Below the pieces are notes generated by a model, which was given only the letters and a program-made list of their open reading frames with translations, made no database searches and was not told where the DNA came from. A DNA stretch of 64,000 bases from Caulobacteraceae bacterium (GTDB lineage Bacteria > Pseudomonadota > Alphaproteobacteria > Caulobacterales > Aquidulcibacteraceae). The position numbers and the translations under genes are program-made. The stretch's first letter is position 1, and each line of letters begins with the position of its first letter. The DNA is taken from NCBI GenBank assembly GCA_009773335.1, contig WRPF01000003.1, positions 1-64,000 on the forward strand, written 5' to 3'. Shown here one piece after another: positions 1 to 64,000 of this stretch.

Positions 1-408
1 CGTACACACGCCCTTCGGCACCCGCGCGATGGCGCGTTGCACGACACGCTCGAAATCATTCAGCACATCGCGGATGTCGCGGAGTGATCTGAGTTTGAGC
101 CCGCGCGTGTAGAGGCGGATGAGATTGAGCCTGCGTTGCGCGTAACGGAAACCAGTGCGCGCCGAAGGCGGACGCATCCATTTTCGTGCGCGCTTCTGGA
201 ACGTCATCCGCGAGACCATCGTGAGAAACAGAAGCTCACGCACTTCGCGGCGCGCATCACGGATATCGCGGCGCAGGTCGACGCGTTCCGCTCGCGTTCC
301 AAACCCCAGCACCCACCACGCAAACACCTCCAGAACCCACAGCCGGAGAGACCGGACGTGGGCGCTGAACTTGTCGATGCTGCTGCGGAGTGGGGTGAAT
401 ATCTGCAT
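1..408 (-). CDS. Hypothetical single-pass membrane protein (3' end beyond window)
   Basis: An open frame runs from an ATG at 408 to the left edge without a stop, giving 136 codons. The product starts MQIFTPLRSS. It has one hydrophobic, Trp-rich stretch at about residues 24-40 (WVLEVFAWWVLGF) and then a long Arg- and Glu-rich, probably helical tail, for example RLNLIRLYTRGLKLRS. This looks like a membrane anchor with a cytosolic amphipathic helix. I do not recognise the family. The frame was chosen because its composition (alternating charged and Leu/Ile residues) is protein-like, whereas the other frames give Pro/Arg/Ser-rich noise. Seventy bases upstream lies a 20-bp motif that recurs near 7.85 and 24.58 kb. 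The product cannot be completed from this window. Confidence 0.55.
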   Translation of the reverse strand, partial: MQIFTPLRSSIDKFSAHVRSLRLWVLEVFAWWVLGFGTRAERVDLRRDIRDARREVRELLFLTMVSRMTFQKRARKWMRPPSARTGFRYAQRRLNLIRLYTRGLKLRSLRDIRDVLNDFERVVQRAIARVPKGVCT

Positions 409-476
409 GGGTCGTTCTGGCTCGGTCGTTCGCCTCGTGGGCCGGTTGATGACGGAGCGATGATCCCACGGCGCGG

Positions 477-496
477 AGTCCGGTCGGATAGATTCA
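477..496 (-). promoter_or_regulatory. Repeated 20-bp upstream motif, copy A
   Basis: AGTCCGGTCGGATAGATTCA lies about 70 bp upstream of the minus-strand gene ending at the left edge. It recurs 20/20 at 24574-24593 and 16/20 at 7844-7863. Its core TCCG-GT-CGGA is a small inverted repeat. A shared promoter or operator is a reasonable guess; the function is not shown. Confidence 0.4.
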
Positions 497-656
497 CGGA
501 AAAAATGTTCGGGCCCTTGGCGCACATGGAGGTGTCCGGCGAAAATGCGGGGAATGGGGGTGCGCCGTTCCCTCTATTTTTCGCCCGTGTCGGAAACGGC
601 AGGTCTTGAGCGACAGGGCCGCTGGTCACGTTCTGATATTTGGACGGATTGTGGCC

Positions 657-687
657 CTTTCCGGTCAGCTGAAGTGCTACCGGAAAG
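657..687 (-). terminator. Stem-loop at the end of the glycosyltransferase gene
   Basis: A 9-bp perfect inverted repeat (CTTTCCGGT / ACCGGAAAG) with a 13-nt loop overlaps the stop codon of the minus-strand glycosyltransferase. No U-run follows on the minus strand, so it may be a 3' stabiliser or a weak terminator. Confidence 0.3.
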
Positions 688-1957
688 TTGACAGTATGAG
701 TTTGGCGGCCTCGGCTGCGCCGTTTTCAGTGTTGACCTGACAGGCGACGTTTTCAGCGCGACAGGCCGTCGCCTCACAGCTCAACAGATCGTCGAGGACA
801 TCCCGCGCTCGGTCGCTTGAATATTCACTAGCCGGCAAGACCCTTGCGATGCCGAGACGTTCAAGTCGGTGACCGTTGTCCCATTGATCGCCCATGTGCG
901 GGACGACGACTTGCGTCCGGCCCGACATCATCGCTTGTCCTGTCGTACCAATTCCTCCGTGGTGGACAATCGCCGCGCACTGCGGAAATACTTGGGAGTG
1001 AGGCAAGTAAGCACGTGTGAGAACCGTCTCGGTTGTTTGCGCCTCCCCGGGTTTACCCGTCAAAAAGATGGCGCGACGGCCCAGACTGCGGCAGGCCTCG
1101 GCGCTGCGCTGATAGAATGAGCCGGGCGCAAATACGGCGAAACTGCCCAGTGTAAACACAATGGGCGGCGTTCCGGTCGCAAGGAATTCGTCGACCTCGC
1201 GGTCAAGTGGCTCTCGCTGCCCGGTATGGCTGTCGAATATTGGAAACCCGGTAAAGTGAGCCCCCGCCACAACGGCGGGATCGTCCGGGGCCAGCAAGCT
1301 TGAAAAAAGCGCCAGCCGAAGCGCTCCCTCGCTTTCGATGTCGAAGACGGGAGCGTTTTTCAGGCGGGGCAGCCCATGCTCAAGGCGAACCGCGTTGATG
1401 GGCACCGCGTATCGCCTCTTCATTTCACGCGCGATCAGGTCTCTCCAAACCATGTTCCATGACCGCGCCAGACCGCGAGCCGGGTATTTGAACATCATCC
1501 GAAAGTCTGGTGTGCGTGGCGGATCGAGAGCTGATTGGAAGGCAAGCGGTTGCAGCAGACACACGGCGAAGGGAATGCCCCGTTTCTGGCTGACGATGTC
1601 GGCTGACAAGGCGAACAAGGATCCGACCATCATGTCAGCGCCTGCCGCAATATGGTCGAGCGCGCGCGTGGTCGCGGGCAACGAGTTCAGAATGATTTGC
1701 CTGATCAGAAAATCAGGATCGGTCATGACTCGCTGCGCGGCTTCTGCTTCGCTCATACCTAACTCGTTCTGCACGGCGCTAAAGTCAGGCATTATGGGGT
1801 GAGCTTTTAGGCCGGCGCCTTCAACTTTCGACAGGTGAGACGAAGGAACCGCCATTACGACATTGGCGCCGAGCTCCTGAAGCGCGGCTCCGATGGCAAC
1901 AAAAGGATGCAAATCCCCGAGCGATCCTATCGTCGCGATTACGATCTTCTTGGTCAA
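677..1957 (-). CDS. UDP-glycosyltransferase, MGT/GT1-like (GT-B fold)
   Basis: Predicted to transfer a sugar from a nucleotide donor to a lipid or small-molecule acceptor, probably at the inner membrane face or in the cytosol. The N-terminus (TKKIVIATIGSLGDLHPF) is the typical GT28/GT1 opening, with a Gly-rich loop and the D/HP motif. The C-terminal donor domain has HHGGIGTTGQAMMSG followed by VVVPHMGDQWDNG, the nucleotide-sugar signature of sterol, macrolide and rhamnosyl transferases. I place the start at a TTG at 1957 because GGGGAGG lies 6 nt upstream and the protein then begins exactly at the conserved domain; a further upstream ATG (2014) would add an unsupported leader. About 426 aa, normal for the family. 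It stands alone, so the acceptor is unknown. Confidence 0.78.
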   Translation of the reverse strand: MTKKIVIATIGSLGDLHPFVAIGAALQELGANVVMAVPSSHLSKVEGAGLKAHPIMPDFSAVQNELGMSEAEAAQRVMTDPDFLIRQIILNSLPATTRALDHIAAGADMMVGSLFALSADIVSQKRGIPFAVCLLQPLAFQSALDPPRTPDFRMMFKYPARGLARSWNMVWRDLIAREMKRRYAVPINAVRLEHGLPRLKNAPVFDIESEGALRLALFSSLLAPDDPAVVAGAHFTGFPIFDSHTGQREPLDREVDEFLATGTPPIVFTLGSFAVFAPGSFYQRSAEACRSLGRRAIFLTGKPGEAQTTETVLTRAYLPHSQVFPQCAAIVHHGGIGTTGQAMMSGRTQVVVPHMGDQWDNGHRLERLGIARVLPASEYSSDRARDVLDDLLSCEATACRAENVACQVNTENGAAEAAKLILSTFR

Positions 1958-2137
1958 AGGTTGCCTCCCCGCGAATAGGCAGATTGATTGAACGATAGGC
2001 GGCCGCTTTGGCAACCAGGCGGATGACCGTTTCCGGCGAGTTCAAGACGTGCAGCGGGCAGTGCCGGAATGACTGCTTTGACGCCAGGACGCGACGCTCC
2101 GGAAGGACAGCGCAGTGTTGCCTCGGGTTCGCGTGAG

Positions 2138-2935
2138 CTACTCCGCGCTTGCGATGAACCCTGCGGTCACCGCCATCTGGTCGCGCGTCAGTTCCGGCGA
2201 GAGCGTGGCCATCTTGTCGAGATCGAAGATTTCCGGCGGCACGTACCAGTGGATCTTGTCGGTCGTGTAGGCGGCCCACACGGCGTCGGCGACTTCCGAT
2301 GGCTGAGTGAGGCGGAACATGCCGTCGGCGGGTGCGTTCGCTTTCGCCGCATCGGGCAGGATCGGCGTGTCGATGAGGCCGGGCAGCGTGTCGGCGGCGC
2401 GCACGCCGTAGGCCTTGAACTCGATGGCGAGCGCTTCGGTCAGCCCCTTCACCGCATGCTTCGTCGCCGAATACACCGCGATGTTGGCCATGCCGTACGT
2501 CGCCGATGACGACGAGGTCGTGAAGCACAGCGCGTTCGGCGTCGCCTTGAGCAGCGGCAGCGCGAGATGGATGCCGTTCATCACGCCGATGAAATTGACG
2601 TTGACCACCGCGAGCACGTCTTCCCACGGCTGGTCCGCGAACGGCCCGCCCCGGCCGATGCCGGCGTTGTTGAACAGCACGTCCAGCGTCCCGCCTGTCT
2701 CGGCGCTGAACGCTGCGATGGCGGCGCCGTAGTCGGCGCGGTCGGTCACATCGAGGGTGCGGGTGAAGATGTTGGCGGCGCCCAGTTCCGCGGCCAGCGC
2801 GGCAAGCCCTTCGGCGTTCACATCGAACGCGCCGACGAACCAGCCCTCCTTCGCGAACTTGTGCGCCGTGGCGCGGCCGATGCCGGAGGCGGCGCCAGTG
2901 ATGAAGATGCTCTTGCGACCTGCCGAACGGGTCAT
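2138..2935 (-). CDS. SDR family oxidoreductase
   Basis: Classical short-chain dehydrogenase, 265 aa, using NAD(P)H on an unknown carbonyl or alcohol. The TGAASGIG cofactor motif is at residues 14-21, NNAG at about 91, the catalytic Ser in the TSSSSA segment and the YSATK catalytic Tyr/Lys near 155. The substrate loop (LPGLIDTPIL) and C-terminus are complete. It lies between the glycosyltransferase gene and purD, is divergent from purD, and shows no operon partner. The family is certain and the substrate is not deducible. Its closest in-window relatives by motif are the SDRs at 4.3-5.0 kb and 51.5-52.2 kb, but neither is a recent duplicate. Confidence 0.85.
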   Translation of the reverse strand: MTRSAGRKSIFITGAASGIGRATAHKFAKEGWFVGAFDVNAEGLAALAAELGAANIFTRTLDVTDRADYGAAIAAFSAETGGTLDVLFNNAGIGRGGPFADQPWEDVLAVVNVNFIGVMNGIHLALPLLKATPNALCFTTSSSSATYGMANIAVYSATKHAVKGLTEALAIEFKAYGVRAADTLPGLIDTPILPDAAKANAPADGMFRLTQPSEVADAVWAAYTTDKIHWYVPPEIFDLDKMATLSPELTRDQMAVTAGFIASAE

Positions 2936-3008
2936 GCCTGACCTCCCCTTATCTGCTTTTGTTCATCGCCTCTTGACGCTTCCGGCAGGGCGCCGCAAGC
3001 GGGCCGAC

Positions 3009-4283
3009 ATGAAGATTCTGATCGTCGGCTCGGGTGGGCGGGAACATGCGCTGGGCTGGAAGCTCGCGCAGAGCCCGCTGGTGAGCGCCGTCGTGGCGGC
3101 GCCGGGCAATCCGGGCCTCGCGAAGATCGGCCGGTGCGTCAACGTCGCGGCGACCGATGCGGCCGAGCTCGCGGCGCTCGCTGCGCGCGAGCAGATCGAC
3201 CTCGTGGTGATCGGCCCGGAGAGCACGCTGGAGGCCGGCCTTGCGGACCGCCTGTCCGCGATCGGCATCCCCTGCTTCGGCCCGTCGCAGAAAGCCGCGC
3301 AGCTGGAGACGTCGAAGGCCTTCACCAAGGACTTCTGCGCGCGCCACGCCATTCCCACCGCAGACTTCCGCGTGTTCGAAGATGCGATCCGCGCGAAGGC
3401 CTATCTCGGCACGCGCGAACCGCCGTTCGTGATCAAGGCCGATGGTCTCGCTGCGGGCAAAGGCGTTGTCATCGCCGAGACGCGGCGCGAAGCGGATGAG
3501 GCGGTCGACCAGATCCTCTTCCTGCGGAAATTCGGCACGGCGGGCCAGCGCATCGTCATCGAGGAATTCCTGCCGGGCGAGGAAGCGAGCCTGTTTGCGC
3601 TCTGCGACGGCAAGACGGCGGTGTTTCTCGGCGCCGCGCAAGATCACAAGCGCGCGTTCGACGGCGACAAGGGCCCCAACACCGGCGGCATGGGCGCCTA
3701 TTCGCCCGCCCCTGTCGTCACCGACGCGGTGATCGCCGAAGCGATGGAGAAGATCTTCCTGCCGACGGTCGCGGGTATGGCCGCCGAAGGCGCGCCATTC
3801 GTGGGCGTGCTGTTTGCGGGCGTCATGGTGACGGCGGAGGGCTCCAAGCTCATCGAGTTCAACACGCGCTTCGGCGATCCCGAATGCCAGACGCTGATGG
3901 CCCGCCTCGACAGCGATCTCGCGCCCGTGCTGCTCGCGGCGGCGAACGGCGATCTCTCCGCCGCGCCGCCGCTCACGTTCAGCCCCCGCCCCGCCGTGAC
4001 GGTGGTGCTTGCAGCGCAGGGCTATCCGGACACGCCGCTCGCCGGCTCGATCATCCGCGGCCTGCTGGAAGCGGAAGCGATGGAGGATGTGGACGTCTTC
4101 CACGCCGGCACGCGCCTCGACGAGGACGGCCTGCTGCGCGCTGCGGGCGGTCGCGTGCTCAATGTCACCGCCACGGGCGATACCCTCCGCGCGGCGGTCA
4201 ACCGCGCCTACGCGGCCGTCGGCGCCATCGACTGGCCCGGCGGATTCTGCCGCACCGACATCGGCTGGCGCGCGCTAGAGTGA
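3009..4283 (+). CDS. purD: Phosphoribosylamine-glycine ligase (GARS)
   Basis: Second step of de novo purine synthesis: ATP-dependent joining of glycine to 5-phosphoribosylamine in the cytosol. The product is 424 aa, the usual length. It starts MKILIVGSGGREHALGWKL, the diagnostic PurD N-terminus; the frame is open further upstream but that extension is not PurD-like. The ATP-grasp region (IKADGLAAGKGV), GPNTGGMGAYSPAP and the FNTRFGDPECQ metal-binding segment are intact, and the C-terminus ends in the usual FCRTDIGWRAL. The gene stands alone, convergent with the next SDR gene with a 9-bp overlap of the coding ends. Identity is secure. Confidence 0.96.
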   Translation: MKILIVGSGGREHALGWKLAQSPLVSAVVAAPGNPGLAKIGRCVNVAATDAAELAALAAREQIDLVVIGPESTLEAGLADRLSAIGIPCFGPSQKAAQLETSKAFTKDFCARHAIPTADFRVFEDAIRAKAYLGTREPPFVIKADGLAAGKGVVIAETRREADEAVDQILFLRKFGTAGQRIVIEEFLPGEEASLFALCDGKTAVFLGAAQDHKRAFDGDKGPNTGGMGAYSPAPVVTDAVIAEAMEKIFLPTVAGMAAEGAPFVGVLFAGVMVTAEGSKLIEFNTRFGDPECQTLMARLDSDLAPVLLAAANGDLSAAPPLTFSPRPAVTVVLAAQGYPDTPLAGSIIRGLLEAEAMEDVDVFHAGTRLDEDGLLRAAGGRVLNVTATGDTLRAAVNRAYAAVGAIDWPGGFCRTDIGWRALE

Positions 4284-5036
4284 CTGCCCGTCGTCCATCG
4301 TGATGACGCTGCCCGTCACGCCGCGCGCGGCGTCGGAGCAGAGGAAGCCGACAATGCCGTCGAGATCGCTCTCGCCCATCAGGCGTTTGCGCGGGAACGT
4401 CGCCATCTGCTTCCTGCCGCCTTCTTCGGCGAACCAGTCGGCGTTGATCTCGGTCTCGATGTAGCCGGGGCAGACGACGTTGACGTTGATGCCGCGATTG
4501 ATCCACTCGCGCGCGAGCGCCTTGCCCATCATCGCCACCGCCGCCTTCGACGCGCAGTAGGCCGTGAGCCCCGGCAGCACCTTGTGGGCGCCGATGGAGG
4601 CGATCAGCACGATGCGGCCTTTTCCTGTGTCTTTCGAGCCCGCCGCCATCATGCGTCGCGCGCCTTCCCGCGCGGTGAGGAACGCGCCGCGCACGTTGAC
4701 GTTCATCACGCGATCGAAGTCCTCGATGGCGATGTCGGCGGCGAGCGCCTGGGCATTCATCCCGGCGTTGGCGATCACCGTGTCGACGGGCCCGAACGCC
4801 TTCTCCGCCGCGTCGTAGCCGGCGATGACGGAGGCTTCGCTCTCCACGTCCATCGCCACCGCGCACGCGCGCTCGGCGCCAAGCTCGCCGACAAGCTCTG
4901 CCAGACGGTCGGTCCGCCGCGCCGCCGCGACGACCCTCGCGCCCGCCGCCGCCGCGATCCGCGCGAAGCGTCGCCCGAGGCCGGACGATGCGCCGGTGAC
5001 AAGGATCGTGCGTCCGGAAAGGTCGAATGTGCTCAT
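4275..5036 (-). CDS. SDR family oxidoreductase
   Basis: Classical SDR of 253 aa with TGASSGLG at residues 14-21, NAG at about 90, the catalytic Ser in IASIG and YCASK near 156. The CPGYIETEIN segment resembles gluconate-5-dehydrogenase and 3-oxoacyl-ACP-reductase-like SDRs, as does the C-terminal dimer tail. The substrate is unknown. Its stop overlaps the end of purD on the other strand by 9 bp, and tRNA-Lys lies immediately upstream on the same strand. Confidence 0.85.
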   Translation of the reverse strand: MSTFDLSGRTILVTGASSGLGRRFARIAAAAGARVVAAARRTDRLAELVGELGAERACAVAMDVESEASVIAGYDAAEKAFGPVDTVIANAGMNAQALAADIAIEDFDRVMNVNVRGAFLTAREGARRMMAAGSKDTGKGRIVLIASIGAHKVLPGLTAYCASKAAVAMMGKALAREWINRGINVNVVCPGYIETEINADWFAEEGGRKQMATFPRKRLMGESDLDGIVGFLCSDAARGVTGSVITMDDGQSL

Positions 5037-5088
5037 GGCGGTCCGCAGCCCCTGATCTTGCAGCGTTGTGGCACGGACGGTCGGAAAA

Positions 5089-5164
5089 TGGTGAGCCCGG
5101 CGGGGCTCGAACCCACGACCCTCTGATTAAAAGTCAGATGCTCTACCAGCTGAGCTACGGGCTC
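5089..5164 (-). tRNA. tRNA-Lys (TTT)
   Basis: Read on the minus strand, the acceptor GAGCCCG pairs with CGGGCTC, the D-arm is GCTCAGCTGGTAGAGC, the anticodon stem TCTGA/TCAGA holds loop CTTTTAA (anticodon TTT), and the T-arm contains GGTTCGAGC. The discriminator is A, and CCA is encoded in the DNA. All four stems form. Confidence 0.96.
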
Positions 5165-5247
5165 GCGACATGGGTATGGCCAACCGGACGGACCCGACGC
5201 GCGAGGCGCTTCGCTAAGGCGCCGCGCCGCGTAACGCAAGCGCTCCC

Positions 5248-6735
5248 CTAGCCCTCCGCGTGCGCCAGCACGCCGCGCACGGCGGCGCGCCAGCCGGCGA
5301 GAAGGCGTTCGCGCTCCGGCGCGGCCATCGACGGCGTCCAGCGGACGGCGGGCGCGCCCGGAAGGCGCGCGTCGAGGCTGGGGATGAGCCCCGCGCCAAA
5401 GGCCGCGAGCCGCGCGGCGCCGAGCGCGGTGACCTCCTGGAACGCTGGCCGCTCCACCGGCGCGTCGCAGATGTCGGCGAGGAACTGCATGGCCCAGCCG
5501 TTCGCGGTGACGCCGCCGTCGACCTTCAGCGTCGTCGGACGCGGCGCGCCGTCGGCGACGAGCGCGTCGAGGAGATCGCGCGTCTGATAGGCGATCGCCT
5601 CCACGCCCGCGCGCACCACGTGTGCGGCGGTTGAATCGCGCGTGAGCCCGACGATGGCGCCGCGCGCCTCCGCATTCCACTGCGGCGCGCCGAGCCCCGC
5701 GAACGCCGGCACAAGATAGACGCCGCCATTGTCCTTCAGCGCAGCGGCCATCGCTTCGCTTTCGCGCGAGGCGTTGATGAGATGCAGGCCTTCCTTGAGC
5801 CACTGGATCGTGGAGCCCGCCGAGAAGATCGAACCTTCGAGCGCATACGTGGTCTCCGCGCCGATCTGGTAGCCGACGGTGGCGAGCAGGCGATTTTTCG
5901 ACACCGGCGGTTCGCTTCCCGCGTTCATCACCAGAAAGCAGCCTGTGCCGTAGGTCGCCTTCGCCATGCCCGGCGAGAGGCAGCCATGGCCGACGAGAGC
6001 GGCCTGCTGGTCGCCCGCGACGCCGGTGATGGGAATGGCGCGCCCGAAGAGCGCCGGATCGGTTTCGCCGAAGAGACCGGCGCTCGGTTTCACCTCGGGC
6101 AGCATGGACGTCGGCACGCGCAAGAGCGCAACGAGGTCATCGGACCACGCCGGCGGCTTCAGCGCGAACAGCAGCGTCCGCGAGGCGTTCGTCGCATCGG
6201 TCGCGTGCACCTTTCCGCCGGTGAGGTTCCAGATGAGGAAGGAATCGATGGTGCCGAAGACCACGTTCGCGCGCTTGTCCGCATCGTCGCGTACGCCCGT
6301 CGCGTCGAGGATCGCGGCGATTTTCGTGCCGGAGAAATAGGGATCGAGCAGCAAGCCGGTCTTGGCCTGCACCATCGCCTCATGACCCTGCGCCTTCAGC
6401 GCCGCACAGACGTCCGACGTGCGCCGGTCCTGCCAGACGATGGCCTTGTGGACGGCTTCGCCGGTCCTTCGGTCCCATACGACAGTGGTTTCACGCTGGT
6501 TGGTGACGCCGATGCACGCGATCGACTGCGGACCGCCGACCTTGTCGATGACTTCGCGGCAGACCTGCACGGTGGCGGCCCAGATCTCGGCAGGATCGTG
6601 CTCGACCCAGCCGGGTTTCGGGAAATGCTGCGTCAGCTCGATCTGCGCGACCGCTTTCGGCGCGAACGAGAGATCGAACGCGATGGCGCGGGTGGAGGTG
6701 GTGCCCTGGTCGATGGCGAGGATGTGCGTGTGCAT
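5248..6735 (-). CDS. glpK: Glycerol kinase
   Basis: ATP-dependent phosphorylation of glycerol to sn-glycerol-3-phosphate, cytosolic FGGY family. 495 aa, normal for GlpK. The N-terminal phosphate loop DQGTTSTRAIAFD is at about residues 8-20; TNQRETTVVWDR, YFSGTKIAAILD and the ATP-domain segments LKVDGGVTANGWAMQF and ALGAARLAAFGAGL are all present. No glpF, glpD or glpR is adjacent, so it is an isolated gene here. A GC-rich hairpin of the CCTCCCCC family lies in its upstream region. Confidence 0.95.
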   Translation of the reverse strand: MHTHILAIDQGTTSTRAIAFDLSFAPKAVAQIELTQHFPKPGWVEHDPAEIWAATVQVCREVIDKVGGPQSIACIGVTNQRETTVVWDRRTGEAVHKAIVWQDRRTSDVCAALKAQGHEAMVQAKTGLLLDPYFSGTKIAAILDATGVRDDADKRANVVFGTIDSFLIWNLTGGKVHATDATNASRTLLFALKPPAWSDDLVALLRVPTSMLPEVKPSAGLFGETDPALFGRAIPITGVAGDQQAALVGHGCLSPGMAKATYGTGCFLVMNAGSEPPVSKNRLLATVGYQIGAETTYALEGSIFSAGSTIQWLKEGLHLINASRESEAMAAALKDNGGVYLVPAFAGLGAPQWNAEARGAIVGLTRDSTAAHVVRAGVEAIAYQTRDLLDALVADGAPRPTTLKVDGGVTANGWAMQFLADICDAPVERPAFQEVTALGAARLAAFGAGLIPSLDARLPGAPAVRWTPSMAAPERERLLAGWRAAVRGVLAHAEG

Positions 6736-6756
6736 GACGGGAATAGAAAAGGAAAA

Positions 6757-6782
6757 CCCCTCCCCCGCAAGCCGGGGGAGGG
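6757..6782. repeat. CTCCCCC-type hairpin repeat
   Basis: CCCTCCCCCG-caag-CCGGGGGAGGG forms an 11-bp stem with a tetraloop between the phage-like cassette and glpK. The same kind of stem recurs as doublets at 14279-14457 and 14927-15050. It may also stop transcription leaving the cassette. Confidence 0.6.
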
Positions 6783-6789
6783 ATTGACC

Positions 6790-7092
6790 TCACACCTTTG
6801 CCGCCTCGCGGAACGCCACGCTTGCGGCGCGGACGCGTTCGAAGGCTTCGTCGATGCGGTCCGGCGTCAGCATGACGCCGTCGGCGGCCATGCGTTCAAC
6901 GTCGGCGCGGATCGCGGCGAGCTTGACCGCGAGATCATCGGCCTGACGCGCCGCGGCGTCCCCGACCCGCAGGACCTGGCCGGCGAGATCGAAGAGTTCG
7001 CCGATGCGTGCGCGGCTTTTCGCCGGCACGAGCGGCAGGAGCGCGCCTAGGGCGGCGAGCAGCAATTGCAGTTGCAGGATAAGCGCTTGCAT
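6790..7092 (-). CDS. Small phage-like hypothetical protein
   Basis: 100 aa. A hydrophobic N-terminal helix (LQLQLLLAALGALLPLV) is followed by a helical region rich in Ala, Arg and Asp with a repeated pattern of hydrophobic residues, possibly a coiled coil. It is third in a tight minus-strand cassette (gaps of 27 and 11 bp) after a holin-like and a lipoprotein-like gene. I cannot name the family. By position and architecture it could belong to a prophage lysis or tail-end module. Confidence 0.6.
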   Translation of the reverse strand: MQALILQLQLLLAALGALLPLVPAKSRARIGELFDLAGQVLRVGDAAARQADDLAVKLAAIRADVERMAADGVMLTPDRIDEAFERVRAASVAFREAAKV

Positions 7093-7103
7093 GATGGGTC
7101 TCC

Positions 7104-7544
7104 TTATTTGCGTTGGGCGATGGCGGCGAATTCGCCGAGCGGCGCGCGCGCGGCGGCGAAGGCCTCGTCGAGACGCACGGCGGCGATAGCGAGCATTGCG
7201 GCGGCGCGTTCGTGCGTCGGGCGATCCTTCGCGATGGCCTCGTAGTCGGCGCGTGCGTGCAGATAGCCGACGAGTGCGATGCGCAGCGTCTCCGCTGCCG
7301 GTGTCGCGACACGTTCGGCGCGCACCAGCGCCTGCTTCACCGGCGTGGGCACGAGCGGATCGCGCACCAGATCGGTCGCTTCCTCCAGCACCGCCGCGTA
7401 ACTTGCGAGCAGCGCATAGGCCTTCTGGTCCGCCGTGCGCGCGACGCTCAACGGGTTTTCAAACTTGGGTATCTCCATGGCCGCGCAGGCGGGCATGGAG
7501 ACAAGCGCGATGGCGAGCGCCATCGTACGCAATGGATTGCGCAT
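7104..7544 (-). CDS. Small exported, spanin/lipoprotein-like phage protein
   Basis: 146 aa with a signal peptide (MRNPLRTMALAIALVSMPAC); the Cys in SMPAC could serve as a lipobox, so an outer-membrane lipoprotein is possible. The mature part is helical, with NPLSVARTADQKAYALLASYAAVLEEA as its start. I recall similar short exported proteins near lysozyme/holin genes of alphaproteobacterial prophages, but I cannot verify this without a search. It is the middle gene of a three-gene cassette, so a role with the holin-like neighbour is likely. Confidence 0.6.
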   Translation of the reverse strand: MRNPLRTMALAIALVSMPACAAMEIPKFENPLSVARTADQKAYALLASYAAVLEEATDLVRDPLVPTPVKQALVRAERVATPAAETLRIALVGYLHARADYEAIAKDRPTHERAAAMLAIAAVRLDEAFAAARAPLGEFAAIAQRK

Positions 7545-7571
7545 TGTTTTTCTCCTGATTGTGATGAGGGT

Positions 7572-7799
7572 TCAGCCGATGGGCCCGCGGGCGCGTGCGC
7601 GTCCGACGCCGACCGCCATGAGCCCGCCGTAGAAGACGAGATCGGCGAGCGCGTCGGCGATGGCCTGCGCGGAGCCTTCCGGCAGATCGACGCCGAGACG
7701 CGAAAGCCCGAAGGCGATCGCCATGGCGCCAGCGCCGCGCAGGGTGAGCGACCGGAGCGCCGGCCGCGGGTCGATGGGGATGGTGGGTACGTCAGTCAT
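7572..7799 (-). CDS. Holin-like small membrane protein
   Basis: 75 aa. A polar N-terminus, a first hydrophobic helix (GAGAMAIAFGLSRLGVDL), then QAIADALADLVFYGGLMAVGVGR and a basic end with RARARGPIG. This pattern matches small alphaproteobacterial phage proteins that sit beside lysozymes and are usually called holins. No endolysin is present next to it here. A strong AAGGAGG-like Shine-Dalgarno lies in front of the ATG. Copy B of the 20-bp repeated motif lies 45-65 bp upstream and may be its promoter. Confidence 0.6.
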   Translation of the reverse strand: MTDVPTIPIDPRPALRSLTLRGAGAMAIAFGLSRLGVDLPEGSAQAIADALADLVFYGGLMAVGVGRARARGPIG

Positions 7800-7843
7800 G
7801 ATGCCTCCTTGCTGGTTGCAGGGAGGAGGCTAAGGGCGCGCGG

Positions 7844-7863
7844 AATCCGGTCGGATTGATTGT
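7844..7863 (-). promoter_or_regulatory. Repeated 20-bp upstream motif, copy B
   Basis: AATCCGGTCGGATTGATTGT matches copies A and C at 16 of 20 positions and carries a perfect ATCCG-AC-CGGAT inverted repeat when read on the minus strand. It lies upstream of the phage-like cassette. Confidence 0.4.
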
Positions 7864-7979
7864 GGAAAGAAATCTCGCGCGCGCAGGTTTTCAGCGTGGC
7901 CGTTCGTTGGCGCGCATGGCCTGTGCGGGGACGGACATGCGCGCGCAACGCAAAAATAGGTGGGAACGGGTGTGGTGAT

Positions 7980-8921
7980 CTAGGCCGCCAGTCCCCGCTT
8001 CGCGGCGAGATATTCGCGCTCGAGACGGTCCACGAGATCGCCGACCGACACCACTTCGCGCACGCCGCCGATGCCCTGACCGCAACCCCAGATGTCTTTC
8101 CAGGCCTTCTTGTCGGTGTTGCCGCCCGAACCGAAATTCATCTTGGACGGATCGCTTTCGGGGAGATTGTCGGGGTCCATGCCGGCGGCGATGATCGAGG
8201 GCTTCAGATAGTTTCCGTGCACGCCGGTGAAGAGGTTCGAGTAGACGATGTCCTCGGCGGAGGACGCCACGATCATCTCCTTGTAGCGTTCGTCGGCGTT
8301 GGCTTCCTGCGTGGCGATGAACGCCGAGCCGATATAGGCGAGATCGGCGCCCATGGCCTGGCAGGCAAGCACCGCGCCGCCGTTGGCGATGGCGCCGGAC
8401 ACGAGTAGCGGCCCGTTGAAGAACTGACGGATCTCCTGGATCAGCGCGAACGGCGAAAGCGCACCCGCGTGCCCACCCGCGCCAGCACACACGGCGATGA
8501 GCCCGTCAGCGCCCTTCTCCAGCGCCTTCTTTGCGTGCGGAATGTTGATGATGTCGTGCAGCACGACGCCGCCATAGGAGTGGATCGCATCGTTGATCCA
8601 CGTCTGCGCGCCGAGCGAGGTGATGACGACGGGAACCTTGTACTTCACGCACGCCTCGACGTCGTGCTCGAGGCGGTCGTTCGACTTGTGCACGATCTGG
8701 TTCACCGCGAAGGGCGCTGCGCCGGGATGGCCGGCGAGTTCGCCGGTGATGCGGTCGAGCCATTCATGGAGCACCGGGCCCGGCCGCGCGTTCAGCGCGG
8801 GGAACGAGCCCACCACGCCCGCCTTGCACTGCGCGATCACGAGGTCCGGCTGGGAGATGATGAACAGCGGCGAAGCCACCACCGGAATGCGCAGGTTCTG
8901 AAGGACGGGCGGCAGCGCCAT
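7980..8921 (-). CDS. Nitronate monooxygenase family protein (FMN)
   Basis: 313 aa TIM-barrel flavoprotein of the NMO/2-nitropropane dioxygenase family. Members oxidise alkyl nitronates such as propionate-3-nitronate, or act as enoyl reductases. The N-terminal RIPVVASPLFIISQPDLVIA segment, the VNQI strand, GADGLIAVCAGAGGHAG with the likely catalytic His at about 151, and the FMN phosphate loops LVSGAIANGGAVLACQAMGADLAYIGSAF are all visible. It is divergent from the methylmalonyl-CoA mutase gene across a gap of about 105 bp. The family is clear; the physiological substrate is not. Confidence 0.88.
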   Translation of the reverse strand: MALPPVLQNLRIPVVASPLFIISQPDLVIAQCKAGVVGSFPALNARPGPVLHEWLDRITGELAGHPGAAPFAVNQIVHKSNDRLEHDVEACVKYKVPVVITSLGAQTWINDAIHSYGGVVLHDIINIPHAKKALEKGADGLIAVCAGAGGHAGALSPFALIQEIRQFFNGPLLVSGAIANGGAVLACQAMGADLAYIGSAFIATQEANADERYKEMIVASSAEDIVYSNLFTGVHGNYLKPSIIAAGMDPDNLPESDPSKMNFGSGGNTDKKAWKDIWGCGQGIGGVREVVSVGDLVDRLEREYLAAKRGLAA

Positions 8922-9026
8922 GGAATTCCCCTTACGTCAACGTGAGACAAATCGTAGCCGACCATCCGGGCCGGGAGAAGCCATGCGCGACTTGACCCGC
9001 GCGTCAGCACGCCGCCAATTCCGCCC

Positions 9027-10910
9027 ATGACCAAGACATCCGGGCTCATGCCCCTCGCCGCCGACTTTCCCGACCAGGACGAGGCCCGCTGGCGCGCGCT
9101 CGCGGAAGCCGCGCTCAAGGGCGCGCCGTGGGATCGCCTCGTGGCGCGCACCGCCGATGGCGTGTCCGTGCAGCCGCTCTACCGCGAGACCGACATCGCT
9201 ACCGCGGGCGACCCTTCCGGCGCGCCGGGCCAGGCGCCGTTCGTGCGCGGCGGCCACGCGACGCGCGATGCCTTCCTCCCCTGGCAGATCCGCCAGAGCG
9301 TCGAGGCGCCCGAACCGGAGGCCGCGCAAGCCGAGGTGATGGCCGATCTCGAACGCGGCGCCTCCTCCATCGAACTCGTCGTCGATCCCGCGGGCGCTGG
9401 CGGCGTGAAGATCGCGAGCCCTGCGGACCTGAAGACCGCGCTCGATGGCGTGCTCGTCGATCTGGCGCCAATCGCACTCGATGCGGGCGCGGCGGGACTG
9501 GCGACGGCGAAGCTGCTCGCGGAATTTCTGAAAGACGCGGGCCCCGCCGCCGCGCCGCCGGCATTCAACATTGATCCCGTCGGCGCGCTGATGCGCGAAG
9601 GCGCGATCGCCGATGGCGCGCTGAAGGACGCCGCCGCCTTCGCCGCGACGCAGCGCGATCGCTTCCCGAAGGCCACGTGGCTGCGCGCCGATGCGCGGCT
9701 GGTGCATGAGGCGGGCGGTTCCGAAGCGCAGGAGATCGCGGCCGCCTTGTCGAGCGGCATCGCTTCGTTGCGCGCGCTCACGGACGCGGGCTTTCCCATC
9801 GACGACGCGGGCGGCGCCATCCTCTTCACCGTGTCGGTCGGCCCCGACATTCTCGTCGAGACGGCGAAGCTCCGCGCGCTGCGCCTCACGTGGGCGCGCG
9901 TGATGGAAGCCTCCGGCGCAAAGCCCGAGGCGCGCGCCGCGCAGATCCACGCGGTCACCTCGCGGCGCATGATGACGCGCCACGACGCGTGGACGAACAT
10001 GCTGCGCACCACGGCGGCGGCGTTCGCGGCGGCGGTGGGCGGCGCCGAGGCGATCACCGTGCTGCCGTTTACGGATGCGCTCGGACGCCCCACGCCCTTC
10101 TCGCGCCGCATCGCGCGCAACACCCAGCTCATCCTCATGGAGGAAAGCCACCTCGGCCACGTCATCGATCCTGCGGGCGGCGCGTGGTTCGTGGAAAAGC
10201 TGACGCGCGACCTCGCCGAGGAAGCGTGGAAGGAGATGCAGGGCATCGAGGCGCAGGGCGGGATCATTGCGGCGCTGACCAACGGCGTCGTGCAGCACGA
10301 GGTGGAACTCATCCGCCAGAAACGGCAGAAGGCCTTCGCCACGCGGCGCGAAAGCGTGACTGGCGTGACGGACTTTCCGTTGCTGGGCGCCGAACTACCC
10401 GCGACGCAGGGAGCGCGGGCCTTCAGGCCCGCAAGCGATGCGAGCCTGAAGGCTCGCGCTCCCGTTCTGTCTCCCATCCGCTGGGCGGAACCGTTCGAGA
10501 CGCTCCGCGACAAGGGCGAAGCCGCCAAGGCCTCCGCCTTCTTCGCTACGCTTGGCCCCCTCGCCGAATTCAGCGCGCGCGCGAACTTCGCGACGAACCT
10601 CCTCGCCGCCGGCGGCGTGGGCGCGATCGGTTCGGAAGATGTATACGCCGATGCAGCGGCGCTTGGCGCCGCGTTCGCCAAGAGCGGCGCGACAGTTGCC
10701 GTGCTCTGCGGCTCGGACGCGCGCTACGCCAGCGACGCCGCCTCCGCCGCACAGGCGCTGAAAGCTGCGGGCGCGCTCTGGATCGTCTACGCCGGCAAGC
10801 CCGCCGATGAAGCCGCGATGCGCACAGCGGGCGTCGATCAGTTCATCTTTGCAGGGCAGGACGCGCTTGAGGCGCTGAAGACGCTGCATGCGGCGTTGGG
10901 GGTGGTGTGA
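9027..10910 (+). CDS. mutA: Methylmalonyl-CoA mutase small (non-catalytic) subunit
   Basis: 627 aa. The small subunit partners MutB in interconverting succinyl-CoA and (R)-methylmalonyl-CoA and does not itself carry the cobalamin His. Mutase barrel features are visible: the early PLYRETDI segment, the substrate-domain FTVSVGPDILVETAKLRALR, the HDAWTNMLRTTAAAFAAAVGGAEAITVLPF region and IDPAGGAWFVEKLTRDLAEEAW. The C-terminal Rossmann-like domain has no DxHxxG motif, as expected. Residues about 461-480 (GARAFRPASDASLKARAPVL) are encoded by a complete REP-type palindrome doublet in frame, an unusual insertion that falls in the linker between barrel and C-terminal domain. Translation continues without a stop, so the gene is probably still functional. 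Confidence 0.93.
   Translation: MTKTSGLMPLAADFPDQDEARWRALAEAALKGAPWDRLVARTADGVSVQPLYRETDIATAGDPSGAPGQAPFVRGGHATRDAFLPWQIRQSVEAPEPEAAQAEVMADLERGASSIELVVDPAGAGGVKIASPADLKTALDGVLVDLAPIALDAGAAGLATAKLLAEFLKDAGPAAAPPAFNIDPVGALMREGAIADGALKDAAAFAATQRDRFPKATWLRADARLVHEAGGSEAQEIAAALSSGIASLRALTDAGFPIDDAGGAILFTVSVGPDILVETAKLRALRLTWARVMEASGAKPEARAAQIHAVTSRRMMTRHDAWTNMLRTTAAAFAAAVGGAEAITVLPFTDALGRPTPFSRRIARNTQLILMEESHLGHVIDPAGGAWFVEKLTRDLAEEAWKEMQGIEAQGGIIAALTNGVVQHEVELIRQKRQKAFATRRESVTGVTDFPLLGAELPATQGARAFRPASDASLKARAPVLSPIRWAEPFETLRDKGEAAKASAFFATLGPLAEFSARANFATNLLAAGGVGAIGSEDVYADAAALGAAFAKSGATVAVLCGSDARYASDAASAAQALKAAGALWIVYAGKPADEAAMRTAGVDQFIFAGQDALEALKTLHAALGVV
10410..10464. repeat. REP family 1 doublet inside mutA
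   Basis: Left half GGGAGCGCGGGCC(TTCA)GGCCCGC and right half GCGAGCC(TGAA)GGCTCGCGCTCCC are inverted copies around an 8-bp spacer. The same unit occurs at 29824-29889 and, as single halves, on both sides of the RAYT gene at 26.5-27.1 kb. Confidence 0.9.
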
Positions 10911-11281
10911 AGATGCCGCAAGTACTGCCCTATCGACCTGTCTCCACCGAGATCGATGCCGCTCTGAGCGTGTTGGAATCCGCCACGTCGGTCGATCGAA
11001 TTGCCACGGCGTATGCTGCCGTGAATGCTGAGGCAGGTCGAAGGGCAAAAAACGTCTTGGCTTTCTGCGCGATCGTCGGCGGCGGGGCCGCGATCCTGAT
11101 CGCTGTAAGCCAGTATTTTCAATGGCTACCGTATCCGGACTCGTGGGCCTATGCACTCCTGCCGATTGCCGCCATCACTCTCGGCAGCAACTTGTTGCGT
11201 AGCGACACGGCCAAGGACGACGCGCGCATCCACAGCGCTGTGGTCAAGTGGCGAAAGCAAATCAAACCAAGCCGTGTCTAG
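10907..11281 (+). CDS. Hypothetical membrane protein between the mutase subunit genes
   Basis: 124 aa, unrecognised. Two hydrophobic helices (VLAFCAIVGGGAAILIAVSQYF and WAYALLPIAAITLGSNLL) follow a 45-residue N-terminal segment and precede a basic tail. The GTG at 10907 overlaps the mutA stop (GTGA), which suggests translational coupling; an ATG at 10913 is the alternative start. It separates mutA from mutB, which are normally adjacent, and its lower GC and mixed codon use differ from the flanking genes, so it may be a late insertion. No function can be proposed from the sequence. Confidence 0.65.
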   Translation: MKMPQVLPYRPVSTEIDAALSVLESATSVDRIATAYAAVNAEAGRRAKNVLAFCAIVGGGAAILIAVSQYFQWLPYPDSWAYALLPIAAITLGSNLLRSDTAKDDARIHSAVVKWRKQIKPSRV

Positions 11282-11302
11282 GCGATTGTTCGAGATCCAC
11301 AA

Positions 11303-13456
11303 ATGATTCAGCTTCCAGACTTCTCCACCATTGACCTCCACAGCCCGCAAAAGACACGCGCACACGCTTCGCCGAAAGCCGAACCCTGGCTCACGCCAGA
11401 AGGCATTCCGGTGAAGAGCGTCTACACTGCCGCCGACCGCGCGGGGCTCGATTTCGTTGACGGGTTTCCCGGCATGGCGCCGTTCGGGCGGGGCCCGTAT
11501 GCGACGATGTACGTGCAGCAGCCGTGGACGGTCCGCCAGTATGCGGGCTTCTCGACGGCGGAGGATTCCAACGCTTTCTATCGCCGCAATCTCGCGGGCG
11601 GGCAGAAAGGCCTTTCCGTCGCGTTCGATCTCGCGACACACCGCGGCTATGACAGCGATCACCCGCGCGTTCTGGGCGATGTGGGCATGGCGGGCGTCGC
11701 CATCGATTCCATCTACGACATGCGCACGCTCTTCGCGGGCATTCCGCTCGACGAGATGAGCGTGTCGATGACGATGAACGGCGCGGTGCTGCCGATTCTT
11801 GCGCTCTACATCGTCGCGGCCGAAGAACAGGGCGTGGCGCCGCAGAAACTGGCCGGAACCATTCAGAACGACATCCTGAAGGAGTTCATGGTCCGCAACA
11901 CCTATATCTATCCGCCGACGCCGAGCATGCGGATCATTTCGGACATCTTCGCCTTCACGGCGACGAACATGCCAAAGTTCAACTCGATCTCGATCAGCGG
12001 CTACCACATGCAGGAGGCCGGCGCGACGGCGGACCTCGAGCTCGCCTACACGCTGGCGGACGGCGTCGAATATCTGCGCGCGGGGATCGCGGCGGGATTG
12101 TCGGTCGACAAGTTCGCGCCGCGGCTTTCCTTCTTCTGGGCGGTGGGCATGAACCCGTTCATGGAGATCGCCAAGATGCGCGCGGGGCGCCTCATCTGGG
12201 CCAAGCTCGTGAAGCAGTTCGACCCGAAGGATGAGAAGTCCCTCGCGCTGCGCACGCACTCCCAGACGTCGGGCTGGAGCCTCACGGCGCAGGACGTGTT
12301 CAACAACGCCCCGCGCACGGCCATCGAGGCGATGGCGGCCGCGTACGGCGGCACGCAGTCGCTGCACACCAACTCGCTCGACGAGGCGCTCGCGTTGCCG
12401 ACGGACTTCTCCGCCCGCATCGCGCGCAACACGCAGATCTTCCTGCAGAACGAAGCCGGCGTCACCCGCCCTGCCGATCCGTGGGGAGGCTCCTACTATG
12501 TGGAGCGGCTCACGCACGATCTCGCGGCGAAGGCGTGGGCGCATATCGAGGAAGTGGAAGCGCTCGGCGGCATGGCCAAGGCCATCGAACAGGGCCTGCC
12601 GAAACTGCGCATCGAGGAAGCGGCCGCCCGCACGCAGGCGCGCATCGACACGGGCGTGCAGAGCGTCATCGGCGTCAACAAGTTCCGGCTCGACGAGAAG
12701 GAAGACGTGCCGGTGCTGAAGGTCGACAACGCCGCCGTGCGCGTGATGCAGCTCGACAAGCTCAAGCGCCTGAAGAGCGACCGCAACGAGGCCGACGTGC
12801 AGGCGAAACTCGATGCTTTAACGGAAGCGGCGAAGGGCGACGGCAACCTGCTGGCGCTGGGCGTGGAAGCGGCGCGCGCGAAGGCCACCGTGGGCGAGAT
12901 TTCGCTCGCGCTGGAGAAGGTGTTCGGCCGCCACGCGGCGCGCATCCAGTCGATCCAGGGTGTTTACGGGAAGGAGGCGATGATGGCCGGCAAGGACGCG
13001 ATCGCCGCTGCGCGCGCGCAGACCGACAAGTTCGCCGAAGCCGAAGGCCGCCGCCCGCGCGTGCTCGTCGCCAAGATGGGCCAGGACGGCCACGACCGCG
13101 GCCAGAAGGTGATCGCCAGCGCCTTCGCCGATCTCGGCTTCGACGTGGACATCGGTCCGCTCTTCTCCACGCCTGAGGAAGTCGCGCGCATGGCCGTGGA
13201 GAACGACGTGCACGTGGTCGGCGTGAGTTCGCTTGCGGCGGGCCATCTGACGCTGGTGCCCGCACTCCGCGAAGCGCTGAGCAAGGAAGGCCGCAGCGAC
13301 ATCATGATCGTCGTCGGCGGCGTCATCCCGCCGGACGATGTGGCGACGCTGAAGCAGATGGGCGCGAGCGCGGTGTACCCGCCGGGCACGGTGATCGCGG
13401 AAGCGGCGCAGGATCTGCTGGGGACGCTGGGCGCGCGGCTGGGGCACGCGGCTTAG
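11303..13456 (+). CDS. mutB: Methylmalonyl-CoA mutase large (catalytic) subunit
   Basis: 717 aa adenosylcobalamin-dependent mutase, normal length. The catalytic barrel contains [55 protein letters not shown] and [19 protein letters not shown]. The C-terminal cobalamin domain carries [10 protein letters not shown] with His597 as the lower axial ligand (DxHxxG), followed by the usual GxSxL ([10 protein letters not shown]) and GG ([11 protein letters not shown]) motifs. Together with mutA and the meaB GTPase gene 4 kb downstream it feeds propionyl-CoA carbon into the TCA cycle. No epimerase or propionyl-CoA carboxylase gene lies in the window. Confidence 0.97.
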
Positions 13457-13489
13457 GCCCACCTCAGAAACAAAGCGCGAGCTTTGCCC

Positions 13490-14164
13490 TCAACCGCCCC
13501 GCTTGAACAGGAAGTCGATCAAGAACGGCAGGAACGTCGAAATGATCGTCACCCAAAGAACGATGCGAATTTCGCGGTTCGGGTGCGTAAGCCAGTGACG
13601 CACGTCATACCATTGCACCCGTCGTATGTAGATGTCGTACGTCCCCGCGATCTCTGTACCGCCCTCGTCGTCGTCCTGAGAGGCGTTGTTGAGACGAATC
13701 TCGTTGAGAACCTCTCCATCAAACTGCACGTGACCTTCCGGCACAGAGTAGCGCTTTGAGGCAAACTGCAGGTGCATCTCGCGTGTGACGAGGGGAAGCG
13801 GCTTTCCAGACTCGACAACCGTGACGACGTAGTATCGTGACGCGTCCTTCGCCAAATCTTGTTTTACGATGTCAGATTGGGCGCTTCCCTGCACATCGCG
13901 TTTGTGAAGCGCCATGTAGGTCTTGCTGTGTAGCCGCAAGAAATCCTTGTAGGTGTGTGGGCCGCCTTTGATCTTCACGCCCGAGAGCTTTGGTTTCTGA
14001 AAGATCCAAGTCGCACGCGCGATCCAGTACGCAACTAGTAGCGCGGAGAGCAGCAATATCAGAAATAGGCTACCTGTCTGCCACCCCATCGCGTGCAACG
14101 GCTTCACTGCGAGGGCCAGATATTCATCCCACGCGTGTCGGCCAACTTCTAGCCACTTGTCCAT
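13490..14164 (-). CDS. Hypothetical membrane protein, two TM segments
   Basis: 224 aa, family not recognised. One TM helix at about residues 30-50 (GSLFLILLLSALLVAYWIA) and one near the C-terminus (VLWVTIISTFLPFLIDFLF) enclose a roughly 130-residue soluble domain containing SRYYVVTVVESGKPLPLVTREMHL and GTYDIYIRRVQWYDV. The topology suggests a large extracytoplasmic or cytosolic domain tethered at both ends. It is convergent with mutB; a small perfect hairpin (CAAAGC-gcga-GCTTTG, 13473-13488) lies between the two stops. Its GC content is clearly lower than that of its neighbours, so it may be acquired. Confidence 0.65.
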   Translation of the reverse strand: MDKWLEVGRHAWDEYLALAVKPLHAMGWQTGSLFLILLLSALLVAYWIARATWIFQKPKLSGVKIKGGPHTYKDFLRLHSKTYMALHKRDVQGSAQSDIVKQDLAKDASRYYVVTVVESGKPLPLVTREMHLQFASKRYSVPEGHVQFDGEVLNEIRLNNASQDDDEGGTEIAGTYDIYIRRVQWYDVRHWLTHPNREIRIVLWVTIISTFLPFLIDFLFKRGG

Positions 14165-14223
14165 CGTCTCCCCCAGTCACCCCAAGCTCGAATAGATTGC
14201 TCTCCAAATCAAGTCAGAACCAC

Positions 14224-14277
14224 TCACCCCAACCCCAACTGCCGCAAAATGCTCCCCTGATCAAAATACACCCGCGC
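14224..14277 (-). pseudogene. 3' remnant of a second NTF2/SnoaL-like gene
   Basis: On the minus strand this stretch reads [17 protein letters not shown]-stop, nearly the same as the C-terminus of the intact gene 235 bp away ([17 protein letters not shown]-stop). The rest of the copy is missing; the sequence breaks off exactly at the CTCCCC repeat doublet. This is best read as a tandem duplication of the neighbouring gene that lost all but its last 17 codons. Confidence 0.7.
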
Positions 14278-14278
14278 C

Positions 14279-14457
14279 GCACGCCTCCCCTCCTCCGACA
14301 AATTGTCGGGGGAGGGGTCGGGGGTGGGGGCGCAGTGGTTCGACGGGACGCTCGCGTTGCGGGGCAGGCGCGATATTTCACTTTCAAGATCAAGTTCAAT
14401 CGAGCGGCCGGTCCCCCACCCCCGGCCCCTCCCCCACTCACGTGGAGGAGGGGAGAT
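14279..14457. repeat. CTCCCC/GGGGAG inverted repeat doublet
   Basis: Two GC-rich hairpin arms (CCTCCCCTCCTCCGAC... and ...GTGGAGGAGGGGAG) face each other around about 80 bp of spacer. The element lies between the intact NTF2-like gene's stop and the remnant of its copy, so it may have mediated the rearrangement. Confidence 0.7.
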
Positions 14458-14895
14458 TCAGTTGAGTCCCAACTGCTTCAGGATCGAACCCTGATCAAAA
14501 TACACCCGCTCGCAAACAATCTTGTCCGTCCCCTTCGCGAATTCGAACACCGCGCACATCTGCACGCGGAACGCCTTGCCGGTCGGCGCCACTTCGCCCT
14601 GCGGCGTCTTCAGCGGCCCGGTGTGCGTGCCGGTCAGCCAGAACTCCGCGACGATGGCGTCCTCGCTCTGGCGCAGGGCGATGATCTCGTTGGACTGGTC
14701 GGGGAACGGCGTGCGCGAGGCCTTGAAGTAGTGGCGCACCGCGTCCTCGCCGTCGAACGCGGCGCCTGAGCCGATGAGTTCGTAGCGCGGGTGCTGAAAC
14801 GTGGCGATCACGGCGTCCCAGTCGTGCGTGACCTCGAGCGCCATGTGGTCGCGGATGGTCTTCTCGCGGGCGGCGGCGAGGGCGGGTTCGGTCAT
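14458..14895 (-). CDS. NTF2/SnoaL-like protein
   Basis: 145 aa with the NTF2-like cone fold pattern: an N-terminal helix pair ([20 protein letters not shown]), [38 protein letters not shown], and alternating beta strands to the end. The family includes polyketide cyclases, isomerases and unknown-ligand proteins, so the reaction is not predictable. The start is set at the ATG at 14895, which has an AAAGGAG Shine-Dalgarno; a longer frame runs into the repeat upstream and is not real. A remnant of a tandem copy is found downstream. Confidence 0.78.
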
Positions 14896-14926
14896 TGGAT
14901 TCTCCTTTCGTTGATTTGGCGCATCA

Positions 14927-15050
14927 CTCTCCTCCCCCTGCAAGGGGGAGGTCGGGTGGGGGTCTGGTCGCGTGTCCCTCAAGTCTGGGTGTTTCCCTCA
15001 AATGCGGCGCCGACCCCCTCCTGCCTCCCCCTTTCAGGGGGAGGAAAGGT
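14927..15050. repeat. CTCCCCC repeat doublet
   Basis: CTCCTCCCCCTGCAAGGGGG and, 60 bp on, CCTCCCCCTTTCAGGGGGAGG form two hairpins in opposite orientation with shared GTCGGGTGGGGGT/ACCCCC flanks. It fills the divergent gap between the NTF2-like gene and the YbjQ-like gene. Confidence 0.7.
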
Positions 15051-15113
15051 TCGGCGCTTGAACGCACTTTCACGCATCCCCACATCCCCGCGCATCAGAG
15101 GAGACACGCGCCC

Positions 15114-15431
15114 ATGATCGTCACCACCACGCCGAACATCGAAGGCCGCCCGATCCGCGACTATCTCGGCGTCGTCACTGGCGAGGCGATCCTCGGCGCC
15201 AACGTCTTCCGCGACCTCTTCGCCGGCATCCGCGACGTGATCGGCGGGCGCTCAGGCAGCTACGAGGAAGTGCTGCGCGAGGCGCGCGACGCCGCGCTTT
15301 CCGAAATGGAGGCCGAAGCGAAGAAGCGAGGCGCGGACGCCATCGTCGCCGTCGACCTCGACTACGAGACCGTCAGCCAGGGCACCATGCTGATGGTGAC
15401 GGCGAGCGGGACGGCGGTGAAGCTGGGATAA
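15114..15431 (+). CDS. YbjQ/UPF0145 family heavy-metal-binding-like protein
   Basis: 105 aa, full length for the family. It has the typical start [20 protein letters not shown], the [31 protein letters not shown] core and the C-terminal [29 protein letters not shown]. The family forms small pentameric assemblies of uncertain role, sometimes annotated as heavy-metal binding. It is a single gene with a good GAGG ribosome site 8-10 nt upstream. Identity is confident; the function remains unclear in general. Confidence 0.92.
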
Positions 15432-15438
15432 GCCGTCA

Positions 15439-15502
15439 GGACCGCGCGTCTTCAGACGCGCATTTCCTTGCGGCAGTTGGCGCGTCTGAAGACGCGCGGT
15501 CC
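15439..15502. repeat. REP family 2 doublet
   Basis: GGACC followed by GCGCGTCTTCAGACGCGC, an 18-bp palindrome, is repeated in inverse orientation 18 bp away, ending GGTCC. A second copy of the same doublet is at 18353-18418, so the recQ-meaB pair is bracketed by two doublets. Confidence 0.9.
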
Positions 15503-15529
15503 ATTCGTTCCGGGGCTATACTCGGGCGG

Positions 15530-17395
15530 ATGAGTCTCCCAGCCCCCCTTCCAGATCCCCTCCTTCCAGATCCTTTGGCCCCCGCGCGCGACGTGCTGCG
15601 CCGCGTCTTCGGCCATCCGGATTTCCGGGGCCTGCAGGGCGACGTGATCACCGAAGTGCTCGCCGGGCGCGACGCGCTCGCCATTCTGCCCACGGGCGGC
15701 GGCAAGAGCATGTGCTACCAGGTGCCGGCGCTGCTGCGCGAGGGCGTGGCGGTGGTCGTGTCGCCGCTCATCGCGCTGATGCAGGATCAGGTGGCGACGC
15801 TGAAGGACGCGGGCGTCCGCGCGGGGCGTCTCGACTCCAGTCTGCCGCCGGCTGAACGCCTGGACGTGCTCGCTGCGCTCAGCGAAGGCATGCTCGATCT
15901 CCTGTACGTGTCGCCGGAAGGCCTGATGAGCGGCGCCGGCCTCGATCGGCTGAAGCACGCGAAGATCGCGCTCATCGCCATCGACGAGGCGCACTGCGTC
16001 TCGCAGTGGGGCCACGACTTCCGCCCCGACTATCGCAGCCTCGGGCGTCTCGCCGAACTTTTCCCCAACGTGCCGCGTCTCGCCGTCACCGCCACCGCCG
16101 ATCGCGAGACGCAGGCCGACATTCGCCGCCAGCTGAAGCTCGAACACGCGCGCACGTTCGTCGCCTCGTTCGACCGCCCGAACCTCGCACTTGCCGCCGA
16201 GCGCAAGGCCAATCCGCAAAAGCGCATCGTCGATCTCGCGCGCGAACGCAAAGGCCAGGCGGGCATCGTCTACGCCGGCACGCGCGATTCCACCGAGCAG
16301 ATCGCGGCGGCGCTCGAGAATGCAGGCGTGCGCGCCTTCGCCTATCACGCGGGTCTCGATGCGCGCCTGCGCGAGAAGCGCCAGCACACCTTCCAGAACG
16401 AGGACGACGTGGTGATGGCCGCCACCATCGCCTTCGGCATGGGCGTCGACAAACCCGACGTGCGCTTCGTCATCCACGCCGATGCGCCGCGCTCCATCGA
16501 AGCCTACTGGCAGGAAGTGGGGCGCGCGGGCCGCGACGGCGCGCCGGCGGACGGCATCGCGCTCTATGGCGCAGGCGACCTGCGCCGCACGCTGCGCTTC
16601 ATCGAGGAGGGTACGACCGATCCCGCCGTGAAGGCCGCGCAGGCGAAGAAGGCGCGTCAGCTCTTTTCGTTTCTCGACGGCATGACGTGCAGGCGCGCCG
16701 GCGTGCGGCGCTACTTCGGCGAGGAGAATGTCGAACCCTGCGGCGCGTGCGACGTGTGCCTTGACCCGCCCGCCTCCGTGGACGCCACCGAGTGGGCGGC
16801 GAAAGCCATCTCCGCCGTGCTGCGCACCGACCAGCGTTTCGGCCGCGCGCGCGTCATCGCGCACCTCATGGGCCGCCCCGCACAGAACGCCGCCGACGAA
16901 GCCTATGCATCCAAGACCACCTACGGCATCGGCGCGGACGTGGACGAGAACCACTGGAAGGCGGTGTTCGACCAGCTTCTGTTCGACGGCGTGCTCGTCG
17001 AGGGCGGCGAGGACATGCGGCCCGTGCTGCAGGTCGCCGACGACGAGGCGACGCGCGCGATTTTCCGCAAGGAGCGCGAGATACGCATCCGCGAGGTGGC
17101 GAAGAAGTCCGGCCGCCGTGACGTGGACGAGCGCCGCGCCGTCCGCGCGGCGAAGAAAGGCGTGACGCTCAACAGCTCGCCCCTGTTCACGCAGCTGCGC
17201 GCCTGGCGCCGCGAGAAGGCGGCGGAGCAGGATGTGCCGCCCTATGTGATCTTCCACGACGCGACGCTCTCGGCGATCGCCGACGCCAAGCCGAAGACGC
17301 TGCCGGACCTCGGCCGCATCTCCGGCGTCGGCGAAGCGAAGCTGAAGCGTTATGGCGCGGAGGTGGTGGCGCTCTGCATTCTGGAGGGCGCGTGA
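15530..17395 (+). CDS. recQ: ATP-dependent DNA helicase RecQ
   Basis: 3'-5' superfamily 2 helicase acting in recombination and fork repair. 621 aa, close to E. coli RecQ. The order is: motif [16 protein letters not shown], motif Ia [14 protein letters not shown], motif [20 protein letters not shown], motif III AVTATA, motif [12 protein letters not shown], the Zn-binding cluster ([24 protein letters not shown]), an RQC winged helix and a C-terminal HRDC domain ([20 protein letters not shown]). The GTG start of the next gene overlaps its stop. Confidence 0.96.
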
Positions 17396-18345
17396 AGGAC
17401 CGCATTCTCGCCGGCGACCGCGCGGCGCTTGCAAAGGCGATCACACTGGTGGAGTCGCGTCGTGCGGATCATCAGGCCGAAGCCCGCGCGCTGCTCACCG
17501 CATTGATGCCACATACCGGACGCGCCGATCGCGTCGGCGTCACCGGCGTGCCCGGCGTCGGCAAGTCGACGGTCATCGAAGCGCTGGGCCTTCATCTCAC
17601 CGGCCTCGGCCGCAAGGTCGCGGTGCTCGCCGTCGATCCCACGTCGCAACGCAGCGGCGGCTCGATCCTCGGCGACAAAACGCGCATGGCGCAGCTTTCC
17701 GTCGATCCGCAGGCCTTCATCCGCCCCTCGCCGTCCTCCGGCACGCTCGGCGGCGTGGCGCGCAAGACGCGCGAGACGATGCTGCTGTGCGAAGCGGCGG
17801 GTTATGACGTGATCATCGTCGAGACCGTCGGCGTCGGGCAGAGCGAGACGGTGGTCGCGGAGATGGTGGACATCTTCGTTGCACTGATGCTGCCGAATGC
17901 GGGCGACGAACTGCAGGGCATCAAGAAGGGCCTGCTCGAACTCGCCGACATGATCGTCGTCAACAAGGCCGACATCGACAAACAAGCCGCCGAGCGCGCC
18001 GCACGCATCTACCGCGATGCGCTGCACATTCTCGAACCGGCGAGCCCCTACTGGTCCCCGCCCGTACTCACGGCGAGCGGCCTTGAAGGCGCCGGTGTCG
18101 CTGATATGTGGTCGACCATCGAGGCGCACAAGGCCGCGCTCTCGCCCACGGGCGAACGCGCGGCGCGCCGCGCCGAGCAGCAGGTGCGCTGGATGCAGAG
18201 CCTCATCGACGACGCGCTGGGAACGGCGTTCCGCAACCATCCCGCCGTGAAGGCCGCGTTGCCGGCGCTCGAACACGCTGTCGCCGAAGGCCGCACGCCC
18301 GCGAGCGTGGCGGCGGATGAGGCGATTTCACTTTTTCAGCACTGA
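17392..18345 (+). CDS. meaB: Methylmalonyl-CoA mutase-associated GTPase MeaB
   Basis: G3E-family GTPase that loads and protects the cobalamin cofactor of methylmalonyl-CoA mutase. 317 aa. P-loop [12 protein letters not shown] at about residues 44-55, [20 protein letters not shown], switch-like [27 protein letters not shown] and NKAD guanine motif are all present, then the C-terminal dimerisation arm. It starts at a GTG overlapping the recQ stop (GTGA), so it is probably translated together with recQ rather than with the mutase genes upstream. In other genomes it is usually beside mutB. Confidence 0.95.
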
Positions 18346-18352
18346 GCATACA

Positions 18353-18418
18353 GGACCGCGCGTCTTCAGACGCGCCAGGTCTTGCAGAACGGTTTGCGCG
18401 TCTGAAGACGCGCGGTCC
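18353..18418. repeat. REP family 2 doublet
   Basis: Same structure as 15439-15502: GGACC plus the GCGCGTCTTCAGACGCGC palindrome, a 20-bp spacer and the inverse copy. It lies between the convergent ends of meaB and gcvPB, where it could also limit read-through. Confidence 0.9.
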
Positions 18419-18432
18419 CGTTCAACACCACA

Positions 18433-19947
18433 TCACTCCGCCGCCGTCTTCAGCGCTTCGACCGGCTTCCAGCGCAGCTTCGGCTGACGCGCGGCGCGCG
18501 TTTCGTCGAGGCGACGCATGGGCGCGAGATGTGGCGCGGACTTGAAGTGCGCGCTGTCGGTCTTCGCCCGCTCAGCCAGCGCAATCAGAACATCGGCGAA
18601 GCGATCAAGCTCGGCCTTCGACTCCGTCTCCGTCGGCTCGATCAGCAACGCACCGTGCACGACCAGCGGGAAGTAGGTCGTCATCGGGTGATAACCCTCG
18701 TCGAGCAGCGCCTTGGCGAGATCGATCGTCTCCACGCCGTGCGGACGCAGCGTGGAATCGTCGAGCAACACTTCGTGCATGCACGGCTGGCCGCCGAACG
18801 GCGCGTTGAAATGACCTTTAAGGCGCGCGAGCAGGTAGTTGGCGTTGAGCACGGAATCTTCCGCAACCTGACGCAAGCCATCACTGCCGTGGCTGAGCAT
18901 GTAGGTCAGCGCGCGCACATACATGCCCATCTGGCCGTGGAAGGCGCACATGCGGCCGAAGGGGGTTCCTTCCGCGTCTTCCGCGTGCTCGACGAGCGCA
19001 AGCTCTTCTCCCCTGCGCACCATGTGCGGCACCGGCGCGTATGGCGCGAGCGCGGGCGAGAGCACCGTCGGCCCCGCGCCCGGTCCGCCGCCGCCGTGGG
19101 GCGTGGAGAATGTCTTGTGCAGGTTGATGTGCATGGCGTCGACGCCGAGATCGCCCGGGCGCACGCGTCCGACGATGGCGTTGTAGTTCGCGCCGTCGCA
19201 GTAGAAATAGCCGCCGGCGCCGTGGATGAGATCGGCGATCGTGCGGATGTCGCGCTCGAACAGGCCGCAGGTGTTCGGGTTCGTCAGCATGATGCCGGCC
19301 ACGTCGGGCCCAAGCTTCGTCTTCAGGTCTTCCAGATCGACGTGGCCGTCTTCGGTCGCCTTGATTTCATCGACGATGAAGCCGCATGCGGCGGCCGTCG
19401 CCGGGTTCGTGCCGTGCGCGGATTCGGGCACCAGCACGCGCTTGCGCGTTTCGCCTTCGCCGCGCGCTTGAAGCGCCGCACGGATCGCGAGCATCCCGCA
19501 CAGTTCGCCGTGCGCGCCCGCTTTCGGCGAGAGCGCAACGGCCTCCATGCCCGTCAGCGTCAGCAGCCAGCGCGCGAGTTCTTCCATCAGCAGCAGCGCG
19601 CCCTGCACGGTCTGCGTGGGTTGCAGCGGATGGAGATCGGCGAAGCCCTCGAGCCGCGCCATCTTCTCGTTGAGACGCGGGTTGTGCTTCATCGTGCACG
19701 AGCCGAGCGGGAAGAAGCCGAGATCAATCGCGTAGTTCTTCTGGCTCAGGCGCACATAGTGGCGCACGGCTTCAGGTTCCGAGAGCCCCGGTAGCGCCGG
19801 CGCGACCTTCCGGCCAAGCCCGCCGAGACGGTTCGCGCGGCCTTTCGGCGCCGGCATGTCGACGCCCGTGCGTGCGAGCGAACCGGTTTCAAAGATGAGC
19901 GCTTCGGCCTGCAGGAGGCCGCGGTTTCCGGAGACGGTCTCGGTCAT
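18433..19947 (-). CDS. gcvPB: Glycine dehydrogenase (decarboxylating) subunit 2
   Basis: C-terminal half of the split P-protein. It binds PLP through the Lys in [17 protein letters not shown] and decarboxylates glycine, passing the aminomethyl group to lipoyl GcvH. 504 aa, normal for the two-gene form. Other landmarks are [31 protein letters not shown] and [11 protein letters not shown]. Its start overlaps the gcvPA stop by 4 nt (ATGA), ending the gcvT-H-PA-PB operon. It works with the subunit 1 partner as a heterotetramer. Confidence 0.96.
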
Positions 19948-21287
19948 TGTACGATCTCCTTCAGCGCCGCCGCATAGGCGTTGATGTCTTCCGGCGTGTT
20001 CGTCTCGGTGGCGCAGACGAGCAGCACGTTCTCCATGCCTTCCGTCGGATTGAGCCGCGCGAACGGCACGCCGCCGATGATCCCCTTCTCCAGCAGCGCA
20101 TCGAGCACGATGTCCGCGCGTTTCGGCAGGCGGATGGCGAACTCGTTGAAGTAGCGCCGTGTCAGCACTTCGACGCCGGGAGTGGCGGCGAGCGCGTCGG
20201 CGAGGTCACAGGCGTTCTCATGGTTGAGCGTCGCCACGCGCTTGAGGCCTTCCGCGCCGAGCAGCGTCATGTGGATCGTCCACGCGAGCGTGCAGAGGCC
20301 GGAATTGGTGCAGATGTTCGACGTCGCCTTCTCGCGGCGGATGTGCTGTTCGCGCGTCGACAGCGTGAGCACGAAGCCGCGCTTGCCATCGGCGTCCACC
20401 GTCTCGCCAGCGAGGCGCCCCGGCGACTGGCGGAGATATTTCTCCTTCGTCGCGAAGAGGCCCACGTACGGGCCGCCGAAGTTGAGTGCGTTGCCGATGG
20501 ACTGCCCCTCGCCGACGACGATGTCGGCGCCCATGGCGCCCGGCGGCTCGATCAGGCCGAAGGCCATCGCTTCGGTGAAGCTCGCCACGAGCAGCGCGCC
20601 GCCTGCGTGCGCGCCGTCTGCGATGGGCTTCAGGTCCGTGATCGCGCCGAACACGTTGGGCGACTGCACGATGACGGCGGCGGTGTTCGCGTCCATCGCG
20701 CGCAGCACGGCCATTTCATCATCGACGGCCGCCGGCAGCGCGACGATCTCAAGGCCCGCCGCTTCGCATGTCGTGCGCACGGTTTCGGCGTAGTGCGGAT
20801 GCACGCCGCCCGAAAGAACCACGCGTGTGCGCTTCGTGACGCGCGCCGCCATCAGCGCCGCTTCCGCCATGCCGGTGGAGCCGTCGTACATGGAGGCGTT
20901 CGCCACTTCCATGTCGAGAAGAAGGGCGACCTGCGTCTGGAACTCATAAAGCGCCTGCAGCGTGCCCTGCGCGATTTCCGGCTGGTACGGCGTGTAGGTG
21001 GTGAGAAATTCCGAACGCTGGATGAGATGATCGACGCTTGCGGGGATATGGTGACGATAGGCCCCGGCGCCAAGGAAGAACGCTGTCTTTCCGGCCGGAA
21101 TGTTGCACGAGGCTAGGAGCTTCATCAGCCGCTCGACCTCCTGCTCGCCCTGGTGGGCGGGCAGCGCGACGGGCTTGTCGAGCAGCGCGCCCGACGGCAC
21201 GCCGGCGTAGAGATCATCGACGGATTTCGCGCCGATCACCGCGAGCATCTGCGCGCGATCGTCGTCCGAGAGGGGCAGGTAACGCAT
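19944..21287 (-). CDS. gcvPA: Glycine dehydrogenase (decarboxylating) subunit 1
   Basis: N-terminal half of the split P-protein, 447 aa. It starts [19 protein letters not shown] and contains [38 protein letters not shown] and [15 protein letters not shown], diagnostic of GcvPA. It lacks the PLP Lys, which is on subunit 2. There is an 18-bp gap after gcvH and a 4-nt overlap with gcvPB. Expression is presumably under the glycine riboswitch ahead of gcvT. Confidence 0.96.
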
Positions 21288-21305
21288 TCAGCGGGCTTTC
21301 CTTGA

Positions 21306-21674
21306 TCAGGCTTTGGCGAAGTCGGCGTAGGCGCTTGCGTCCATCAGGGCGTCGGCTTCGCCGGCGTTGGCGATCCTGATCTTGCAGAACCAGCCGTCGC
21401 CCTCGGCGCCTTCGTTGACCTTTTCGGGGTTGCCGTTCAGCGCGTCGTTCACCGCGATGATCTCGCCGCTGACGGGCGCATACACATCGGAAGCGGCCTT
21501 GGCGCTTTCAACCACCGCCATGTCGCCGCCCTGCTTCACCTGCTTGCCGATGGCGGGCAGCTCCACATAGACGACATCGCCCAGCTGCTCGGCGGCGAAC
21601 GTCGAGATGCCGACGACGGCGACATCGCCCTCGATGCGCACCCACTCGTGGTCTTTCGTGTATTTCGTCGTCAT
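21306..21674 (-). CDS. gcvH: Glycine cleavage system H protein
   Basis: 122 aa lipoyl carrier that shuttles the aminomethyl group between the P, T and L proteins. It begins with [20 protein letters not shown] and carries the lipoylation site in [18 protein letters not shown] (Lys of ESAKAASD). It ends in the usual [11 protein letters not shown] 3-bp gap separates it from gcvT upstream. Confidence 0.97.
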
Positions 21675-21677
21675 GGG

Positions 21678-22841
21678 TCAGCCCTTCTTGTAGCGGTGCG
21701 GAACGAACGGAAGCGGCACGATCTCGCCCGCGCGCGGCGTGCCGCGGACGATGAGATCGACTTTCGTGCCGGGTGTTGCGAACGCGGTTTCGACATAGCC
21801 CATCGAGACCGGCGCATTGAGGATCGGCGAGAAGCCGCCGCTGGTGACGACGCCGATCTTCCGGCCATCGACCTGAATTTCGACGCCGTCGCGCGCCGGG
21901 GCGCGATCGAGCGGACGGATGCCCACGCGCTTGCGCACCGGGCCTTCGGCGAGTTCCTTCAGGATGCGCGCGCCGCCGGGGAAATCACCGAGGCCGCGGC
22001 GGCGCTTCTGGATGATCCACGCGAGATCGGCTTCGATGGGCGAGATCGTCTCGTCGAGTTCGTGACCGTAGAGGCACAGGCCCGCTTCGAGGCGCAGGCT
22101 GTCGCGCGCGCCCAGGCCGATCGGTTTCACGTCGCCGTGCGCGAGCAATGCTTCCGCCAACGCCGTCGCCTGTTCGGCGCGCACGAGGATTTCGTAGCCG
22201 TCTTCGCCGGTGTAGCCGGAGCGGGTGATCGTGAGGCGCCCGAAGGCGTCGAAACGCTTCACCTGCATGAAGGTCATCGCGCCGAGTTCGTCGGCAATGA
22301 CCGCACGCGCCACCGCTTCCGCCGCAGGCCCCTGCAGCGCGAGCAGACAGCGATCATCGGCGCGCACGAGGTTGGCGCGCGCGCCGGCGTTCTGCGCGAT
22401 CAGCGCGAAGTCCTGTTCCTTCGTGCCGGCGTTGACGACGATGTAGAGATCGCCCGCCGCGCCCGGCTCTGCTGGCCGCGCGATCATCAGGTCGTCGAGG
22501 CAGCCGCCATCGGCGTTGAGCAGCGTGGTGTAGCGCACCTGGCCGGGCTTCAGGCCCTGGATGTCGCCGGGCACGAGTTCCTCGATGATCGCGGAAACGG
22601 CCTTGTGCGCTTCGTCGCCTTCGAGGCCGTGGCCTTTGGGCAGCGCGAAAAAGCACGGGCCCATGTGCGAGACGTCGAAGAGGCCGGCGTTCGTGCGTGT
22701 CCAGTTGTGCTCGGGGATCAGGCCCCCGACTTGCCCCCCGAATTCGAGCGGCATGTCGTAGCCGGCGAAATCGCCGAACTTTTTCGCGGATGCGCGCCAC
22801 AGCGCATCGAGCGGGAGTTTCTTGAGTGATGCTTCGCCCAT
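21678..22841 (-). CDS. gcvT: Glycine cleavage system aminomethyltransferase T
   Basis: 387 aa tetrahydrofolate-dependent T-protein releasing ammonia and producing 5,10-methylene-THF. Landmarks are KFGDFAGYDMPLEFG, LFDVSHMG with the conserved Asp, YTTLLNADGGCLDDLM, ITRSGYTGEDGYEI and the C-terminal SPILNAPVSMGYV. It is the first gene of the operon, and its 5' untranslated region contains a tandem glycine riboswitch ending about 60 bp before the ATG. Confidence 0.96.
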   Translation of the reverse strand: MGEASLKKLPLDALWRASAKKFGDFAGYDMPLEFGGQVGGLIPEHNWTRTNAGLFDVSHMGPCFFALPKGHGLEGDEAHKAVSAIIEELVPGDIQGLKPGQVRYTTLLNADGGCLDDLMIARPAEPGAAGDLYIVVNAGTKEQDFALIAQNAGARANLVRADDRCLLALQGPAAEAVARAVIADELGAMTFMQVKRFDAFGRLTITRSGYTGEDGYEILVRAEQATALAEALLAHGDVKPIGLGARDSLRLEAGLCLYGHELDETISPIEADLAWIIQKRRRGLGDFPGGARILKELAEGPVRKRVGIRPLDRAPARDGVEIQVDGRKIGVVTSGGFSPILNAPVSMGYVETAFATPGTKVDLIVRGTPRAGEIVPLPFVPHRYKKG

Positions 22842-22899
22842 CGGCTGGTCCTCGGATTCGGGTCGGCGACCGGCGAACCTCCGAAATTGGAAGCATGGC

Positions 22900-23103
22900 C
22901 GGCGCCCCCGCTGTCCTTTGGGCCTGAGAGATTCACGCGCGGACCACTCCGCAGCGCTTACTCCTTCGGCGGCGAAGCTACAGGCCTCGCGCTATCCAGC
23001 GTCTTCATCCTCTCGCGGTCCTTTGCCCTGAGCGTTTCCGGGGCGGTTGCGCCTTCGGGGCCGGCCAAAAACCCAGAGGGCCTGGAACCGGTCTCTCCCG
23101 CGA
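22900..23103 (-). promoter_or_regulatory. Tandem glycine riboswitch ahead of gcvT
   Basis: Read on the minus strand, aptamer I opens GCGGGAGAGACC, contains the CCCCGAAGGCGCAACCGCC arm and closes with GCTCAGGGCAAAGGAC. Aptamer II follows after a short linker with CCGCCGAAGGAGTAAGC and closes with CTCTCAGGCCCAAAGGACAG. The two GGCAAAGGAC-type ends and the two CCGAAGG loops are the hallmark of a cooperative glycine switch. It would turn the gcv operon on when glycine is high. Confidence 0.93.
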
Positions 23104-23186
23104 GATTCACATGTCTGACCGGAGCGGGGGCGACTCGCGTCGGCCCGCCCCGTTGCGGCGCAACATGGTCGGGCGGCCGCCCCAAG

Positions 23187-23735
23187 TCAAACAGCCGGCG
23201 GCGCCTTTCGCCCCGCGATCCCCGTCCAGATGAGCCCTGCCCACAGAAGCAGCGTCCCGCCGAGGAAGGCGGCCACTTTCACGGGCTTCACGGAGGCCGC
23301 GAGCCCGGCGAGTTCGTCCGATCCCCTGTCCTGCAGGACCTGCACGAGCTGGCACGTGGTCTCGATGTAGTCGCACGCGCCGAACACGAGCCAGACGCCG
23401 AGGATCGTCCAGCCGAGCATGCCCTTCACCCCGCCCTTCCGGGCGATGAGATAGCCCGCCGTGACGCCCGCCAGCGTCTGGAAGGTGATGAAGACGAGGT
23501 CGAGCGACATGGAGACCTTCGCAAACCCGAAGCTCCCCTTTTCCTTCCACGCCGCATGGATGCGGTCAGCGACCGCGCCGACGCCCGCGCTCTGGTGATC
23601 GAGAATGCCGCCGGGCGAGACCTCGGTGACGAAGGCCGTGTTCGTGGCCGCGATATAGGCGAAGGCCGACAGACCGGTGAGGTAGAATATCCAGAACAGG
23701 CGCCATTGCGTGCGCCCGGTTTGTGCAGTGGTCAT
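23187..23735 (-). CDS. Hypothetical four-TM membrane protein
   Basis: 182 aa from the ATG at 23735, chosen for a GGGGAGG ribosome site just upstream. Hydrophobic segments: LFWIFYLTGLSAFAYIA, a second beginning VFITFQTLAGVTAGYLI, then GMLGWTILGVWLVFGACDYI and AAFLGGTLLLWAGLIWTG, giving about four TM helices with a polar loop (GSFGFAKVSMSLD). The family is not recognised. It stands alone upstream of the gcv riboswitch on the same strand. Confidence 0.6.
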   Translation of the reverse strand: MTTAQTGRTQWRLFWIFYLTGLSAFAYIAATNTAFVTEVSPGGILDHQSAGVGAVADRIHAAWKEKGSFGFAKVSMSLDLVFITFQTLAGVTAGYLIARKGGVKGMLGWTILGVWLVFGACDYIETTCQLVQVLQDRGSDELAGLAASVKPVKVAAFLGGTLLLWAGLIWTGIAGRKAPPAV

Positions 23736-23765
23736 GTGAGCCTCCCCTCGTGATTGCGCCACATG

Positions 23766-24053
23766 CTAAGGCGCTTCGCGGCCGGACGCGACAGGGGCGC
23801 CCGGCGAGGGAGCCTTGTCCTTCGCCAGCAGCGTCTTCACGTTCGCCAGTTCCGAGAAGATGTACTCGCGCCGTTCCTCCTCGAAATCACGCGCGCTTTC
23901 GATATCGACGAGTTTCGCGACCCGCAGCGCCGCGACCAGATGTCGATCGAGAATCTTCAGCCACTGGTCCGCCGTCTTCGCATCGCCGCGACGCATGGCC
24001 TTGCGTGCAGTTCTGAGCGCATGGAGGACGTCGCGATTTGGGATGTAGGTCAT
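23766..24053 (-). CDS. Small soluble hypothetical protein
   Basis: 95 aa, unrecognised. Helical, Arg/Ala/Asp/Glu-rich (VLHALRTARKAMRRGDAKTA, DIESARDFEEERREYIF) with a loose Pro-rich tail. A strong AAGGAG lies 8 nt before the ATG, and the frame has no competing start, so translation is likely. Copy C of the 20-bp repeated motif lies about 520 bp upstream on the same strand, with two repeat elements in between. It could be a phage- or element-derived gene. Confidence 0.55.
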   Translation of the reverse strand: MTYIPNRDVLHALRTARKAMRRGDAKTADQWLKILDRHLVAALRVAKLVDIESARDFEEERREYIFSELANVKTLLAKDKAPSPGAPVASGREAP

Positions 24054-24095
24054 GATGTTTCTCCTTGTGTGATTGGGGTTTGGTGTTGAAGATGA

Positions 24096-24186
24096 GGACC
24101 GCCGGCGCCCTCGCCGGCATCGGTGTTCCCGCGATGCGACAGCCCGTCCGGGCGGGCCACTTTGCCGGCGAGGGCGCCGGCGGTCC
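24096..24186. repeat. REP family 3 doublet
   Basis: GGACCGCCGGCGCCCTCGCC and its inverse copy lie 45 bp apart. The same doublet occurs at 30937-31028. Confidence 0.9.
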
Positions 24187-24259
24187 TACCCGCCAACACT
24201 TTCGCCCGCACAAACCTCGCGGTTTTGCGGCTTCTCTCGGGACCCTCCCGTGGAGGGCC

Positions 24260-24336
24260 GGGGACGCGGGCGAGGCCCGCTAAAAAGTGCACCGCTTGCG
24301 CGATGCGATAGAGATGCGAGCCGCGCCCGCGTCCCC
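24260..24336. repeat. GGGGACGCGGG inverted repeat doublet
   Basis: GGGGACGCGGGCGAGGCCCGC-type left arm and a matching GCGCCCGCGTCCCC right arm enclose about 36 bp. A single GGGGACGCGGG half also appears at about 46450. Confidence 0.65.
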
Positions 24337-24573
24337 GCAATCGTTTCCCGTCAGGCCGGCTCCGGGCGGTTTTTCACACCCATGTAACGGTCTCCCGACG
24401 CGCGTGCGGGTCGTGTCTGTTCCACACGATCCCGGAACTCCCGCATGTTCCCTCGTGCTCATCGCACTCGGCATGCAAGCTTGCCACGCTCGATCACCTC
24501 GTATCCGCGCCGTTGAACAGGTGTACCGGCTGCCCTCCATGCGGATGCGATGAGGGAGTTTAGATCGGCCGGG

Positions 24574-24593
24574 AGTCCGGTCGGATAGATTCA
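24574..24593 (-). promoter_or_regulatory. Repeated 20-bp upstream motif, copy C
   Basis: AGTCCGGTCGGATAGATTCA is identical over all 20 bases to copy A at 477-496. It points, on the minus strand, into a 500-bp gene-free stretch ahead of a small hypothetical gene. Confidence 0.4.
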
Positions 24594-24698
24594 TGTGCGT
24601 TTGTTGGCGGCCATGGGCTGGAACGCCGAAAGTTGAGGTGACGCGGGGAATCTGTCCCCCTGTTTCGGCCCCCTATTCCGGCGACCTGTTTCGGCCGC

Positions 24699-26498
24699 CT
24701 ACATCCGCTCCGGCGCTTCCAGACCCAGCAGGTCGAGCGTCAGCGCGAGCTGCTTCAGCGTCGCCTGCGCCAGTGCGATCCGTGACGCGCGCACCGCCTC
24801 GTCCTTCTCCGGCAGGATCGGGCAGTTGGTGTAGAAGCCGCTGAACGCCTGCGCGAGATTGAAGGCGTGTTCGGCGAGGAAGTGCGGCGCGCGCTTGTCG
24901 TAGGCCGAGGCCAGCGCCGCATCGAAGGCGTCGAGCGCGAGCGTCAGCGTGCGTTCGTTGGCGTGCGCGATCTGGATGGGACCGGTCTTCAGCCCCGCCT
25001 CTTCCGCTTTCCGCAGGATCGATTTGATGCGGACCGATTGATAGAGCAGATACGGCCCCGTCTTGCCCTCGAAGCTCATGAAGCGGTCGAGATCGAAGAC
25101 GTAGGACGTGCCGCGGAAATTGGCGAGATCGGCGAACTTGAGCGCGGCGATGCCGACCTTGTGCGCGACGTTCTCGAACTCCTCCGGCGAGAAGTCCGAA
25201 CCGATCTCGTCGGCGCGCAGACGCTCGCGCGCCTTCTCGCGCGCCATCTCGATGAGATCGGCGAGCCTGAGCACGCCGCCTGCGCGCGTCTTGAACGGCT
25301 TGCCGTCCGGCCCGTTCATGGTGCCGAAGCCGATGTGCTCGAGCGCCTCGCGCTTCGCATAGCCGGCGATGGCGGCGGCGCGGAACACCTGTTCGAAGTG
25401 ATCGGCCTGGCGTTGATCGACGACGTAGAGGCACAGGTCGAACGAAAAATCCTTCGCTCGTTCGACGATGGTCGCGAGGTCGGTCGTGCCGTACATCGCC
25501 GAGCCTTCCGACGACACCACGAGCAGCGGCGGCGGGAACGGCGCGTCGATCACCGTGCCGTCCTCGAGCTTCTTCTTTTTCGTCTCGCCACCCGAGACGT
25601 GCACGACGAGCGCGCCCTGATCCTCGACAAGCAGGCCTTGCTTGCGCAGATCCTCCACCATGCCGGGGATCAGCGGATCGACGTCGGCCTCGCCCTTCCA
25701 CAGATCGAAATCGACGCCGAGCGCGTGGAAATCCTCTTTCTGCGCGGCCATCGAGAGCGCGCGATACCGCGCCCAGATCGCGCGACACGCAACAGAACCC
25801 GATTGCAGACGCGTGGTCGCCTTGCGCGCGCGGTCGCGGAATGTCTCGTCGTCCTTCGCGCGCTGCGCGGCTTCGGGATAAATTGTCTGCAGATCGTCGA
25901 GCGTCACCGCTGCGAGGCGCGCATCGGCGTCCGCAGGCAGCGCGCCGTCGGGATCGATGGCGCCGAAGCGGTCCTCGAAATCCGCAATCAGGAGCCCCAT
26001 CTGGAAGCCCCAGTCGCCGAAGTGCGCATCGCCCCAGACCTGATCGCCGCGAAAGCGGAAGAGCCTCTTGATGCTCTCGCCGATGATCGACGCGCGCAAA
26101 TGGCCCACGTGCATCGGCTTGGCGACGTTGGGGCCGCCGTAATCGACGATGATCTTGCGTGCGTGCGCGACAGGCGCAGCGCCCGCGCGCGCGTCATCGG
26201 CGACGGCCTGCGCGCGCGCCGCGACGAGATCGTCCGTCAGCGCGATGTTGAGAAAGCCCGGCCCGGCGATTTCCACCGAGGCGATGCCGGCAATGCCCGC
26301 CAGCCGCGCCGCCACCGCTTCGGCCACCGCGCGCGGCGGCTTGCCCGCCGCCTTCCCCGCCGCCATCGCGCCGTTGCACTGGAACGGCGCGAGATCCGGC
26401 CGGTCCGACCGTTTCACCGCGCCGAGCGCAGGATCGAGGCCCTCCGCCGCGAAAGCCGCGGCGAGGTGCGAGGTGAGCGTGTGGGCGAGGTCTGTCAT
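24699..26498 (-). CDS. argS: Arginyl-tRNA synthetase
   Basis: Class I synthetase charging tRNA-Arg, 599 aa. The N-terminal Add1-like domain is followed by the HIGH-type motif in [20 protein letters not shown]. The [39 protein letters not shown] and the C-terminal DALR anticodon-binding domain are present, the last ending in [11 protein letters not shown]. Its tRNA-Arg(CCG) substrate gene lies 10 kb away. It is a single gene; a short upstream stretch carries a REP half and then the RAYT gene. Confidence 0.96.
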
Positions 26499-26515
26499 GG
26501 GGATCTACACAAAAC

Positions 26516-26539
26516 GGGAGCGCGGGCCTTCAGGCCCGC
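26516..26539. repeat. REP family 1 half flanking the RAYT (left)
   Basis: GGGAGCGCGGGCC(TTCA)GGCCCGC. The RAYT stop codon TGA falls within this palindrome, so the last residues of the transposase are encoded by the REP. Confidence 0.9.
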
Positions 26540-27012
26540 CCACCTTTGAACGCCGAAGAGAATTCCCACTCACCGGGACTGTCGCAAAGCCCGGCGGCGA
26601 CGGGATTGCGCTCAATATAGCGCGCCGCCGCCGAAAGTTGGGAATCGTTGCGCAGATATCGATCAAAATAATCGGCGGCCCAAAATCGTCCGGACCTGCC
26701 AAGCCGCCTATTGAGTTTCGCCGCCGAGTAAGCCTTCCACGACCGCACAATGGCCCCAAGAGTCCAGTCTTCCAATGGCCCGATCAGAACGTGGACGTGA
26801 TCAGGCATGACGCACCAGGCGTGCAGACGATACCGCTGATCCGAAAAATGCCGGATCGGTTCTTCTGCAGCGGCGGCGCAATCAGGATCAGTCAGTACGT
26901 CGTCGGGCAGTTGCGCCGACGCGCGATACACCACGTGCTGGACGAGGCCCGCGCGGTCGCAATGCGGAATGTATCCGCGCGTTCGCCAACCCGGACGTGC
27001 AACAGTCGCCAT
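26530..27012 (-). CDS. REP-associated tyrosine transposase (RAYT), Y1 HUH family
   Basis: 160 aa single-domain HUH endonuclease of the IS200-like TnpA(REP) group. These enzymes nick REP hairpins and are thought to spread them. The HUH pair is His72-Val-His74 within HAWCVMPDHVHVLI. The nucleophilic Tyr is probably Tyr115 in FWAADYFDRYLRN. The family tail YIERNPVAAGLC (132-143) and SSA/GEWEFSS end are present. Both flanks carry inverted REP halves, and its stop lies inside one of them. Full length, no frameshift, so probably active or recently so. Confidence 0.93.
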   Translation of the reverse strand: MATVARPGWRTRGYIPHCDRAGLVQHVVYRASAQLPDDVLTDPDCAAAAEEPIRHFSDQRYRLHAWCVMPDHVHVLIGPLEDWTLGAIVRSWKAYSAAKLNRRLGRSGRFWAADYFDRYLRNDSQLSAAARYIERNPVAAGLCDSPGEWEFSSAFKGGRA

Positions 27013-27053
27013 CGCCCGAAGAGAACATATGGCGAACCGTAGCGCAACAAGAT

Positions 27054-27077
27054 GCGGGCCTGAAGGCCCGCGCTCCC
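27054..27077. repeat. REP family 1 half flanking the RAYT (right)
   Basis: GCGGGCC(TGAA)GGCCCGCGCTCCC, inverse of the left half. A few bases on it is followed by CGCGCTCCCGTCTACCG, whose GTCTACCG end also follows the doublet at 29889, so the REP unit may extend past the hairpin. Confidence 0.9.
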
Positions 27078-27099
27078 GCCCGCGCTCCCGTCTACCGCC

Positions 27100-27771
27100 T
27101 TACTTCTTCTGCTGGCCGCTCGGCTCCTGGCCCACGTCCACGCGGAAGCGCTTGCCGGCGCGGTTGAAGGCGATCTGCTCAGGCGTGAGCTCGAAACCGA
27201 CGAGGATCTCGAAGTTGGCGCCCGAGACCGTGTCGTTGGCGCGCGGGATCACGATGCGCCGCACGGTATCGGTTCCGGCCATGCGGTCCTCGCCGCGCGG
27301 GAAGTTCACCGTGATGTCGAAGTACTGCTTCTCGATCGGCGCCATGTTCGCCCGCGTCACGGCCACCCAGTAGCGATAGGTGCGGCTGTCCTCTTCCGCC
27401 GCCGGGCCCTTGCCGAAGGCCAGGTCGATATCGAGGCTCATCTCGATGGGGTTGGAGCCGGTGTAGCGGCACAGGCCGCGCACGCCGCGCATCTCGCCGG
27501 TGTAGGCGACGTTGGCGAACCGTTCCTCGCCGCCCTTGAACTCCACCAGCCGCGAGGCGTCATAGAGCACGCCCAGCAGCGGGCACGGACCGGCGTTCGC
27601 CTCGTTGGCGTCCGCGCCGAATATGCGGGCCAGCCGGCCCGGCTGTTCGGTGGGCGCCGCCTGACCGGCCACGGGCGGACCTTCCGCACTCGCGTCCCGT
27701 TCATCCTTGCCCGAGGCGCAGGCGGCGAGTGGCAGCGCGAGCGCGGCGAGGAAGAGATGGCTGAGCTTCAT
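27100..27771 (-). CDS. Exported lipoprotein of unknown function
   Basis: 223 aa. Signal peptide and lipobox [18 protein letters not shown] (LAAC, Cys18) predict an acylated envelope lipoprotein. The mature part starts with a disordered Pro/Gly/Ala linker, then a folded domain with [17 protein letters not shown], two further Cys and several beta-like strands ([29 protein letters not shown]). I recall similar proteins in Caulobacterales and Hyphomonadales as conserved hypotheticals, not verified. It is divergent from ispH across about 100 bp, and the RAYT element sits downstream. Confidence 0.75.
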
Positions 27772-27874
27772 GGAGACCCCTTCATGCGCCGCTCAAATGC
27801 CGCGCCGCGAAACCGGAGGGCGTGATACAAGCCGTCGAAGGCGCCCGCAACAAGGCGCCGCCGTAAGGTTCCCG

Positions 27875-28849
27875 ATGCCGCCAGAGCCGATGCCCGAGAC
27901 GTCCCCGCGATTGCCCCTCACCGTCCTCCTCGCCGCCCCCCGCGGCTTCTGCGCCGGGGTCGACCGGGCGATCCAGATCGTGGAGCGGACACTGGGGAAA
28001 TGGGGCGCGCCGGTCTATGTGCGCCATGAGATCGTCCACAACCGCCACGTGGTGGAGCGGCTCGAACGGCTGGGCGCGGTGTTCGTGGAAGAACTGGATC
28101 AGGTCCCGCCGGACCGCCCGGTGGTGTTCTCCGCGCACGGCGTGCCGAAATCGGTGCCGGCGGAGGCCGAACGCCGCCAGATGCTCTACCTCGACGCCAC
28201 CTGCCCGCTCGTTTCCAAGGTCCACGTCGAATCGGAGCGGCTCCACGCCGCCGGCCGCGAGATCGTCCTGATCGGCCACGCGGGCCACCCCGAGGTGATC
28301 GGCACGATGGGCCAGCTGCCGGAGGGCGCGATCACGCTGCTGGAGACGCTGGCCGACGCGCAGGCCTTCGTCCCCCGCGATCCCGCCAACCTCGCCTTCG
28401 TCACCCAGACGACGCTCTCGGTGGACGACACGGCGGAGATGGTCGCAGCCCTGCAGGCGCGCTTCCCGACCATCGCCGCGCCGCACAAGGAAGACATCTG
28501 CTACGCGACCACCAACCGCCAGGAGGCGGTGAAGGCGCTGGCGCGCGACAGCGACGTGGTGCTGGTGATCGGCTCGACGAAATCATCGAACTCGGTGCGG
28601 CTTGCGGAGGTGGCGCGGCGTGCGGGGGCGCGCGCGGCGTATCTCATCAATTCGGCGGACGATCTCGACTGGGCGTGGCTCGACGGCGCACGCACGGTGG
28701 GCGTGACAGCGGGCGCGAGCGCGCCGGAAGATCTGGTGGAAGCGCTGATCGCCGCATTGTGCGCGCGCTTCGACGCGCGGGTGGAGGAAGTGACGGTGTC
28801 GAAGGAGGATGTGGTGTTCAAGCTGCCGCGCGTGCTCGCGGATGCGTGA
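27875..28849 (+). CDS. ispH: 4-hydroxy-3-methylbut-2-enyl diphosphate reductase
   Basis: Last step of the MEP isoprenoid pathway, an iron-sulfur reductase producing IPP and DMAPP. 324 aa. The three cluster cysteines are in [13 protein letters not shown] (Cys26), [13 protein letters not shown] and [12 protein letters not shown]. The catalytic stretches [15 protein letters not shown] and [13 protein letters not shown] are intact. I chose the ATG at 27875; the frame extends upstream without conservation, and an ATG at 27890 is also possible. Its usual alphaproteobacterial partners thrB and rnhA are found 1 and 6.6 kb downstream, with other genes between. Confidence 0.96.
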
Positions 28850-28869
28850 GTGTTTGGATCTCGCGCTCC

Positions 28870-28970
28870 GTCATTCCGGCCGAAGCGAAGCGGAGAGCCG
28901 GAACCCAGGGGACCGGGCGCGCTTGAACGCCTGGGTTCCGGGTTCGGCCTCCGGCCGCCCCGGAATGACT
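28870..28970. repeat. GTCATTCC-type long inverted repeat
   Basis: GTCATTCCGGCCG at the left pairs with GGCCGCCCCGGAATGAC at the right, with an inner GCCGGAACCCAGG/CCTGGGTTCCGG pair. This class of roughly 100-bp cruciform repeat is widespread in alphaproteobacteria. It lies between ispH and the kinase gene. Confidence 0.75.
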
Positions 28971-28981
28971 GAAAGTTGGAA

Positions 28982-29809
28982 ATGACTTTGCCCGCGTATT
29001 CCACCGCCGCCGAGATCGCGACGCTGATCGACATGGTCTCGCGCGAGCTCATCCTTGAACTCAAGCGCCCCGTGCGGATCGCGGTGTCGGGCGCGCAGGG
29101 CTGCGGCAAGACCACCGCGTGCAAGGCGTTCGCGGCGGGCAATCCGCGCGTGGCGCATTTCTCGCTCGACGACATCTATCTCGCCACGGCCGAACGCAAG
29201 GCGCTCGCGGCGAACGTCTCGCCGCTGTTCAAGGTGCGCGGGCCGCCGGGGTCGCACGATCTGGAGCTCGGCAAACGCACGCTGGTGAAACTCAAGGACG
29301 CGCGCGCGCAGGACATGACGCCGCTGCCGCGCTTCGACAAGCTCGAAGACCGCCGCGTGCCGGCGAACGAATGGCCGGTGTTCAAGGGCACCGCGAACGT
29401 GGTGCTGGTGGACGGCTGGTGCATGGGCGCGACGCCGGAGCCCGCCGAAACGCTCGAAATGCCGGTCAACGATCTCGAGCTCGACGAGGACGAAAACGGC
29501 GCATGGCGCGCCTACGCCAACGCGCAGCTGGAAGGCGCCTACGCCGATTTCTTCGGCCGCTTCGATCTCTTCATCACCATCCAGGCCCCGTCCTTCGACG
29601 TCGTGCCGCAGTGGCGGCTTGAACAGGAGGCGACGCTGCGCAAGCTTACCATCGACGCCGTGCCGCCGGAGGTGAAGATCAACATCGCCCGCTTCGTGCA
29701 GTACTACGAGCGCATCACGCGCCACATGCTCGCCGGTGGACGGCGCGCGGAGTGGGTCGTGCGGCTGGGCGAGGATCGCACGATACTCGGGATCGATGGG
29801 CCGTCGTGA
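28982..29809 (+). CDS. Glycerate kinase-like P-loop kinase
   Basis: 275 aa. The P-loop AVSGAQGCGKTT (Walker A) is followed by HFSLDDIYLATAERKALA, VRGPPGSHDLELGKRTL and the VVLVDGWCMGATPE segment, then PVNDLELDEDENGAWRAYANAQL. This pattern fits the PRK/uridine-kinase-related D-glycerate 3-kinase group (plant GLYK and bacterial homologues). It would phosphorylate D-glycerate or a similar small acid. The start is the ATG at 28982; a TTG two codons earlier is the alternative. It stands between ispH and thrB, which are usually adjacent. Confidence 0.75.
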   Translation: MTLPAYSTAAEIATLIDMVSRELILELKRPVRIAVSGAQGCGKTTACKAFAAGNPRVAHFSLDDIYLATAERKALAANVSPLFKVRGPPGSHDLELGKRTLVKLKDARAQDMTPLPRFDKLEDRRVPANEWPVFKGTANVVLVDGWCMGATPEPAETLEMPVNDLELDEDENGAWRAYANAQLEGAYADFFGRFDLFITIQAPSFDVVPQWRLEQEATLRKLTIDAVPPEVKINIARFVQYYERITRHMLAGGRRAEWVVRLGEDRTILGIDGPS

Positions 29810-29823
29810 CACGCGCGACAGAA

Positions 29824-29889
29824 GGGAGCGCGGGCCTTCAGGCCCGCAAACTTTCCCGCGACCTGGCGCGCCTGAAGGCGCGCGCTCCC
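29824..29889. repeat. REP family 1 doublet
   Basis: GGGAGCGCGGGCC(TTCA)GGCCCGC and the inverse GGCGCGCC(TGAA)GGCGCGCGCTCCC around a 17-bp spacer, between the kinase gene and thrB. Same family as the RAYT flanks. Confidence 0.9.
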
Positions 29890-29931
29890 GTCTACCGTGA
29901 CGAAACCAAACGAAGCGCATAATCTTCCGCC

Positions 29932-30891
29932 ATGGCCGTCTACACCGATCTCTCCGACGAAGACCTCGCGGGCCTCATCGCCGCCTACGACCTCGGCCAG
30001 CCGCTGGCGCTGAAGGGCATTGCGGAGGGCGTGGAGAATTCGAACTTCCTGCTGGAGACCGAAGCCGGGCGGTTCATTCTCACCATCTTTGAAAAACGCA
30101 CGAAGCGCGCGGACCTGCCGTTCTTCATGGACGTGATGGAGCGGCTCGCAGCCAAGGGCGTGCCGGCGCCGCGCCCCATGCGCACGCGCGCGGGCGGGCT
30201 GCTGAGCGACGTCCACGGCAAGGCGTGCGCGATCATCACGTTTCTCACCGGCGTGTCGCCGAAACGACCCAACGCCGCGCAATGCCGCGCCATCGGCGTG
30301 AAGCTCGCGGAGATGCACGTGGCGCTGGCGGATTTTCCCGGCGCGCGTGCGAACGCGTTGTCGATCGATGCGTGGGGTCCGCTGATCTGGCCGCGTCGCG
30401 CGCTGGCGGGGGAGTTACGGCCCGGACTCGCGGACGCTGTGGAGGCCGACCTCGCCGTCGTGCAAAAGTCCTGGCCGCACGGCTTGCCGCAAGGCGTCAT
30501 CCACGCCGATCTCTTTCCCGACAACACGCTCTTCCTCGGCGACGAGGCCAAGGGCCTGATCGATTTCTATTTCGCCTGCACCGACGCGCTCGCCTACGAT
30601 CTCGCCGTGTGCCTCAACGCCTGGTGTTTCGAGCCGCGCGGCGCGTTCAACCTCACCAAAGGCCAGGCGCTGATCGGCGGTTACGAGGGCGTGCGCAAGC
30701 TATCCGCCGATGAACGCGAAGCACTTCCCCTGCTCGCGCGCGGGGCGGCCTTGCGCTTCTTCGCCACGCGCCTCGCCGACTGGGCCGAAACCCCGCCCGG
30801 CGCGCTCGTGCGCCCGAAGGACCCGCTGGAATATGCCGACAAGCTCGGCTTCCATCGCAGTGCGAAGGGGGTTGGGGATTATGGGGGGTGA
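29932..30891 (+). CDS. thrB: Homoserine kinase (APH-fold ThrB)
   Basis: Phosphorylates L-homoserine for threonine synthesis. 319 aa, the aminoglycoside-phosphotransferase-fold ThrB found in alphaproteobacteria and pseudomonads. It begins MAVYTDLSDEDLAGLIAAYDLG, with GIAEGVENSNFLLET, the FEKRTKRADLPFFM strand, the catalytic loop GVIHADLFPDNTLF (HxDxxxxN) and the GLIDFYFACTDALAYDLAVC metal motif. It is monocistronic here because a REP doublet, and then unrelated genes, follow before rnhA. Confidence 0.95.
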   Translation: MAVYTDLSDEDLAGLIAAYDLGQPLALKGIAEGVENSNFLLETEAGRFILTIFEKRTKRADLPFFMDVMERLAAKGVPAPRPMRTRAGGLLSDVHGKACAIITFLTGVSPKRPNAAQCRAIGVKLAEMHVALADFPGARANALSIDAWGPLIWPRRALAGELRPGLADAVEADLAVVQKSWPHGLPQGVIHADLFPDNTLFLGDEAKGLIDFYFACTDALAYDLAVCLNAWCFEPRGAFNLTKGQALIGGYEGVRKLSADEREALPLLARGAALRFFATRLADWAETPPGALVRPKDPLEYADKLGFHRSAKGVGDYGG

Positions 30892-30936
30892 GGCAGCCCT
30901 GCACGCCCGCCGCCCTGATCGCGATGTGCGCGAGTA

Positions 30937-31028
30937 GGACCGCCGGCGCCCTCGCCGGCAAAGTGGATCGCCGGGGAAGGACTGACGCCCGTTTAAGCAC
31001 CGCATGCCGGCGAGGGCGCCGGCGGTCC
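30937..31028. repeat. REP family 3 doublet
   Basis: GGACCGCCGGCGCCCTCGCC and its inverse copy 46 bp apart, between the convergent thrB and namZ-like genes. Matches 24096-24186. Confidence 0.9.
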
Positions 31029-31047
31029 CAATCTCGAACTCCTGCGC

Positions 31048-32250
31048 TCAATAGAGCAGATACTTCCGCCGCTCGTTCACCCACGCCTGCTCGTCCCGCA
31101 CGGTGATGGCGTCGAGATCGTCCGCCGTCGACGCCGGATCATCCACCCACTCGCGCAAGAGCGGGCTTCCGTTGATCACGTCGATGGCGAGTTTGCCGAT
31201 CTCGTACTCGTAGGGAAAATCGCGCCAGAGATCGTAGGCGGGATAGAGCCGCCGGATCGCCTTGAAGCCGAGCGCCTGCACGCGCCACGGCTTGAATGCT
31301 TCGTGGTCGTAGCTTCCGTCTTCCACGTGGATCTGCACGCCGCTGCACAGTTGCTTCACATGCTTGTGGAAGGTGGGCTCGAACCAGCAGTCGCGCAGGC
31401 GGCACCCTTGAAGCCATTGCGGCGCGAACGCGCGCATTTCGGCAATCACCGCGCGCGCATCGATGTCCGGCGCGCCGAAGAGTTCAAGCGGCCGCGTCGT
31501 GCCGCGTCCTTCCGACAGCGTGGCGCCTTCGAGCATCACCGTGCCCGCATACGCGCGCGCCATGAACACGTTCGGCGCATTGGGGCTCGGGTTGATCCAG
31601 GTGCGTTCGCCGAGCGGCCAGCCGTAGCCCGGCGCGTCGTCCGGCTTCCAGCCTTCCATCTCGATGACGCGGTATTTCACCTTCAGCTTGAAGTGATCGA
31701 TGAACCACAGGCCGAGTTCGCCGAGCGTGAGGCCATGACGCATCGGCATCGGCCCCGCGCCGACGAAGCTCTCCCACCCGCTGCGCAGCGTGAGCCCTTC
31801 CACGGGCCGCCCTGCAGGATTCGGCCTGTCGAGCACCCAGACTTCCTTGCCGTCCTTCGCCGCCGCTTCGAGCATGTAGAGCAGCGTCGTGATGAACGTG
31901 TAGATGCGGCAGCCGAGATCCTGCATGTCGATCAGCACGACATCGAACGTGCCCATCATCTGGCCGGTGGGGCGCCTGCCCTCGCCGTAGAGTGAGAACA
32001 CCGGCACGCCGTGGACCGGATCGGTGAAATCGGCGCTTTCCACCATGTTGTCCTGCTTGTCGCCGCGCATGCCGTGCTGCGGGCCGAACGCGGCGGTGAC
32101 GCGGATGTCCTTGCACGCCGACAGCGCATCGAGCGCGTGCGTGAGATCTTCCGTGACGGACGCCGGATGCGCGAGCAGCGCCACGCGCTTGCCGGCGAGC
32201 GGCGCACGCAGGGCGGGATCGGCGAGGAGACGGTCGAGGCCGAATTTCAT
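31048..32250 (-). CDS. NamZ-like exo-beta-N-acetylmuramidase (DUF1343)
   Basis: 400 aa DUF1343 family protein. The characterised member, Bacillus NamZ, removes terminal N-acetylmuramic acid from peptidoglycan fragments. Visible motifs are GPQHGMRGDKQDNM, GVPVFSLYGEGRRPTG, VVLIDMQDLGCRIYTFITTL, VLDRPNPAGRPVEG and LSEGRGTTRPLELFGAP. No signal peptide is seen (MKFGLDRLLADPALRAPL), so it would act on imported fragments in the cytosol. The ATG overlaps the stop of the upstream DOMON-like gene (ATGA). No other muropeptide-recycling gene is nearby, apart from a beta-lactamase-fold hydrolase 1.3 kb away. Confidence 0.88.
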   Translation of the reverse strand: MKFGLDRLLADPALRAPLAGKRVALLAHPASVTEDLTHALDALSACKDIRVTAAFGPQHGMRGDKQDNMVESADFTDPVHGVPVFSLYGEGRRPTGQMMGTFDVVLIDMQDLGCRIYTFITTLLYMLEAAAKDGKEVWVLDRPNPAGRPVEGLTLRSGWESFVGAGPMPMRHGLTLGELGLWFIDHFKLKVKYRVIEMEGWKPDDAPGYGWPLGERTWINPSPNAPNVFMARAYAGTVMLEGATLSEGRGTTRPLELFGAPDIDARAVIAEMRAFAPQWLQGCRLRDCWFEPTFHKHVKQLCSGVQIHVEDGSYDHEAFKPWRVQALGFKAIRRLYPAYDLWRDFPYEYEIGKLAIDVINGSPLLREWVDDPASTADDLDAITVRDEQAWVNERRKYLLY

Positions 32251-32777
32251 GTGAGGTCCGTTGCAGTGAGATCGATGGCGAAACCATCGGCGTGGTGGAA
32301 ATCCGGCCGCCCCGGCGGATGCGCGAGCGCCCAGTAGGAGATGTTGCCGTCCGCTTCCTCGATCACCGCCGTGAGGCCGATGCGACCGGTCATGTCGTCC
32401 GGCATGTCGAGTTCGACGGCGAGTTCGAGGCGGTCTTCCGTCGCGCGCACCTCGATGCGCGGCGGACCAAAACCCTCCGCGTTGCGCATCCCGGCGCGGT
32501 AACGGTCGAAGCTGTAGGCCGCCCACTGCATCGACGGCGCGAAATTGAACTCGTGGTAGCCGGCGCTGTCGCTGACGAACGCCTCGAAGCAGGTGTGCCG
32601 CCACAGCTCGTCAGCGCGCGCGGACGCGGACCGTTCCGGCAGTCGCAGCGCGTTGATCTCGCCACGCACCACATAGCGCAGCGCCAGCACGCCCGCGCGC
32701 GGCCGCGCAACCTCCACGTCGATCCCCGCCACGCCTGCGCAGCGGCCATCCGGGTGCAGTTTCAACGCGTGCCGCAT
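32247..32777 (-). CDS. DOMON-like domain protein paired with NamZ
   Basis: 176 aa from the ATG at 32777 (AGGAAG ribosome site). Beta-rich with no signal peptide. It has ALRYVVRGEINALRLPERS, DELWRHTCFEAFV and YHEFNFAPSMQWAAYSFDRYR, the pattern of the DOMON-like family. I recall that family as a common partner of DUF1343 genes. It may bind a sugar or haem. It is coupled to the downstream NamZ gene by a 4-nt overlap, so a shared role in cell-wall sugar use is likely. Confidence 0.8.
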   Translation of the reverse strand: MRHALKLHPDGRCAGVAGIDVEVARPRAGVLALRYVVRGEINALRLPERSASARADELWRHTCFEAFVSDSAGYHEFNFAPSMQWAAYSFDRYRAGMRNAEGFGPPRIEVRATEDRLELAVELDMPDDMTGRIGLTAVIEEADGNISYWALAHPPGRPDFHHADGFAIDLTATDLT

Positions 32778-32895
32778 CGTCTCTTCCTGCCGGGGCAAGG
32801 CTTAAGATCGGGTACATTCCTCGCCTTCCCCGCGCCGCCGCGCAAACAGGCCCGCTCCGGACCGCCGGGGGCTTGCGCCGCCTCACCAATTGCCT

Positions 32896-32914
32896 ATTGT
32901 ATACAGTATGCAAT
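32896..32914 (+). promoter_or_regulatory. GntR-type operator overlapping the regulator's own start
   Basis: ATTGTATACAGTATGCAAT is a 19-bp near-perfect palindrome (one mismatched pair), like FadR-subfamily sites. Its right half contains the ATG of the GntR gene (32908), which implies autorepression at the start codon. Confidence 0.7.
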
Positions 32915-33585
32915 TAGAGCCCATCTCTCGCGCCAATCTGAGCGACGCCGCCGAGGCCGCCATCCGCGCCATGATCGTCGACGGCCGCCTGCCCGCCGAC
33001 CAGCGGCTGAACGAGGTCCATCTCGCCGAGCGCCTCGGCGTCAGCCGCACGCCGCTGCGCGAAGCGCTCAACCGGCTGGTCTCGGAGGGCGCCGTGGAGG
33101 CCCGGCCGCGCCGCGGCTACTTCGTGAAGCCGCTGACGCTGGCGGAGTTCGACCAGCTCTACGACATCCGCCCGATCCTCGATCCTGCGGCCCTGCGGCT
33201 CGCAGGGTTGCCCGACGCACGGCGGCTCGACCGGCTGGAAAAGCTCAACCGCGCCTTCGCCGACGCGCGCACGCCCGAGGACGCCATCGCGCAGGACGAC
33301 GCGTGGCACATGGAGCTGATCGCCGCCTGCCCGAACACGGTGCTGATTGATCTGATCGCGTCCTTCTGCCTGCGCACGCGCCGCTACGAACTGGCGCTGA
33401 TGCGCGAAAAGGCGCTCGTCGCCCGCGCGCGCGACGATCACGACGACATCCTCAAGGCGTTGCGCAGCGACGATCTCGACGCCGCGTGCCTGGCGCTCGA
33501 ACACAACATGCGCAGCGGCAAGGCGGCGATCGTCGACTGGCTGCGAACGCGCGCGACAGGCGCAACGAAGGCCAAGAGATCATGA
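32908..33585 (+). CDS. GntR family transcriptional regulator, FadR/FCD type
   Basis: 225 aa. Winged HTH at residues about 10-70 (AIRAMIVDGRLPADQRLNEVHLAERLGVSRTPLREALNRLVSEG) followed by an FCD ligand domain with the metal-binding pattern D..(R)...H. The start is the ATG at 32908, inside the operator palindrome; an upstream TTG would extend the frame but has no support. No clear Shine-Dalgarno precedes it, so the mRNA could be leaderless. The serine hydrolase gene overlaps its stop by 4 nt and is the best candidate target. The regulated ligand is unknown. Confidence 0.88.
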   Translation: MQLEPISRANLSDAAEAAIRAMIVDGRLPADQRLNEVHLAERLGVSRTPLREALNRLVSEGAVEARPRRGYFVKPLTLAEFDQLYDIRPILDPAALRLAGLPDARRLDRLEKLNRAFADARTPEDAIAQDDAWHMELIAACPNTVLIDLIASFCLRTRRYELALMREKALVARARDDHDDILKALRSDDLDAACLALEHNMRSGKAAIVDWLRTRATGATKAKRS

Positions 33586-35378
33586 GACAGCAACTCGCAA
33601 CGCTCGCGCTGCTGGCGTTCGCCCTGTGCGCAACGCCTGCCGTCGCGCAGGAAACGGCTGATGCGCTGCAGGGCTACTGGGTGAGCGATGTGACGACGCC
33701 GCGTCCGCGCGGCGACCTCGTCGTGACGCAGGACAGCCATGCATGGCGCGCGCGCTTCGGCGACGCCGCAGGCGATGCGTCACTGAATGCCGGAGAGCTC
33801 CGGCTCCGCTTTCCCCGCGGCCTCGGCGCCTTTCGCGGCGCGCTGTCGCGTGACCGGCGCAGGCTCGACGGATTCTGGATCCAGGACGGCGATCAGGGAC
33901 AGCCGCTCGCCATGCCGCTTTCCCTGCATCGCGACAAGCATGGCGCCTGGCGCGCGACGGTCGCGCCGCTCGATCCGCGCTTCACGCTCTACCTGCGCAT
34001 CTTCAGGCGCGACGACGGCGTGCTGATCGGCGCCTTCCGCAACCCGCAGCGCAACACGCGCGGCGGCGGCTCGCGACTCTTCGTGGAGCGCGAGGGCGCG
34101 ACTGTGCGCTTTCTGGAAAACAAGGACGGCCTGTCCGGCATCATCCATCAGGCGACCTTCATCCCGGCCCCCGATCGCATCCGCATGCTGTGGCGCGAAA
34201 CCGGCGAAACGATCGACCTTGTAAGGCAACCGCCGGAAAAGGCGCCCGGTTATTTTCCGCGTCCGTCCGGCGCCCCGCCCTACCTGTACACGCGCCCGCA
34301 AGAGACCGGCGACGGCTGGCGCACCGCCCGCGCAGGCAGCGTCGGTTTCGACGAGACGGCGCTCGCCGGCGTCGCGCAGCATATCGCCGCGTCCGATCCC
34401 GCCGTTCGCCAGCCTGCGCTGATCCATTCCCTGCTCGTCGCGCGACGCGGGCGCCTCGTGCTCGACGAATATTTCTTCGGCCACGACGGCAACACGCTGC
34501 ATGACCTGCGCTCGGCGGGAAAGACATTTGCATCCGTCATGCTCGGCGCGGCGATGCAGAGCGGCGTCGCTATTTCGCCAGACACATCCGTCGCCTCGCT
34601 GATGCACTCCCGCGCGCCGTTCGCGAACCCCTCTCCCGCGAAGGATCGCATCACGCTGGCGCACCTGATGACCCATGCCTCCGGCCTTGCATGCAACGAC
34701 AATGACGAAGCCTCGCCCGGCGGCGAGGACACGATGCAGTCGCAGACGGCCCAGCCAGACTGGTGGAAATACACGCTCGACCTGCCGATGCAGAACGAGC
34801 CCGGCGCGCGCTACGCCTATTGCTCGGGGGGCATGAATCTCGTCGGCGGCGCGCTGACCGCCGCAACCGGCGCCTGGCTGCCAGCATTGTTCGACCGCAC
34901 CGTCGCGCGGCCGCTCCAGTTCGGCCCCTATGCCTGGAACCTCGCCCCGGACGGCGAAGGCTATCTCGGCGGCGGGTCGCGCCTGCGCCCGCGCGATCTC
35001 CTGAAGATCGGCCAGATGTATCTCGACGGCGGCGTCTGGCGGGGCCGCAGGATCGTGAGCAAGGCGTGGGTCGCGCGCTCGACGGCGCCGATCGTGACGA
35101 TCAACGAACAGACCACGGGGCTCGACACCGAAACGCTGCACAACACCTATTTCGGCGGCGCGGACGGCTACGCGTGGCACACGTTCGACGTGACCGTCGG
35201 CGGGCGCACGTATCGCGAGTACGAGGCGGCGGGCAACGGCGGACAGATCCTCGCCGTCGTTCCGGAACTTGAGCTTGCAGTAGTGCTGACCGGCGGGAAC
35301 TACAATCAGGGCTTCATCTGGGGCCGCTGGCGCGACGAGATCGTCGGCGGCGCGATCATCGCAGCGATCAGGGACTGA
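33582..35378 (+). CDS. Exported serine hydrolase (beta-lactamase class C fold)
   Basis: 598 aa. Signal peptide [20 protein letters not shown] with an AVAQ cleavage site. About 230 residues of beta-rich N-terminal domain precede the class C catalytic domain. The SxxK serine is in [13 protein letters not shown] and a second-motif-like YCSGGMN is present. Such periplasmic enzymes are esterases, D-amino peptidases or penicillin-binding-like proteins; true beta-lactamase activity is not implied. It starts within the GntR stop (ATGA), so the two are co-translated. Compare the lipoprotein serine hydrolase at 53.2-54.5 kb, which is a separate family member. Confidence 0.85.
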
Positions 35379-35446
35379 GCGGCGCGCCCTCTTTTACCCG
35401 GCCGCCCCCTTTTCAGGGCGACACCGCCCTGCGCTATACGCGGTCC

Positions 35447-35884
35447 ATGACACACCGAATCGAGATCTGGACGGACGGCGCCTGCAGCGGAAACCCTGGC
35501 CCCGGCGGCTGGGGAGCCGTGCTGAAACTGGCGGACGGCGAAGTGGAGCTATCAGGCGGCGAGAGCCCCACCACCAACAACCGCATGGAGCTCATGGGCG
35601 CGATCTCGGCGCTTGAGTATCTGCCCGACGGCGCGGGCGCGACGCTGCACACCGACAGCCAGTACGTGAAGAACGGCCTCACGCAGTGGATACACGGCTG
35701 GAAGAAAAACGGCTGGCGCACGGCTTCGCGCGAGCCGGTGAAGAATGTCGATCTCTGGCAGCGCCTCGATGCGGCGGCCGGCCGCCACAAGATCGAATGG
35801 AAGTGGGTGCGCGGGCACAACGGCGACCCGATGAACGAACGCGCCGACGGCCTCGCGCGCGCGGCGATCAAAGCTCTGCGTTAG
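35447..35884 (+). CDS. rnhA: Ribonuclease HI
   Basis: 145 aa enzyme cleaving RNA in RNA/DNA hybrids. It begins [25 protein letters not shown] with the first catalytic Asp. The other acidic residues are in [18 protein letters not shown] and [16 protein letters not shown]. Full length. It is usually next to thrB in alphaproteobacteria; here it lies 4.5 kb away, with the NamZ/DOMON and GntR/hydrolase pairs between. It is convergent with the GumN gene. Confidence 0.97.
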
Positions 35885-35893
35885 GGCGCCGCG

Positions 35894-36769
35894 TCAGGGT
35901 CCTTCGACCGCATAGCCTTTCGCGCGCAGCAACGCCGGCACGCCGCGCGGCCCGGTGAGATGCGCCGTGCCGACGGCGATGAAGACGCGCCCCTTGCCGG
36001 CCATCATGGCGTCGATCTCCGCCGTCCACGCGGCGTTGCGCTTGTGGATGAGCGCATCCGCGACCTCCGGCCCCGCCTCGTCGATCTGACGTTGCAGCAG
36101 CTTGCCCAGCTCATCGACGCGACCGTTCGCCCACAGCCGGTCCATCTCGTCTGTCGTATCGGCCTCTTCCTCGATCTGGCGCAGCGTGGCGAGGAAGAAG
36201 CGCTTCTCCGCAGCAGGCGGCAGGTCCGCGAAGATGTGCATCTGGAGCGCGGCGCTCTCGAAATACGCCATGTTCTTGCCGCGGCGCGCGGCGTCCGCCT
36301 CGAGCGCAGTCTCAACCCCCGAATTGGGATCGGCGCCTTGCCGGGTGAGCAGCGCAAGCGAGAGCTGCAGCGCCGCGATCCACGGCCGCGCCGCCTCGAG
36401 CGAGGCGGTCTCCACGCCAAGGGACTTCGCCACCCGCGCGTAGCGGGCGTTTTCCTCGGCGTTCAGCAGCGAGGTCAGCGTCACGCCGGGGGGATTGGCG
36501 CCGAGCTGCGCCACAAGCGCGCCGATCTCCGCCACGGCGGCCTCATCGGTGGGGGCCTCGAACCACACGGTCTCGGCCGCATCGAAGGCCTGCTCGATGC
36601 GTGCGGTGCGCCATTTCACGCCCGGCGGCAGGACATGGACCGTGCCCAGGAGCCATATCTCGCTGTCGGCGTCGGCCAGCCGCCAGAGCGCCGGCCCCGA
36701 CGATCTAGGGGCGCAGGCCGCCAGCATGACGCCCGCGAGAACGGCGGCGCAGAGATTCAGGACCTTCAT
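35894..36769 (-). CDS. TraB/GumN family lipoprotein
   Basis: 291 aa, starting at the ATG at 36769 ([19 protein letters not shown] with LAAC lipobox). The mature protein matches the TraB/GumN family: [41 protein letters not shown] and the [27 protein letters not shown] end, with the paired GT(V/A)H motifs thought to bind metal in putative proteases. The function is not established. A tRNA gene and the island junction lie upstream, so this is the last backbone gene on the left. Confidence 0.88.
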
Positions 36770-36896
36770 CGCGCCACCATGCCGGAGGACGTTCCGCCGC
36801 GCCACGGCCGCCGGCCGCGCCCGGATTGCAGCCGCCCCCAGATTGCGCCCACACGAAGGCTCCGCTAGAGAGCGTCCCTTCCCGCGCCAGCGGTCC

Positions 36897-36973
<77 letters not shown>

Positions 36974-37567
36974 TGAAATCAATGGGTTGGGGATATCTCG
37001 CCGCTCGGCTTTTCCCTTTGGTCCGCACTTGGTCCGCACACTCTGATAGGGCAACCCACCCGACCGAGAACGCCGCCACCCGCACGTCCAAGACTTTCGG
37101 GACGGCCGGCCGCCTGGCGATGAATGAGGACCGCCCTATAGCATTCACGAGGCCAGCGGTTCGATCCCGCTCGGCCCCACCATGTTTCCAAGGGATTTTT
37201 CAAAACCCGGTAACACCTCCGAAATTCCCAGGGCGGTTCATGCCTTCGAGCGCGCGCCGTTTTTGCGAATCCGATCTCTGAACACCATACGGGCCCGCCA
37301 ACAGGAGCCGATGACCGACCCTGTTCCTTGGGGCCACGCCTGGTTTGAGTTTCCAGGCGGCTTGAGCCGCGGCCCGTCTGAAGGTGCGCCAGGCCGGGCG
37401 CATCGTGTCAGTGGCGGTTACGACTGCACAACGGACGTGCTGCTCCCAGGCCGGTCAGAAACGGCGCCTCCACCTGAGGTTCGTTGCGGCTTGAGCAAAA
37501 GCTACGGCAGGCAAGCGCGATCCGCGGCCAAGGGGCGAGCACAACGGCCCGTCCGGCGGCGTTCGCG
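36974..37567. other. Island junction (594 bp): tandem repeat and tRNA end, no clear gene
   Basis: TTGGTCCGCAC occurs twice in direct tandem (37018-37028, 37029-37039). A tRNA 3' end without a 5' half follows at 37149-37182. From 37183 to the ligB stop I find only low-quality frames with Pro/Arg-rich translations. One stretch near 37375-37500 has a possible degenerate coding frame (ARLKVRQAGRIVSVAVTT) interrupted by stops. No integrase is visible. Confidence 0.5.
37149..37182 (+). other. Orphan tRNA 3' end (possible att remnant)
   Basis: A variable-loop stretch, a complete T-arm (AGCGG-TTCGATC-CCGCT), acceptor strand CGGCCCC, discriminator A and CCA are present, but no matching GGGGCCG 5' strand, D-arm or anticodon arm lies upstream. 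Tyrosine integrases often leave such a 3' tRNA copy at the far end of an integrated element. The isoacceptor cannot be deduced from this part. Confidence 0.55.
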
Positions 37568-38398
37568 CTATGGCGCGAGCAGCAGCTGGCACGCCGCTGT
37601 ATTGGAAATGGGAACGTGATAGTTGACGTGCCGTCGTTTCGATGAGGCGGACACCGCGCCTCGCATCGCGACCCAGGTCAACAGTTCGACCCCTTGCGTG
37701 CCAGCCAACTCTACGACGTCGTGAATTGAGTAGCGCGAAAGCGCGTCGGGGTTCGCTTCGAGCTCATCCAGGAATTGTTGGTCAAACGCCTTGTTGATGA
37801 AGCCGGCGCGCTCGCCGTCGAGTTGATGCGATAAACCGCCCGAAGCGATCACCGCCACCCGCTTGCAGCCCCGCCATGACGCAAGCGCCTCCCCCACTGC
37901 ACGCCCAAGCTTCAGACAACGCGATATGCTCGGCAACGGATGCTGCACCGTGTTGATCGCGATCGGCACCGCGGGCGGCGCATCGCCATCCGGCCAGAAC
38001 AGCTGCAGCGGCAGGGCGAAGGCGTGATCCACGAGCATCTCCTGGCAAGTGGTGATGTCAAACTCGCGCTCAACCAGATGCTCGATCACATGCCAGGACA
38101 AATCCGGCACGCCACGGAATGGCGCCTGCACCGGCAGCCCCCAGCCCTCGTCGGCGTTGTGATAGAACGGCGCCGCTCCGACAGCGAACGTCGGCAACTT
38201 GTCGAGAAAGAAGTTGAGCCCGTGATCGTTGTAAAAGATGATAACCGCATCCGGCCTATTCTCGGCAAGCCATGACCGAATAGGCGGAAGGCCGTCAAAA
38301 AACGGTTTCCAGTACGGATCTTGCTGCAGACCCTTCGCGATCGCGCCGCCGATCGCGGGCACGTGCGAGGTGCCCAGACCACCAACAACTTCAGCCAT
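37568..38398 (-). CDS. ligB: Extradiol ring-cleavage dioxygenase, LigB-type beta subunit
   Basis: 276 aa catalytic subunit of a class III (LigAB) non-haem iron dioxygenase opening protocatechuate, gallate or a similar catechol. Metal ligands and catalytic residues align with Sphingobium SYK-6 LigB at constant offset: His12 (GTSHVPAIGG), His59 (YNDHGLNFF), the general base His191 (GGLSHQLDG) and Glu238 (GVELLTWVAM), equivalent to His12, His61, His195 and Glu242. The ATG at 38398 overlaps the end of ligA by 8 nt. Whether the substrate is protocatechuate or an O-methylated gallate is not decided by these residues. Confidence 0.92.
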   Translation of the reverse strand: MAEVVGGLGTSHVPAIGGAIAKGLQQDPYWKPFFDGLPPIRSWLAENRPDAVIIFYNDHGLNFFLDKLPTFAVGAAPFYHNADEGWGLPVQAPFRGVPDLSWHVIEHLVEREFDITTCQEMLVDHAFALPLQLFWPDGDAPPAVPIAINTVQHPLPSISRCLKLGRAVGEALASWRGCKRVAVIASGGLSHQLDGERAGFINKAFDQQFLDELEANPDALSRYSIHDVVELAGTQGVELLTWVAMRGAVSASSKRRHVNYHVPISNTAACQLLLAP

Positions 38399-38747
38399 TG
38401 CCGCCTCCCGCCGCCAAAAGCTTGGCCTTGAACGCTTCAACTGTCATCCCGGTCTGCAGTGCGCCGACATCCTGGACGTTCAGCCCCAGGATGCCTGCGA
38501 ACTTCGCAAGGTAGTAGATGTTGCCGCCTAGCGCCAACAGACCGAGCACGTCGCGCTCCCGCATCGCCTTTATCTGCGCCTCACTGAGGTCGAAGCGACG
38601 ACAATAAGCTCCCTCGTCCGCCGCGAACGCCGCACGGTTCTCCGCGCTGTTGAACGAAAAACACATCTTGTTGAGCGCGTAGCCCTTCATGGCCTGAGCG
38701 CCGTCGAAGATTGTCGTTCCCTGTATCGGGCGTCTTGAAGTCTCCAT
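38391..38747 (-). CDS. ligA: Extradiol dioxygenase alpha subunit (LigA)
   Basis: 118 aa helical small subunit that caps the LigB active site. It has the LigA pattern: TTIFDGAQAMKGYALNKMCFSFNSAENRAAFAADEGAYCRRF, then KAMRERDVLGLLALGGNIYYLAKFAGILG. The gene starts 1 bp after the P450 stop and ends inside ligB, so P450, ligA and ligB form one tight operon. It is somewhat shorter than SYK-6 LigA (139 aa) at the C-terminus. Confidence 0.92.
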   Translation of the reverse strand: METSRRPIQGTTIFDGAQAMKGYALNKMCFSFNSAENRAAFAADEGAYCRRFDLSEAQIKAMRERDVLGLLALGGNIYYLAKFAGILGLNVQDVGALQTGMTVEAFKAKLLAAGGGNG

Positions 38748-38748
38748 G

Positions 38749-39927
38749 TCAAATAGCCTCCAGCATGAGCGTTGTCGGGCTCCGGAACGTGGATGATGGC
38801 ATCCACCGCAACGTTGTCTCGGTGCGCCGGAAGTTCGGAATGAGCGCGAGAAACTCTTTGATCGCCAGCCGCGCGGCGATTTTCGCGATTGGCGCGCCGA
38901 GGCAGGCGTGAACGCCGCCGCCGAAACCAAGATGGCCCACAGGCCGCCGTTCGACATCGTAAAGGTCAGGGTTCGGGAATTTGCGCTCGTCGCGGTTTCC
39001 CGCGCCGTAGGCGAGGCAGACGAAATCACCCCGCTTCATGATCTGCCCATGCAGGGCGACATCGCGCTGCAGTCGCCGCTTGAAGCGCTGCGCAGAAGTA
39101 TTGAAGCGTAGACTTTCATCAATCGCCTGAGGAATGAGGTTTGGGTCCTCGGCGCACCGCCGCCTGGCCTCGGGGAAGTCGGCCAGGTTGAGCGCAAACA
39201 TGGCCATGAAGCCGCCGAGCGATTCAATGCCGGCCATGATGAGCGTCGTCGTGGTGAGGAGCACTTCGCGCTCGTCGAGCCTCTCGCCGTCGATCTCGGC
39301 GACGCTGAATTGTGAGATCAGATCGCCCGTCGGCGCGATCCGGCGCGCCGCTATTGTTTTCGCCGCGAACGCCTGCATCCACTCATAGGCAGCGATGTGC
39401 TCAGGCCCCTTTCCGCGTGTGACCGGATCGGATTGCACCATGAGCACGGCGTTGTTGCGCACCAACTGATCGTCCTCGGACTCGCGGGGCAAGCCGAGCA
39501 GACGGAATAACGTCTTCACCGTTACTTTGGCGGAGATGTCCGCGATGAAATCAAACGGACGCCTGCGATCGATCGCCGTCAGCGCCTCCCTCGCCGCTCC
39601 GCGGATGTCGTCCTCCAGATAGTCGAGGTTGCGACGCATGAAGGCGTGCTGAACAAGCGCGCGCAGGCGATTGTGGCGGGGTGGATCGGTCGTCCCTAGC
39701 GTGGCTCCGGCCCGGTTGGGCAGTTCGTCCATCAAATTCCCGGAGGCCGACGAATATGTCTCCCAGTCCTTCACAGCCGCAGCCAGGTCGTCGTAGCGCG
39801 TGAGCACCCACATCTTCGCGTGCTCACTCCAGAAACAGGGATGATTGTCGCGTAGCTCCCTGTAGGTCGGGAAAGGATCGGCGTCGAACGCGGGGGAATA
39901 GGGATCAAACACAGCCACACCGTCCAC
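38749..39927 (-). CDS. Cytochrome P450
   Basis: 392 aa soluble bacterial P450. Haem-thiolate Cys342 in FGGGVHACLG, ExxR at Glu271-Arg274, and an I-helix AGIES (232-236) in which Glu-Ser takes the place of the usual Asp/Glu-Thr pair. It lacks a membrane anchor and needs separate ferredoxin and reductase, neither of which is in the window. Start GTG at 39927. As the first gene before ligAB it may hydroxylate or O-demethylate the aromatic that is then ring-opened. An assignment to a named CYP family needs a search. Confidence 0.9.
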   Translation of the reverse strand: MDGVAVFDPYSPAFDADPFPTYRELRDNHPCFWSEHAKMWVLTRYDDLAAAVKDWETYSSASGNLMDELPNRAGATLGTTDPPRHNRLRALVQHAFMRRNLDYLEDDIRGAAREALTAIDRRRPFDFIADISAKVTVKTLFRLLGLPRESEDDQLVRNNAVLMVQSDPVTRGKGPEHIAAYEWMQAFAAKTIAARRIAPTGDLISQFSVAEIDGERLDEREVLLTTTTLIMAGIESLGGFMAMFALNLADFPEARRRCAEDPNLIPQAIDESLRFNTSAQRFKRRLQRDVALHGQIMKRGDFVCLAYGAGNRDERKFPNPDLYDVERRPVGHLGFGGGVHACLGAPIAKIAARLAIKEFLALIPNFRRTETTLRWMPSSTFRSPTTLMLEAI

Positions 39928-40040
39928 CCTTGTATTATTTTATCTCCTGCGCAGCGTTTTGCCACCTTGCGAAAAGGTATTGAATGGACTGAGAGCAAGT
40001 TATTTTGTACTTTCCGGTCATGCGCTGAAGGAGTATCGGC

Positions 40041-40955
40041 TTGCCCGCGTCACCACCCACCCGCGCTTTCCCGCCATCCGTGGCCTTGCTCGACGCCGCG
40101 CCGGAAGAAGCTCAGTTTGACGACTTTCACATCGAGGCGTTGCGCGTGCGCACGGTGCGCCGCAATTGGACCATCCCCGCGCACGTCCATCACGGCCTGC
40201 ATCAGGTCTTCGCGATTGAGCGCGGCGGCGTGCGTGCTGTTGTTGATGGCGAACAACTGACGGCGCGCGGGCCGGCGATACTGCTCGCGCCCTCCGCCGC
40301 GCCGCACGCCTTCCGTTTCGCGGAGGGCAGCACCGGACGCGTTCTCACGCTCCGTCACATTCGCACTTTCCTCGATCGCAAAGAACCTGCCGCTCGACTT
40401 GAGCGGCTCTTGTTCGCGCACTCTGCGATTCTGGCCTTCTCAGCTTCGTCTGCGGAATGGCGCGATCTCCTCCGCCTGCTTACAGTGCTGGAACACGAGC
40501 GCATCCGCCGGAGAGAGGGGCCCATTGACACCGCAAACCACCTGCTCACCGCCATACTCGGCGTGCTCGCGCGCCGCGCAGAACAAAGACGCCTTGAGAC
40601 GACGCATCAAGGGGCGCCGCACGCGGCGCTCTTTGCGGCATTCGAAAATCTGGTTGACGAAACTCTTCTCCAACACTTGTCCTCGTCGTCCTATGCTGGC
40701 CGGCTCGGCGTAAGCATCAGCACGCTTGATCGCATCTGCCGCAATCATGCTGGCTCAAGCCCGGCGCGGTATGTGCGCAACAGGCTTTATTTGGAGGCGC
40801 GGCGCCGTCTCGCCTATTCCGATGCAGCCATCCAACACATCGCCGACGATCTGGGCTTTGCCGATGTCGGCTACTTCTCCCGCTTCGTCTCCCGCCACTC
40901 GACGTTGTCGCCGAGCGGCTTGCGTCGCCAGCTTCGCGGGCGAGGTGAAGGATGA
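40041..40955 (+). CDS. AraC family regulator (PobR/HpaA-like)
   Basis: 304 aa. The N-terminal cupin ligand domain (NWTIPAHVHHGLHQVFAIERGGV) precedes a two-HTH AraC DNA-binding domain at about 205-300 (YAGRLGVSISTLDRICRNHAGSSPARYV; IQHIADDLGFADVGYFSRFVSRHSTLSP). Architecture resembles PobR and HpaA activators that respond to aromatic acids. Start TTG at 40041 with AAGGAG 7 nt upstream. It is divergent from the P450-ligA-ligB operon across 113 bp and is its most likely activator. Confidence 0.9.
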   Translation: MPASPPTRAFPPSVALLDAAPEEAQFDDFHIEALRVRTVRRNWTIPAHVHHGLHQVFAIERGGVRAVVDGEQLTARGPAILLAPSAAPHAFRFAEGSTGRVLTLRHIRTFLDRKEPAARLERLLFAHSAILAFSASSAEWRDLLRLLTVLEHERIRRREGPIDTANHLLTAILGVLARRAEQRRLETTHQGAPHAALFAAFENLVDETLLQHLSSSSYAGRLGVSISTLDRICRNHAGSSPARYVRNRLYLEARRRLAYSDAAIQHIADDLGFADVGYFSRFVSRHSTLSPSGLRRQLRGRGEG

Positions 40956-41282
40956 CGACGGGCCACATCCATCGGCTTTCGCGCTTCGATCGATTTGTTG
41001 ATCACCTTTGTCGAAGACCGGAATGCGGGCTTGATGTCGTTCTCACCGACCACCTTTCGAGCGATTTCGCCGAACCGTAGACCGCGCCTGCAATGGCCTT
41101 CGCGGCTTGTTTCCAAAGCGGTGCTGCACGCGACCGGCCAACCGCTTTGCGGCCTCGCTCCTGACTTTCCGGAGCGCGCCACAACCCTCGATACCGACGA
41201 TGACGGAACAGGTCACGTCGACGGCGTAGTTGAGGGCCGCAACGCGAGCACTTGTGAAACAGCGGACCGCATCACCGCTCCA
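40956..41282. other. Intergenic region (327 bp), no gene recognised
   Basis: Between the AraC gene and the stop of the quinohaemoprotein gene. On the minus strand a short frame reads GENDIKPAFRSSTKVINKSIEARKP, which looks faintly protein-like but has no proper start or ribosome site. It may be a decayed gene. No palindrome of the cluster's operator type is present. Confidence 0.45.
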
Positions 41283-43490
41283 TCAATAGTTCGACATGGC
41301 CACGGCGTTTCGGGCGTCGAGCGGCTTGCCGGCGCGTTGCAGCTGCAGTTCGCGAGCGCGGGTCCTGCGCTGCTCGTCGATCAGGTAGGCGTGGATGGCG
41401 TTCACCTCCCCCGGTGTCAGCGTGTCGTCCCAGCGCGGCATGCCGTTCGCCAGGAACCAGCCCTCCAGAACGATCCCGTTGAACGCCGCGTGCGTCGCTG
41501 GCGCCATGCGACGCAGGTCCGGCGCTGTCGAGCGTGGTTGATTGGAATGGCAGATGGCGCAGTTGGCGAGGAACTGGCCGTGTCCAAACGCGATGGTCTG
41601 CCGCGTGACGCCCCGCGCCTGCGGCGGCGGCGGCGGCGCGACTGTCAGCGGCGGCAGCAGCTCTGGCCGCGCGACAGCGCCGCCATCAAGCCTGAAGACC
41701 AGGATTCGGTTCGCGTTCCCCCGCGAATACGCAGCAGAGTTGTCGGGGACATAGGACCAGCCGCCACCGCCGAAGCCCGTGGCGATCGCGACGTACTGCA
41801 CGCCTTTCACGCGGTAGGTCATGGGCGCAGCCATCATGGAAGAGCCTGTGTCGATTTCCTTGAGCACCTGCCCGGTGTCGGCGTTGCGCACGAAGAAGCG
41901 CCCGTCGATGGAGCCGTGCATCAACAGACCGGATCGCGTAGCGAGCACGCCGTTTCTATCCTGCGCACCAGATGTGTGAACGGCCCAGACTGTTTTACCG
42001 CTCAGCGCGTCGATCGCCCGTATCTCGGAGCTGAATGGCCGCTCCACCACCGAGCGCCATTCCGGAAGCGCCTTGACCGCCGCCTGAACAGGCGGCGGCA
42101 AGGTCGGCAAGACCGCCTGAAGATCGCTGGTGAAGATGAGGACGGCGCCGGCGTTCAATGCGCGTGATCGATGCGGCGCCGGCCCTGGCAGCGCCGGCGG
42201 CGTGAACATCAGGTTGCCCATGTCGAGGACGGCGGCGAAATAGAGGCCCCGTTCGGGGTCGTAGGCTGGCGGATACCAGTTCCGCGCGCCGGCCGCGGAG
42301 GGAAAGACGATCTTGGGGCCTGTGGCGTAGTCGGAGGACTGCGGCGTGGGGCGCGGGCGACCGGTCGCCAGATCGTAGCCATCCGTCCACGTGGTGCGCA
42401 CCAAAGCGTTCGCGCGAAGCGGTCTGCCTGTCTCGCGATCGATCACGAACAGGAATCCGTTCTTCACGGAATGCAGGATGACCGGCCGTTTTCGGCCGTC
42501 TATCTCGACATCCGCGAGGATCATCGGCTGCGACGCCGTGTAGTCCCAGCTGTCGCCCGGTGTTTCCTGAAAATGCCACCTGACCTTCCCGGTCGCCCTG
42601 TCCAGGGCCACGACGGACGACAGATAGAGATTGTCCCCGCCGCGCGGCGAACGCTGGCTGATCGGATACGGGCCGCCATTGCCGACGCCGATGTAGACCG
42701 CGTCGAAACCCGGGTCGTAGTGGATGGCGTCCCAGACCGTTCCGCCGCCGCCAATGTCCCAGCGGCTGTGCGGATCCCAGGTTTCAGCCGCCGCCTCAAG
42801 GGCGGCGTTTTCCTGCGGACCTTGTCGCGGATCGTGGGGAATGGTGAAGAAGCGCCAGACCTGCGCACCTGTATCGATCCGATATGCGGTGACGTAGCCG
42901 CGCACGTCGAATTCTGCGCCCGCATTGCCGATGACGACCAGGTCGCCAGCGATCTCGGGTGCGCCGGTAACGGTGTAGCCGCGCGCTCGATCCACGATCG
43001 TGTCGACTTTCCACACGACCGCCCCCGTCGCCGCGTTCAGCGCATAGAGGTAGCCATCAAGGGACGCGACCATGACTTTGCCGTCCCGCACGGCCACGCC
43101 GCGATTGGCCTGATCACAGCAGGCGACGCGATTGGACTGCATGTCCACTTCCGGCTCGAATCTCCAGATTTCCTCCCCCGTCGCCGCGTTCAGCGCGTAA
43201 GCGCGTCCGAGATTTCCGCTTGTATACATGACGCCGTCGATCACGACCGGCGTCGCCTCCTGCACGCGATTGGTGCCCAGATCGAAGGACCAGGCCAGGC
43301 CCAGCCGACCGACATTCCCGGGCGTGATATCGGTCAACGTCGAGTAGTGGCTCTTGGCGGCGTCGCCCCCTGGCGTGGTCCAATCGTCGCCAGCGCCGAT
43401 GGGGGCGCCCGCGCGTCGGCCACAGCCGATCAGGACAGCGCAGAGAACGGCAAGGACCAGAAACGGCGCGATCCGATGCATGGAGTTCAT
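41283..43490 (-). CDS. PQQ-dependent quinohaemoprotein alcohol dehydrogenase
   Basis: 735 aa. Lipoprotein-type signal (VLIGC, Cys23) gives a periplasmic, membrane-tethered enzyme. An eight-bladed propeller with repeated tryptophan-docking motifs (ALNAATGEEIWRFEPE, ALNAATGAVVWKVD, ALDRATGKVRWHF) and the vicinal disulfide Cys124-Cys125 (RVACCDQ) typical of type II ADH are present, followed by a C-terminal cytochrome c with CAICH at 644-648. It oxidises alcohols, probably arylic, and sends electrons to the respiratory chain. The ATG overlaps the NmrA stop (ATGA), so the two are co-transcribed from operator site 1. Confidence 0.93.
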   Translation of the reverse strand: MNSMHRIAPFLVLAVLCAVLIGCGRRAGAPIGAGDDWTTPGGDAAKSHYSTLTDITPGNVGRLGLAWSFDLGTNRVQEATPVVIDGVMYTSGNLGRAYALNAATGEEIWRFEPEVDMQSNRVACCDQANRGVAVRDGKVMVASLDGYLYALNAATGAVVWKVDTIVDRARGYTVTGAPEIAGDLVVIGNAGAEFDVRGYVTAYRIDTGAQVWRFFTIPHDPRQGPQENAALEAAAETWDPHSRWDIGGGGTVWDAIHYDPGFDAVYIGVGNGGPYPISQRSPRGGDNLYLSSVVALDRATGKVRWHFQETPGDSWDYTASQPMILADVEIDGRKRPVILHSVKNGFLFVIDRETGRPLRANALVRTTWTDGYDLATGRPRPTPQSSDYATGPKIVFPSAAGARNWYPPAYDPERGLYFAAVLDMGNLMFTPPALPGPAPHRSRALNAGAVLIFTSDLQAVLPTLPPPVQAAVKALPEWRSVVERPFSSEIRAIDALSGKTVWAVHTSGAQDRNGVLATRSGLLMHGSIDGRFFVRNADTGQVLKEIDTGSSMMAAPMTYRVKGVQYVAIATGFGGGGWSYVPDNSAAYSRGNANRILVFRLDGGAVARPELLPPLTVAPPPPPQARGVTRQTIAFGHGQFLANCAICHSNQPRSTAPDLRRMAPATHAAFNGIVLEGWFLANGMPRWDDTLTPGEVNAIHAYLIDEQRRTRARELQLQRAGKPLDARNAVAMSNY

Positions 43491-44401
43491 TGCGGCCAGC
43501 TCGATTTGAATTGCATCATCACGTCCCTGAGCGTTCGTGGCGGCCTGCCGGTGATCCGCTCAACATGGTTGGTCAGCGCGTCGAAATAGCCTTCGCGAAT
43601 CGACTGGCCGAAGGTCACCATGTCGTCGCTGCTCCACGGGATCGGCCCGTCCGGCGCGATGTCGGAGGCATGGCGCGGAACGCCGAGTGAATCAAAATAC
43701 GCAAACATCTCTTCGTCGCTGACCTGGTCCACGACTATTGGACGCCCGGCCACGTGGCCGGCCAAACTCATCGCCTGGGGGATGGTGAACAATTCGGGAC
43801 CTGTGAGGTCGTAGGCCTGGTTCTCGTGCCCGCCCTCAGCCAGCACCGCGGCCGCCACGGCCACGCAATCGTCGCGCGACACGAAGGCGACGCGACCGAC
43901 CCCGCAGTTGTCCGGCTTGCGCCCTCCCATCTGGAGCGCGGGTATGACCATCGCGCCGGCGATCGCTTCCGCGTACTGGCTGTCGCGCAGAAAAGTCCAT
44001 GTTGCGCCCGAAGCCTCGATGATCTCCTCTGTCGCGCGGTGATCCGCCTTCACGATCGCCGGATTGCCTGGCGCCGCGACGCCCAGGAGCGATGTGTAGA
44101 CGATGTGCCTAACGCCGGCCGCCACGGCTGCCTCGACTGCATTGCGGTGCTGGCCGACGCGGGTCCCCACACGCGCCGTGCTGATCAGGAGCATGCGCTC
44201 ACCGCCAGCGAACGCCGACGCCAGGCCCGCGGGTTCGTCGAAATCGGCGTAGCGCACCGTGGCGCCCCTGGCGGCAAAGTCGGCCAGTTTCGCGGGCGTG
44301 CGCGACAGGAGTATCAGATTTGCGGGCCCCACCCGCTCCAGCAGCGACGCCGCGGCTGCCCGCCCAAATGCGCCTGAAGCGCCGCTCACGACAATCGACA
44401 C
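43487..44401 (-). CDS. NmrA-like NAD(P)-binding protein (atypical SDR)
   Basis: 304 aa from a GTG at 44401, preceded by GGGGAG at 7 nt; longer frames reach into the operator and are not credible. VVSGASGAFGRAAAASLLERVG is the nucleotide loop of NmrA/quinone oxidoreductase 2-type atypical SDRs, followed by RMLLISTARVGTRVGQHRNAVEAAVAAGVRHIVYTS. Many members reduce quinones, while others sense the NADP/NADPH ratio. Paired with the quinohaemoprotein dehydrogenase, it may handle a quinone or aldehyde product. Divergent from the NTF2-like gene at 44.5 kb over operator 1. Confidence 0.85.
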   Translation of the reverse strand: MSIVVSGASGAFGRAAAASLLERVGPANLILLSRTPAKLADFAARGATVRYADFDEPAGLASAFAGGERMLLISTARVGTRVGQHRNAVEAAVAAGVRHIVYTSLLGVAAPGNPAIVKADHRATEEIIEASGATWTFLRDSQYAEAIAGAMVIPALQMGGRKPDNCGVGRVAFVSRDDCVAVAAAVLAEGGHENQAYDLTGPELFTIPQAMSLAGHVAGRPIVVDQVSDEEMFAYFDSLGVPRHASDIAPDGPIPWSSDDMVTFGQSIREGYFDALTNHVERITGRPPRTLRDVMMQFKSSWPQ

Positions 44402-44451
44402 CCTTCGGCTCCCCAATGTGTCCGGTTCTGGCGACCACGACTTGCTGCATA

Positions 44452-44469
44452 CAATAACGAATGTTATTG
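44452..44469. promoter_or_regulatory. Cluster operator site 1
   Basis: CAATAAC-GAAT-GTTATTG, perfect 7-bp arms. It lies between the divergent NmrA-PQQ dehydrogenase operon and the NTF2-like gene. Confidence 0.75.
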
Positions 44470-44504
44470 TTAGGGCAAGCGCGACGATCAACATGGAAGG
44501 GCAG

Positions 44505-45002
44505 ATGACGCCACTTGATGTCACGGACAGGTTCGCCATCCAGGACTTGCTCGCCGCTTACGGCTGGGCGCTGGACACGGGCGATGTCGAGGCGCTTGTC
44601 GCCTGCTTCATGCCCGATGCCCTCTTGATCGAGGAAGTCTTCGAGGAACCGGACATATGGGAGGGTCATGACGGCATCCGTCGCCTTGCCGAGCACTACC
44701 GTAATGCGCCCGGCTTCCCCGGCCGCCAGCACCACGTGACCCAGACGCAGTATGCGCCCCAGGCTGACGGCTCAGTCGCGCTGCGCTCCTTCGCCTTTGT
44801 GACCGAATGCGACGGAGAGCCGCCCTACCTGCTTCGCTTCGCTGGCTGGTATGACGACCTCGTGGTGAAGGGCGACGACGAGAAATGGCGCTTCGAGCGA
44901 CGCACCGTGCGCCTGTGGGATGGCGAAGTGCTGAAACTGTTCCCGGGGCGCGGCGAATGGAAACCGCGCAAGCGCCCGGACTCTCTCAAGATTCGAACCT
45001 GA
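44505..45002 (+). CDS. NTF2/SnoaL-like protein, catabolic cluster copy 1
   Basis: 165 aa SnoaL_4-type cone fold: MTPLDVTDRFAIQDLLAAYGWALDTGDVEALVACFMPDALL, with Tyr/Asp pairs common in dehydratase- and isomerase-like members, ending in a basic tail. I set the start at the ATG at 44505 because GGAAGG lies 4-5 nt upstream; an ATG at 44493 lacks a ribosome site. One of four intact NTF2-fold genes in the cluster and controlled with the NmrA operon by site 1. The reaction is not known. Confidence 0.82.
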   Translation: MTPLDVTDRFAIQDLLAAYGWALDTGDVEALVACFMPDALLIEEVFEEPDIWEGHDGIRRLAEHYRNAPGFPGRQHHVTQTQYAPQADGSVALRSFAFVTECDGEPPYLLRFAGWYDDLVVKGDDEKWRFERRTVRLWDGEVLKLFPGRGEWKPRKRPDSLKIRT

Positions 45003-45013
45003 TGCCGGCCGCC

Positions 45014-45119
45014 TAGAGCATTTTCCGACGAAGTGGGCGCCGGTTCGTCGCCAGAAAATGCGTTCAAACAAGAAGCTAGAGCCCCGATCCGATTCAATCG
45101 GATCGGAAATGGCTCTAGC
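45014..45119. repeat. GATCCGATT palindrome repeat and likely terminator
   Basis: A TAGAGCATTTTC(C)GACGAA / TTCGTCG..GAAAATGCG hairpin is followed by GATCCGATTcAATCGGATC (perfect palindrome, 45086-45104) inside CTAGAGCC/GGCTCTAG arms. It lies between convergent genes and overlaps the transporter stop. It resembles intergenic repeats I recall from other alphaproteobacteria. Confidence 0.6.
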
Positions 45120-46335
45120 CGGGCTTCGGCGCGTCCGCCAGGAGGGGCGCGCGCGTCAGTGACGACAACACGGCGACCACAAAAAGCCCTGCGGCGAGAA
45201 CGCTCAGTAGCGGAACGATCGAATGCGCGGTGAACATTGACACGACTGCGCTCGCCAGCGCGGTGATGAGCAGTTGGCACGTGCCGACCAATCCCGCCGC
45301 AGCGCCGGCGCTGGCGCGCGCTGAATCCAGTGCGGTAATCGCGGCGGGCGTCAGCATCAGACCTGATACTGCGAAGATCGCCATGGAATAGAGTTGGAAA
45401 GCGACCAGCGGCGCCTGCCCAAACTGGGCGAGGCAAAGCACAAGGGCGCTGACGACAAACGCCGCCATGCTGGCGCGCCGAATCAGCACGGGCGCACCCC
45501 ACCTGCGCATGAGCGCTGGCGCGAACTGGGTTGCGAGAATCGAGGCTCCCGCGTTGAGCGCGAGGAGGAGCGTGTAATTGGCCGGCGGCAATCCGTACAC
45601 GCCGGAAAAGACAAAGGGCGCCGCCGTCACGTACGCGAACGGGATCGTCGTGGCCAAGCCCGCGACGATCGACCATTTCTGGAAACCCGGACTGCGCAGA
45701 AGCTCTGGAAAACCGGCCAGAATGGGCGCACGCGCCGATTGGCGCTTCTCGGGCGGCAACGATTCCGGCAGCAGCATGGCCGAGGCCGCCAGCGCCGCGA
45801 CGCCCGCGATCGCCAGCATCACAAACAGGCCCCGCCACTCCATCACGCCGAGCGCAAGGTTGCCGAGTAATGGCGCGGCAACCGGCGAAATCCCGATGAC
45901 AAGGAAGCTGAAAGCCATGAGCTTCGCCGCCTCGTGCCCCGTCCGCAGGTCGCGGATCATGGCGCGCGCCACGGCTGTTCCAGCGCAGGCGCCCAGTCCC
46001 TGCAGGAACCTGAAGACGATCAGCTGGTCGACACTCACGGCCATCGCGCATCCCGCGGATGCGGCGATGAAGACGGAAAGGCCAACGAGCAGCGGAAGGC
46101 GTCGACCAAAACGGTCACCGAACGCGCCTATCGGAATTTGCGCGCACGCAAGGGCCAGAAAGAAAACCGACAGCGTGCGCTGCACGGCGCCGTCGCTCGT
46201 GGCGAACTCGGCCTTCATCGTGGTCATGGCCGGAAGGTAGAGATCGATGGAGAGCGGCCCGAGAACGCACAGAAATCCGAGCGCGAGGCCGAGTATCAAG
46301 GTCGGCGGGGGCGCCGCTCCTTCCTGCTGGGACAT
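45115..46335 (-). CDS. Bcr/CflA family drug-resistance-like MFS transporter
   Basis: 406 aa, 12 TM helices, start at the ATG at 46335. ILGLALGFLCVLGPLSIDLYLPAM is the Bcr/CflA opening and GAFGDRFGRRLPLLVGLSVF the MFS motif A; motif C-like GSGP is replaced by ISPVAAPLLGN. The family exports bicyclomycin, chloramphenicol and other amphiphiles. In this cluster it could export a toxic phenolic intermediate or the substrate itself. Operator site 2 lies 41-54 bp upstream. Confidence 0.9.
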   Translation of the reverse strand: MSQQEGAAPPPTLILGLALGFLCVLGPLSIDLYLPAMTTMKAEFATSDGAVQRTLSVFFLALACAQIPIGAFGDRFGRRLPLLVGLSVFIAASAGCAMAVSVDQLIVFRFLQGLGACAGTAVARAMIRDLRTGHEAAKLMAFSFLVIGISPVAAPLLGNLALGVMEWRGLFVMLAIAGVAALAASAMLLPESLPPEKRQSARAPILAGFPELLRSPGFQKWSIVAGLATTIPFAYVTAAPFVFSGVYGLPPANYTLLLALNAGASILATQFAPALMRRWGAPVLIRRASMAAFVVSALVLCLAQFGQAPLVAFQLYSMAIFAVSGLMLTPAAITALDSARASAGAAAGLVGTCQLLITALASAVVSMFTAHSIVPLLSVLAAGLFVVAVLSSLTRAPLLADAPKPG

Positions 46336-46375
46336 TTCGCATTCACTCCCGAATGTCGCTAGCGCACCCTGCATC

Positions 46376-46389
46376 ATAACGAACGTGAT
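46376..46389. promoter_or_regulatory. Cluster operator site 2
   Basis: ATAACGAACGTGAT, one mismatch from the TAAC-N4-GTTA consensus, just upstream of the MFS gene. Confidence 0.5.
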
Positions 46390-46465
46390 TATAATGGCGT
46401 GTGTTGCGCAATATTGCGAGGGCGGCGCGCTGGAATTGGTGTTAACGGCGGGGACGCGGGGGCAG

Positions 46466-46900
46466 TCACGGCCTGCGGAAAAGGAGCTCGCCCCGCCGCT
46501 CGGCAAAACGCCAGTCGGCTCCCTCTCGCACAATGCGATCGGCGAATGAGCCGATGAGCGGCGGCTGGGTGTCATTGATCGGCAACCCGCCGGCGGGAGC
46601 CCCCAGGCCGAGATAGTGCGCCACAACGCTGAAGGCCGTCGCGACGTCCCTGCTTTCTGCTGTAACGACAATGTTCGCGCAGATGCGCCGCCCAGGCAGC
46701 ACGGGTCGCGACGCGAACCCATCCAGAATCGCCTGCCGGCCCCGTATCGGTACATCCGGACTGGATGGACGCGCGAAAGCTGCGTCCTCAGTGAACAACC
46801 CGGCGAGTTCCGTCCAGCGCCCCTCGTCGCTGAGGTTCGCATAGTGATTGATGAGCCGGGTGCATTCGGCCTCGATTGCCAGCCGTTCGAAGCGGTCCAT
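46466..46900 (-). CDS. NTF2/SnoaL-like protein, cluster copy 2
   Basis: 144 aa, SnoaL_4 group: MDRFERLAIEAECTRLINHYANLSDEGRWTELAGLFTEDAAFARPSSP, then IRGRQAILDGFASRP. Similar fold to copy 1 but not a close paralogue. Start ATG at 46900 with a GGGGGG stretch before it. Divergent from the aldehyde dehydrogenase gene across operator site 3, so it probably shares its control. Confidence 0.8.
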   Translation of the reverse strand: MDRFERLAIEAECTRLINHYANLSDEGRWTELAGLFTEDAAFARPSSPDVPIRGRQAILDGFASRPVLPGRRICANIVVTAESRDVATAFSVVAHYLGLGAPAGGLPINDTQPPLIGSFADRIVREGADWRFAERRGELLFRRP

Positions 46901-46950
46901 GTCCACGCCCCCCAAATACGTTGACGCCCCGTCGCGAGGTTGGCACAACA

Positions 46951-46964
46951 CTAACGACTGTTAT
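46951..46964. promoter_or_regulatory. Cluster operator site 3
   Basis: CTAAC-GACT-GTTAT, perfect TAAC/GTTA arms, between the NTF2-like copy 2 and the aldehyde dehydrogenase gene. Confidence 0.7.
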
Positions 46965-47022
46965 GTATACGAGGCTGGCGCAACGCACGCCAGCCCCAAA
47001 CGACACGCGAGGGAGCGCAAAG

Positions 47023-48495
47023 ATGGCGACAATCCAGCCGACGGGCGTAAAGATCGCTCACCCCGAACGGCTCTTCATCGGCGGCGCGTGGGTCGCCCCG
47101 CTGGCCGGCGGGGCCATTGAAGTCATCTCTCCCCACACAGAACGGGTGTCGGCTGTCGTCGCCGAAGCGCGCGAGGCCGACATGGATCGTGCGGTCGCCG
47201 CGGCCCGCAAGGCATTCGACGAGGGTCCGTGGCCGACCATGCCCGTTGCGGAGCGCGCGGCGATCATACGCAAGATGGCGGTCCTGCTGGCGGAACGCCA
47301 GGACGAGTTGGCGGCCGCATTCACCGCCGAGATCGGCGCCTTGTGCACCTTCGCCCCTTTCGCCGCCAGCTCCAGCACAACGACGCTGGCGAACTACGCC
47401 GACATCGGCGAGGCCTATGCGTGGGAGACGCGCCAACCCAGCACCGTTCCAGGTCACACCACCATCCTGCTGCGCGAACCCGTCGGCGTGGTTGCAGCTA
47501 TCGCACCGTGGAACATGCCGTACGCCATCATGGTCCAGAAGATCGCGCCAGCGCTCATCTGCGGGTGCACGGTGATCATGAAACCCGCCCCGGAAACCCC
47601 GCTTGAGGCCTACATTCTCGCCGAAGCGGCAGAGGCCGCAGGCATACCGCCCGGCGTGCTCAACCTGGTGACCGGCCATCGCGACGCATCTGACCATCTC
47701 GTCCGCAATCGCGGCGTGGACAAGATCAGCTTCACCGGATCGACAGTGGCCGGCAAGCGCATCGCAAGCGTCGCCGGCGAGCGCATCGCCCGCGTGACGC
47801 TGGAGCTGGGCGGCAAGTCTCCCGCCGTCGTGCTCGACGACTTTCCCACGGAAGCGGCAGGCCAGATCCTCGCGCGTACGATCACCGTGCTCTCAGGCCA
47901 GGTCTGCGCCATGCTGAGTCGCGCGATCGTGCCGGCAAGCCGCATCGGCGCAATAGCCGATGCGATCGCGGCGGAGATGCAGAAAGTCAGGATCGGCTCG
48001 CCGCTCGATCCCGCCACAGAAATGGGGCCGATCGCGCTCAAGCGACAGATTGAACGCATCGAACACTACGTCGAGAGCGGCAAGCGCGAAGGCGCAAGAC
48101 TCGTCACAGGCGGCAAGCGTCCCGTGCACATGGATGTCGGCTACTATTATGAACCGACGCTGTTCACCGACGTGGACAACTCCATGACAATTGCACGCGA
48201 GGAAATATTCGGTCCGGTCCTGGCGCTGATTCCGGCAAATGACCTCAATCACGCCATCCAGTTGGCAAATGACAGCGATTTCGGCCTCAACTCGGCTGTC
48301 CTGAGCAATGACCCCGACGCTGCGTACGCCGTCGGCCGGCGCTTGCGTACGGGAAATGTCGGCCAGAACGGTCTGAAGTGCGACTTCAGCCAACCCTTCG
48401 GCGGCTTCAAACAATCCGGCGTAGGTCGTGAAGGCGGTGTTGAAGGCCTCATGCCCTACATCGAACTCAAGGCCATGCAGATCGAAATGGCCTAA
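47023..48495 (+). CDS. NAD(P)-dependent aldehyde dehydrogenase
   Basis: 490 aa, ALDH superfamily. Substrate Asn164 in APWNMPY, cofactor-loop TGSTVAGKRI, general base Glu261 in LELGGKSP and nucleophile Cys295 in SGQVCAML are all intact. Start ATG at 47023. It would oxidise an aldehyde such as a vanillin- or benzaldehyde-type product to the acid. Expected position in the pathway is directly after C=C cleavage by the dioxygenase at 49.4 kb. Sits under operator site 3. Confidence 0.92.
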   Translation: MATIQPTGVKIAHPERLFIGGAWVAPLAGGAIEVISPHTERVSAVVAEAREADMDRAVAAARKAFDEGPWPTMPVAERAAIIRKMAVLLAERQDELAAAFTAEIGALCTFAPFAASSSTTTLANYADIGEAYAWETRQPSTVPGHTTILLREPVGVVAAIAPWNMPYAIMVQKIAPALICGCTVIMKPAPETPLEAYILAEAAEAAGIPPGVLNLVTGHRDASDHLVRNRGVDKISFTGSTVAGKRIASVAGERIARVTLELGGKSPAVVLDDFPTEAAGQILARTITVLSGQVCAMLSRAIVPASRIGAIADAIAAEMQKVRIGSPLDPATEMGPIALKRQIERIEHYVESGKREGARLVTGGKRPVHMDVGYYYEPTLFTDVDNSMTIAREEIFGPVLALIPANDLNHAIQLANDSDFGLNSAVLSNDPDAAYAVGRRLRTGNVGQNGLKCDFSQPFGGFKQSGVGREGGVEGLMPYIELKAMQIEMA

Positions 48496-48541
48496 TCGCA
48501 AGCACCACGTCGCACCGCGCCACGGCGTTCGGCCTCGGCGT

Positions 48542-49186
48542 TCAAACGCGTCTTGGCTTTCGCTTGGCCTTGGCCGTCTTCGCGGGTTCTTTCTTGCGCG
48601 GACGACCAGAACGCGCCGGCTTCGCGATCGGCGCCGCAACCACATCGCCGACAGGACGCGTACGTTCGAGGAACACGGACCGCCCTTCTTCGTCCGAAGC
48701 CTCAAGCGTCTTGATCAAGGTTGCAAGAAAGCGATTGAGCGCCATGACTTCGTCGGAATGAAGGTCCGACAGCAGGTACTCGGCCACCCGGTCCGTCTGC
48801 GGTCGCATGATCTCGAACAGGCGCCGGCCTTCGTCCGTGAGGCTCAACGTCTTGCGACGACGATTGGTGGGATCACGCACCACATTGATCCGCCCGTGCT
48901 TGTCCAGCGTGGTGACGGCGCGCGAGACGCTCATGATATTGACGCCAGTCATCTCGGCGAGTTCATGACTGGCGGTCGAGCCATGCCGGCCGATCAGCAT
49001 GAGCAACCTGAACTCGTTCACGCTGATCTTGTAGCGGTGCTCAAGATACACCGAGAACGGCGTCATGAGCTTGTTGGACAGTTTCAGGATCTGATGCAGC
49101 GTATCCGCTGGCGAACCTCGGCGCGCGCTCGGCGACGGCGCCGACGCGGCGGCAGTTCGTGATGCTTTGACGTAGTCCTCGGACAT
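48542..49186 (-). CDS. MarR family transcriptional regulator
   Basis: 214 aa, longer than the typical 150 because of a 35-residue N-terminal lead and a basic Lys/Arg/Pro-rich tail (about 190-214). The winged HTH is at about residues 65-130, VNEFRLLMLIGRHGSTASHELAEMTGVNIMSVSRAVTTLDKHG, followed by the RDPTNRRRKTLSLTDEGRR wing. Start at the ATG at 49186. Divergent from the dioxygenase gene with operator site 4 between them. As the only MarR/TetR-type regulator between 44 and 57 kb, it is the best candidate to bind the TAAC-N4-GTTA sites, probably as a repressor released by a phenolic ligand. Confidence 0.88.
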   Translation of the reverse strand: MSEDYVKASRTAAASAPSPSARRGSPADTLHQILKLSNKLMTPFSVYLEHRYKISVNEFRLLMLIGRHGSTASHELAEMTGVNIMSVSRAVTTLDKHGRINVVRDPTNRRRKTLSLTDEGRRLFEIMRPQTDRVAEYLLSDLHSDEVMALNRFLATLIKTLEASDEEGRSVFLERTRPVGDVVAAPIAKPARSGRPRKKEPAKTAKAKRKPRRV

Positions 49187-49336
49187 TCCACACAAACCTC
49201 AAACTGGCGCGACGCGACTGCCGGCGCCCGACTGCTCTACCTGCATTCATATCCCATTTCTCGCGTCGGCCAGACGCTCCGCGCCTGATTGTACTCAAGC
49301 GCCGGCCTGCTGAACACGCCGGGGGTTGATGTTATT

Positions 49337-49350
49337 CTAACATTTGTTAT
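49337..49350. promoter_or_regulatory. Cluster operator site 4
   Basis: CTAAC-ATTT-GTTAT, perfect TAAC/GTTA arms, 38-51 bp before the dioxygenase ATG and about 150 bp before marR. Confidence 0.7.
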
Positions 49351-49387
49351 CGTTCCGCCAACTCTGAACGCCTCGGAAGGAAGCACC

Positions 49388-50848
49388 ATGGGCGGATTTC
49401 CCCACTCGATCCATTTTACCGGCCTGAACAAGCCGATCCGCGCCGAGCACGCCGTTCGGAACCTGGAGATCATCGGCGAGATACCCAGGGAGATCGACGG
49501 CGCCTTTTTCCGGGCCGTGCCGGACCCGGCGCACCCGCCAATATTCGAGGACGACATCCTGCTGTCGGCGGACGGCATGATCTCACGTTTCTCGATCCAC
49601 GACGGCCACGTCGATCATGACATACGCTTTGTGGAAACCGCCCGGTTCAAGGCCGAGCGCGCGGCGCGGCGCGCCCTCTTCGGCAAATACCGAAATCCAT
49701 TCACCAATCATCCTTCGGTCGAGGGCGTGGACTCCACGGTCGCCAACACGACCCCCGTCTGGCATGGCGGACGACTGCTCATGACCAAGGAAGATGGTCA
49801 CGCTTACGAGGTCGATCCCGCCTCGCTCGCCACTATCGGCAGCTGGACCTTCAACGGCCGCCTGCGCTCTCAAACCATGACCGCCCATCCGCGCTTGGAT
49901 CCGGTCACGGGGGAGATGTTCTTTTTCGGCTACGAGGCCAACGGACTGTGTACGACCGACATCGCCTATTGCATTGCAGACAAGTCGGGCGAGCTGGTGT
50001 CCGAACAGTGGTTCAAGGCGCCCTATTGCGCCAGCTTGCACGATTTCGCGATCACCGAGAACTACGCCATCTTTCCGTTGTTTCCGACCACCGCAGATCT
50101 TGCGCGCCTGAAGGCGGGCGGCGAGCACTGGGCGCACCAGCAGGATCTTGAAAGCTGGGTGGCGATCATGCCGCGCTACGGCAAGGTCGATGATGTGCGC
50201 TGGTTCAAGGGCCCCAAGGGCGTGTCGGCCTTTCACCTCGTGAACGCTTTCGAGGACGGCGGGCTCGTCCATCTCGACCACTGCCTGAGCGACACCTGCG
50301 CCTTCGCCTTCATGCGCGAGGCAGGCGGCATAAACCGCGCGCCCCAGGACATCAAAGGCGCCCTGACGCGTTGGACCTTCGATATGGCCAAACCGGGCGA
50401 CAGCTTCGTCGAACGCCCCCTTGGTCCGCCTGGCGACCTGCCGCGCCTGCGCGACGCTGACCAGGGCCGTGCCTACGAATCCGCTTGGTATCTCACGATG
50501 AACCCGCAGGGCGGGCCACCCATCCCCGGCGGTCCGGTCGGGGCCATGTTCAACGCACTCGTGGAGGTCTTTCCCGCCACAGGACGACTCGCAATGCTCG
50601 GACTCAAACCCGGCATGGGTCTCAGCGAACCCGTGCACGTCCCATCCCGGGATGCAGACAAGGCGGGGTGGCTCCTCACCGTCGTCGACACGCAAATGGG
50701 CGAAGACGACTTTCGCTCGGAATTGTGGGTGCTCGACGCAGGCGACATCACCCGGGGCGCGGTGGCTCGGGCGCTCCTGCCCGTTCGCGCCCGGCCGCAG
50801 GTGCACGGCGTCTGGGTGTCGTCGGCGGAGCTGGCCCGGACCCGTTGA
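49388..50848 (+). CDS. Carotenoid-cleavage-type dioxygenase (lignostilbene/isoeugenol group)
   Basis: 486 aa iron(II) oxygenase with a seven-bladed propeller. The four iron histidines are His167 (TAHPRLD), His218 (SLHDFAIT), His283 (AFHLVNA) and His473 (QVHGVWV). Tyr101 (GKYRNPF) and Lys134 (MTKEDG) sit at exactly the positions that, in my recollection, bind the phenolate in lignostilbene dioxygenase LsdA (Tyr101, Lys134); LsdA Phe59 is Leu here. Overall layout also matches isoeugenol monooxygenase. It should cleave a C=C bond next to a 4-hydroxyphenyl ring into two carbonyls such as vanillin. Start ATG at 49388 (GGAAGGA before it). A truncated NTF2-like frame overlaps its stop. Confidence 0.88.
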   Translation: MGGFPHSIHFTGLNKPIRAEHAVRNLEIIGEIPREIDGAFFRAVPDPAHPPIFEDDILLSADGMISRFSIHDGHVDHDIRFVETARFKAERAARRALFGKYRNPFTNHPSVEGVDSTVANTTPVWHGGRLLMTKEDGHAYEVDPASLATIGSWTFNGRLRSQTMTAHPRLDPVTGEMFFFGYEANGLCTTDIAYCIADKSGELVSEQWFKAPYCASLHDFAITENYAIFPLFPTTADLARLKAGGEHWAHQQDLESWVAIMPRYGKVDDVRWFKGPKGVSAFHLVNAFEDGGLVHLDHCLSDTCAFAFMREAGGINRAPQDIKGALTRWTFDMAKPGDSFVERPLGPPGDLPRLRDADQGRAYESAWYLTMNPQGGPPIPGGPVGAMFNALVEVFPATGRLAMLGLKPGMGLSEPVHVPSRDADKAGWLLTVVDTQMGEDDFRSELWVLDAGDITRGAVARALLPVRARPQVHGVWVSSAELARTR

Positions 50849-50922
50849 TGAGACCAGCCTTCACCCGGGCGCGTTACCTCGACTGCCTCAAGGCGTTCAA
50901 TGCGCCTGCCCACGACGCGTAG
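50848..50922 (+). pseudogene. Truncated NTF2/SnoaL-like gene (5' end only)
   Basis: The dioxygenase stop and an ATG overlap (TGATG). The following 24 codons end at a TAG. The translation TRARYLDCLKAFNAPAHDA matches the N-terminus of the intact NTF2-like protein at 52.8 kb (DRAAYEHYVHCFNARDYDA) at A-Y-FNA-DA positions. It was probably a co-translated partner of the dioxygenase that is now lost, cut off near the convergent DUF3237 gene. Confidence 0.55.
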
Positions 50923-50952
50923 CGCCACCACCGATCTGAGAGCCCTCGCGCA

Positions 50953-51456
50953 TCAGGTTAGCGCGTAATACCGCAGGACGTTCCCATCTGGCTTGCGCTC
51001 GCCGACGCCCACGAAGACATGCTTCGTGAGCCAGTCGTGCTTGCCTGCGCTGGTCTCGAAGGTGGGATTGCCGCGCAGGTAGTAGTCCTCGTGCGGGACG
51101 GGCTCCCCTCCCTTGAAGGCCCAGTCGCGCAGCCGGTCCATGATCCCCAGCCGACGTCCCCACAGGAAGCCGCGATTGTTCATCAGGATGAGGGAGCCGT
51201 CCTCCTCCTCCAGCATGTAACGCGCATCAAAGACGGCGACGTCATCCGGCCTGAAGTAGGCGTAGTCGCCGCCAGAATGGGGCACGACCACGCCGCGCAG
51301 TCTCGGCCCCTCGAAAACACCGGATTCAACATAGACCGCGCTGCGTCCGCCGCCGTTGGGCGTATTGGGGATCATTTGCGTGCGCGGAAACTTCAGTCGC
51401 ACTTCCATCGCGAACTCGAGGCGGGGATTTTCGAGGGTCGAGAAAACGTCCACCAT
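50953..51456 (-). CDS. DUF3237 family protein
   Basis: 167 aa beta-barrel-type DUF3237 protein: RSAVYVESGVFEGPRLRGVVVPHSGGDYAYFRPDDVAVFDARYMLEEEDG, then IMNNRGFLWG-like and HDWLTKHVFVGVG segments. Function unknown; the family is often found beside aromatic and steroid catabolic genes. Its ATG overlaps the SDR stop by 1 nt (TGATG). Third gene of the NTF2-SDR-DUF3237 operon. Confidence 0.9.
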   Translation of the reverse strand: MVDVFSTLENPRLEFAMEVRLKFPRTQMIPNTPNGGGRSAVYVESGVFEGPRLRGVVVPHSGGDYAYFRPDDVAVFDARYMLEEEDGSLILMNNRGFLWGRRLGIMDRLRDWAFKGGEPVPHEDYYLRGNPTFETSAGKHDWLTKHVFVGVGERKPDGNVLRYYALT

Positions 51457-52205
51457 CAACGCAACTCCAAAGCGCCGCCATCGACGAGCAACTCGGCGCC
51501 GGTTATGAAGCTTGCTTCCTGCGATGCAAGAAAGAGGACGGCGGCGCCGACTTCCTCGACCGCGCCCATCCGGCCCATGGGTACGGCCGCGATCATCGCG
51601 GCGCGCAAGCCCGCGACTTCAGCTTCGCTCATGCCCGCATTGCGATGGATCAGCGGCGTCTCGATCGGCCCCGGCGTCACCATGTTCACGCGAATGCCCT
51701 CCCCGACCAATTCCCTGGCGAGCGTGCGGGCGACCGCCTTCAGGCCAGCCTTGGCGGCGGCGTAGACCACATTGCCATGCAGCGCGATGTCAGCGCCGAT
51801 GGATCCCGTGATCACGATCGACCCGCCTTTGCGCATCAGCGGAAGGGCTTTCTGTATCGCGAAGAAGCAACCGCGCAGATTGATCGAATGAATACGATCC
51901 CAGAGTTCTGCCGTCACATCGCGAAGTGGCGCAAAGCCGCCGATTCCGGCATTCACGAAAAGCGTGTCTACGCCGACGCCCCAAGACCGCAGCCCATCAA
52001 CGAGACCATCCATCGACGCAAGGTCGGCGATATCCACACGCTTTCCCCGCGCGCGCGGAATAAGCATGACGGCCTCGTCAATTGTTCTTTGATCACGACC
52101 TGTGATGACCACATCCGCGCCCTCGCCGGCAAAACCTTTCGCCGCCGCCAGCCCGATGCCGCTATTCCCGCCCAGAATCAGGACCGTCTTGCCTTGAAAC
52201 CTCAT
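51456..52205 (-). CDS. SDR family oxidoreductase, cluster member
   Basis: 249 aa classical SDR: GGNSGIGLAAAKG nucleotide motif at about residues 13-21, NAGIGGFAPL, the catalytic Ser in VITGSIG and YAAAK, and a full C-terminal GxxELLVDGG. Start ATG at 52205 with AGGAAA. The middle gene of a three-gene operon with an NTF2-like and a DUF3237 gene, plausibly oxidising the alcohol of a lignin-type intermediate. Confidence 0.9.
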   Translation of the reverse strand: MRFQGKTVLILGGNSGIGLAAAKGFAGEGADVVITGRDQRTIDEAVMLIPRARGKRVDIADLASMDGLVDGLRSWGVGVDTLFVNAGIGGFAPLRDVTAELWDRIHSINLRGCFFAIQKALPLMRKGGSIVITGSIGADIALHGNVVYAAAKAGLKAVARTLARELVGEGIRVNMVTPGPIETPLIHRNAGMSEAEVAGLRAAMIAAVPMGRMGAVEEVGAAVLFLASQEASFITGAELLVDGGALELR

Positions 52206-52219
52206 GGCTATTTCCTGCG

Positions 52220-52609
52220 CTAGACGGGCGAATGGGGGTTTGGTCCATCGGTCCGGACATCCTGCAGCACATCCCAATGCTCCCTGATCATGCCGTCTTC
52301 GATACGGAAAATATCGCATACGATCATGCCGGCGTCTTCGGGCCATCGTTTGATCAGGTAGTGCACGATGACATGGTCGCCGTCGGCGAAGACACGTTTG
52401 ATGTCATGCGTTGCGTAGGGATGCTGCGGTCTGATCTCGTCGAGAAAATCCCTGAGAGCGGCGACGCCGGGCGCCGCAAGCTGGCTGTGCTGGATGTAGT
52501 CCGGCGAAATAAAATGATCAACTTGAGTCGAATCCATCGGGATCAGGACCGACCTAAACATCTCCATCACGAGGTCGACGTTGCGCTGCTCCTCCGGCGT
52601 GCGGGTCAT
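52220..52609 (-). CDS. NTF2/SnoaL-like protein, cluster copy 3
   Basis: 129 aa SnoaL polyketide-cyclase-type protein: MTRTPEEQRNVDLVMEMFRSVL, DSTQVDHFISPDYIQHSQLAAPGVAALRDFL, VFADGDHVIVHYLI and IVCDIFRIEDGMIREHWDVLQD. This C-terminal DIFRxExGxIxEHWD stretch is the usual SnoaL signature. First gene of its operon; operator site 5 lies 128-141 bp upstream. Confidence 0.87.
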   Translation of the reverse strand: MTRTPEEQRNVDLVMEMFRSVLIPMDSTQVDHFISPDYIQHSQLAAPGVAALRDFLDEIRPQHPYATHDIKRVFADGDHVIVHYLIKRWPEDAGMIVCDIFRIEDGMIREHWDVLQDVRTDGPNPHSPV

Positions 52610-52736
52610 GCATCGCCTCCATCAATCGCGTTTGAATCGACCGGCGCCTCAACCAGCGCGCGAACGCCCCTGGAGCCCATGATGACCTCTCAAGTGTGGC
52701 GGGCACGGATTTTAACGTCCACCCCTTTCGTTTACA

Positions 52737-52750
52737 CTAACGTTCGTTAT
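52737..52750. promoter_or_regulatory. Cluster operator site 5
   Basis: CTAAC-GTTC-GTTAT, perfect TAAC/GTTA arms, between the NTF2-SDR-DUF3237 operon and NTF2-like copy 4. Confidence 0.7.
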
Positions 52751-52816
52751 GTTTAGGCGCAAGACAAGCGACGCGACCCAAGGGCGGCTTGACCGAGCGA
52801 AAACAGGAGGAAGAAC

Positions 52817-53212
52817 ATGGATCGGGCTGCGTACGAACACTATGTGCACTGCTTCAACGCACGCGACTACGACGCGATCTTCGACTTTTACGCTGACAAT
52901 CCCGACATTTCCTTCTTCGGCGTCACGATCAGAAGTCGCGAGGCGTTGAAAAGCTTCTACGGCTTCCTGCATCGCTATGTGCGCGAGACCGTGCGGATTG
53001 AACGCTTCGCGTCCAGCGACGAACTGGTCGCGGTCGAAGGCGTCGTGCGCGTCGAAGGCATTCGCGACCTCGACCAGAAGACGCTGGATGAAAACAAGAT
53101 GGGTGGTCTCTTCCCGATCTCAGCCGGTCAGGTTCAGGAAATGCGGCAATACATCCACTACCATCTCAAGGACGGCAAGTTCGCCAGCGTCGGATGCGCC
53201 GTCGTGGGCTGA
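52817..53212 (+). CDS. NTF2/SnoaL-like protein, cluster copy 4
   Basis: 131 aa NTF2-like cone fold: MDRAAYEHYVHCFNARDYDAIFDFYADNPDISFFGVTIRSREALKSFYGFLHRY, ending in HYHLKDGKFASVGCAVVG. AGGAGGAAG gives a strong ribosome site. Divergent from copy 3, both flanking site 5. This copy is the closest relative of the truncated frame after the dioxygenase. The chemistry is not established; NTF2-fold enzymes in other lignin-dimer pathways act as formaldehyde lyases. Confidence 0.82.
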   Translation: MDRAAYEHYVHCFNARDYDAIFDFYADNPDISFFGVTIRSREALKSFYGFLHRYVRETVRIERFASSDELVAVEGVVRVEGIRDLDQKTLDENKMGGLFPISAGQVQEMRQYIHYHLKDGKFASVGCAVVG

Positions 53213-53239
53213 CCATGCGCGAAGCAAATCTACGGTCGC

Positions 53240-54532
53240 TTACGGCGTTCCCGTCGTCGCAGGTGATGCGTTGTGATTCGCGACCGCCCTGAAAAACGCC
53301 AATGTCTCAGCCATCATGGGACCTTCGTTGGCCACGGGGAAATAGCTCAGCTTGACAATCACCGTGCGGCTCTGCGGCGCGACGTAGATGAACTGGCCCG
53401 CCAGGCCAACGGCGCTGAATGCGCCGGGATTGTCATCGACCTGCCACCACTGAAAGCCGTAGCCGACTCCGAAGTTGACATTGCTTGGCCCGTCGAAGGC
53501 CGTCATCTGCGTGGACTGGCGCACCCAGTCGGGTGGAATGACCTGGCGCTCGTCGACCTTGCCGCCGTTCAGCATCAGCAGACCGATGCGGGCGTAATCC
53601 CGCAGCGTGGCGTTGAATCCCATGCCGCTGAGTTCGCGGCCCACGCCGACAGGACCGTCCGCGATCCAGAACCCGTCACGCTCCATCCCGGCCGGTTTCC
53701 AGAGCCATTCAGAGGTCAAGTCCGCCATTGACCGATGCGCTGCGTTCTCGAGCGCCCATCCGAGCACCGCAGTATCGAGAGTCGCATAGTTGAAACGTGC
53801 GCCAGGTTCTGCTGCGCGTGTGACCGTCCTGGCGCGATCGGCGAAACGTTCGATATTCCGAACAACCGCCTGTTCGTGGATGATTGCCGCCAGACTCGGA
53901 TTCGCACCAAAATCGTAGCGTTCCTCGTAGGCCACGCCAGACCGCATCTGGAGGATGTTGCGCAGGCTCACGCCATCATAGCCAGACCCTCGCAGTTCGG
54001 GAACATAGTTCACAACCGGATCGTCAATCGAGGCGATGAGCCCCCTTTCGATGGCGATGCCGATCAGGATCGACGTCACTGACTTGGCCATCGAGAAAGA
54101 GGCAAATCGCGTCTCTGCCGTGGAACGGTTCCGGTAGTCCTCGAACGTGATCCGGCCATCGCGGACGATCAGGAACGCATTGGTGTTCGTGCGCTCCGCA
54201 AAGTCGGCGTAGGACCTTGTCTGTCCTTGAAACTCGTAGGTCGGCAATGGAGCGGCCGAAGACGACAGTTCGAAGACCTCCCTGCCGTGGGTGACGGTGC
54301 GGGTCTCGAACAGCTCGTCCATGTTCCGCAGAAACAACGATTCAACTTCCGGATTGAGGAGGTTGCGCCGCAACGCGAGCATGGTTGGTGTCGGCGGGGA
54401 ATGCTCACCCGGCGAGGTAGCCGCGCCCGGCGTCTCCATGCGCTGGGGCAACTGCGACGTCTGACATCCCTGCGCGAACAGGAGCGCGACTGCCGCCAGG
54501 GCCAGCCCCACGCCGTACCTCTGTGTTGTCAT
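53240..54532 (-). CDS. Lipoprotein serine hydrolase (beta-lactamase class C fold)
   Basis: 430 aa from the ATG at 54532. Lipobox at FAQGC (Cys23), so a membrane-anchored periplasmic enzyme. SxxK is in SFSMAKSVTSILIG, the second motif is NYATLDTAVLG and the HxG-like triad segment is VGLAGQFIYV. Resembles 6-aminohexanoate-dimer-hydrolase-type esterases. It may split ester or amide forms of the substrate in the periplasm. Separated from the TonB receptor gene upstream by a strong terminator, so it must have its own promoter. Confidence 0.85.
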   Translation of the reverse strand: MTTQRYGVGLALAAVALLFAQGCQTSQLPQRMETPGAATSPGEHSPPTPTMLALRRNLLNPEVESLFLRNMDELFETRTVTHGREVFELSSSAAPLPTYEFQGQTRSYADFAERTNTNAFLIVRDGRITFEDYRNRSTAETRFASFSMAKSVTSILIGIAIERGLIASIDDPVVNYVPELRGSGYDGVSLRNILQMRSGVAYEERYDFGANPSLAAIIHEQAVVRNIERFADRARTVTRAAEPGARFNYATLDTAVLGWALENAAHRSMADLTSEWLWKPAGMERDGFWIADGPVGVGRELSGMGFNATLRDYARIGLLMLNGGKVDERQVIPPDWVRQSTQMTAFDGPSNVNFGVGYGFQWWQVDDNPGAFSAVGLAGQFIYVAPQSRTVIVKLSYFPVANEGPMMAETLAFFRAVANHNASPATTGTP

Positions 54533-54590
54533 GCGTTCCTCCAAAGGTTCGGTGCACGGTCACATTGCGCCGGTGATCAAAGGCCAAACG

Positions 54591-54622
54591 AAAACGGGGG
54601 AGCCCGTGACTTGGCTCCCCCG
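54591..54622 (-). terminator. Rho-independent terminator of the TonB receptor gene
   Basis: On the minus strand CGGGGGAGCC-8 nt-GGCTCCCCCG (10-bp perfect stem) is followed directly by TTTT. It lies 25 bp after the receptor's stop codon. Confidence 0.85.
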
Positions 54623-54646
54623 ATCGCGATCACATCGCTCCCTGCG

Positions 54647-57043
54647 TCAGAAGTCGCGCCTTACCGTCAACATCACGGTGCGCGGAAGCGCTGGCGACCC
54701 ATAGACCGAGCCCGCAAGCCCTGTCGTCGCGTCGACCTTGGCCGTGTAGTAGAGTTCGTCGGTCAGATTGCGGCCCTCGACCGCCAACGACCAAGTCTCA
54801 TCCTTGGCGATCCAACGGATGCTTCCGTTGAGCAGAGTGTAGGAGTCGATCCTGCCAAGCGCGGTATTGTCGGGCGCCGTGAAGACGTCATCGCGGTACG
54901 ATACGTCCAGACGCGGACGGACCGTGCCCAGCGAGGTATTCCAGTCATACTGCACGCCCAGCGCCCAGGTCGTTTCCGGCGTGTAGGGCGGGACAGCCGT
55001 GAGGGCGACGCCCGTCGCCGGGTTGAGCCGTGTGAATTCGAAGTCCAGCGTGCTGAGCGAGCCGTCAATCAACAGATTGTCCGTCGCGAGGAAATCAAAC
55101 TCGAGCTCATACCCCGTCACATCAGCATCGCCAGCGTTCGAGTTCAGGAGACAAGGGCGACCGAAAACCGACCCGAACTGCGCTGTACAATCGTTGAAGG
55201 TCAGCTGAATGTCCGAGTACGTGTTGGAGAATACAGCCGCGTTCAGACGCAAATGATTGTCCAGAAACTGCGTCTTGATGCCGACCTCGATGGTCTCCAG
55301 CTCCTCTGGCTGGAACGAAACAGCCTGCACATTGTAGAATGGTCGTGGGTTGACACCGCCGCCCTTGTAGCCCGTCGAATACGACACGTAGGCCATGATG
55401 TCATCGGTCACGTCGTAGTTCACCGCAGCACGGTAGTCGATGCGATCATCCGAGAAGACGCTGTTGACGCCGTCGAGCGTCGAGATCAGGCAGTTCGGCG
55501 GATTGCCCGGCGTTCCCGGAGGGCCGAGGCACGGCTGGATGGCGCCAAGGTCCGGATTGCGCCGGCGGAACGTGTAGTCCTTCTCGTCCTCACTATAGCG
55601 CGCGCCGACAACCAACTTGAGTTGCTCGGTCACGCTGAAGATGCTGTTGGCGAAGATCGCCCAGTTCTTGGACTTGACCGGGTCGGGACCATGAATGAAA
55701 TCGAATCCGACGTAGCCGAGGTCGATACGGCCGGAGAGATCGGAATTGGCGTCGAAGTAGAACCCTCCCACGGTCCAATCCGCAAAATCGCCGAAACTGC
55801 CGTTGAGACGAAGCTCCTGGCTCCACTGCTTGTGGGTATTGGTCTGAAAGAGCAACGCCGTCGGCATGGGCGAAGCATCGTAGTCGCCCGAGAAGCTGCT
55901 CTCGTACTCCCGGTAGCCCGTGATGGATTGCAGGCTCAGGGTGGGGGAAATATCCCAGTCCACATTGAGGCTTGCGCCGCGGGATTGCAGTGTACGGGCG
56001 CGCGGAATTCTAAGTCCGGTGCGCGGGTCGGTGTAGTCCGCATAACTGGCATAGGGGTCGTTCGGGCTGCGCGGATCGCACGACGCCGGTCCGTAGGCGA
56101 TGAACTGACAGCCGACATTGCTGCCCAATGTCGGTGGGATGGCGACCGTCTCCCAGATGAGCCCGTTGGGATGGATGACCGGTGCGATTGTCGGCCCGAC
56201 GGCGAGCAGTGTGTTCGCCGTTGATTCACTGTCGTCATTCACGGCATCAGCGGAGAAATTGATCTCCAGATTGCTGCTGGCTTGCCAGCGCAGCGCCACG
56301 CGCGCCGCCGTGTAGTCGACCCCGCCATCGGTTCCAGTCTTGCAACCCGCCCCTGCATTGAGGGCCGGAAAAGCGCCTCCGGGGTGAGTGCATCCGTAGT
56401 CGTACGTGGTGACATGGCCATCACGCGAACTCGAAACGCCGGAGATGCGCGCCCAAAGCTTGTCCTCCACCAACGTCATGTTCGTGGCCGCGCGAACTCT
56501 CAACGCGTTGAGGTCACCTCCGGACACTTCGACATATCCGTTCGCATCTTCGTCCGGACGCTTGCTGAAAAGCCTGATCGCCCCCCCGATCGAGTTCTTG
56601 CCAGCCAGAGTCCCCTGCGGACCGCGCAGCACTTCAACGCGATCGAGATCCAGCAACTCGAGGACGGCCCCCGTCAGCGTAGAATAGTACACGTCATCGA
56701 CGTAGAGGCCGACCCCTGGCTCCAGCGCGGGATTGAAGTCAGTCTGGCCAACGCCGCGAATGAACGCGACGAGCGACGGTCCCGCAAACGCGCCGCCCGT
56801 GGTCAGCGAAACCCCCGGCGCCTGAGCCCCGATCTCTTCAACGCTGAACTGCCCACGCGCCTGCAGCGTATCCCCGGAAATGGCCGTGATCGCGATTGGC
56901 GTATCCTGGACGTTCTGTTCCCTGAACTGCGCCGTCACGACAACCTCGTCGAGACCGACACTCTCCTCTTGGGCAAACGCTGATGGCGCAAAGGCAGCGA
57001 CCGCCGCCCACAGACCCAGAAACTTCTTCAAATTCTTGCTCAA
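54647..57043 (-). CDS. TonB-dependent outer membrane receptor
   Basis: 798 aa. Signal peptide MSKNLKKFLGLWAAVAAFAP ending at AFAQ, then a TonB box-like EVVVTAQ, a plug domain (DTPIAITAISGDTLQARGQFSVEEIG ... LDLDRVEVLRGPQGTLAGKNSIGGAIRLFSKRP) and a beta-barrel ending in the aromatic TVMLTVRRDF. In this cluster it probably imports the phenolic or dimeric substrate. Operator sites 6 and 7 lie in the upstream divergent region. Large loops are intact, with no frameshift. Confidence 0.95.
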   Translation of the reverse strand: MSKNLKKFLGLWAAVAAFAPSAFAQEESVGLDEVVVTAQFREQNVQDTPIAITAISGDTLQARGQFSVEEIGAQAPGVSLTTGGAFAGPSLVAFIRGVGQTDFNPALEPGVGLYVDDVYYSTLTGAVLELLDLDRVEVLRGPQGTLAGKNSIGGAIRLFSKRPDEDANGYVEVSGGDLNALRVRAATNMTLVEDKLWARISGVSSSRDGHVTTYDYGCTHPGGAFPALNAGAGCKTGTDGGVDYTAARVALRWQASSNLEINFSADAVNDDSESTANTLLAVGPTIAPVIHPNGLIWETVAIPPTLGSNVGCQFIAYGPASCDPRSPNDPYASYADYTDPRTGLRIPRARTLQSRGASLNVDWDISPTLSLQSITGYREYESSFSGDYDASPMPTALLFQTNTHKQWSQELRLNGSFGDFADWTVGGFYFDANSDLSGRIDLGYVGFDFIHGPDPVKSKNWAIFANSIFSVTEQLKLVVGARYSEDEKDYTFRRRNPDLGAIQPCLGPPGTPGNPPNCLISTLDGVNSVFSDDRIDYRAAVNYDVTDDIMAYVSYSTGYKGGGVNPRPFYNVQAVSFQPEELETIEVGIKTQFLDNHLRLNAAVFSNTYSDIQLTFNDCTAQFGSVFGRPCLLNSNAGDADVTGYELEFDFLATDNLLIDGSLSTLDFEFTRLNPATGVALTAVPPYTPETTWALGVQYDWNTSLGTVRPRLDVSYRDDVFTAPDNTALGRIDSYTLLNGSIRWIAKDETWSLAVEGRNLTDELYYTAKVDATTGLAGSVYGSPALPRTVMLTVRRDF

Positions 57044-57061
57044 TTTTCCCTCCCTGCGATT

Positions 57062-57075
57062 CTAACGATCGGTAT
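57062..57075. promoter_or_regulatory. Cluster operator site 6
   Basis: CTAACGATCGGTAT, one mismatch in the right arm, directly ahead of the TonB receptor gene. Confidence 0.55.
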
Positions 57076-57398
57076 TATTGGCAATAGCGGAACGATTTCC
57101 CCCGACGTCAATCCGCGTCGTTCAAAAAAGCCGCCCCCCAACACGACTGACGGGCGACCGCTGCTGAAACGACACACATCGCCCCGTGGTTGCGTAGGCT
57201 GCTTTCTGGCTCACCATCACAAACCTTAAAGCGCTCTACGGGGTTTAGTCTTGAACGCCTGACGTTGCGCGACTTGAACGCGGGCGGTGCGGCACTTGCC
57301 TGCCGGGCATCGCCCCAGCGTACGCGCCGTGCTTCCTGGGTGCTGCAAACCAGACCGCGTCCGGTGCATGAACACCATTGACTCGCCGCGCAGCCAAT

Positions 57399-57412
57399 AT
57401 AACGATCGTTAT
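57399..57412. promoter_or_regulatory. Cluster operator site 7
   Basis: ATAACGATCGTTAT, a perfect 14-bp palindrome and the closest match to the consensus, ahead of the flavoprotein operon. Confidence 0.78.
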
Positions 57413-57457
57413 TGAAGTCTCAGGAGGAGACCAGGCCAGGTAAGGTAAGGGGGCGAG

Positions 57458-59020
57458 ATGCCGCTGCGGTTGCTCCCCCCGGGAATGACGCCCGTGCGGC
57501 TCAGGGCCGCCCAGAGGCGATTCGCAGCGATTCTCGGGGCCGATCGCGTCTTTTTCGACGAGCTTGACCGGGAAACTTATTCGGACCAGTTCGCGATCTC
57601 ACCCGATTCGCACGTGCCGATCGGGGCGGTCGCGCCAGAATCGGTTGAGGAAATAAGGGCGATCGTCGCGGTCGCCAACGCCTACAAGCTACCGCTTTGG
57701 CCCATCAGTCGCGGGAAGAACCTCGGCTATGGCGGATCGGCGCCGGTCCTGTCCGGATCGGTAGTGCTTGATCTTTCGCGCATGAAGAAGATCGAGGTCG
57801 ACCGCGAAAACGGCGTCGTTCTCGTCGAACCGGGGGTCAGCTTCTATGACCTCCATGACTACCTGCAGACAAACGACATTCCGCTCTGGCTTTCGGTGCC
57901 GGGAAACAGTTGGGGATCGGTCGCCGGAAACGCGCTCGACCGTGGCGTCGGCTACACCACCTACGGGGACCACACGTCGAAGATTTGCGGGCTCGAAGTG
58001 GTCCTGCCGGATGGAGACCTTGTCCGGACAGGCATGGGGGCAATGGCGAACGCGCCGACGTGGCAGCTCTATCGCTATGGCTACGGGCCGGCCTGGGATC
58101 AGCTCTTTGTCCAGTCGAACTTCGGCATTGTGACGAAGCTCGGGCTCTGGCTCATGCCGCGTCCCGAGTCGATGATGGGGCTCGAACTCAATTTTGATAA
58201 ACCCGAAGACTTGGAGTGGGCAGTCGACATTCTCGCCGGACTGCGGCGCGAGGGGCTGCTGCAGCAGGCGCCCTCGATCGGCAACTGGCTTCGCGCTGCA
58301 GCGGTCCTGACCAAGCGGGAGGACTGGCACGATCAACCCGGCGCCCTGCCCGACAGCGTCATCGCCGCGATCCGTCGAAAGTTCCAGCTCGGCTGGTGGG
58401 GTACTTCGGTTCGCGTTTACGGGCGCGAGAGCGTCAATCGCGCCGCGATCAGCGCGATAAAGTCAGCCTTCAAGGGACATCGGCTGATGTCGATGGAGCG
58501 CACGCATTGGGTCGACGGCGAACCGCTTGAACGAAGCGCCTGGGTCGGGGCGCCCATTACATTCCCCATGCAGAATGTCGGCTGGCACGGTGGTCGCGGC
58601 GGCCACATCGGCTTTTCACCCGTGCTGCCCGCGAACGGCCGGCTCGCCATGGAACAATTCAGGCAGACGTACGCCCGGTACAAGGAGTTCGGCATGGATT
58701 ACCAGGCCAGCTTCGCCATGGGCGAACGGCACCTCACCAATGTGAACGCCATTCTCTTCAACCAGGACGATCCGGCCATGATGGCGCGAATCCATCCGTT
58801 TTTTCGGACGCTCGTCGCCGATGCAAAGGCGCGCGGTTACGCCGAGTACAGAGCGCACATCGAGCACATGGACCTCGTCGCCGAGACCTATGATTTCAAC
58901 AATCACGCGTTGCGTCGACTGAACGAACGCGTCAAGGACGCACTCGATCCGAATGGCGTCATCGCCCCCGGCAAGAGCGGTATCTGGCCAGCACGTCTCA
59001 GGACCAGGAGGCGCCGGTGA
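57458..59020 (+). CDS. VAO/PCMH-family FAD oxidoreductase subunit (p-cresol/eugenol hydroxylase type)
   Basis: 520 aa, as p-cresol methylhydroxylase PchF (521) and vanillyl-alcohol-oxidase relatives. FAD-binding SRGKNLGYGGSAPVLSGSVVLDLSRM at about 84-109, and the phenolate-binding end YRAHIEHMDLVAETYDFNNH (Tyr464-Arg465, equivalent by motif to VAO Tyr503-Arg504). His383 in GGHIGFSPV is a candidate for covalent FAD attachment, which I infer by position only. It should hydroxylate a benzylic carbon para to a phenol. Start ATG at 57458, first gene of a three-gene overlapping operon with a cytochrome c, so electrons go to the cytochrome rather than oxygen. Confidence 0.9.
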   Translation: MPLRLLPPGMTPVRLRAAQRRFAAILGADRVFFDELDRETYSDQFAISPDSHVPIGAVAPESVEEIRAIVAVANAYKLPLWPISRGKNLGYGGSAPVLSGSVVLDLSRMKKIEVDRENGVVLVEPGVSFYDLHDYLQTNDIPLWLSVPGNSWGSVAGNALDRGVGYTTYGDHTSKICGLEVVLPDGDLVRTGMGAMANAPTWQLYRYGYGPAWDQLFVQSNFGIVTKLGLWLMPRPESMMGLELNFDKPEDLEWAVDILAGLRREGLLQQAPSIGNWLRAAAVLTKREDWHDQPGALPDSVIAAIRRKFQLGWWGTSVRVYGRESVNRAAISAIKSAFKGHRLMSMERTHWVDGEPLERSAWVGAPITFPMQNVGWHGGRGGHIGFSPVLPANGRLAMEQFRQTYARYKEFGMDYQASFAMGERHLTNVNAILFNQDDPAMMARIHPFFRTLVADAKARGYAEYRAHIEHMDLVAETYDFNNHALRRLNERVKDALDPNGVIAPGKSGIWPARLRTRRRR

Positions 59021-59379
59021 TACGCACGCTGCCTCGGACCTTCGGCATCGTTTTCGTCCTCGCGCTGGCGGCGGGATGCGGTGACGTAAAGAAACGCGAT
59101 GCGCCAGCCGTCGCTTCCTCCGCGTTTGAGCCTGGAAAGGCGTTGTACGACGAGCATTGCGCGATGTGTCATGGTCCCAAGGGCATGGGCACGGGGCTGC
59201 TCGCGCGGCGGACGGAAACGCCGTTGCTCGAAGAACGCACTGACTTGACTCCCGACTTTGTCGTCCAGGCGGCGCGTATGGGAATCCTGAACATGCCGGC
59301 GATCCCGAGAGGCGAAGTCAGCGACCCCGAGCTTGCGGCGATCGGCGACTATCTGTCCCGCAGCCGGGGCGCGCCGTGA
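59017..59379 (+). CDS. Cytochrome c lipoprotein subunit of the flavocytochrome
   Basis: 120 aa. LALAAGC lipobox (Cys21) and one haem site, Cys48-Ala-Met-Cys51-His52 (HCAMCHGPKGMG), with Met93 (LNMPAIP) as the likely sixth ligand. It is the PchC-type electron acceptor for the flavoprotein; the GTG start lies within the upstream stop (4-nt overlap). In known PCMH and pinoresinol hydroxylase systems the cytochrome is soluble or complexed; here a lipid anchor seems likely. Confidence 0.9.
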   Translation: MIRTLPRTFGIVFVLALAAGCGDVKKRDAPAVASSAFEPGKALYDEHCAMCHGPKGMGTGLLARRTETPLLEERTDLTPDFVVQAARMGILNMPAIPRGEVSDPELAAIGDYLSRSRGAP

Positions 59380-59933
59380 ACGATCTCTTCCCCACGCGCC
59401 GCCTGGTGGTGCTGTCAGGCCTGGCGCTGGCGTCCGCGTCCATCATCCGCCTTCCGCGCGCACGCACTCACACAAACCGGCCGAACAGCGTTTGTCTTTT
59501 CGACTCACGGTCGCCGGCGTCCCGCACATTCGCCGAGGGTTTTGGGGGCCAATCGGTCCCCTCCGACCCGGACATCATTCGCACGCTTCGCGATGTGCTG
59601 ACGGATGCGCGCCCCCTCCAGGTCGTCGGGCTAGTCGGGTGGGCGCATTTCCTCCTCGGGCGCGAGGCGTTGAGGGAGCACGGCTATCGCATCGACCAGT
59701 GCTTCGAACACCGCACCAGCGGGGACGCGGTGGTCCATGTCGCCCAAGTGGGCGGGCGACGCGAGAGCATCGACTTGCCAACTGCGGATTGGGCGGGCGT
59801 TCTTGGGTGCATGTTCGCAGAGCATTTGACGCCGCCCCGGGCCCCGTGGGTCGAGACCTCGCGAAGCTGGCGAACCGGCGCGCTTCTGCTCAGCTGGACG
59901 GCCTCGCGGCGCACCCGGGAAGGCATAGCCTGA
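59376..59933 (+). CDS. Unknown exported protein, third gene of the flavocytochrome operon
   Basis: 185 aa, unrecognised. It starts at a GTG overlapping the cytochrome stop by 4 nt. N-terminus TRRLVVLSGLALASASIIRL has a Tat-like twin Arg and a hydrophobic stretch. The rest (SVCLFDSRSPASRTFAEGFG, DPDIIRTLRDVLTDARPLQV, FLLGREALREHGYRIDQCFEHRT) shows one Cys-x6 pattern but no known motif. It may be an accessory or maturation protein of the VAO/cytochrome pair, judging only from its coupling. Confidence 0.65.
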   Translation: MNDLFPTRRLVVLSGLALASASIIRLPRARTHTNRPNSVCLFDSRSPASRTFAEGFGGQSVPSDPDIIRTLRDVLTDARPLQVVGLVGWAHFLLGREALREHGYRIDQCFEHRTSGDAVVHVAQVGGRRESIDLPTADWAGVLGCMFAEHLTPPRAPWVETSRSWRTGALLLSWTASRRTREGIA

Positions 59934-60238
59934 ATGCCCGGCGCCTCGGTCTCGGATTTGTCGTTCGCGATCGACTCATATGCCGGCGCCGGGGCGTCCA
60001 CGCTTCCAGGCGCCGATCCCGGTTCAGGCCTGACCGCAGGCGCAGGCCCGGGCCAGACGCACCGTCCTGAAGATCGCCCCTTTCCGCGCCCTCCGCGACC
60101 GGCCGGAGTCGGCGCTCTCGCCCGTTTTTCAGCATACCTCTGCCCAGCGACCTCCTTCATGGACACCACAACGCCTATGTGTTATAGTAGTTCTTGTCGT
60201 ATCTCGCCCAAGAGCGGAACGATGGGGAGGCAGACAAC
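59934..60238. other. Intergenic region (305 bp), no gene recognised
   Basis: Between the unknown operon gene and the AraC regulator. Short GC-rich inverted stretches (GGCGCC) occur, but no operator palindrome of the cluster type and no credible frame. The promoter of the AraC gene must lie here. Confidence 0.45.
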
Positions 60239-61174
60239 ATGCGGATCGACTTCGACTCGACCCTCAAAGTGGCGAAAGACAATCGTATCGACTACTGGAA
60301 CGAACTGAGCCGTCGTTATTTTCCCGGAATGAGCGTCGAAGCGCCGCGACAGGTGGAGGCGAGCTGGACCTCCTGCACGATCGCCGACATCAAGGTGTCG
60401 ATCGCCAATTCCGAACGCTCGACAGTGCAGAGATGGCACGCGTCATCGCCCGTCCAGGCCACCGATCGTATCCTCGTTCACCTTCAGAATCATGGTGTCA
60501 GCGTCACCAAGCAGTTTGGTCGCTCCGCAGCCATCTACAGCGGGGACATGACGTTCTGTTACAGCGACACGCCGTACGAGCTGCTCATTTCAGACCGCAA
60601 CGAAGCGATCGTCATCGATTGCCCGCGGCGCCGGTTCGCCGGAGTGGATGTCCCCTTTGCGCAGGTCAGGCCGCGCAACCTGCCCGCCGTAGGCATGGTG
60701 CATGATCTCGTGCGATCGATATTCCGGCAGAACTGGCATGACGATCTGCTGGAAAAAGAAGCGGAACAATGTATATCCGACACCATCGTTGCGCTGTTGA
60801 AGGCGTGCGTCGCAGACACCTCGCAAGCGCCGCTGCCGGGCAGCGACGACAACGAACGCGTTCTGGCCTTCATCGATCGGTACATTGACGACAGCTCCCT
60901 GCGCACCTCCCTCATCGCCGACCGGCTTTCGGTCCCGGCGCGCGCTGTGCAAAAGATCTTTGCGCAAATGGGGACGACGCCCACGGCGTACATGCTCAAT
61001 CGGAGGCTTACGCTTGCTGCGACCCGGCTCCGCGCCAGCGATTTCGACGGCACATTGACGGACCTCGCGCACGAACTGGGCTTCAGCGACGCCGCCCACT
61101 TCTCCCGCCGCTTCAAGGCGCGCTTCGATCTGTCGCCCAGCCAGTACGCCGCCCGGGCCAGACGACAGCAATAG
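60239..61174 (+). CDS. AraC family transcriptional regulator
   Basis: 311 aa, start ATG at 60239 with GGGGAGG 8 nt upstream. N-terminal AraC-binding-like domain 2 (NRIDYWNELSRRYFPGMSVEAPRQVEASW) followed by a C-terminal double HTH (LIADRLSVPARAVQKIFAQMGTTPTAYMLNRR; LTDLAHELGFSDAAHFSRRFKARFDLSPSQYAAR). Architecture like FeaR and XylS-type activators of aromatic pathways. It follows the flavocytochrome operon and precedes an alcohol dehydrogenase, which it may control. Confidence 0.9.
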   Translation: MRIDFDSTLKVAKDNRIDYWNELSRRYFPGMSVEAPRQVEASWTSCTIADIKVSIANSERSTVQRWHASSPVQATDRILVHLQNHGVSVTKQFGRSAAIYSGDMTFCYSDTPYELLISDRNEAIVIDCPRRRFAGVDVPFAQVRPRNLPAVGMVHDLVRSIFRQNWHDDLLEKEAEQCISDTIVALLKACVADTSQAPLPGSDDNERVLAFIDRYIDDSSLRTSLIADRLSVPARAVQKIFAQMGTTPTAYMLNRRLTLAATRLRASDFDGTLTDLAHELGFSDAAHFSRRFKARFDLSPSQYAARARRQQ

Positions 61175-61280
61175 AGCCCCGGCGCCGTTCAAGTTTGGCG
61201 CATTCTTGCGTTCAAGACAGCACTCCGGGCCTCCCCGTACTGTGGCGCGCCGCGCACATGTGGGCGACTGGGAGGTATGG

Positions 61281-62387
61281 ATGCGATATCACGCGCGCGC
61301 CGCGGTGCTGCGAACGCATGGCGGCGCCATGCGTATCGAGCCGGTGGAGATCGATGCGCCGCGCCACGGTGAGGTTCTCATCAAGATCGCGGCGACGGGA
61401 ATCTGCCATACGGACATGGTCATGCGCGACGGCCATCTGCCGATTCCGACACCAGTTGTCCTCGGCCATGAAGGCGCGGGCCATGTCGTTGAAATCGGTA
61501 CAGGCGTCACACATGTGAGGGTCGGCGACCCAGTGCTGCTGAGCTTCGCAAACTGCGGCGTGTGCCGTTCCTGCACCGCGCACGAGCCGGCCTATTGCCA
61601 CAACTTCGTACCGCTCAATTTTCTCGGCGCGCGTGCGGACGGCTCGACCGCGCTTCATGGCGCAGATGGCCCCATCCATTCTCACATTTTCGGACAATCC
61701 GCCTTTGCAACGCACGCGATCGCGTCGGCCAGCAACGTCGTGAAGGCGCCCCCCGATCTTCCCATCGAACGCCTTGGCCCGCTTGGGTGCGGTATTCAGA
61801 CTGGCGCGGGCGCTGTTCTCAACTCGCTCAGAGTGCAGGCCGGTTCTACCGTGCTGGTAATGGGGGCCGGCGCAGTCGGGCTGTCCGCCGTGATGGCCGC
61901 CAGAATCGTCGGCGCCTCGGAGATCGTGGCGATCGACTTGTCCGAGACGCGGCTCGCGCTTTCGCGGGAACTGGGAGCGACACGCGCAATCAAGTCCGAC
62001 GGCCGCAGCGTCAGCGAGCTTCTGAACGCTGCGGGGCTGAGCGGAGCAGACTACATCATCGACACGACCGGCGTGGCCCGGCTCGCACAGGAGGCGGTCG
62101 CCGCCCTCTGTCCGCGCGGAACGCTTGCGCTTGTGGCGGCCTATCCGCCGGGCGCCGCACTCAATCTGGACGCCGCGTTCATGATGAGCGCGGGACGACG
62201 GGTGATCGGCGTGGTCGAGGGAGGCTCAGATCCGCAGAAATTCATTCCGGAGTTGATCGCCTATCACAAGCGCGGCCTTCTGCCTTTTGATCGCATGATC
62301 GAGACCTTCGCGTTTGAGAACCTGCATCAGGCGATCGAGGCAGGAGAGTCCGGTCGTGTCGTGAAGCCCGTTGTGCTGATGGGGTAA
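61281..62387 (+). CDS. Zinc-dependent alcohol dehydrogenase (aryl-alcohol type)
   Basis: 368 aa MDR zinc enzyme. Catalytic Cys-His-Asp in ATGICHTDMVM and GHEGAGHVVEIG, structural-zinc cysteines CGVCRSCTAHEPAYC, and the NAD loop VMGAGAVGLSAVMAARIVGA. Length and the SxSLSFANC-like segment fit aryl-alcohol/benzyl-alcohol dehydrogenases such as XylB. Start ATG at 61281 with GGGAGG 5 nt before. Likely oxidises the alcohol released by the flavocytochrome or an aryl alcohol to the aldehyde. Confidence 0.9.
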   Translation: MRYHARAAVLRTHGGAMRIEPVEIDAPRHGEVLIKIAATGICHTDMVMRDGHLPIPTPVVLGHEGAGHVVEIGTGVTHVRVGDPVLLSFANCGVCRSCTAHEPAYCHNFVPLNFLGARADGSTALHGADGPIHSHIFGQSAFATHAIASASNVVKAPPDLPIERLGPLGCGIQTGAGAVLNSLRVQAGSTVLVMGAGAVGLSAVMAARIVGASEIVAIDLSETRLALSRELGATRAIKSDGRSVSELLNAAGLSGADYIIDTTGVARLAQEAVAALCPRGTLALVAAYPPGAALNLDAAFMMSAGRRVIGVVEGGSDPQKFIPELIAYHKRGLLPFDRMIETFAFENLHQAIEAGESGRVVKPVVLMG

Positions 62388-62462
62388 GGGACTTCGGACA
62401 ATCGCCATCCCAACACGCCGACGTTCCCGCCGCCGATCTCTCCAAGAGGTTCTGAGAACACC

Positions 62463-63416
62463 ATGCGAGCACCCCTTGATCCGGCCATCCAAGGTTTCCT
62501 GAGCCAGCTCCACTCTGCGCCAGGCCCAAGGCTGCGAGACCTCCCACCCGCCCAGGCGCGCGAGATGGCGCGCGGCCTCTACAAGATGCTGGATGGCGAA
62601 CCCGTCGCGATCGGTGCGGTGAACACAATACTGATCGCCTCGGCCGACGGCGCGATTCCTGCGCGCCTCTATTCCCCGATCAGCGACGACGGCGCGTCTC
62701 TGCCTGGAATCATCTACTATCATGGCGGAGGGTTCGTCTTCGGCGACGCCGATTGCTATGACAATGTCTGCCGAAGGTTGGCAAACGGCGCCGGCTGTCG
62801 TGTCATTTCCGTCGACTACCGGCTCGCGCCCGAACATCCCTTTCCCGCCGCATGCAACGACGCGATCGCGGTTGCTCGCGACATCCTGAGCAACGCCCGG
62901 CGATATGGCGTGGACCCGGCGAGGATCGCCGTCGCCGGCGACAGCGCAGGCGGCAATCTCGCGGCCGTCACGGCGCAGGCGCAGCGTGGCGACTCCCGGC
63001 ATCCACTGGCTTTGCAGATCCTGATCAATCCCACCACGCAGTTGTGCGCCAACACGCCATCCATGGCGGCGTTCGCCGAGGGTCGTTTTCTTGAACGCGA
63101 CGACATGGACTGGTGCGTGAGCCACTATCTCGGGCAAGCGAAACATCTGACACATGATCCCAGAGCATCTCCGCTGCTGGCCACAGATCTCGCTGGCCTT
63201 CCGCGGGCCCTCGTGTTCACGGCTGGCCACGATCCCCTGCGCGACGAAGGCGCGCTATACGCCGAACGACTAAAGGACGCCGGCGTCGAGACGACATGTG
63301 TGTGTTTTGAAAATCTCATCCACAATTTCATCGTGCTGGGTGCAGTCTCGCCCGCAGCACATGCTGCGATCGAACGCGTCCATGCACTTGTCAAGGATGC
63401 TCTCCACGATGCTTGA
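62463..63416 (+). CDS. Alpha/beta hydrolase, HSL family esterase
   Basis: 317 aa. Oxyanion HGGGFVFGD, nucleophile GDSAGGNLAAV, acid in AGHDPLRDEGALYAERL and His in LIHNFIVLGAV form a complete hormone-sensitive-lipase-type carboxylesterase. No signal peptide, so cytosolic. It could hydrolyse acyl esters of phenolic acids. Last gene of the island on this side; 51 bp separate it from the pabB-like gene. Confidence 0.9.
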   Translation: MRAPLDPAIQGFLSQLHSAPGPRLRDLPPAQAREMARGLYKMLDGEPVAIGAVNTILIASADGAIPARLYSPISDDGASLPGIIYYHGGGFVFGDADCYDNVCRRLANGAGCRVISVDYRLAPEHPFPAACNDAIAVARDILSNARRYGVDPARIAVAGDSAGGNLAAVTAQAQRGDSRHPLALQILINPTTQLCANTPSMAAFAEGRFLERDDMDWCVSHYLGQAKHLTHDPRASPLLATDLAGLPRALVFTAGHDPLRDEGALYAERLKDAGVETTCVCFENLIHNFIVLGAVSPAAHAAIERVHALVKDALHDA

Positions 63417-63467
63417 TCGACCCGGACTGCGGCGCGCATCGAGGCCGCGCCCACCGACCGACTGATC

Positions 63468-64000
63468 ATGCAGCGCATCCCCCTACCCTTCATCTCGCCG
63501 GCCGCGGTCGCCCGGCGCGTGGACGTTGAATCCGACCTCGCCTGGCTCGACGGCGAGCTCAGCAGTAGCCGTTTCGCGCGATGGTCCTATCTCGCGACCG
63601 CGCCTGCTTCCCGTCTTGAGGTGCGCGAACACTCGGTGCGCCTTGACGGAGCACGGGTTGATGGGGGGGTGTTTGAGCATCTCCGGGCCCGCATCGACTC
63701 TTCGAGCACTCAACCACAAGAACGGCCCGATGCGCCCTTTGCCGGCGCATGGATGGGATACTTCGCCTATCGGTTTGCGGAGACGCTTCTGCCCTGGCGA
63801 TCAAGGCATGAAAACCCTGGGGACAAGCCGCTCGCCGAATTCAACTACTATCCCGCCCTCCTTCGCTTCGACCACAGGGCGAACACCTGCGAACTTGTCG
63901 TTGCCGACAACGCGACTTCGAGCCGTCTGGCCGCCGACGCCCTTCTGGCCGCGTATGAAAAGGCATTGGCGACGATGGGCGCCCCTGAGCCAATCACCGT
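63468..64000 (+). CDS. pabB: Chorismate-binding enzyme N-terminus, PabB/TrpE type (3' end beyond window)
   Basis: 177 residues to the edge, no stop. MQRIPLPFISPAAVARRVDVESDLAWLDG is followed by PFAGAWMGYFAYRFAE and FNYYPALLRFDHR, matching the N-terminal half of aminodeoxychorismate synthase component I (GGWVGYLGY-like). The gene is probably pabB for folate synthesis, though trpE cannot be excluded without the C-terminus. It looks like backbone and may mark the right end of the island. Confidence 0.6.
   Translation, partial: MQRIPLPFISPAAVARRVDVESDLAWLDGELSSSRFARWSYLATAPASRLEVREHSVRLDGARVDGGVFEHLRARIDSSSTQPQERPDAPFAGAWMGYFAYRFAETLLPWRSRHENPGDKPLAEFNYYPALLRFDHRANTCELVVADNATSSRLAADALLAAYEKALATMGAPEPIT

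Follow-up and report, generated by a model that had tools for sequence, protein, structure and literature searches.

The gene cluster described here lies in a 64-kb window, by which we mean the whole 64,000-nucleotide stretch of Caulobacteraceae bacterium DNA that was analysed, and it probably specifies the upper part of a pathway for a dimer derived from lignan or lignin, organised like the pinoresinol (pin) route described in 2025 in Novosphingobium rhizosphaerae LY (PMC12607616). Sequence comparison and trees place it in a lineage sister to pin, here called type II, that occurs in about 30 genomes. Of the original prediction of a phenolic-dimer pathway, catabolism of a dimeric phenol with a lignostilbene-type dioxygenase as its last enzyme is supported; the LdpA-like mechanism that it proposed is not.

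Genes and operators of the cluster

The genes named in the original prediction (oxygenase, flavocytochrome, ALDH, SDR, PQQ dehydrogenase and four NTF2-fold genes) are all present with intact open reading frames. The leftmost is a PQQ-dependent alcohol dehydrogenase with a C-terminal cytochrome c and a lipobox-like N-terminus (41283..43490, minus strand), which matches Pfam PQQ and Cytochrome_CBB3, exceeds the cut-off of NCBIfam PQQ_enz_alc_DH, is 62% identical to a homologue adjoining pinX in N. capsulatum and is a candidate for an alcohol-oxidising step. It lies outside the cluster start of 43487 given originally, and it overlaps by 4 bases the gene for an NmrA-like NADPH reductase (43487..44539, minus; conserved part from about 44398). 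Pfam identifies the next five genes as the SnoaL_4 protein NTF2a (44493..45002, plus), an MFS transporter (45115..46300, minus; the open frame runs to 46842 and the conserved part starts at about 46300) that is 56% identical to its RL4 counterpart, a second SnoaL_4 protein, NTF2b (46466..46951, minus; 38-54% in 19 loci), an aldehyde dehydrogenase (ALDH; 46876..48495, plus; conserved part from about 47020; 58% to its pin-cluster homologue) and a MarR regulator (48542..49195, minus; 57-72% in type II loci). The lignostilbene-type dioxygenase (CCD), of the PinU/NOV2/LSD5 subfamily, is at 49289..50848 (plus; probable ATG at 49388). Beside it is a minus-strand operon, also assigned by Pfam, with the SnoaL protein NTF2c as its first gene (52220..52609; 57% in the N. 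capsulatum pin cluster), then an SDR oxidoreductase (51456..52346; 53-57% to its pin-cluster homologue) and a DUF3237 protein (50953..51459). Further Pfam matches are NTF2d, a SnoaL_2 protein (52817..53212, plus; 50% in the N. capsulatum pin cluster), and a beta-lactamase-fold lipoprotein hydrolase (53240..54544, minus) and TonB-dependent receptor (54647..57043, minus) that are 53-61% and 64-67% identical, respectively, to those of the G222 and G170 clusters. Last come a VAO/PCMH-family flavoprotein, PinW-type by its tree position (57458..59020, plus; 67% to the SYK-6 type II copy), and its PinV-type cytochrome c partner (59017..59379, plus). Since the 4.0-Mb genome has a single CCD gene and a single DUF3237 gene, separated by 0.1 kb, and since the set is found again in other genera in a different order, the clustering exceeds chance.

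The control sites that these genes were originally said to share are real. The palindromic operator TAACNNNNGTTA has five copies in the 64 kb (0.01 expected; 0 of 100 shuffles), all in promoters of cluster genes: TAACGAATGTTA at 44455..44466, between the NmrA-PQQ pair and NTF2a, a position it also holds in about 25 related loci; TAACGACTGTTA at 46952..46963, between NTF2b and ALDH; TAACATTTGTTA at 49338..49349, before CCD (in several loci it stands between MarR and CCD); TAACGTTCGTTA at 52738..52749, between NTF2c and NTF2d; and TAACGATCGTTA at 57400..57411, before the flavoprotein. Two imperfect copies precede the MFS gene (TAACGAACGTGA, 46377..46388; perfect before MFS in RL4 and V4) and the TonB receptor gene (TAACGATCGGTA, 57062..57073). 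TAACNNNNGTTA likewise precedes the orthologous genes in type II loci, and the MarR protein is the candidate reader of the operator.

To the left, on the minus strand, Pfam identifies a LigB-type class III extradiol dioxygenase (37568..38398), which has no operator, a LigA-type subunit (38391..38747) and, directly upstream of LigA, a cytochrome P450 (38749..39927); LigA and LigB homologues adjoin pinU-pinZ in Novosphingobium. Genes for LigM and for MetF-like, FolD, formyl-THF hydrolase-like and FdhD proteins lie downstream of the cluster, at 66-78 kb of the contig. GC content drops after a tRNA-Arg gene (36897-36973) and stays low until about 87 kb. Insertion of a mobile island was considered and is unsupported: the tRNA 3' end has no repeat on the contig, and there is no integrase among the genes scanned by Pfam.

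Relationship to the pin genes and the type II lineage

Our pin reference was the N. capsulatum cluster, used in place of the strain LY genome. We take it to be pin because its CCD gene adjoins an NmrA gene, with DUF3237, flavoprotein and cytochrome genes within 20 kb, as in LY (PMC12607616), and because its PinZ shares 73.3% identity with that of SYK-6, the published value for NrPinZ and SlPinZ being 73.7% (PMC12817470). This 20-kb cluster holds homologues of nearly all core genes of the window, with identities that span 39% (cytochrome c) to 72% (PinX, over nearly the full length of the DUF3237 protein). The flavoprotein is 46% identical to N. capsulatum PinW, and its gene overlaps that of the cytochrome by 4 bases, coupled in the manner of PinWV. 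We dropped the idea that NTF2c and SDR correspond to the two genes that precede pinX in strain LY, as the gene directly upstream of pinX in N. capsulatum encodes a PQQ dehydrogenase. The window cluster has no gene for a GMC oxidase (PinY), and its own genome has one GMC gene elsewhere; pinY is the least consistently present pin gene according to the LY paper (PMC12607616).

The NmrA reductase is 47% identical to SYK-6 PinZ and 50% to that of N. capsulatum, values below the 73-79% by which published PinZs match NrPinZ, and in the tree it sits in a sister clade outside the PinZ clade; it is a PinZ relative and not an orthologue. Its nearest PDB structures are YtfG and triphenylmethane reductase, whose folds are also closest to NrPinZ (PMC12817470), and it is predicted to be a benzylic-ether-opening reductase. 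The original prediction missed this gene's kinship, and also that of the DUF3237 protein, by homology a decarboxylase of the PinX/PhcF/PhcG kind. It had moreover mistaken PinZ for a VAO-type flavocytochrome; in fact PinZ is an NADPH reductase, and the flavocytochromes are PinVW of strain LY and PinAB of SG-MS2 (PMC12607616, PMC12997858).

The CCD scores 850 bits (cut-off 650) on the NCBIfam NOV2 equivalog NF053780 and is 68% identical to LSD5, 55% to N. capsulatum PinU, to which its clade is sister, and 39% to LSD4. It has the Tyr101 and Lys134 (LSD4 numbering) noted previously, together with the four histidines, and carries Leu in place of Phe59, as do LSD5, LSD6 and PinU. SYK-6 has eight LSDs whose physiological roles are reported as undetermined (PMC8191317).

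Reductase, CCD and flavoprotein each fall in a clade sister to the pin counterpart. Type II hosts are Sphingobium, Novosphingobium (including the RL4 megaplasmid), Sphingomonas, Altericroceibacterium and Alteraurantiacibacter, and the arrangement, which had been thought new, is similar to the published pin cluster and is found again in these roughly 30 genomes. We found no description of type II function in the literature cited here. RL4 is described as a phoxim degrader, and so gives no clue to the substrate. SYK-6 carries most of type II at 3.00-3.02 Mb around LSD5 (SLG_27970), namely homologues of DUF3237, flavoprotein, cytochrome, ALDH, CCD and NTF2a; there is no NmrA gene in that stretch, and SYK-6 also has PinZ.

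Proposed route and its alternatives

In the pin pathway PinX is the decarboxylase, PinVW carries out deformylation and PinU cleavage (PMC12607616). By analogy, with each reaction, the substrate and the regulator inferred, the PinZ-sister NADPH reductase would open a benzylic ether ring; the PQQ and/or a Zn alcohol dehydrogenase with ALDH, in place of the GMC oxidase PinY, would convert a CH2OH arm to COOH; the DUF3237 protein would decarboxylate this acid, so that the second ring opens and a double bond remains; the flavoprotein with cytochrome c would turn the phenol by oxidation into a quinone methide, from which loss of formaldehyde would yield a stilbene or diarylbutadiene; and the NOV2/PinU-type dioxygenase would cleave this to vanillin-type aldehydes. 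The TonB receptor and MFS protein may serve transport, with the MarR protein as putative regulator at TAACGATCGTTA. NTF2a-d and SDR are taken as accessory, perhaps handling quinone methides or stereoisomers. The LigB-type dioxygenase probably belongs, with LigA and the downstream LigM and one-carbon genes, to a lower pathway. Four observations were counted against a pin-like explanation: the sister-clade position of the reductase, the lack of PinY in the cluster, the only 46% identity of the flavoprotein to PinW and the halt of SYK-6 at lariciresinol.

Could type II simply be a diverged copy of pin, acting on pinoresinol or syringaresinol? The enzyme classes are shared, the DUF3237 protein and CCD match their pin-cluster copies at 72% and 55% identity, and PinZ orthologues accept several resinols (PMC12817470); against this, three of the enzymes fall in sister clades, and SYK-6, with its type II homologues and PinZ, takes lariciresinol no further (PMC12607616), so the substrate may not be pinoresinol, and we consider such identity of function rather unlikely. 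Somewhat short of an even chance, in our estimate, is that type II forms a dimer pathway in its own right, so far undescribed and widespread among sphingomonads, built around LSD5 for a dilignol other than pinoresinol, in which the conserved NTF2a (about 75% across genera) would perform a quinone-methide or isomerisation step unlike that of LdpA.

A role in degrading stilbenoids or propenyl phenols (resveratrol, isoeugenol, eugenol), with the flavocytochrome as eugenol hydroxylase and the CCD as stilbene/isoeugenol oxygenase, would agree with the cleavage of several stilbenes by NOV2-type enzymes (PMC8191317) and the flavoprotein's kinship with VAO and eugenol oxidase, but it gives the conserved DUF3237 decarboxylase and the NmrA reductase nothing to do while the entire set matches a known dimer pathway, and we regard it as very unlikely.

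The originally proposed step, in which an NTF2-fold protein like LdpA or PcfL turns a beta-1 or beta-5 dimer, by removal of formaldehyde, into a lignostilbene for the dioxygenase, was rejected after a search with the true LdpA sequence (the SYK-6 protein identical to crystallised SpLdpA, 8abv), which found no relative in the window or its genome; PcfL has no homologue in either, and NTF2a-d give no meaningful alignment with LdpA. NTF2a is the most conserved NTF2 protein of the cluster (64-79% in 37 loci), and in a structure search its model (pLDDT 85) met NaLdpA at about rank 33 (21% identity, E 1.6e-7, TM 0.62), behind other SnoaL structures. VIA-align gave it a general SnoaL/scytalone dehydratase fold; LdpA was not among the 50 matches listed, which excludes nothing. 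The NTF2d model (pLDDT 93) matches polyketide-cyclase-like, ketosteroid isomerase and limonene epoxide hydrolase folds. Despite the shared fold of NTF2a and the preference of SYK-6 LSD5 for lignostilbene over DCA-S (PMC8191317), an LdpA-like step is highly improbable given these searches and the length of NTF2a (about 170 aa versus about 240).

A recent review states that further lignin-dimer pathways await characterisation (2026; PMC12997858). The present comparison links LSD5 with a conserved gene set under common control that follows the outline of the pin pathway, points to the likely decarboxylase, reductase and flavocytochrome of that set and supplies an operator as a handle for finding the regulon in other genomes; if the substrate is not pinoresinol, a dimer class would be added to biological lignin funnelling.

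Comparison with known systems

The gamma-formaldehyde lyases LdpA and PcfL (beta-1, beta-5) have the NTF2/SnoaL fold in common with the window NTF2 proteins and differ in having no sequence homologue there or in the genome. PinAB of Pseudomonas sp. SG-MS2, compared by description, is likewise a VAO/PCMH-family flavoprotein with a cytochrome partner, but within another pathway logic. The Phc beta-5 pathway of SYK-6 (GMC oxidases PhcC/D, DUF3237 proteins PhcF/G, LSD4) shares DUF3237 decarboxylation followed by LSD cleavage, whereas the window lacks a GMC oxidase, its CCD shares 39% identity with LSD4, and its DUF3237 protein shares only 36-43% with a SYK-6 pair that lies near LSD7 and two GMC genes and, from this position, is probably phcF/phcG.

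The pin clusters of LY and N. capsulatum share with the window the NmrA reductase, DUF3237 decarboxylase, flavoprotein with cytochrome c and NOV2/PinU-type dioxygenase, and that of N. capsulatum also has PQQ dehydrogenase, ALDH, SDR, NTF2c, NTF2d, TonB and LigAB within about 27 kb. The window differs in its sister-clade proteins at 39-72% identity, in a dioxygenase gene uncoupled from the reductase gene (CCD and NmrA are 5 kb apart), in adding NTF2a and NTF2b while lacking ldpA and a PinY-type GMC gene, and in the TAACGATCGTTA operator system, which is nearly absent from pin loci. The other type II clusters vary from the window in gene order but have orthologues mostly 60-80% identical, the same operator and, in most, NTF2a adjoining NmrA-PQQ.

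Gene set and shared palindrome

The window carries, all intact, genes for a PQQ alcohol dehydrogenase, an NmrA-like reductase (43487-44539, minus strand), four NTF2/SnoaL-fold proteins (NTF2a, 44493-45002, plus; NTF2b, 46466-46951, minus; NTF2c, 52220-52609, minus; NTF2d, 52817-53212, plus), an MFS transporter, an ALDH, MarR, a carotenoid-cleavage-family dioxygenase (CCD; 49289-50848, plus), a DUF3237 protein, an SDR, a hydrolase, a TonB receptor, and a VAO-family flavoprotein and a cytochrome c whose genes overlap. The gene list of the original prediction was correct, and the PQQ dehydrogenase gene lies just before the start that it gave. CCD and DUF3237 are each encoded once in the whole genome, 0.1 kb apart.

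Within 64 kb there are five copies of the palindrome TAACNNNNGTTA versus 0.01 expected (0/100 shuffles), every one in a cluster promoter (NmrA/NTF2a, NTF2b/ALDH, CCD, NTF2c/NTF2d and flavoprotein), which bears out the predicted sharing of control sites; imperfect copies precede the MFS and TonB genes. At about 25 related loci the same palindrome, most commonly as TAACGATCGTTA, precedes orthologous genes, mostly in 2-6 copies per locus versus 0.03-0.2 expected from base composition. Because it lies between MarR and CCD in several of these loci, MarR is the obvious candidate regulator. The palindrome is nearly absent from the pin-type (pinoresinol pathway) loci checked; L105, which is one of these, carries three copies whose core differs.

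Dioxygenase, flavoprotein and NTF2-fold proteins

The eight CCD genes of Sphingobium SYK-6 were assigned to its eight lignostilbene dioxygenases (LSDs) by position, their order agreeing with that of the published locus tags (PMC8191317). Among them LSD5 (SLG_27970) is nearest to the window CCD at 68% identity, followed by LSD6 (56%) and the rest (37-39%); in lysates, lignostilbene was cleaved by each of the seven SYK-6 LSDs that were soluble, LSD5 among them (PMC8191317). The window CCD passes the NCBI NOV2 equivalog (850 bits, cut-off 650) and keeps the four histidines and the Tyr101 and Lys134 noticed originally. The LSD4 Phe59 position is Leu in the window CCD, LSD5, LSD6 and PinU; like LSD5 and LSD6, the window CCD has Phe immediately before its third histidine. 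At the covalent FAD attachment site of this family, where a structurally characterised relative carries His-His, the flavoprotein has Thr-Asn and PinW Asn-Asn.

An LdpA-like, formaldehyde-releasing step had been proposed for the NTF2-fold proteins. With a SYK-6 protein identical to crystallised SpLdpA over its full length as query, no LdpA homologue was found in the window, nor in the organism's own genome (a search without a control of its own, the query being known to match SYK-6), and none of NTF2a-d aligned meaningfully with it. By structure comparison NTF2a shows only the general SnoaL fold, LdpA ranking about 33rd at 21% identity. The association of LdpA with such a pathway is nevertheless real elsewhere, though not in the window, since N. 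capsulatum-type pin clusters contain LdpA genes. In many Novosphingobium pin-type clusters (L085-L120; N. capsulatum, L113 and L123) an LdpA homologue, mostly 76-82% identical to SpLdpA, lies between pinZ and a TonB gene, and genes for beta-1 and beta-beta dimers therefore adjoin. The SYK-6 region of the window's lineage (L125:7327-8013) has a distant LdpA relative that shares 28% identity with LdpA and 35% with another LdpA-like protein of SYK-6; the window has no counterpart of it.

Surroundings and distribution

A homologue of LigM, the vanillate/3-O-methylgallate O-demethylase, is encoded on the contig at ~73.5-75.0 kb; its neighbours are MetF-like, FolD, formyl-THF hydrolase-like, FdhD and NADH-dehydrogenase-type genes. 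A P450-LigA-LigB run lies at 37.5-39.9 kb. There would therefore be outlets close by for vanillin-type products, for methoxy carbons and for formaldehyde. Together, the LigM-type gene and its neighbours make up a one-carbon module that adjoins the dimer cluster (contig ~66-78 kb; L040:2280-14393). The P450 (38749-39927) has a very strong match in the solved structure 8fbc (E 8e-174). A tRNA-Arg (36897-36973) borders a lower-GC region (contig 36900-87000, ~0.61-0.65 versus 0.67-0.69 before); no repeat of the tRNA-Arg end was found.

The set recurs in another order on the Novosphingobium sp. RL4 megaplasmid (DUF3237 77%, NmrA 71%, CCD 68%, PQQ 68%, flavoprotein 66%), in part on a Sphingobium sp. 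V4 plasmid, for the most part in SYK-6 (3.00-3.02 Mb), and rearranged in other relatives from the same order and in named Sphingobium, Novosphingobium, Sphingomonas, Altericroceibacterium and Alteraurantiacibacter genomes. A Roseinatronobacter sp. S2 plasmid (L010:13956-28447) groups three DUF3237 genes with a CCD, an ALDH and a pair of GMC oxidoreductase genes, and so offers a Phc-like set from beyond the sphingomonads; Frankia sp. QA3 (Actinomycetota; L088) has DUF3237 (67%) and NmrA (55%) homologues of the window copies ~2 kb apart.

Relation to the pinoresinol pathway

Pinoresinol breakdown in N. rhizosphaerae LY starts with reduction to lariciresinol by PinZ, followed by oxidation by PinY. 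The DUF3237 protein PinX then converts lariciresinoate to imperanene by decarboxylation, PinVW, a flavocytochrome, oxidizes imperanene to diguaiacylbutadiene with loss of formaldehyde, and PinU cleaves the latter to vanillin and coniferaldehyde (PMC12607616). PinZ is thus a reductase, and its original description as a flavocytochrome was an error; the flavocytochrome is PinVW (PMC12607616). According to the same paper N. capsulatum shares the cluster (PMC12607616); on the NBRC 12533 contig it spans 20 kb, the dioxygenase adjoining the reductase, and like the window it also has PQQ dehydrogenase, ALDH, SDR, NTF2c and NTF2d homologues. The assignment of its PinZ was checked by the 73.3% identity to that of SYK-6 against the 73.7% published for NrPinZ and SlPinZ (PMC12817470). 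Identities to the window are 72% for PinX, 62% for PQQ, 58% for ALDH, 57% for NTF2c, 55% for PinU, 53-57% for SDR, 50% for PinZ and NTF2d, 46% for PinW and 39% for PinV.

In the reductase, dioxygenase and flavoprotein trees, the last with long branches and a weakly supported PinW side, the window falls in a sister clade (type II) beside the pin clade. SYK-6 has PinZ plus type II homologues of DUF3237, flavoprotein, cytochrome, ALDH, CCD and NTF2a, and it halts at lariciresinol (PMC12607616), which argues, without proving it, that type II acts on a substrate other than that of the pin pathway; the halt would be explained as well if SYK-6 lacked an oxidation step or did not induce the genes. The pin pathway has the GMC oxidase PinY, whereas the window cluster has no such gene, one GMC gene lying elsewhere in the genome. 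Overall, the window holds a genuine, co-regulated catabolic cluster that is pin-like but belongs to a sister lineage, each of its reactions being predicted by homology.
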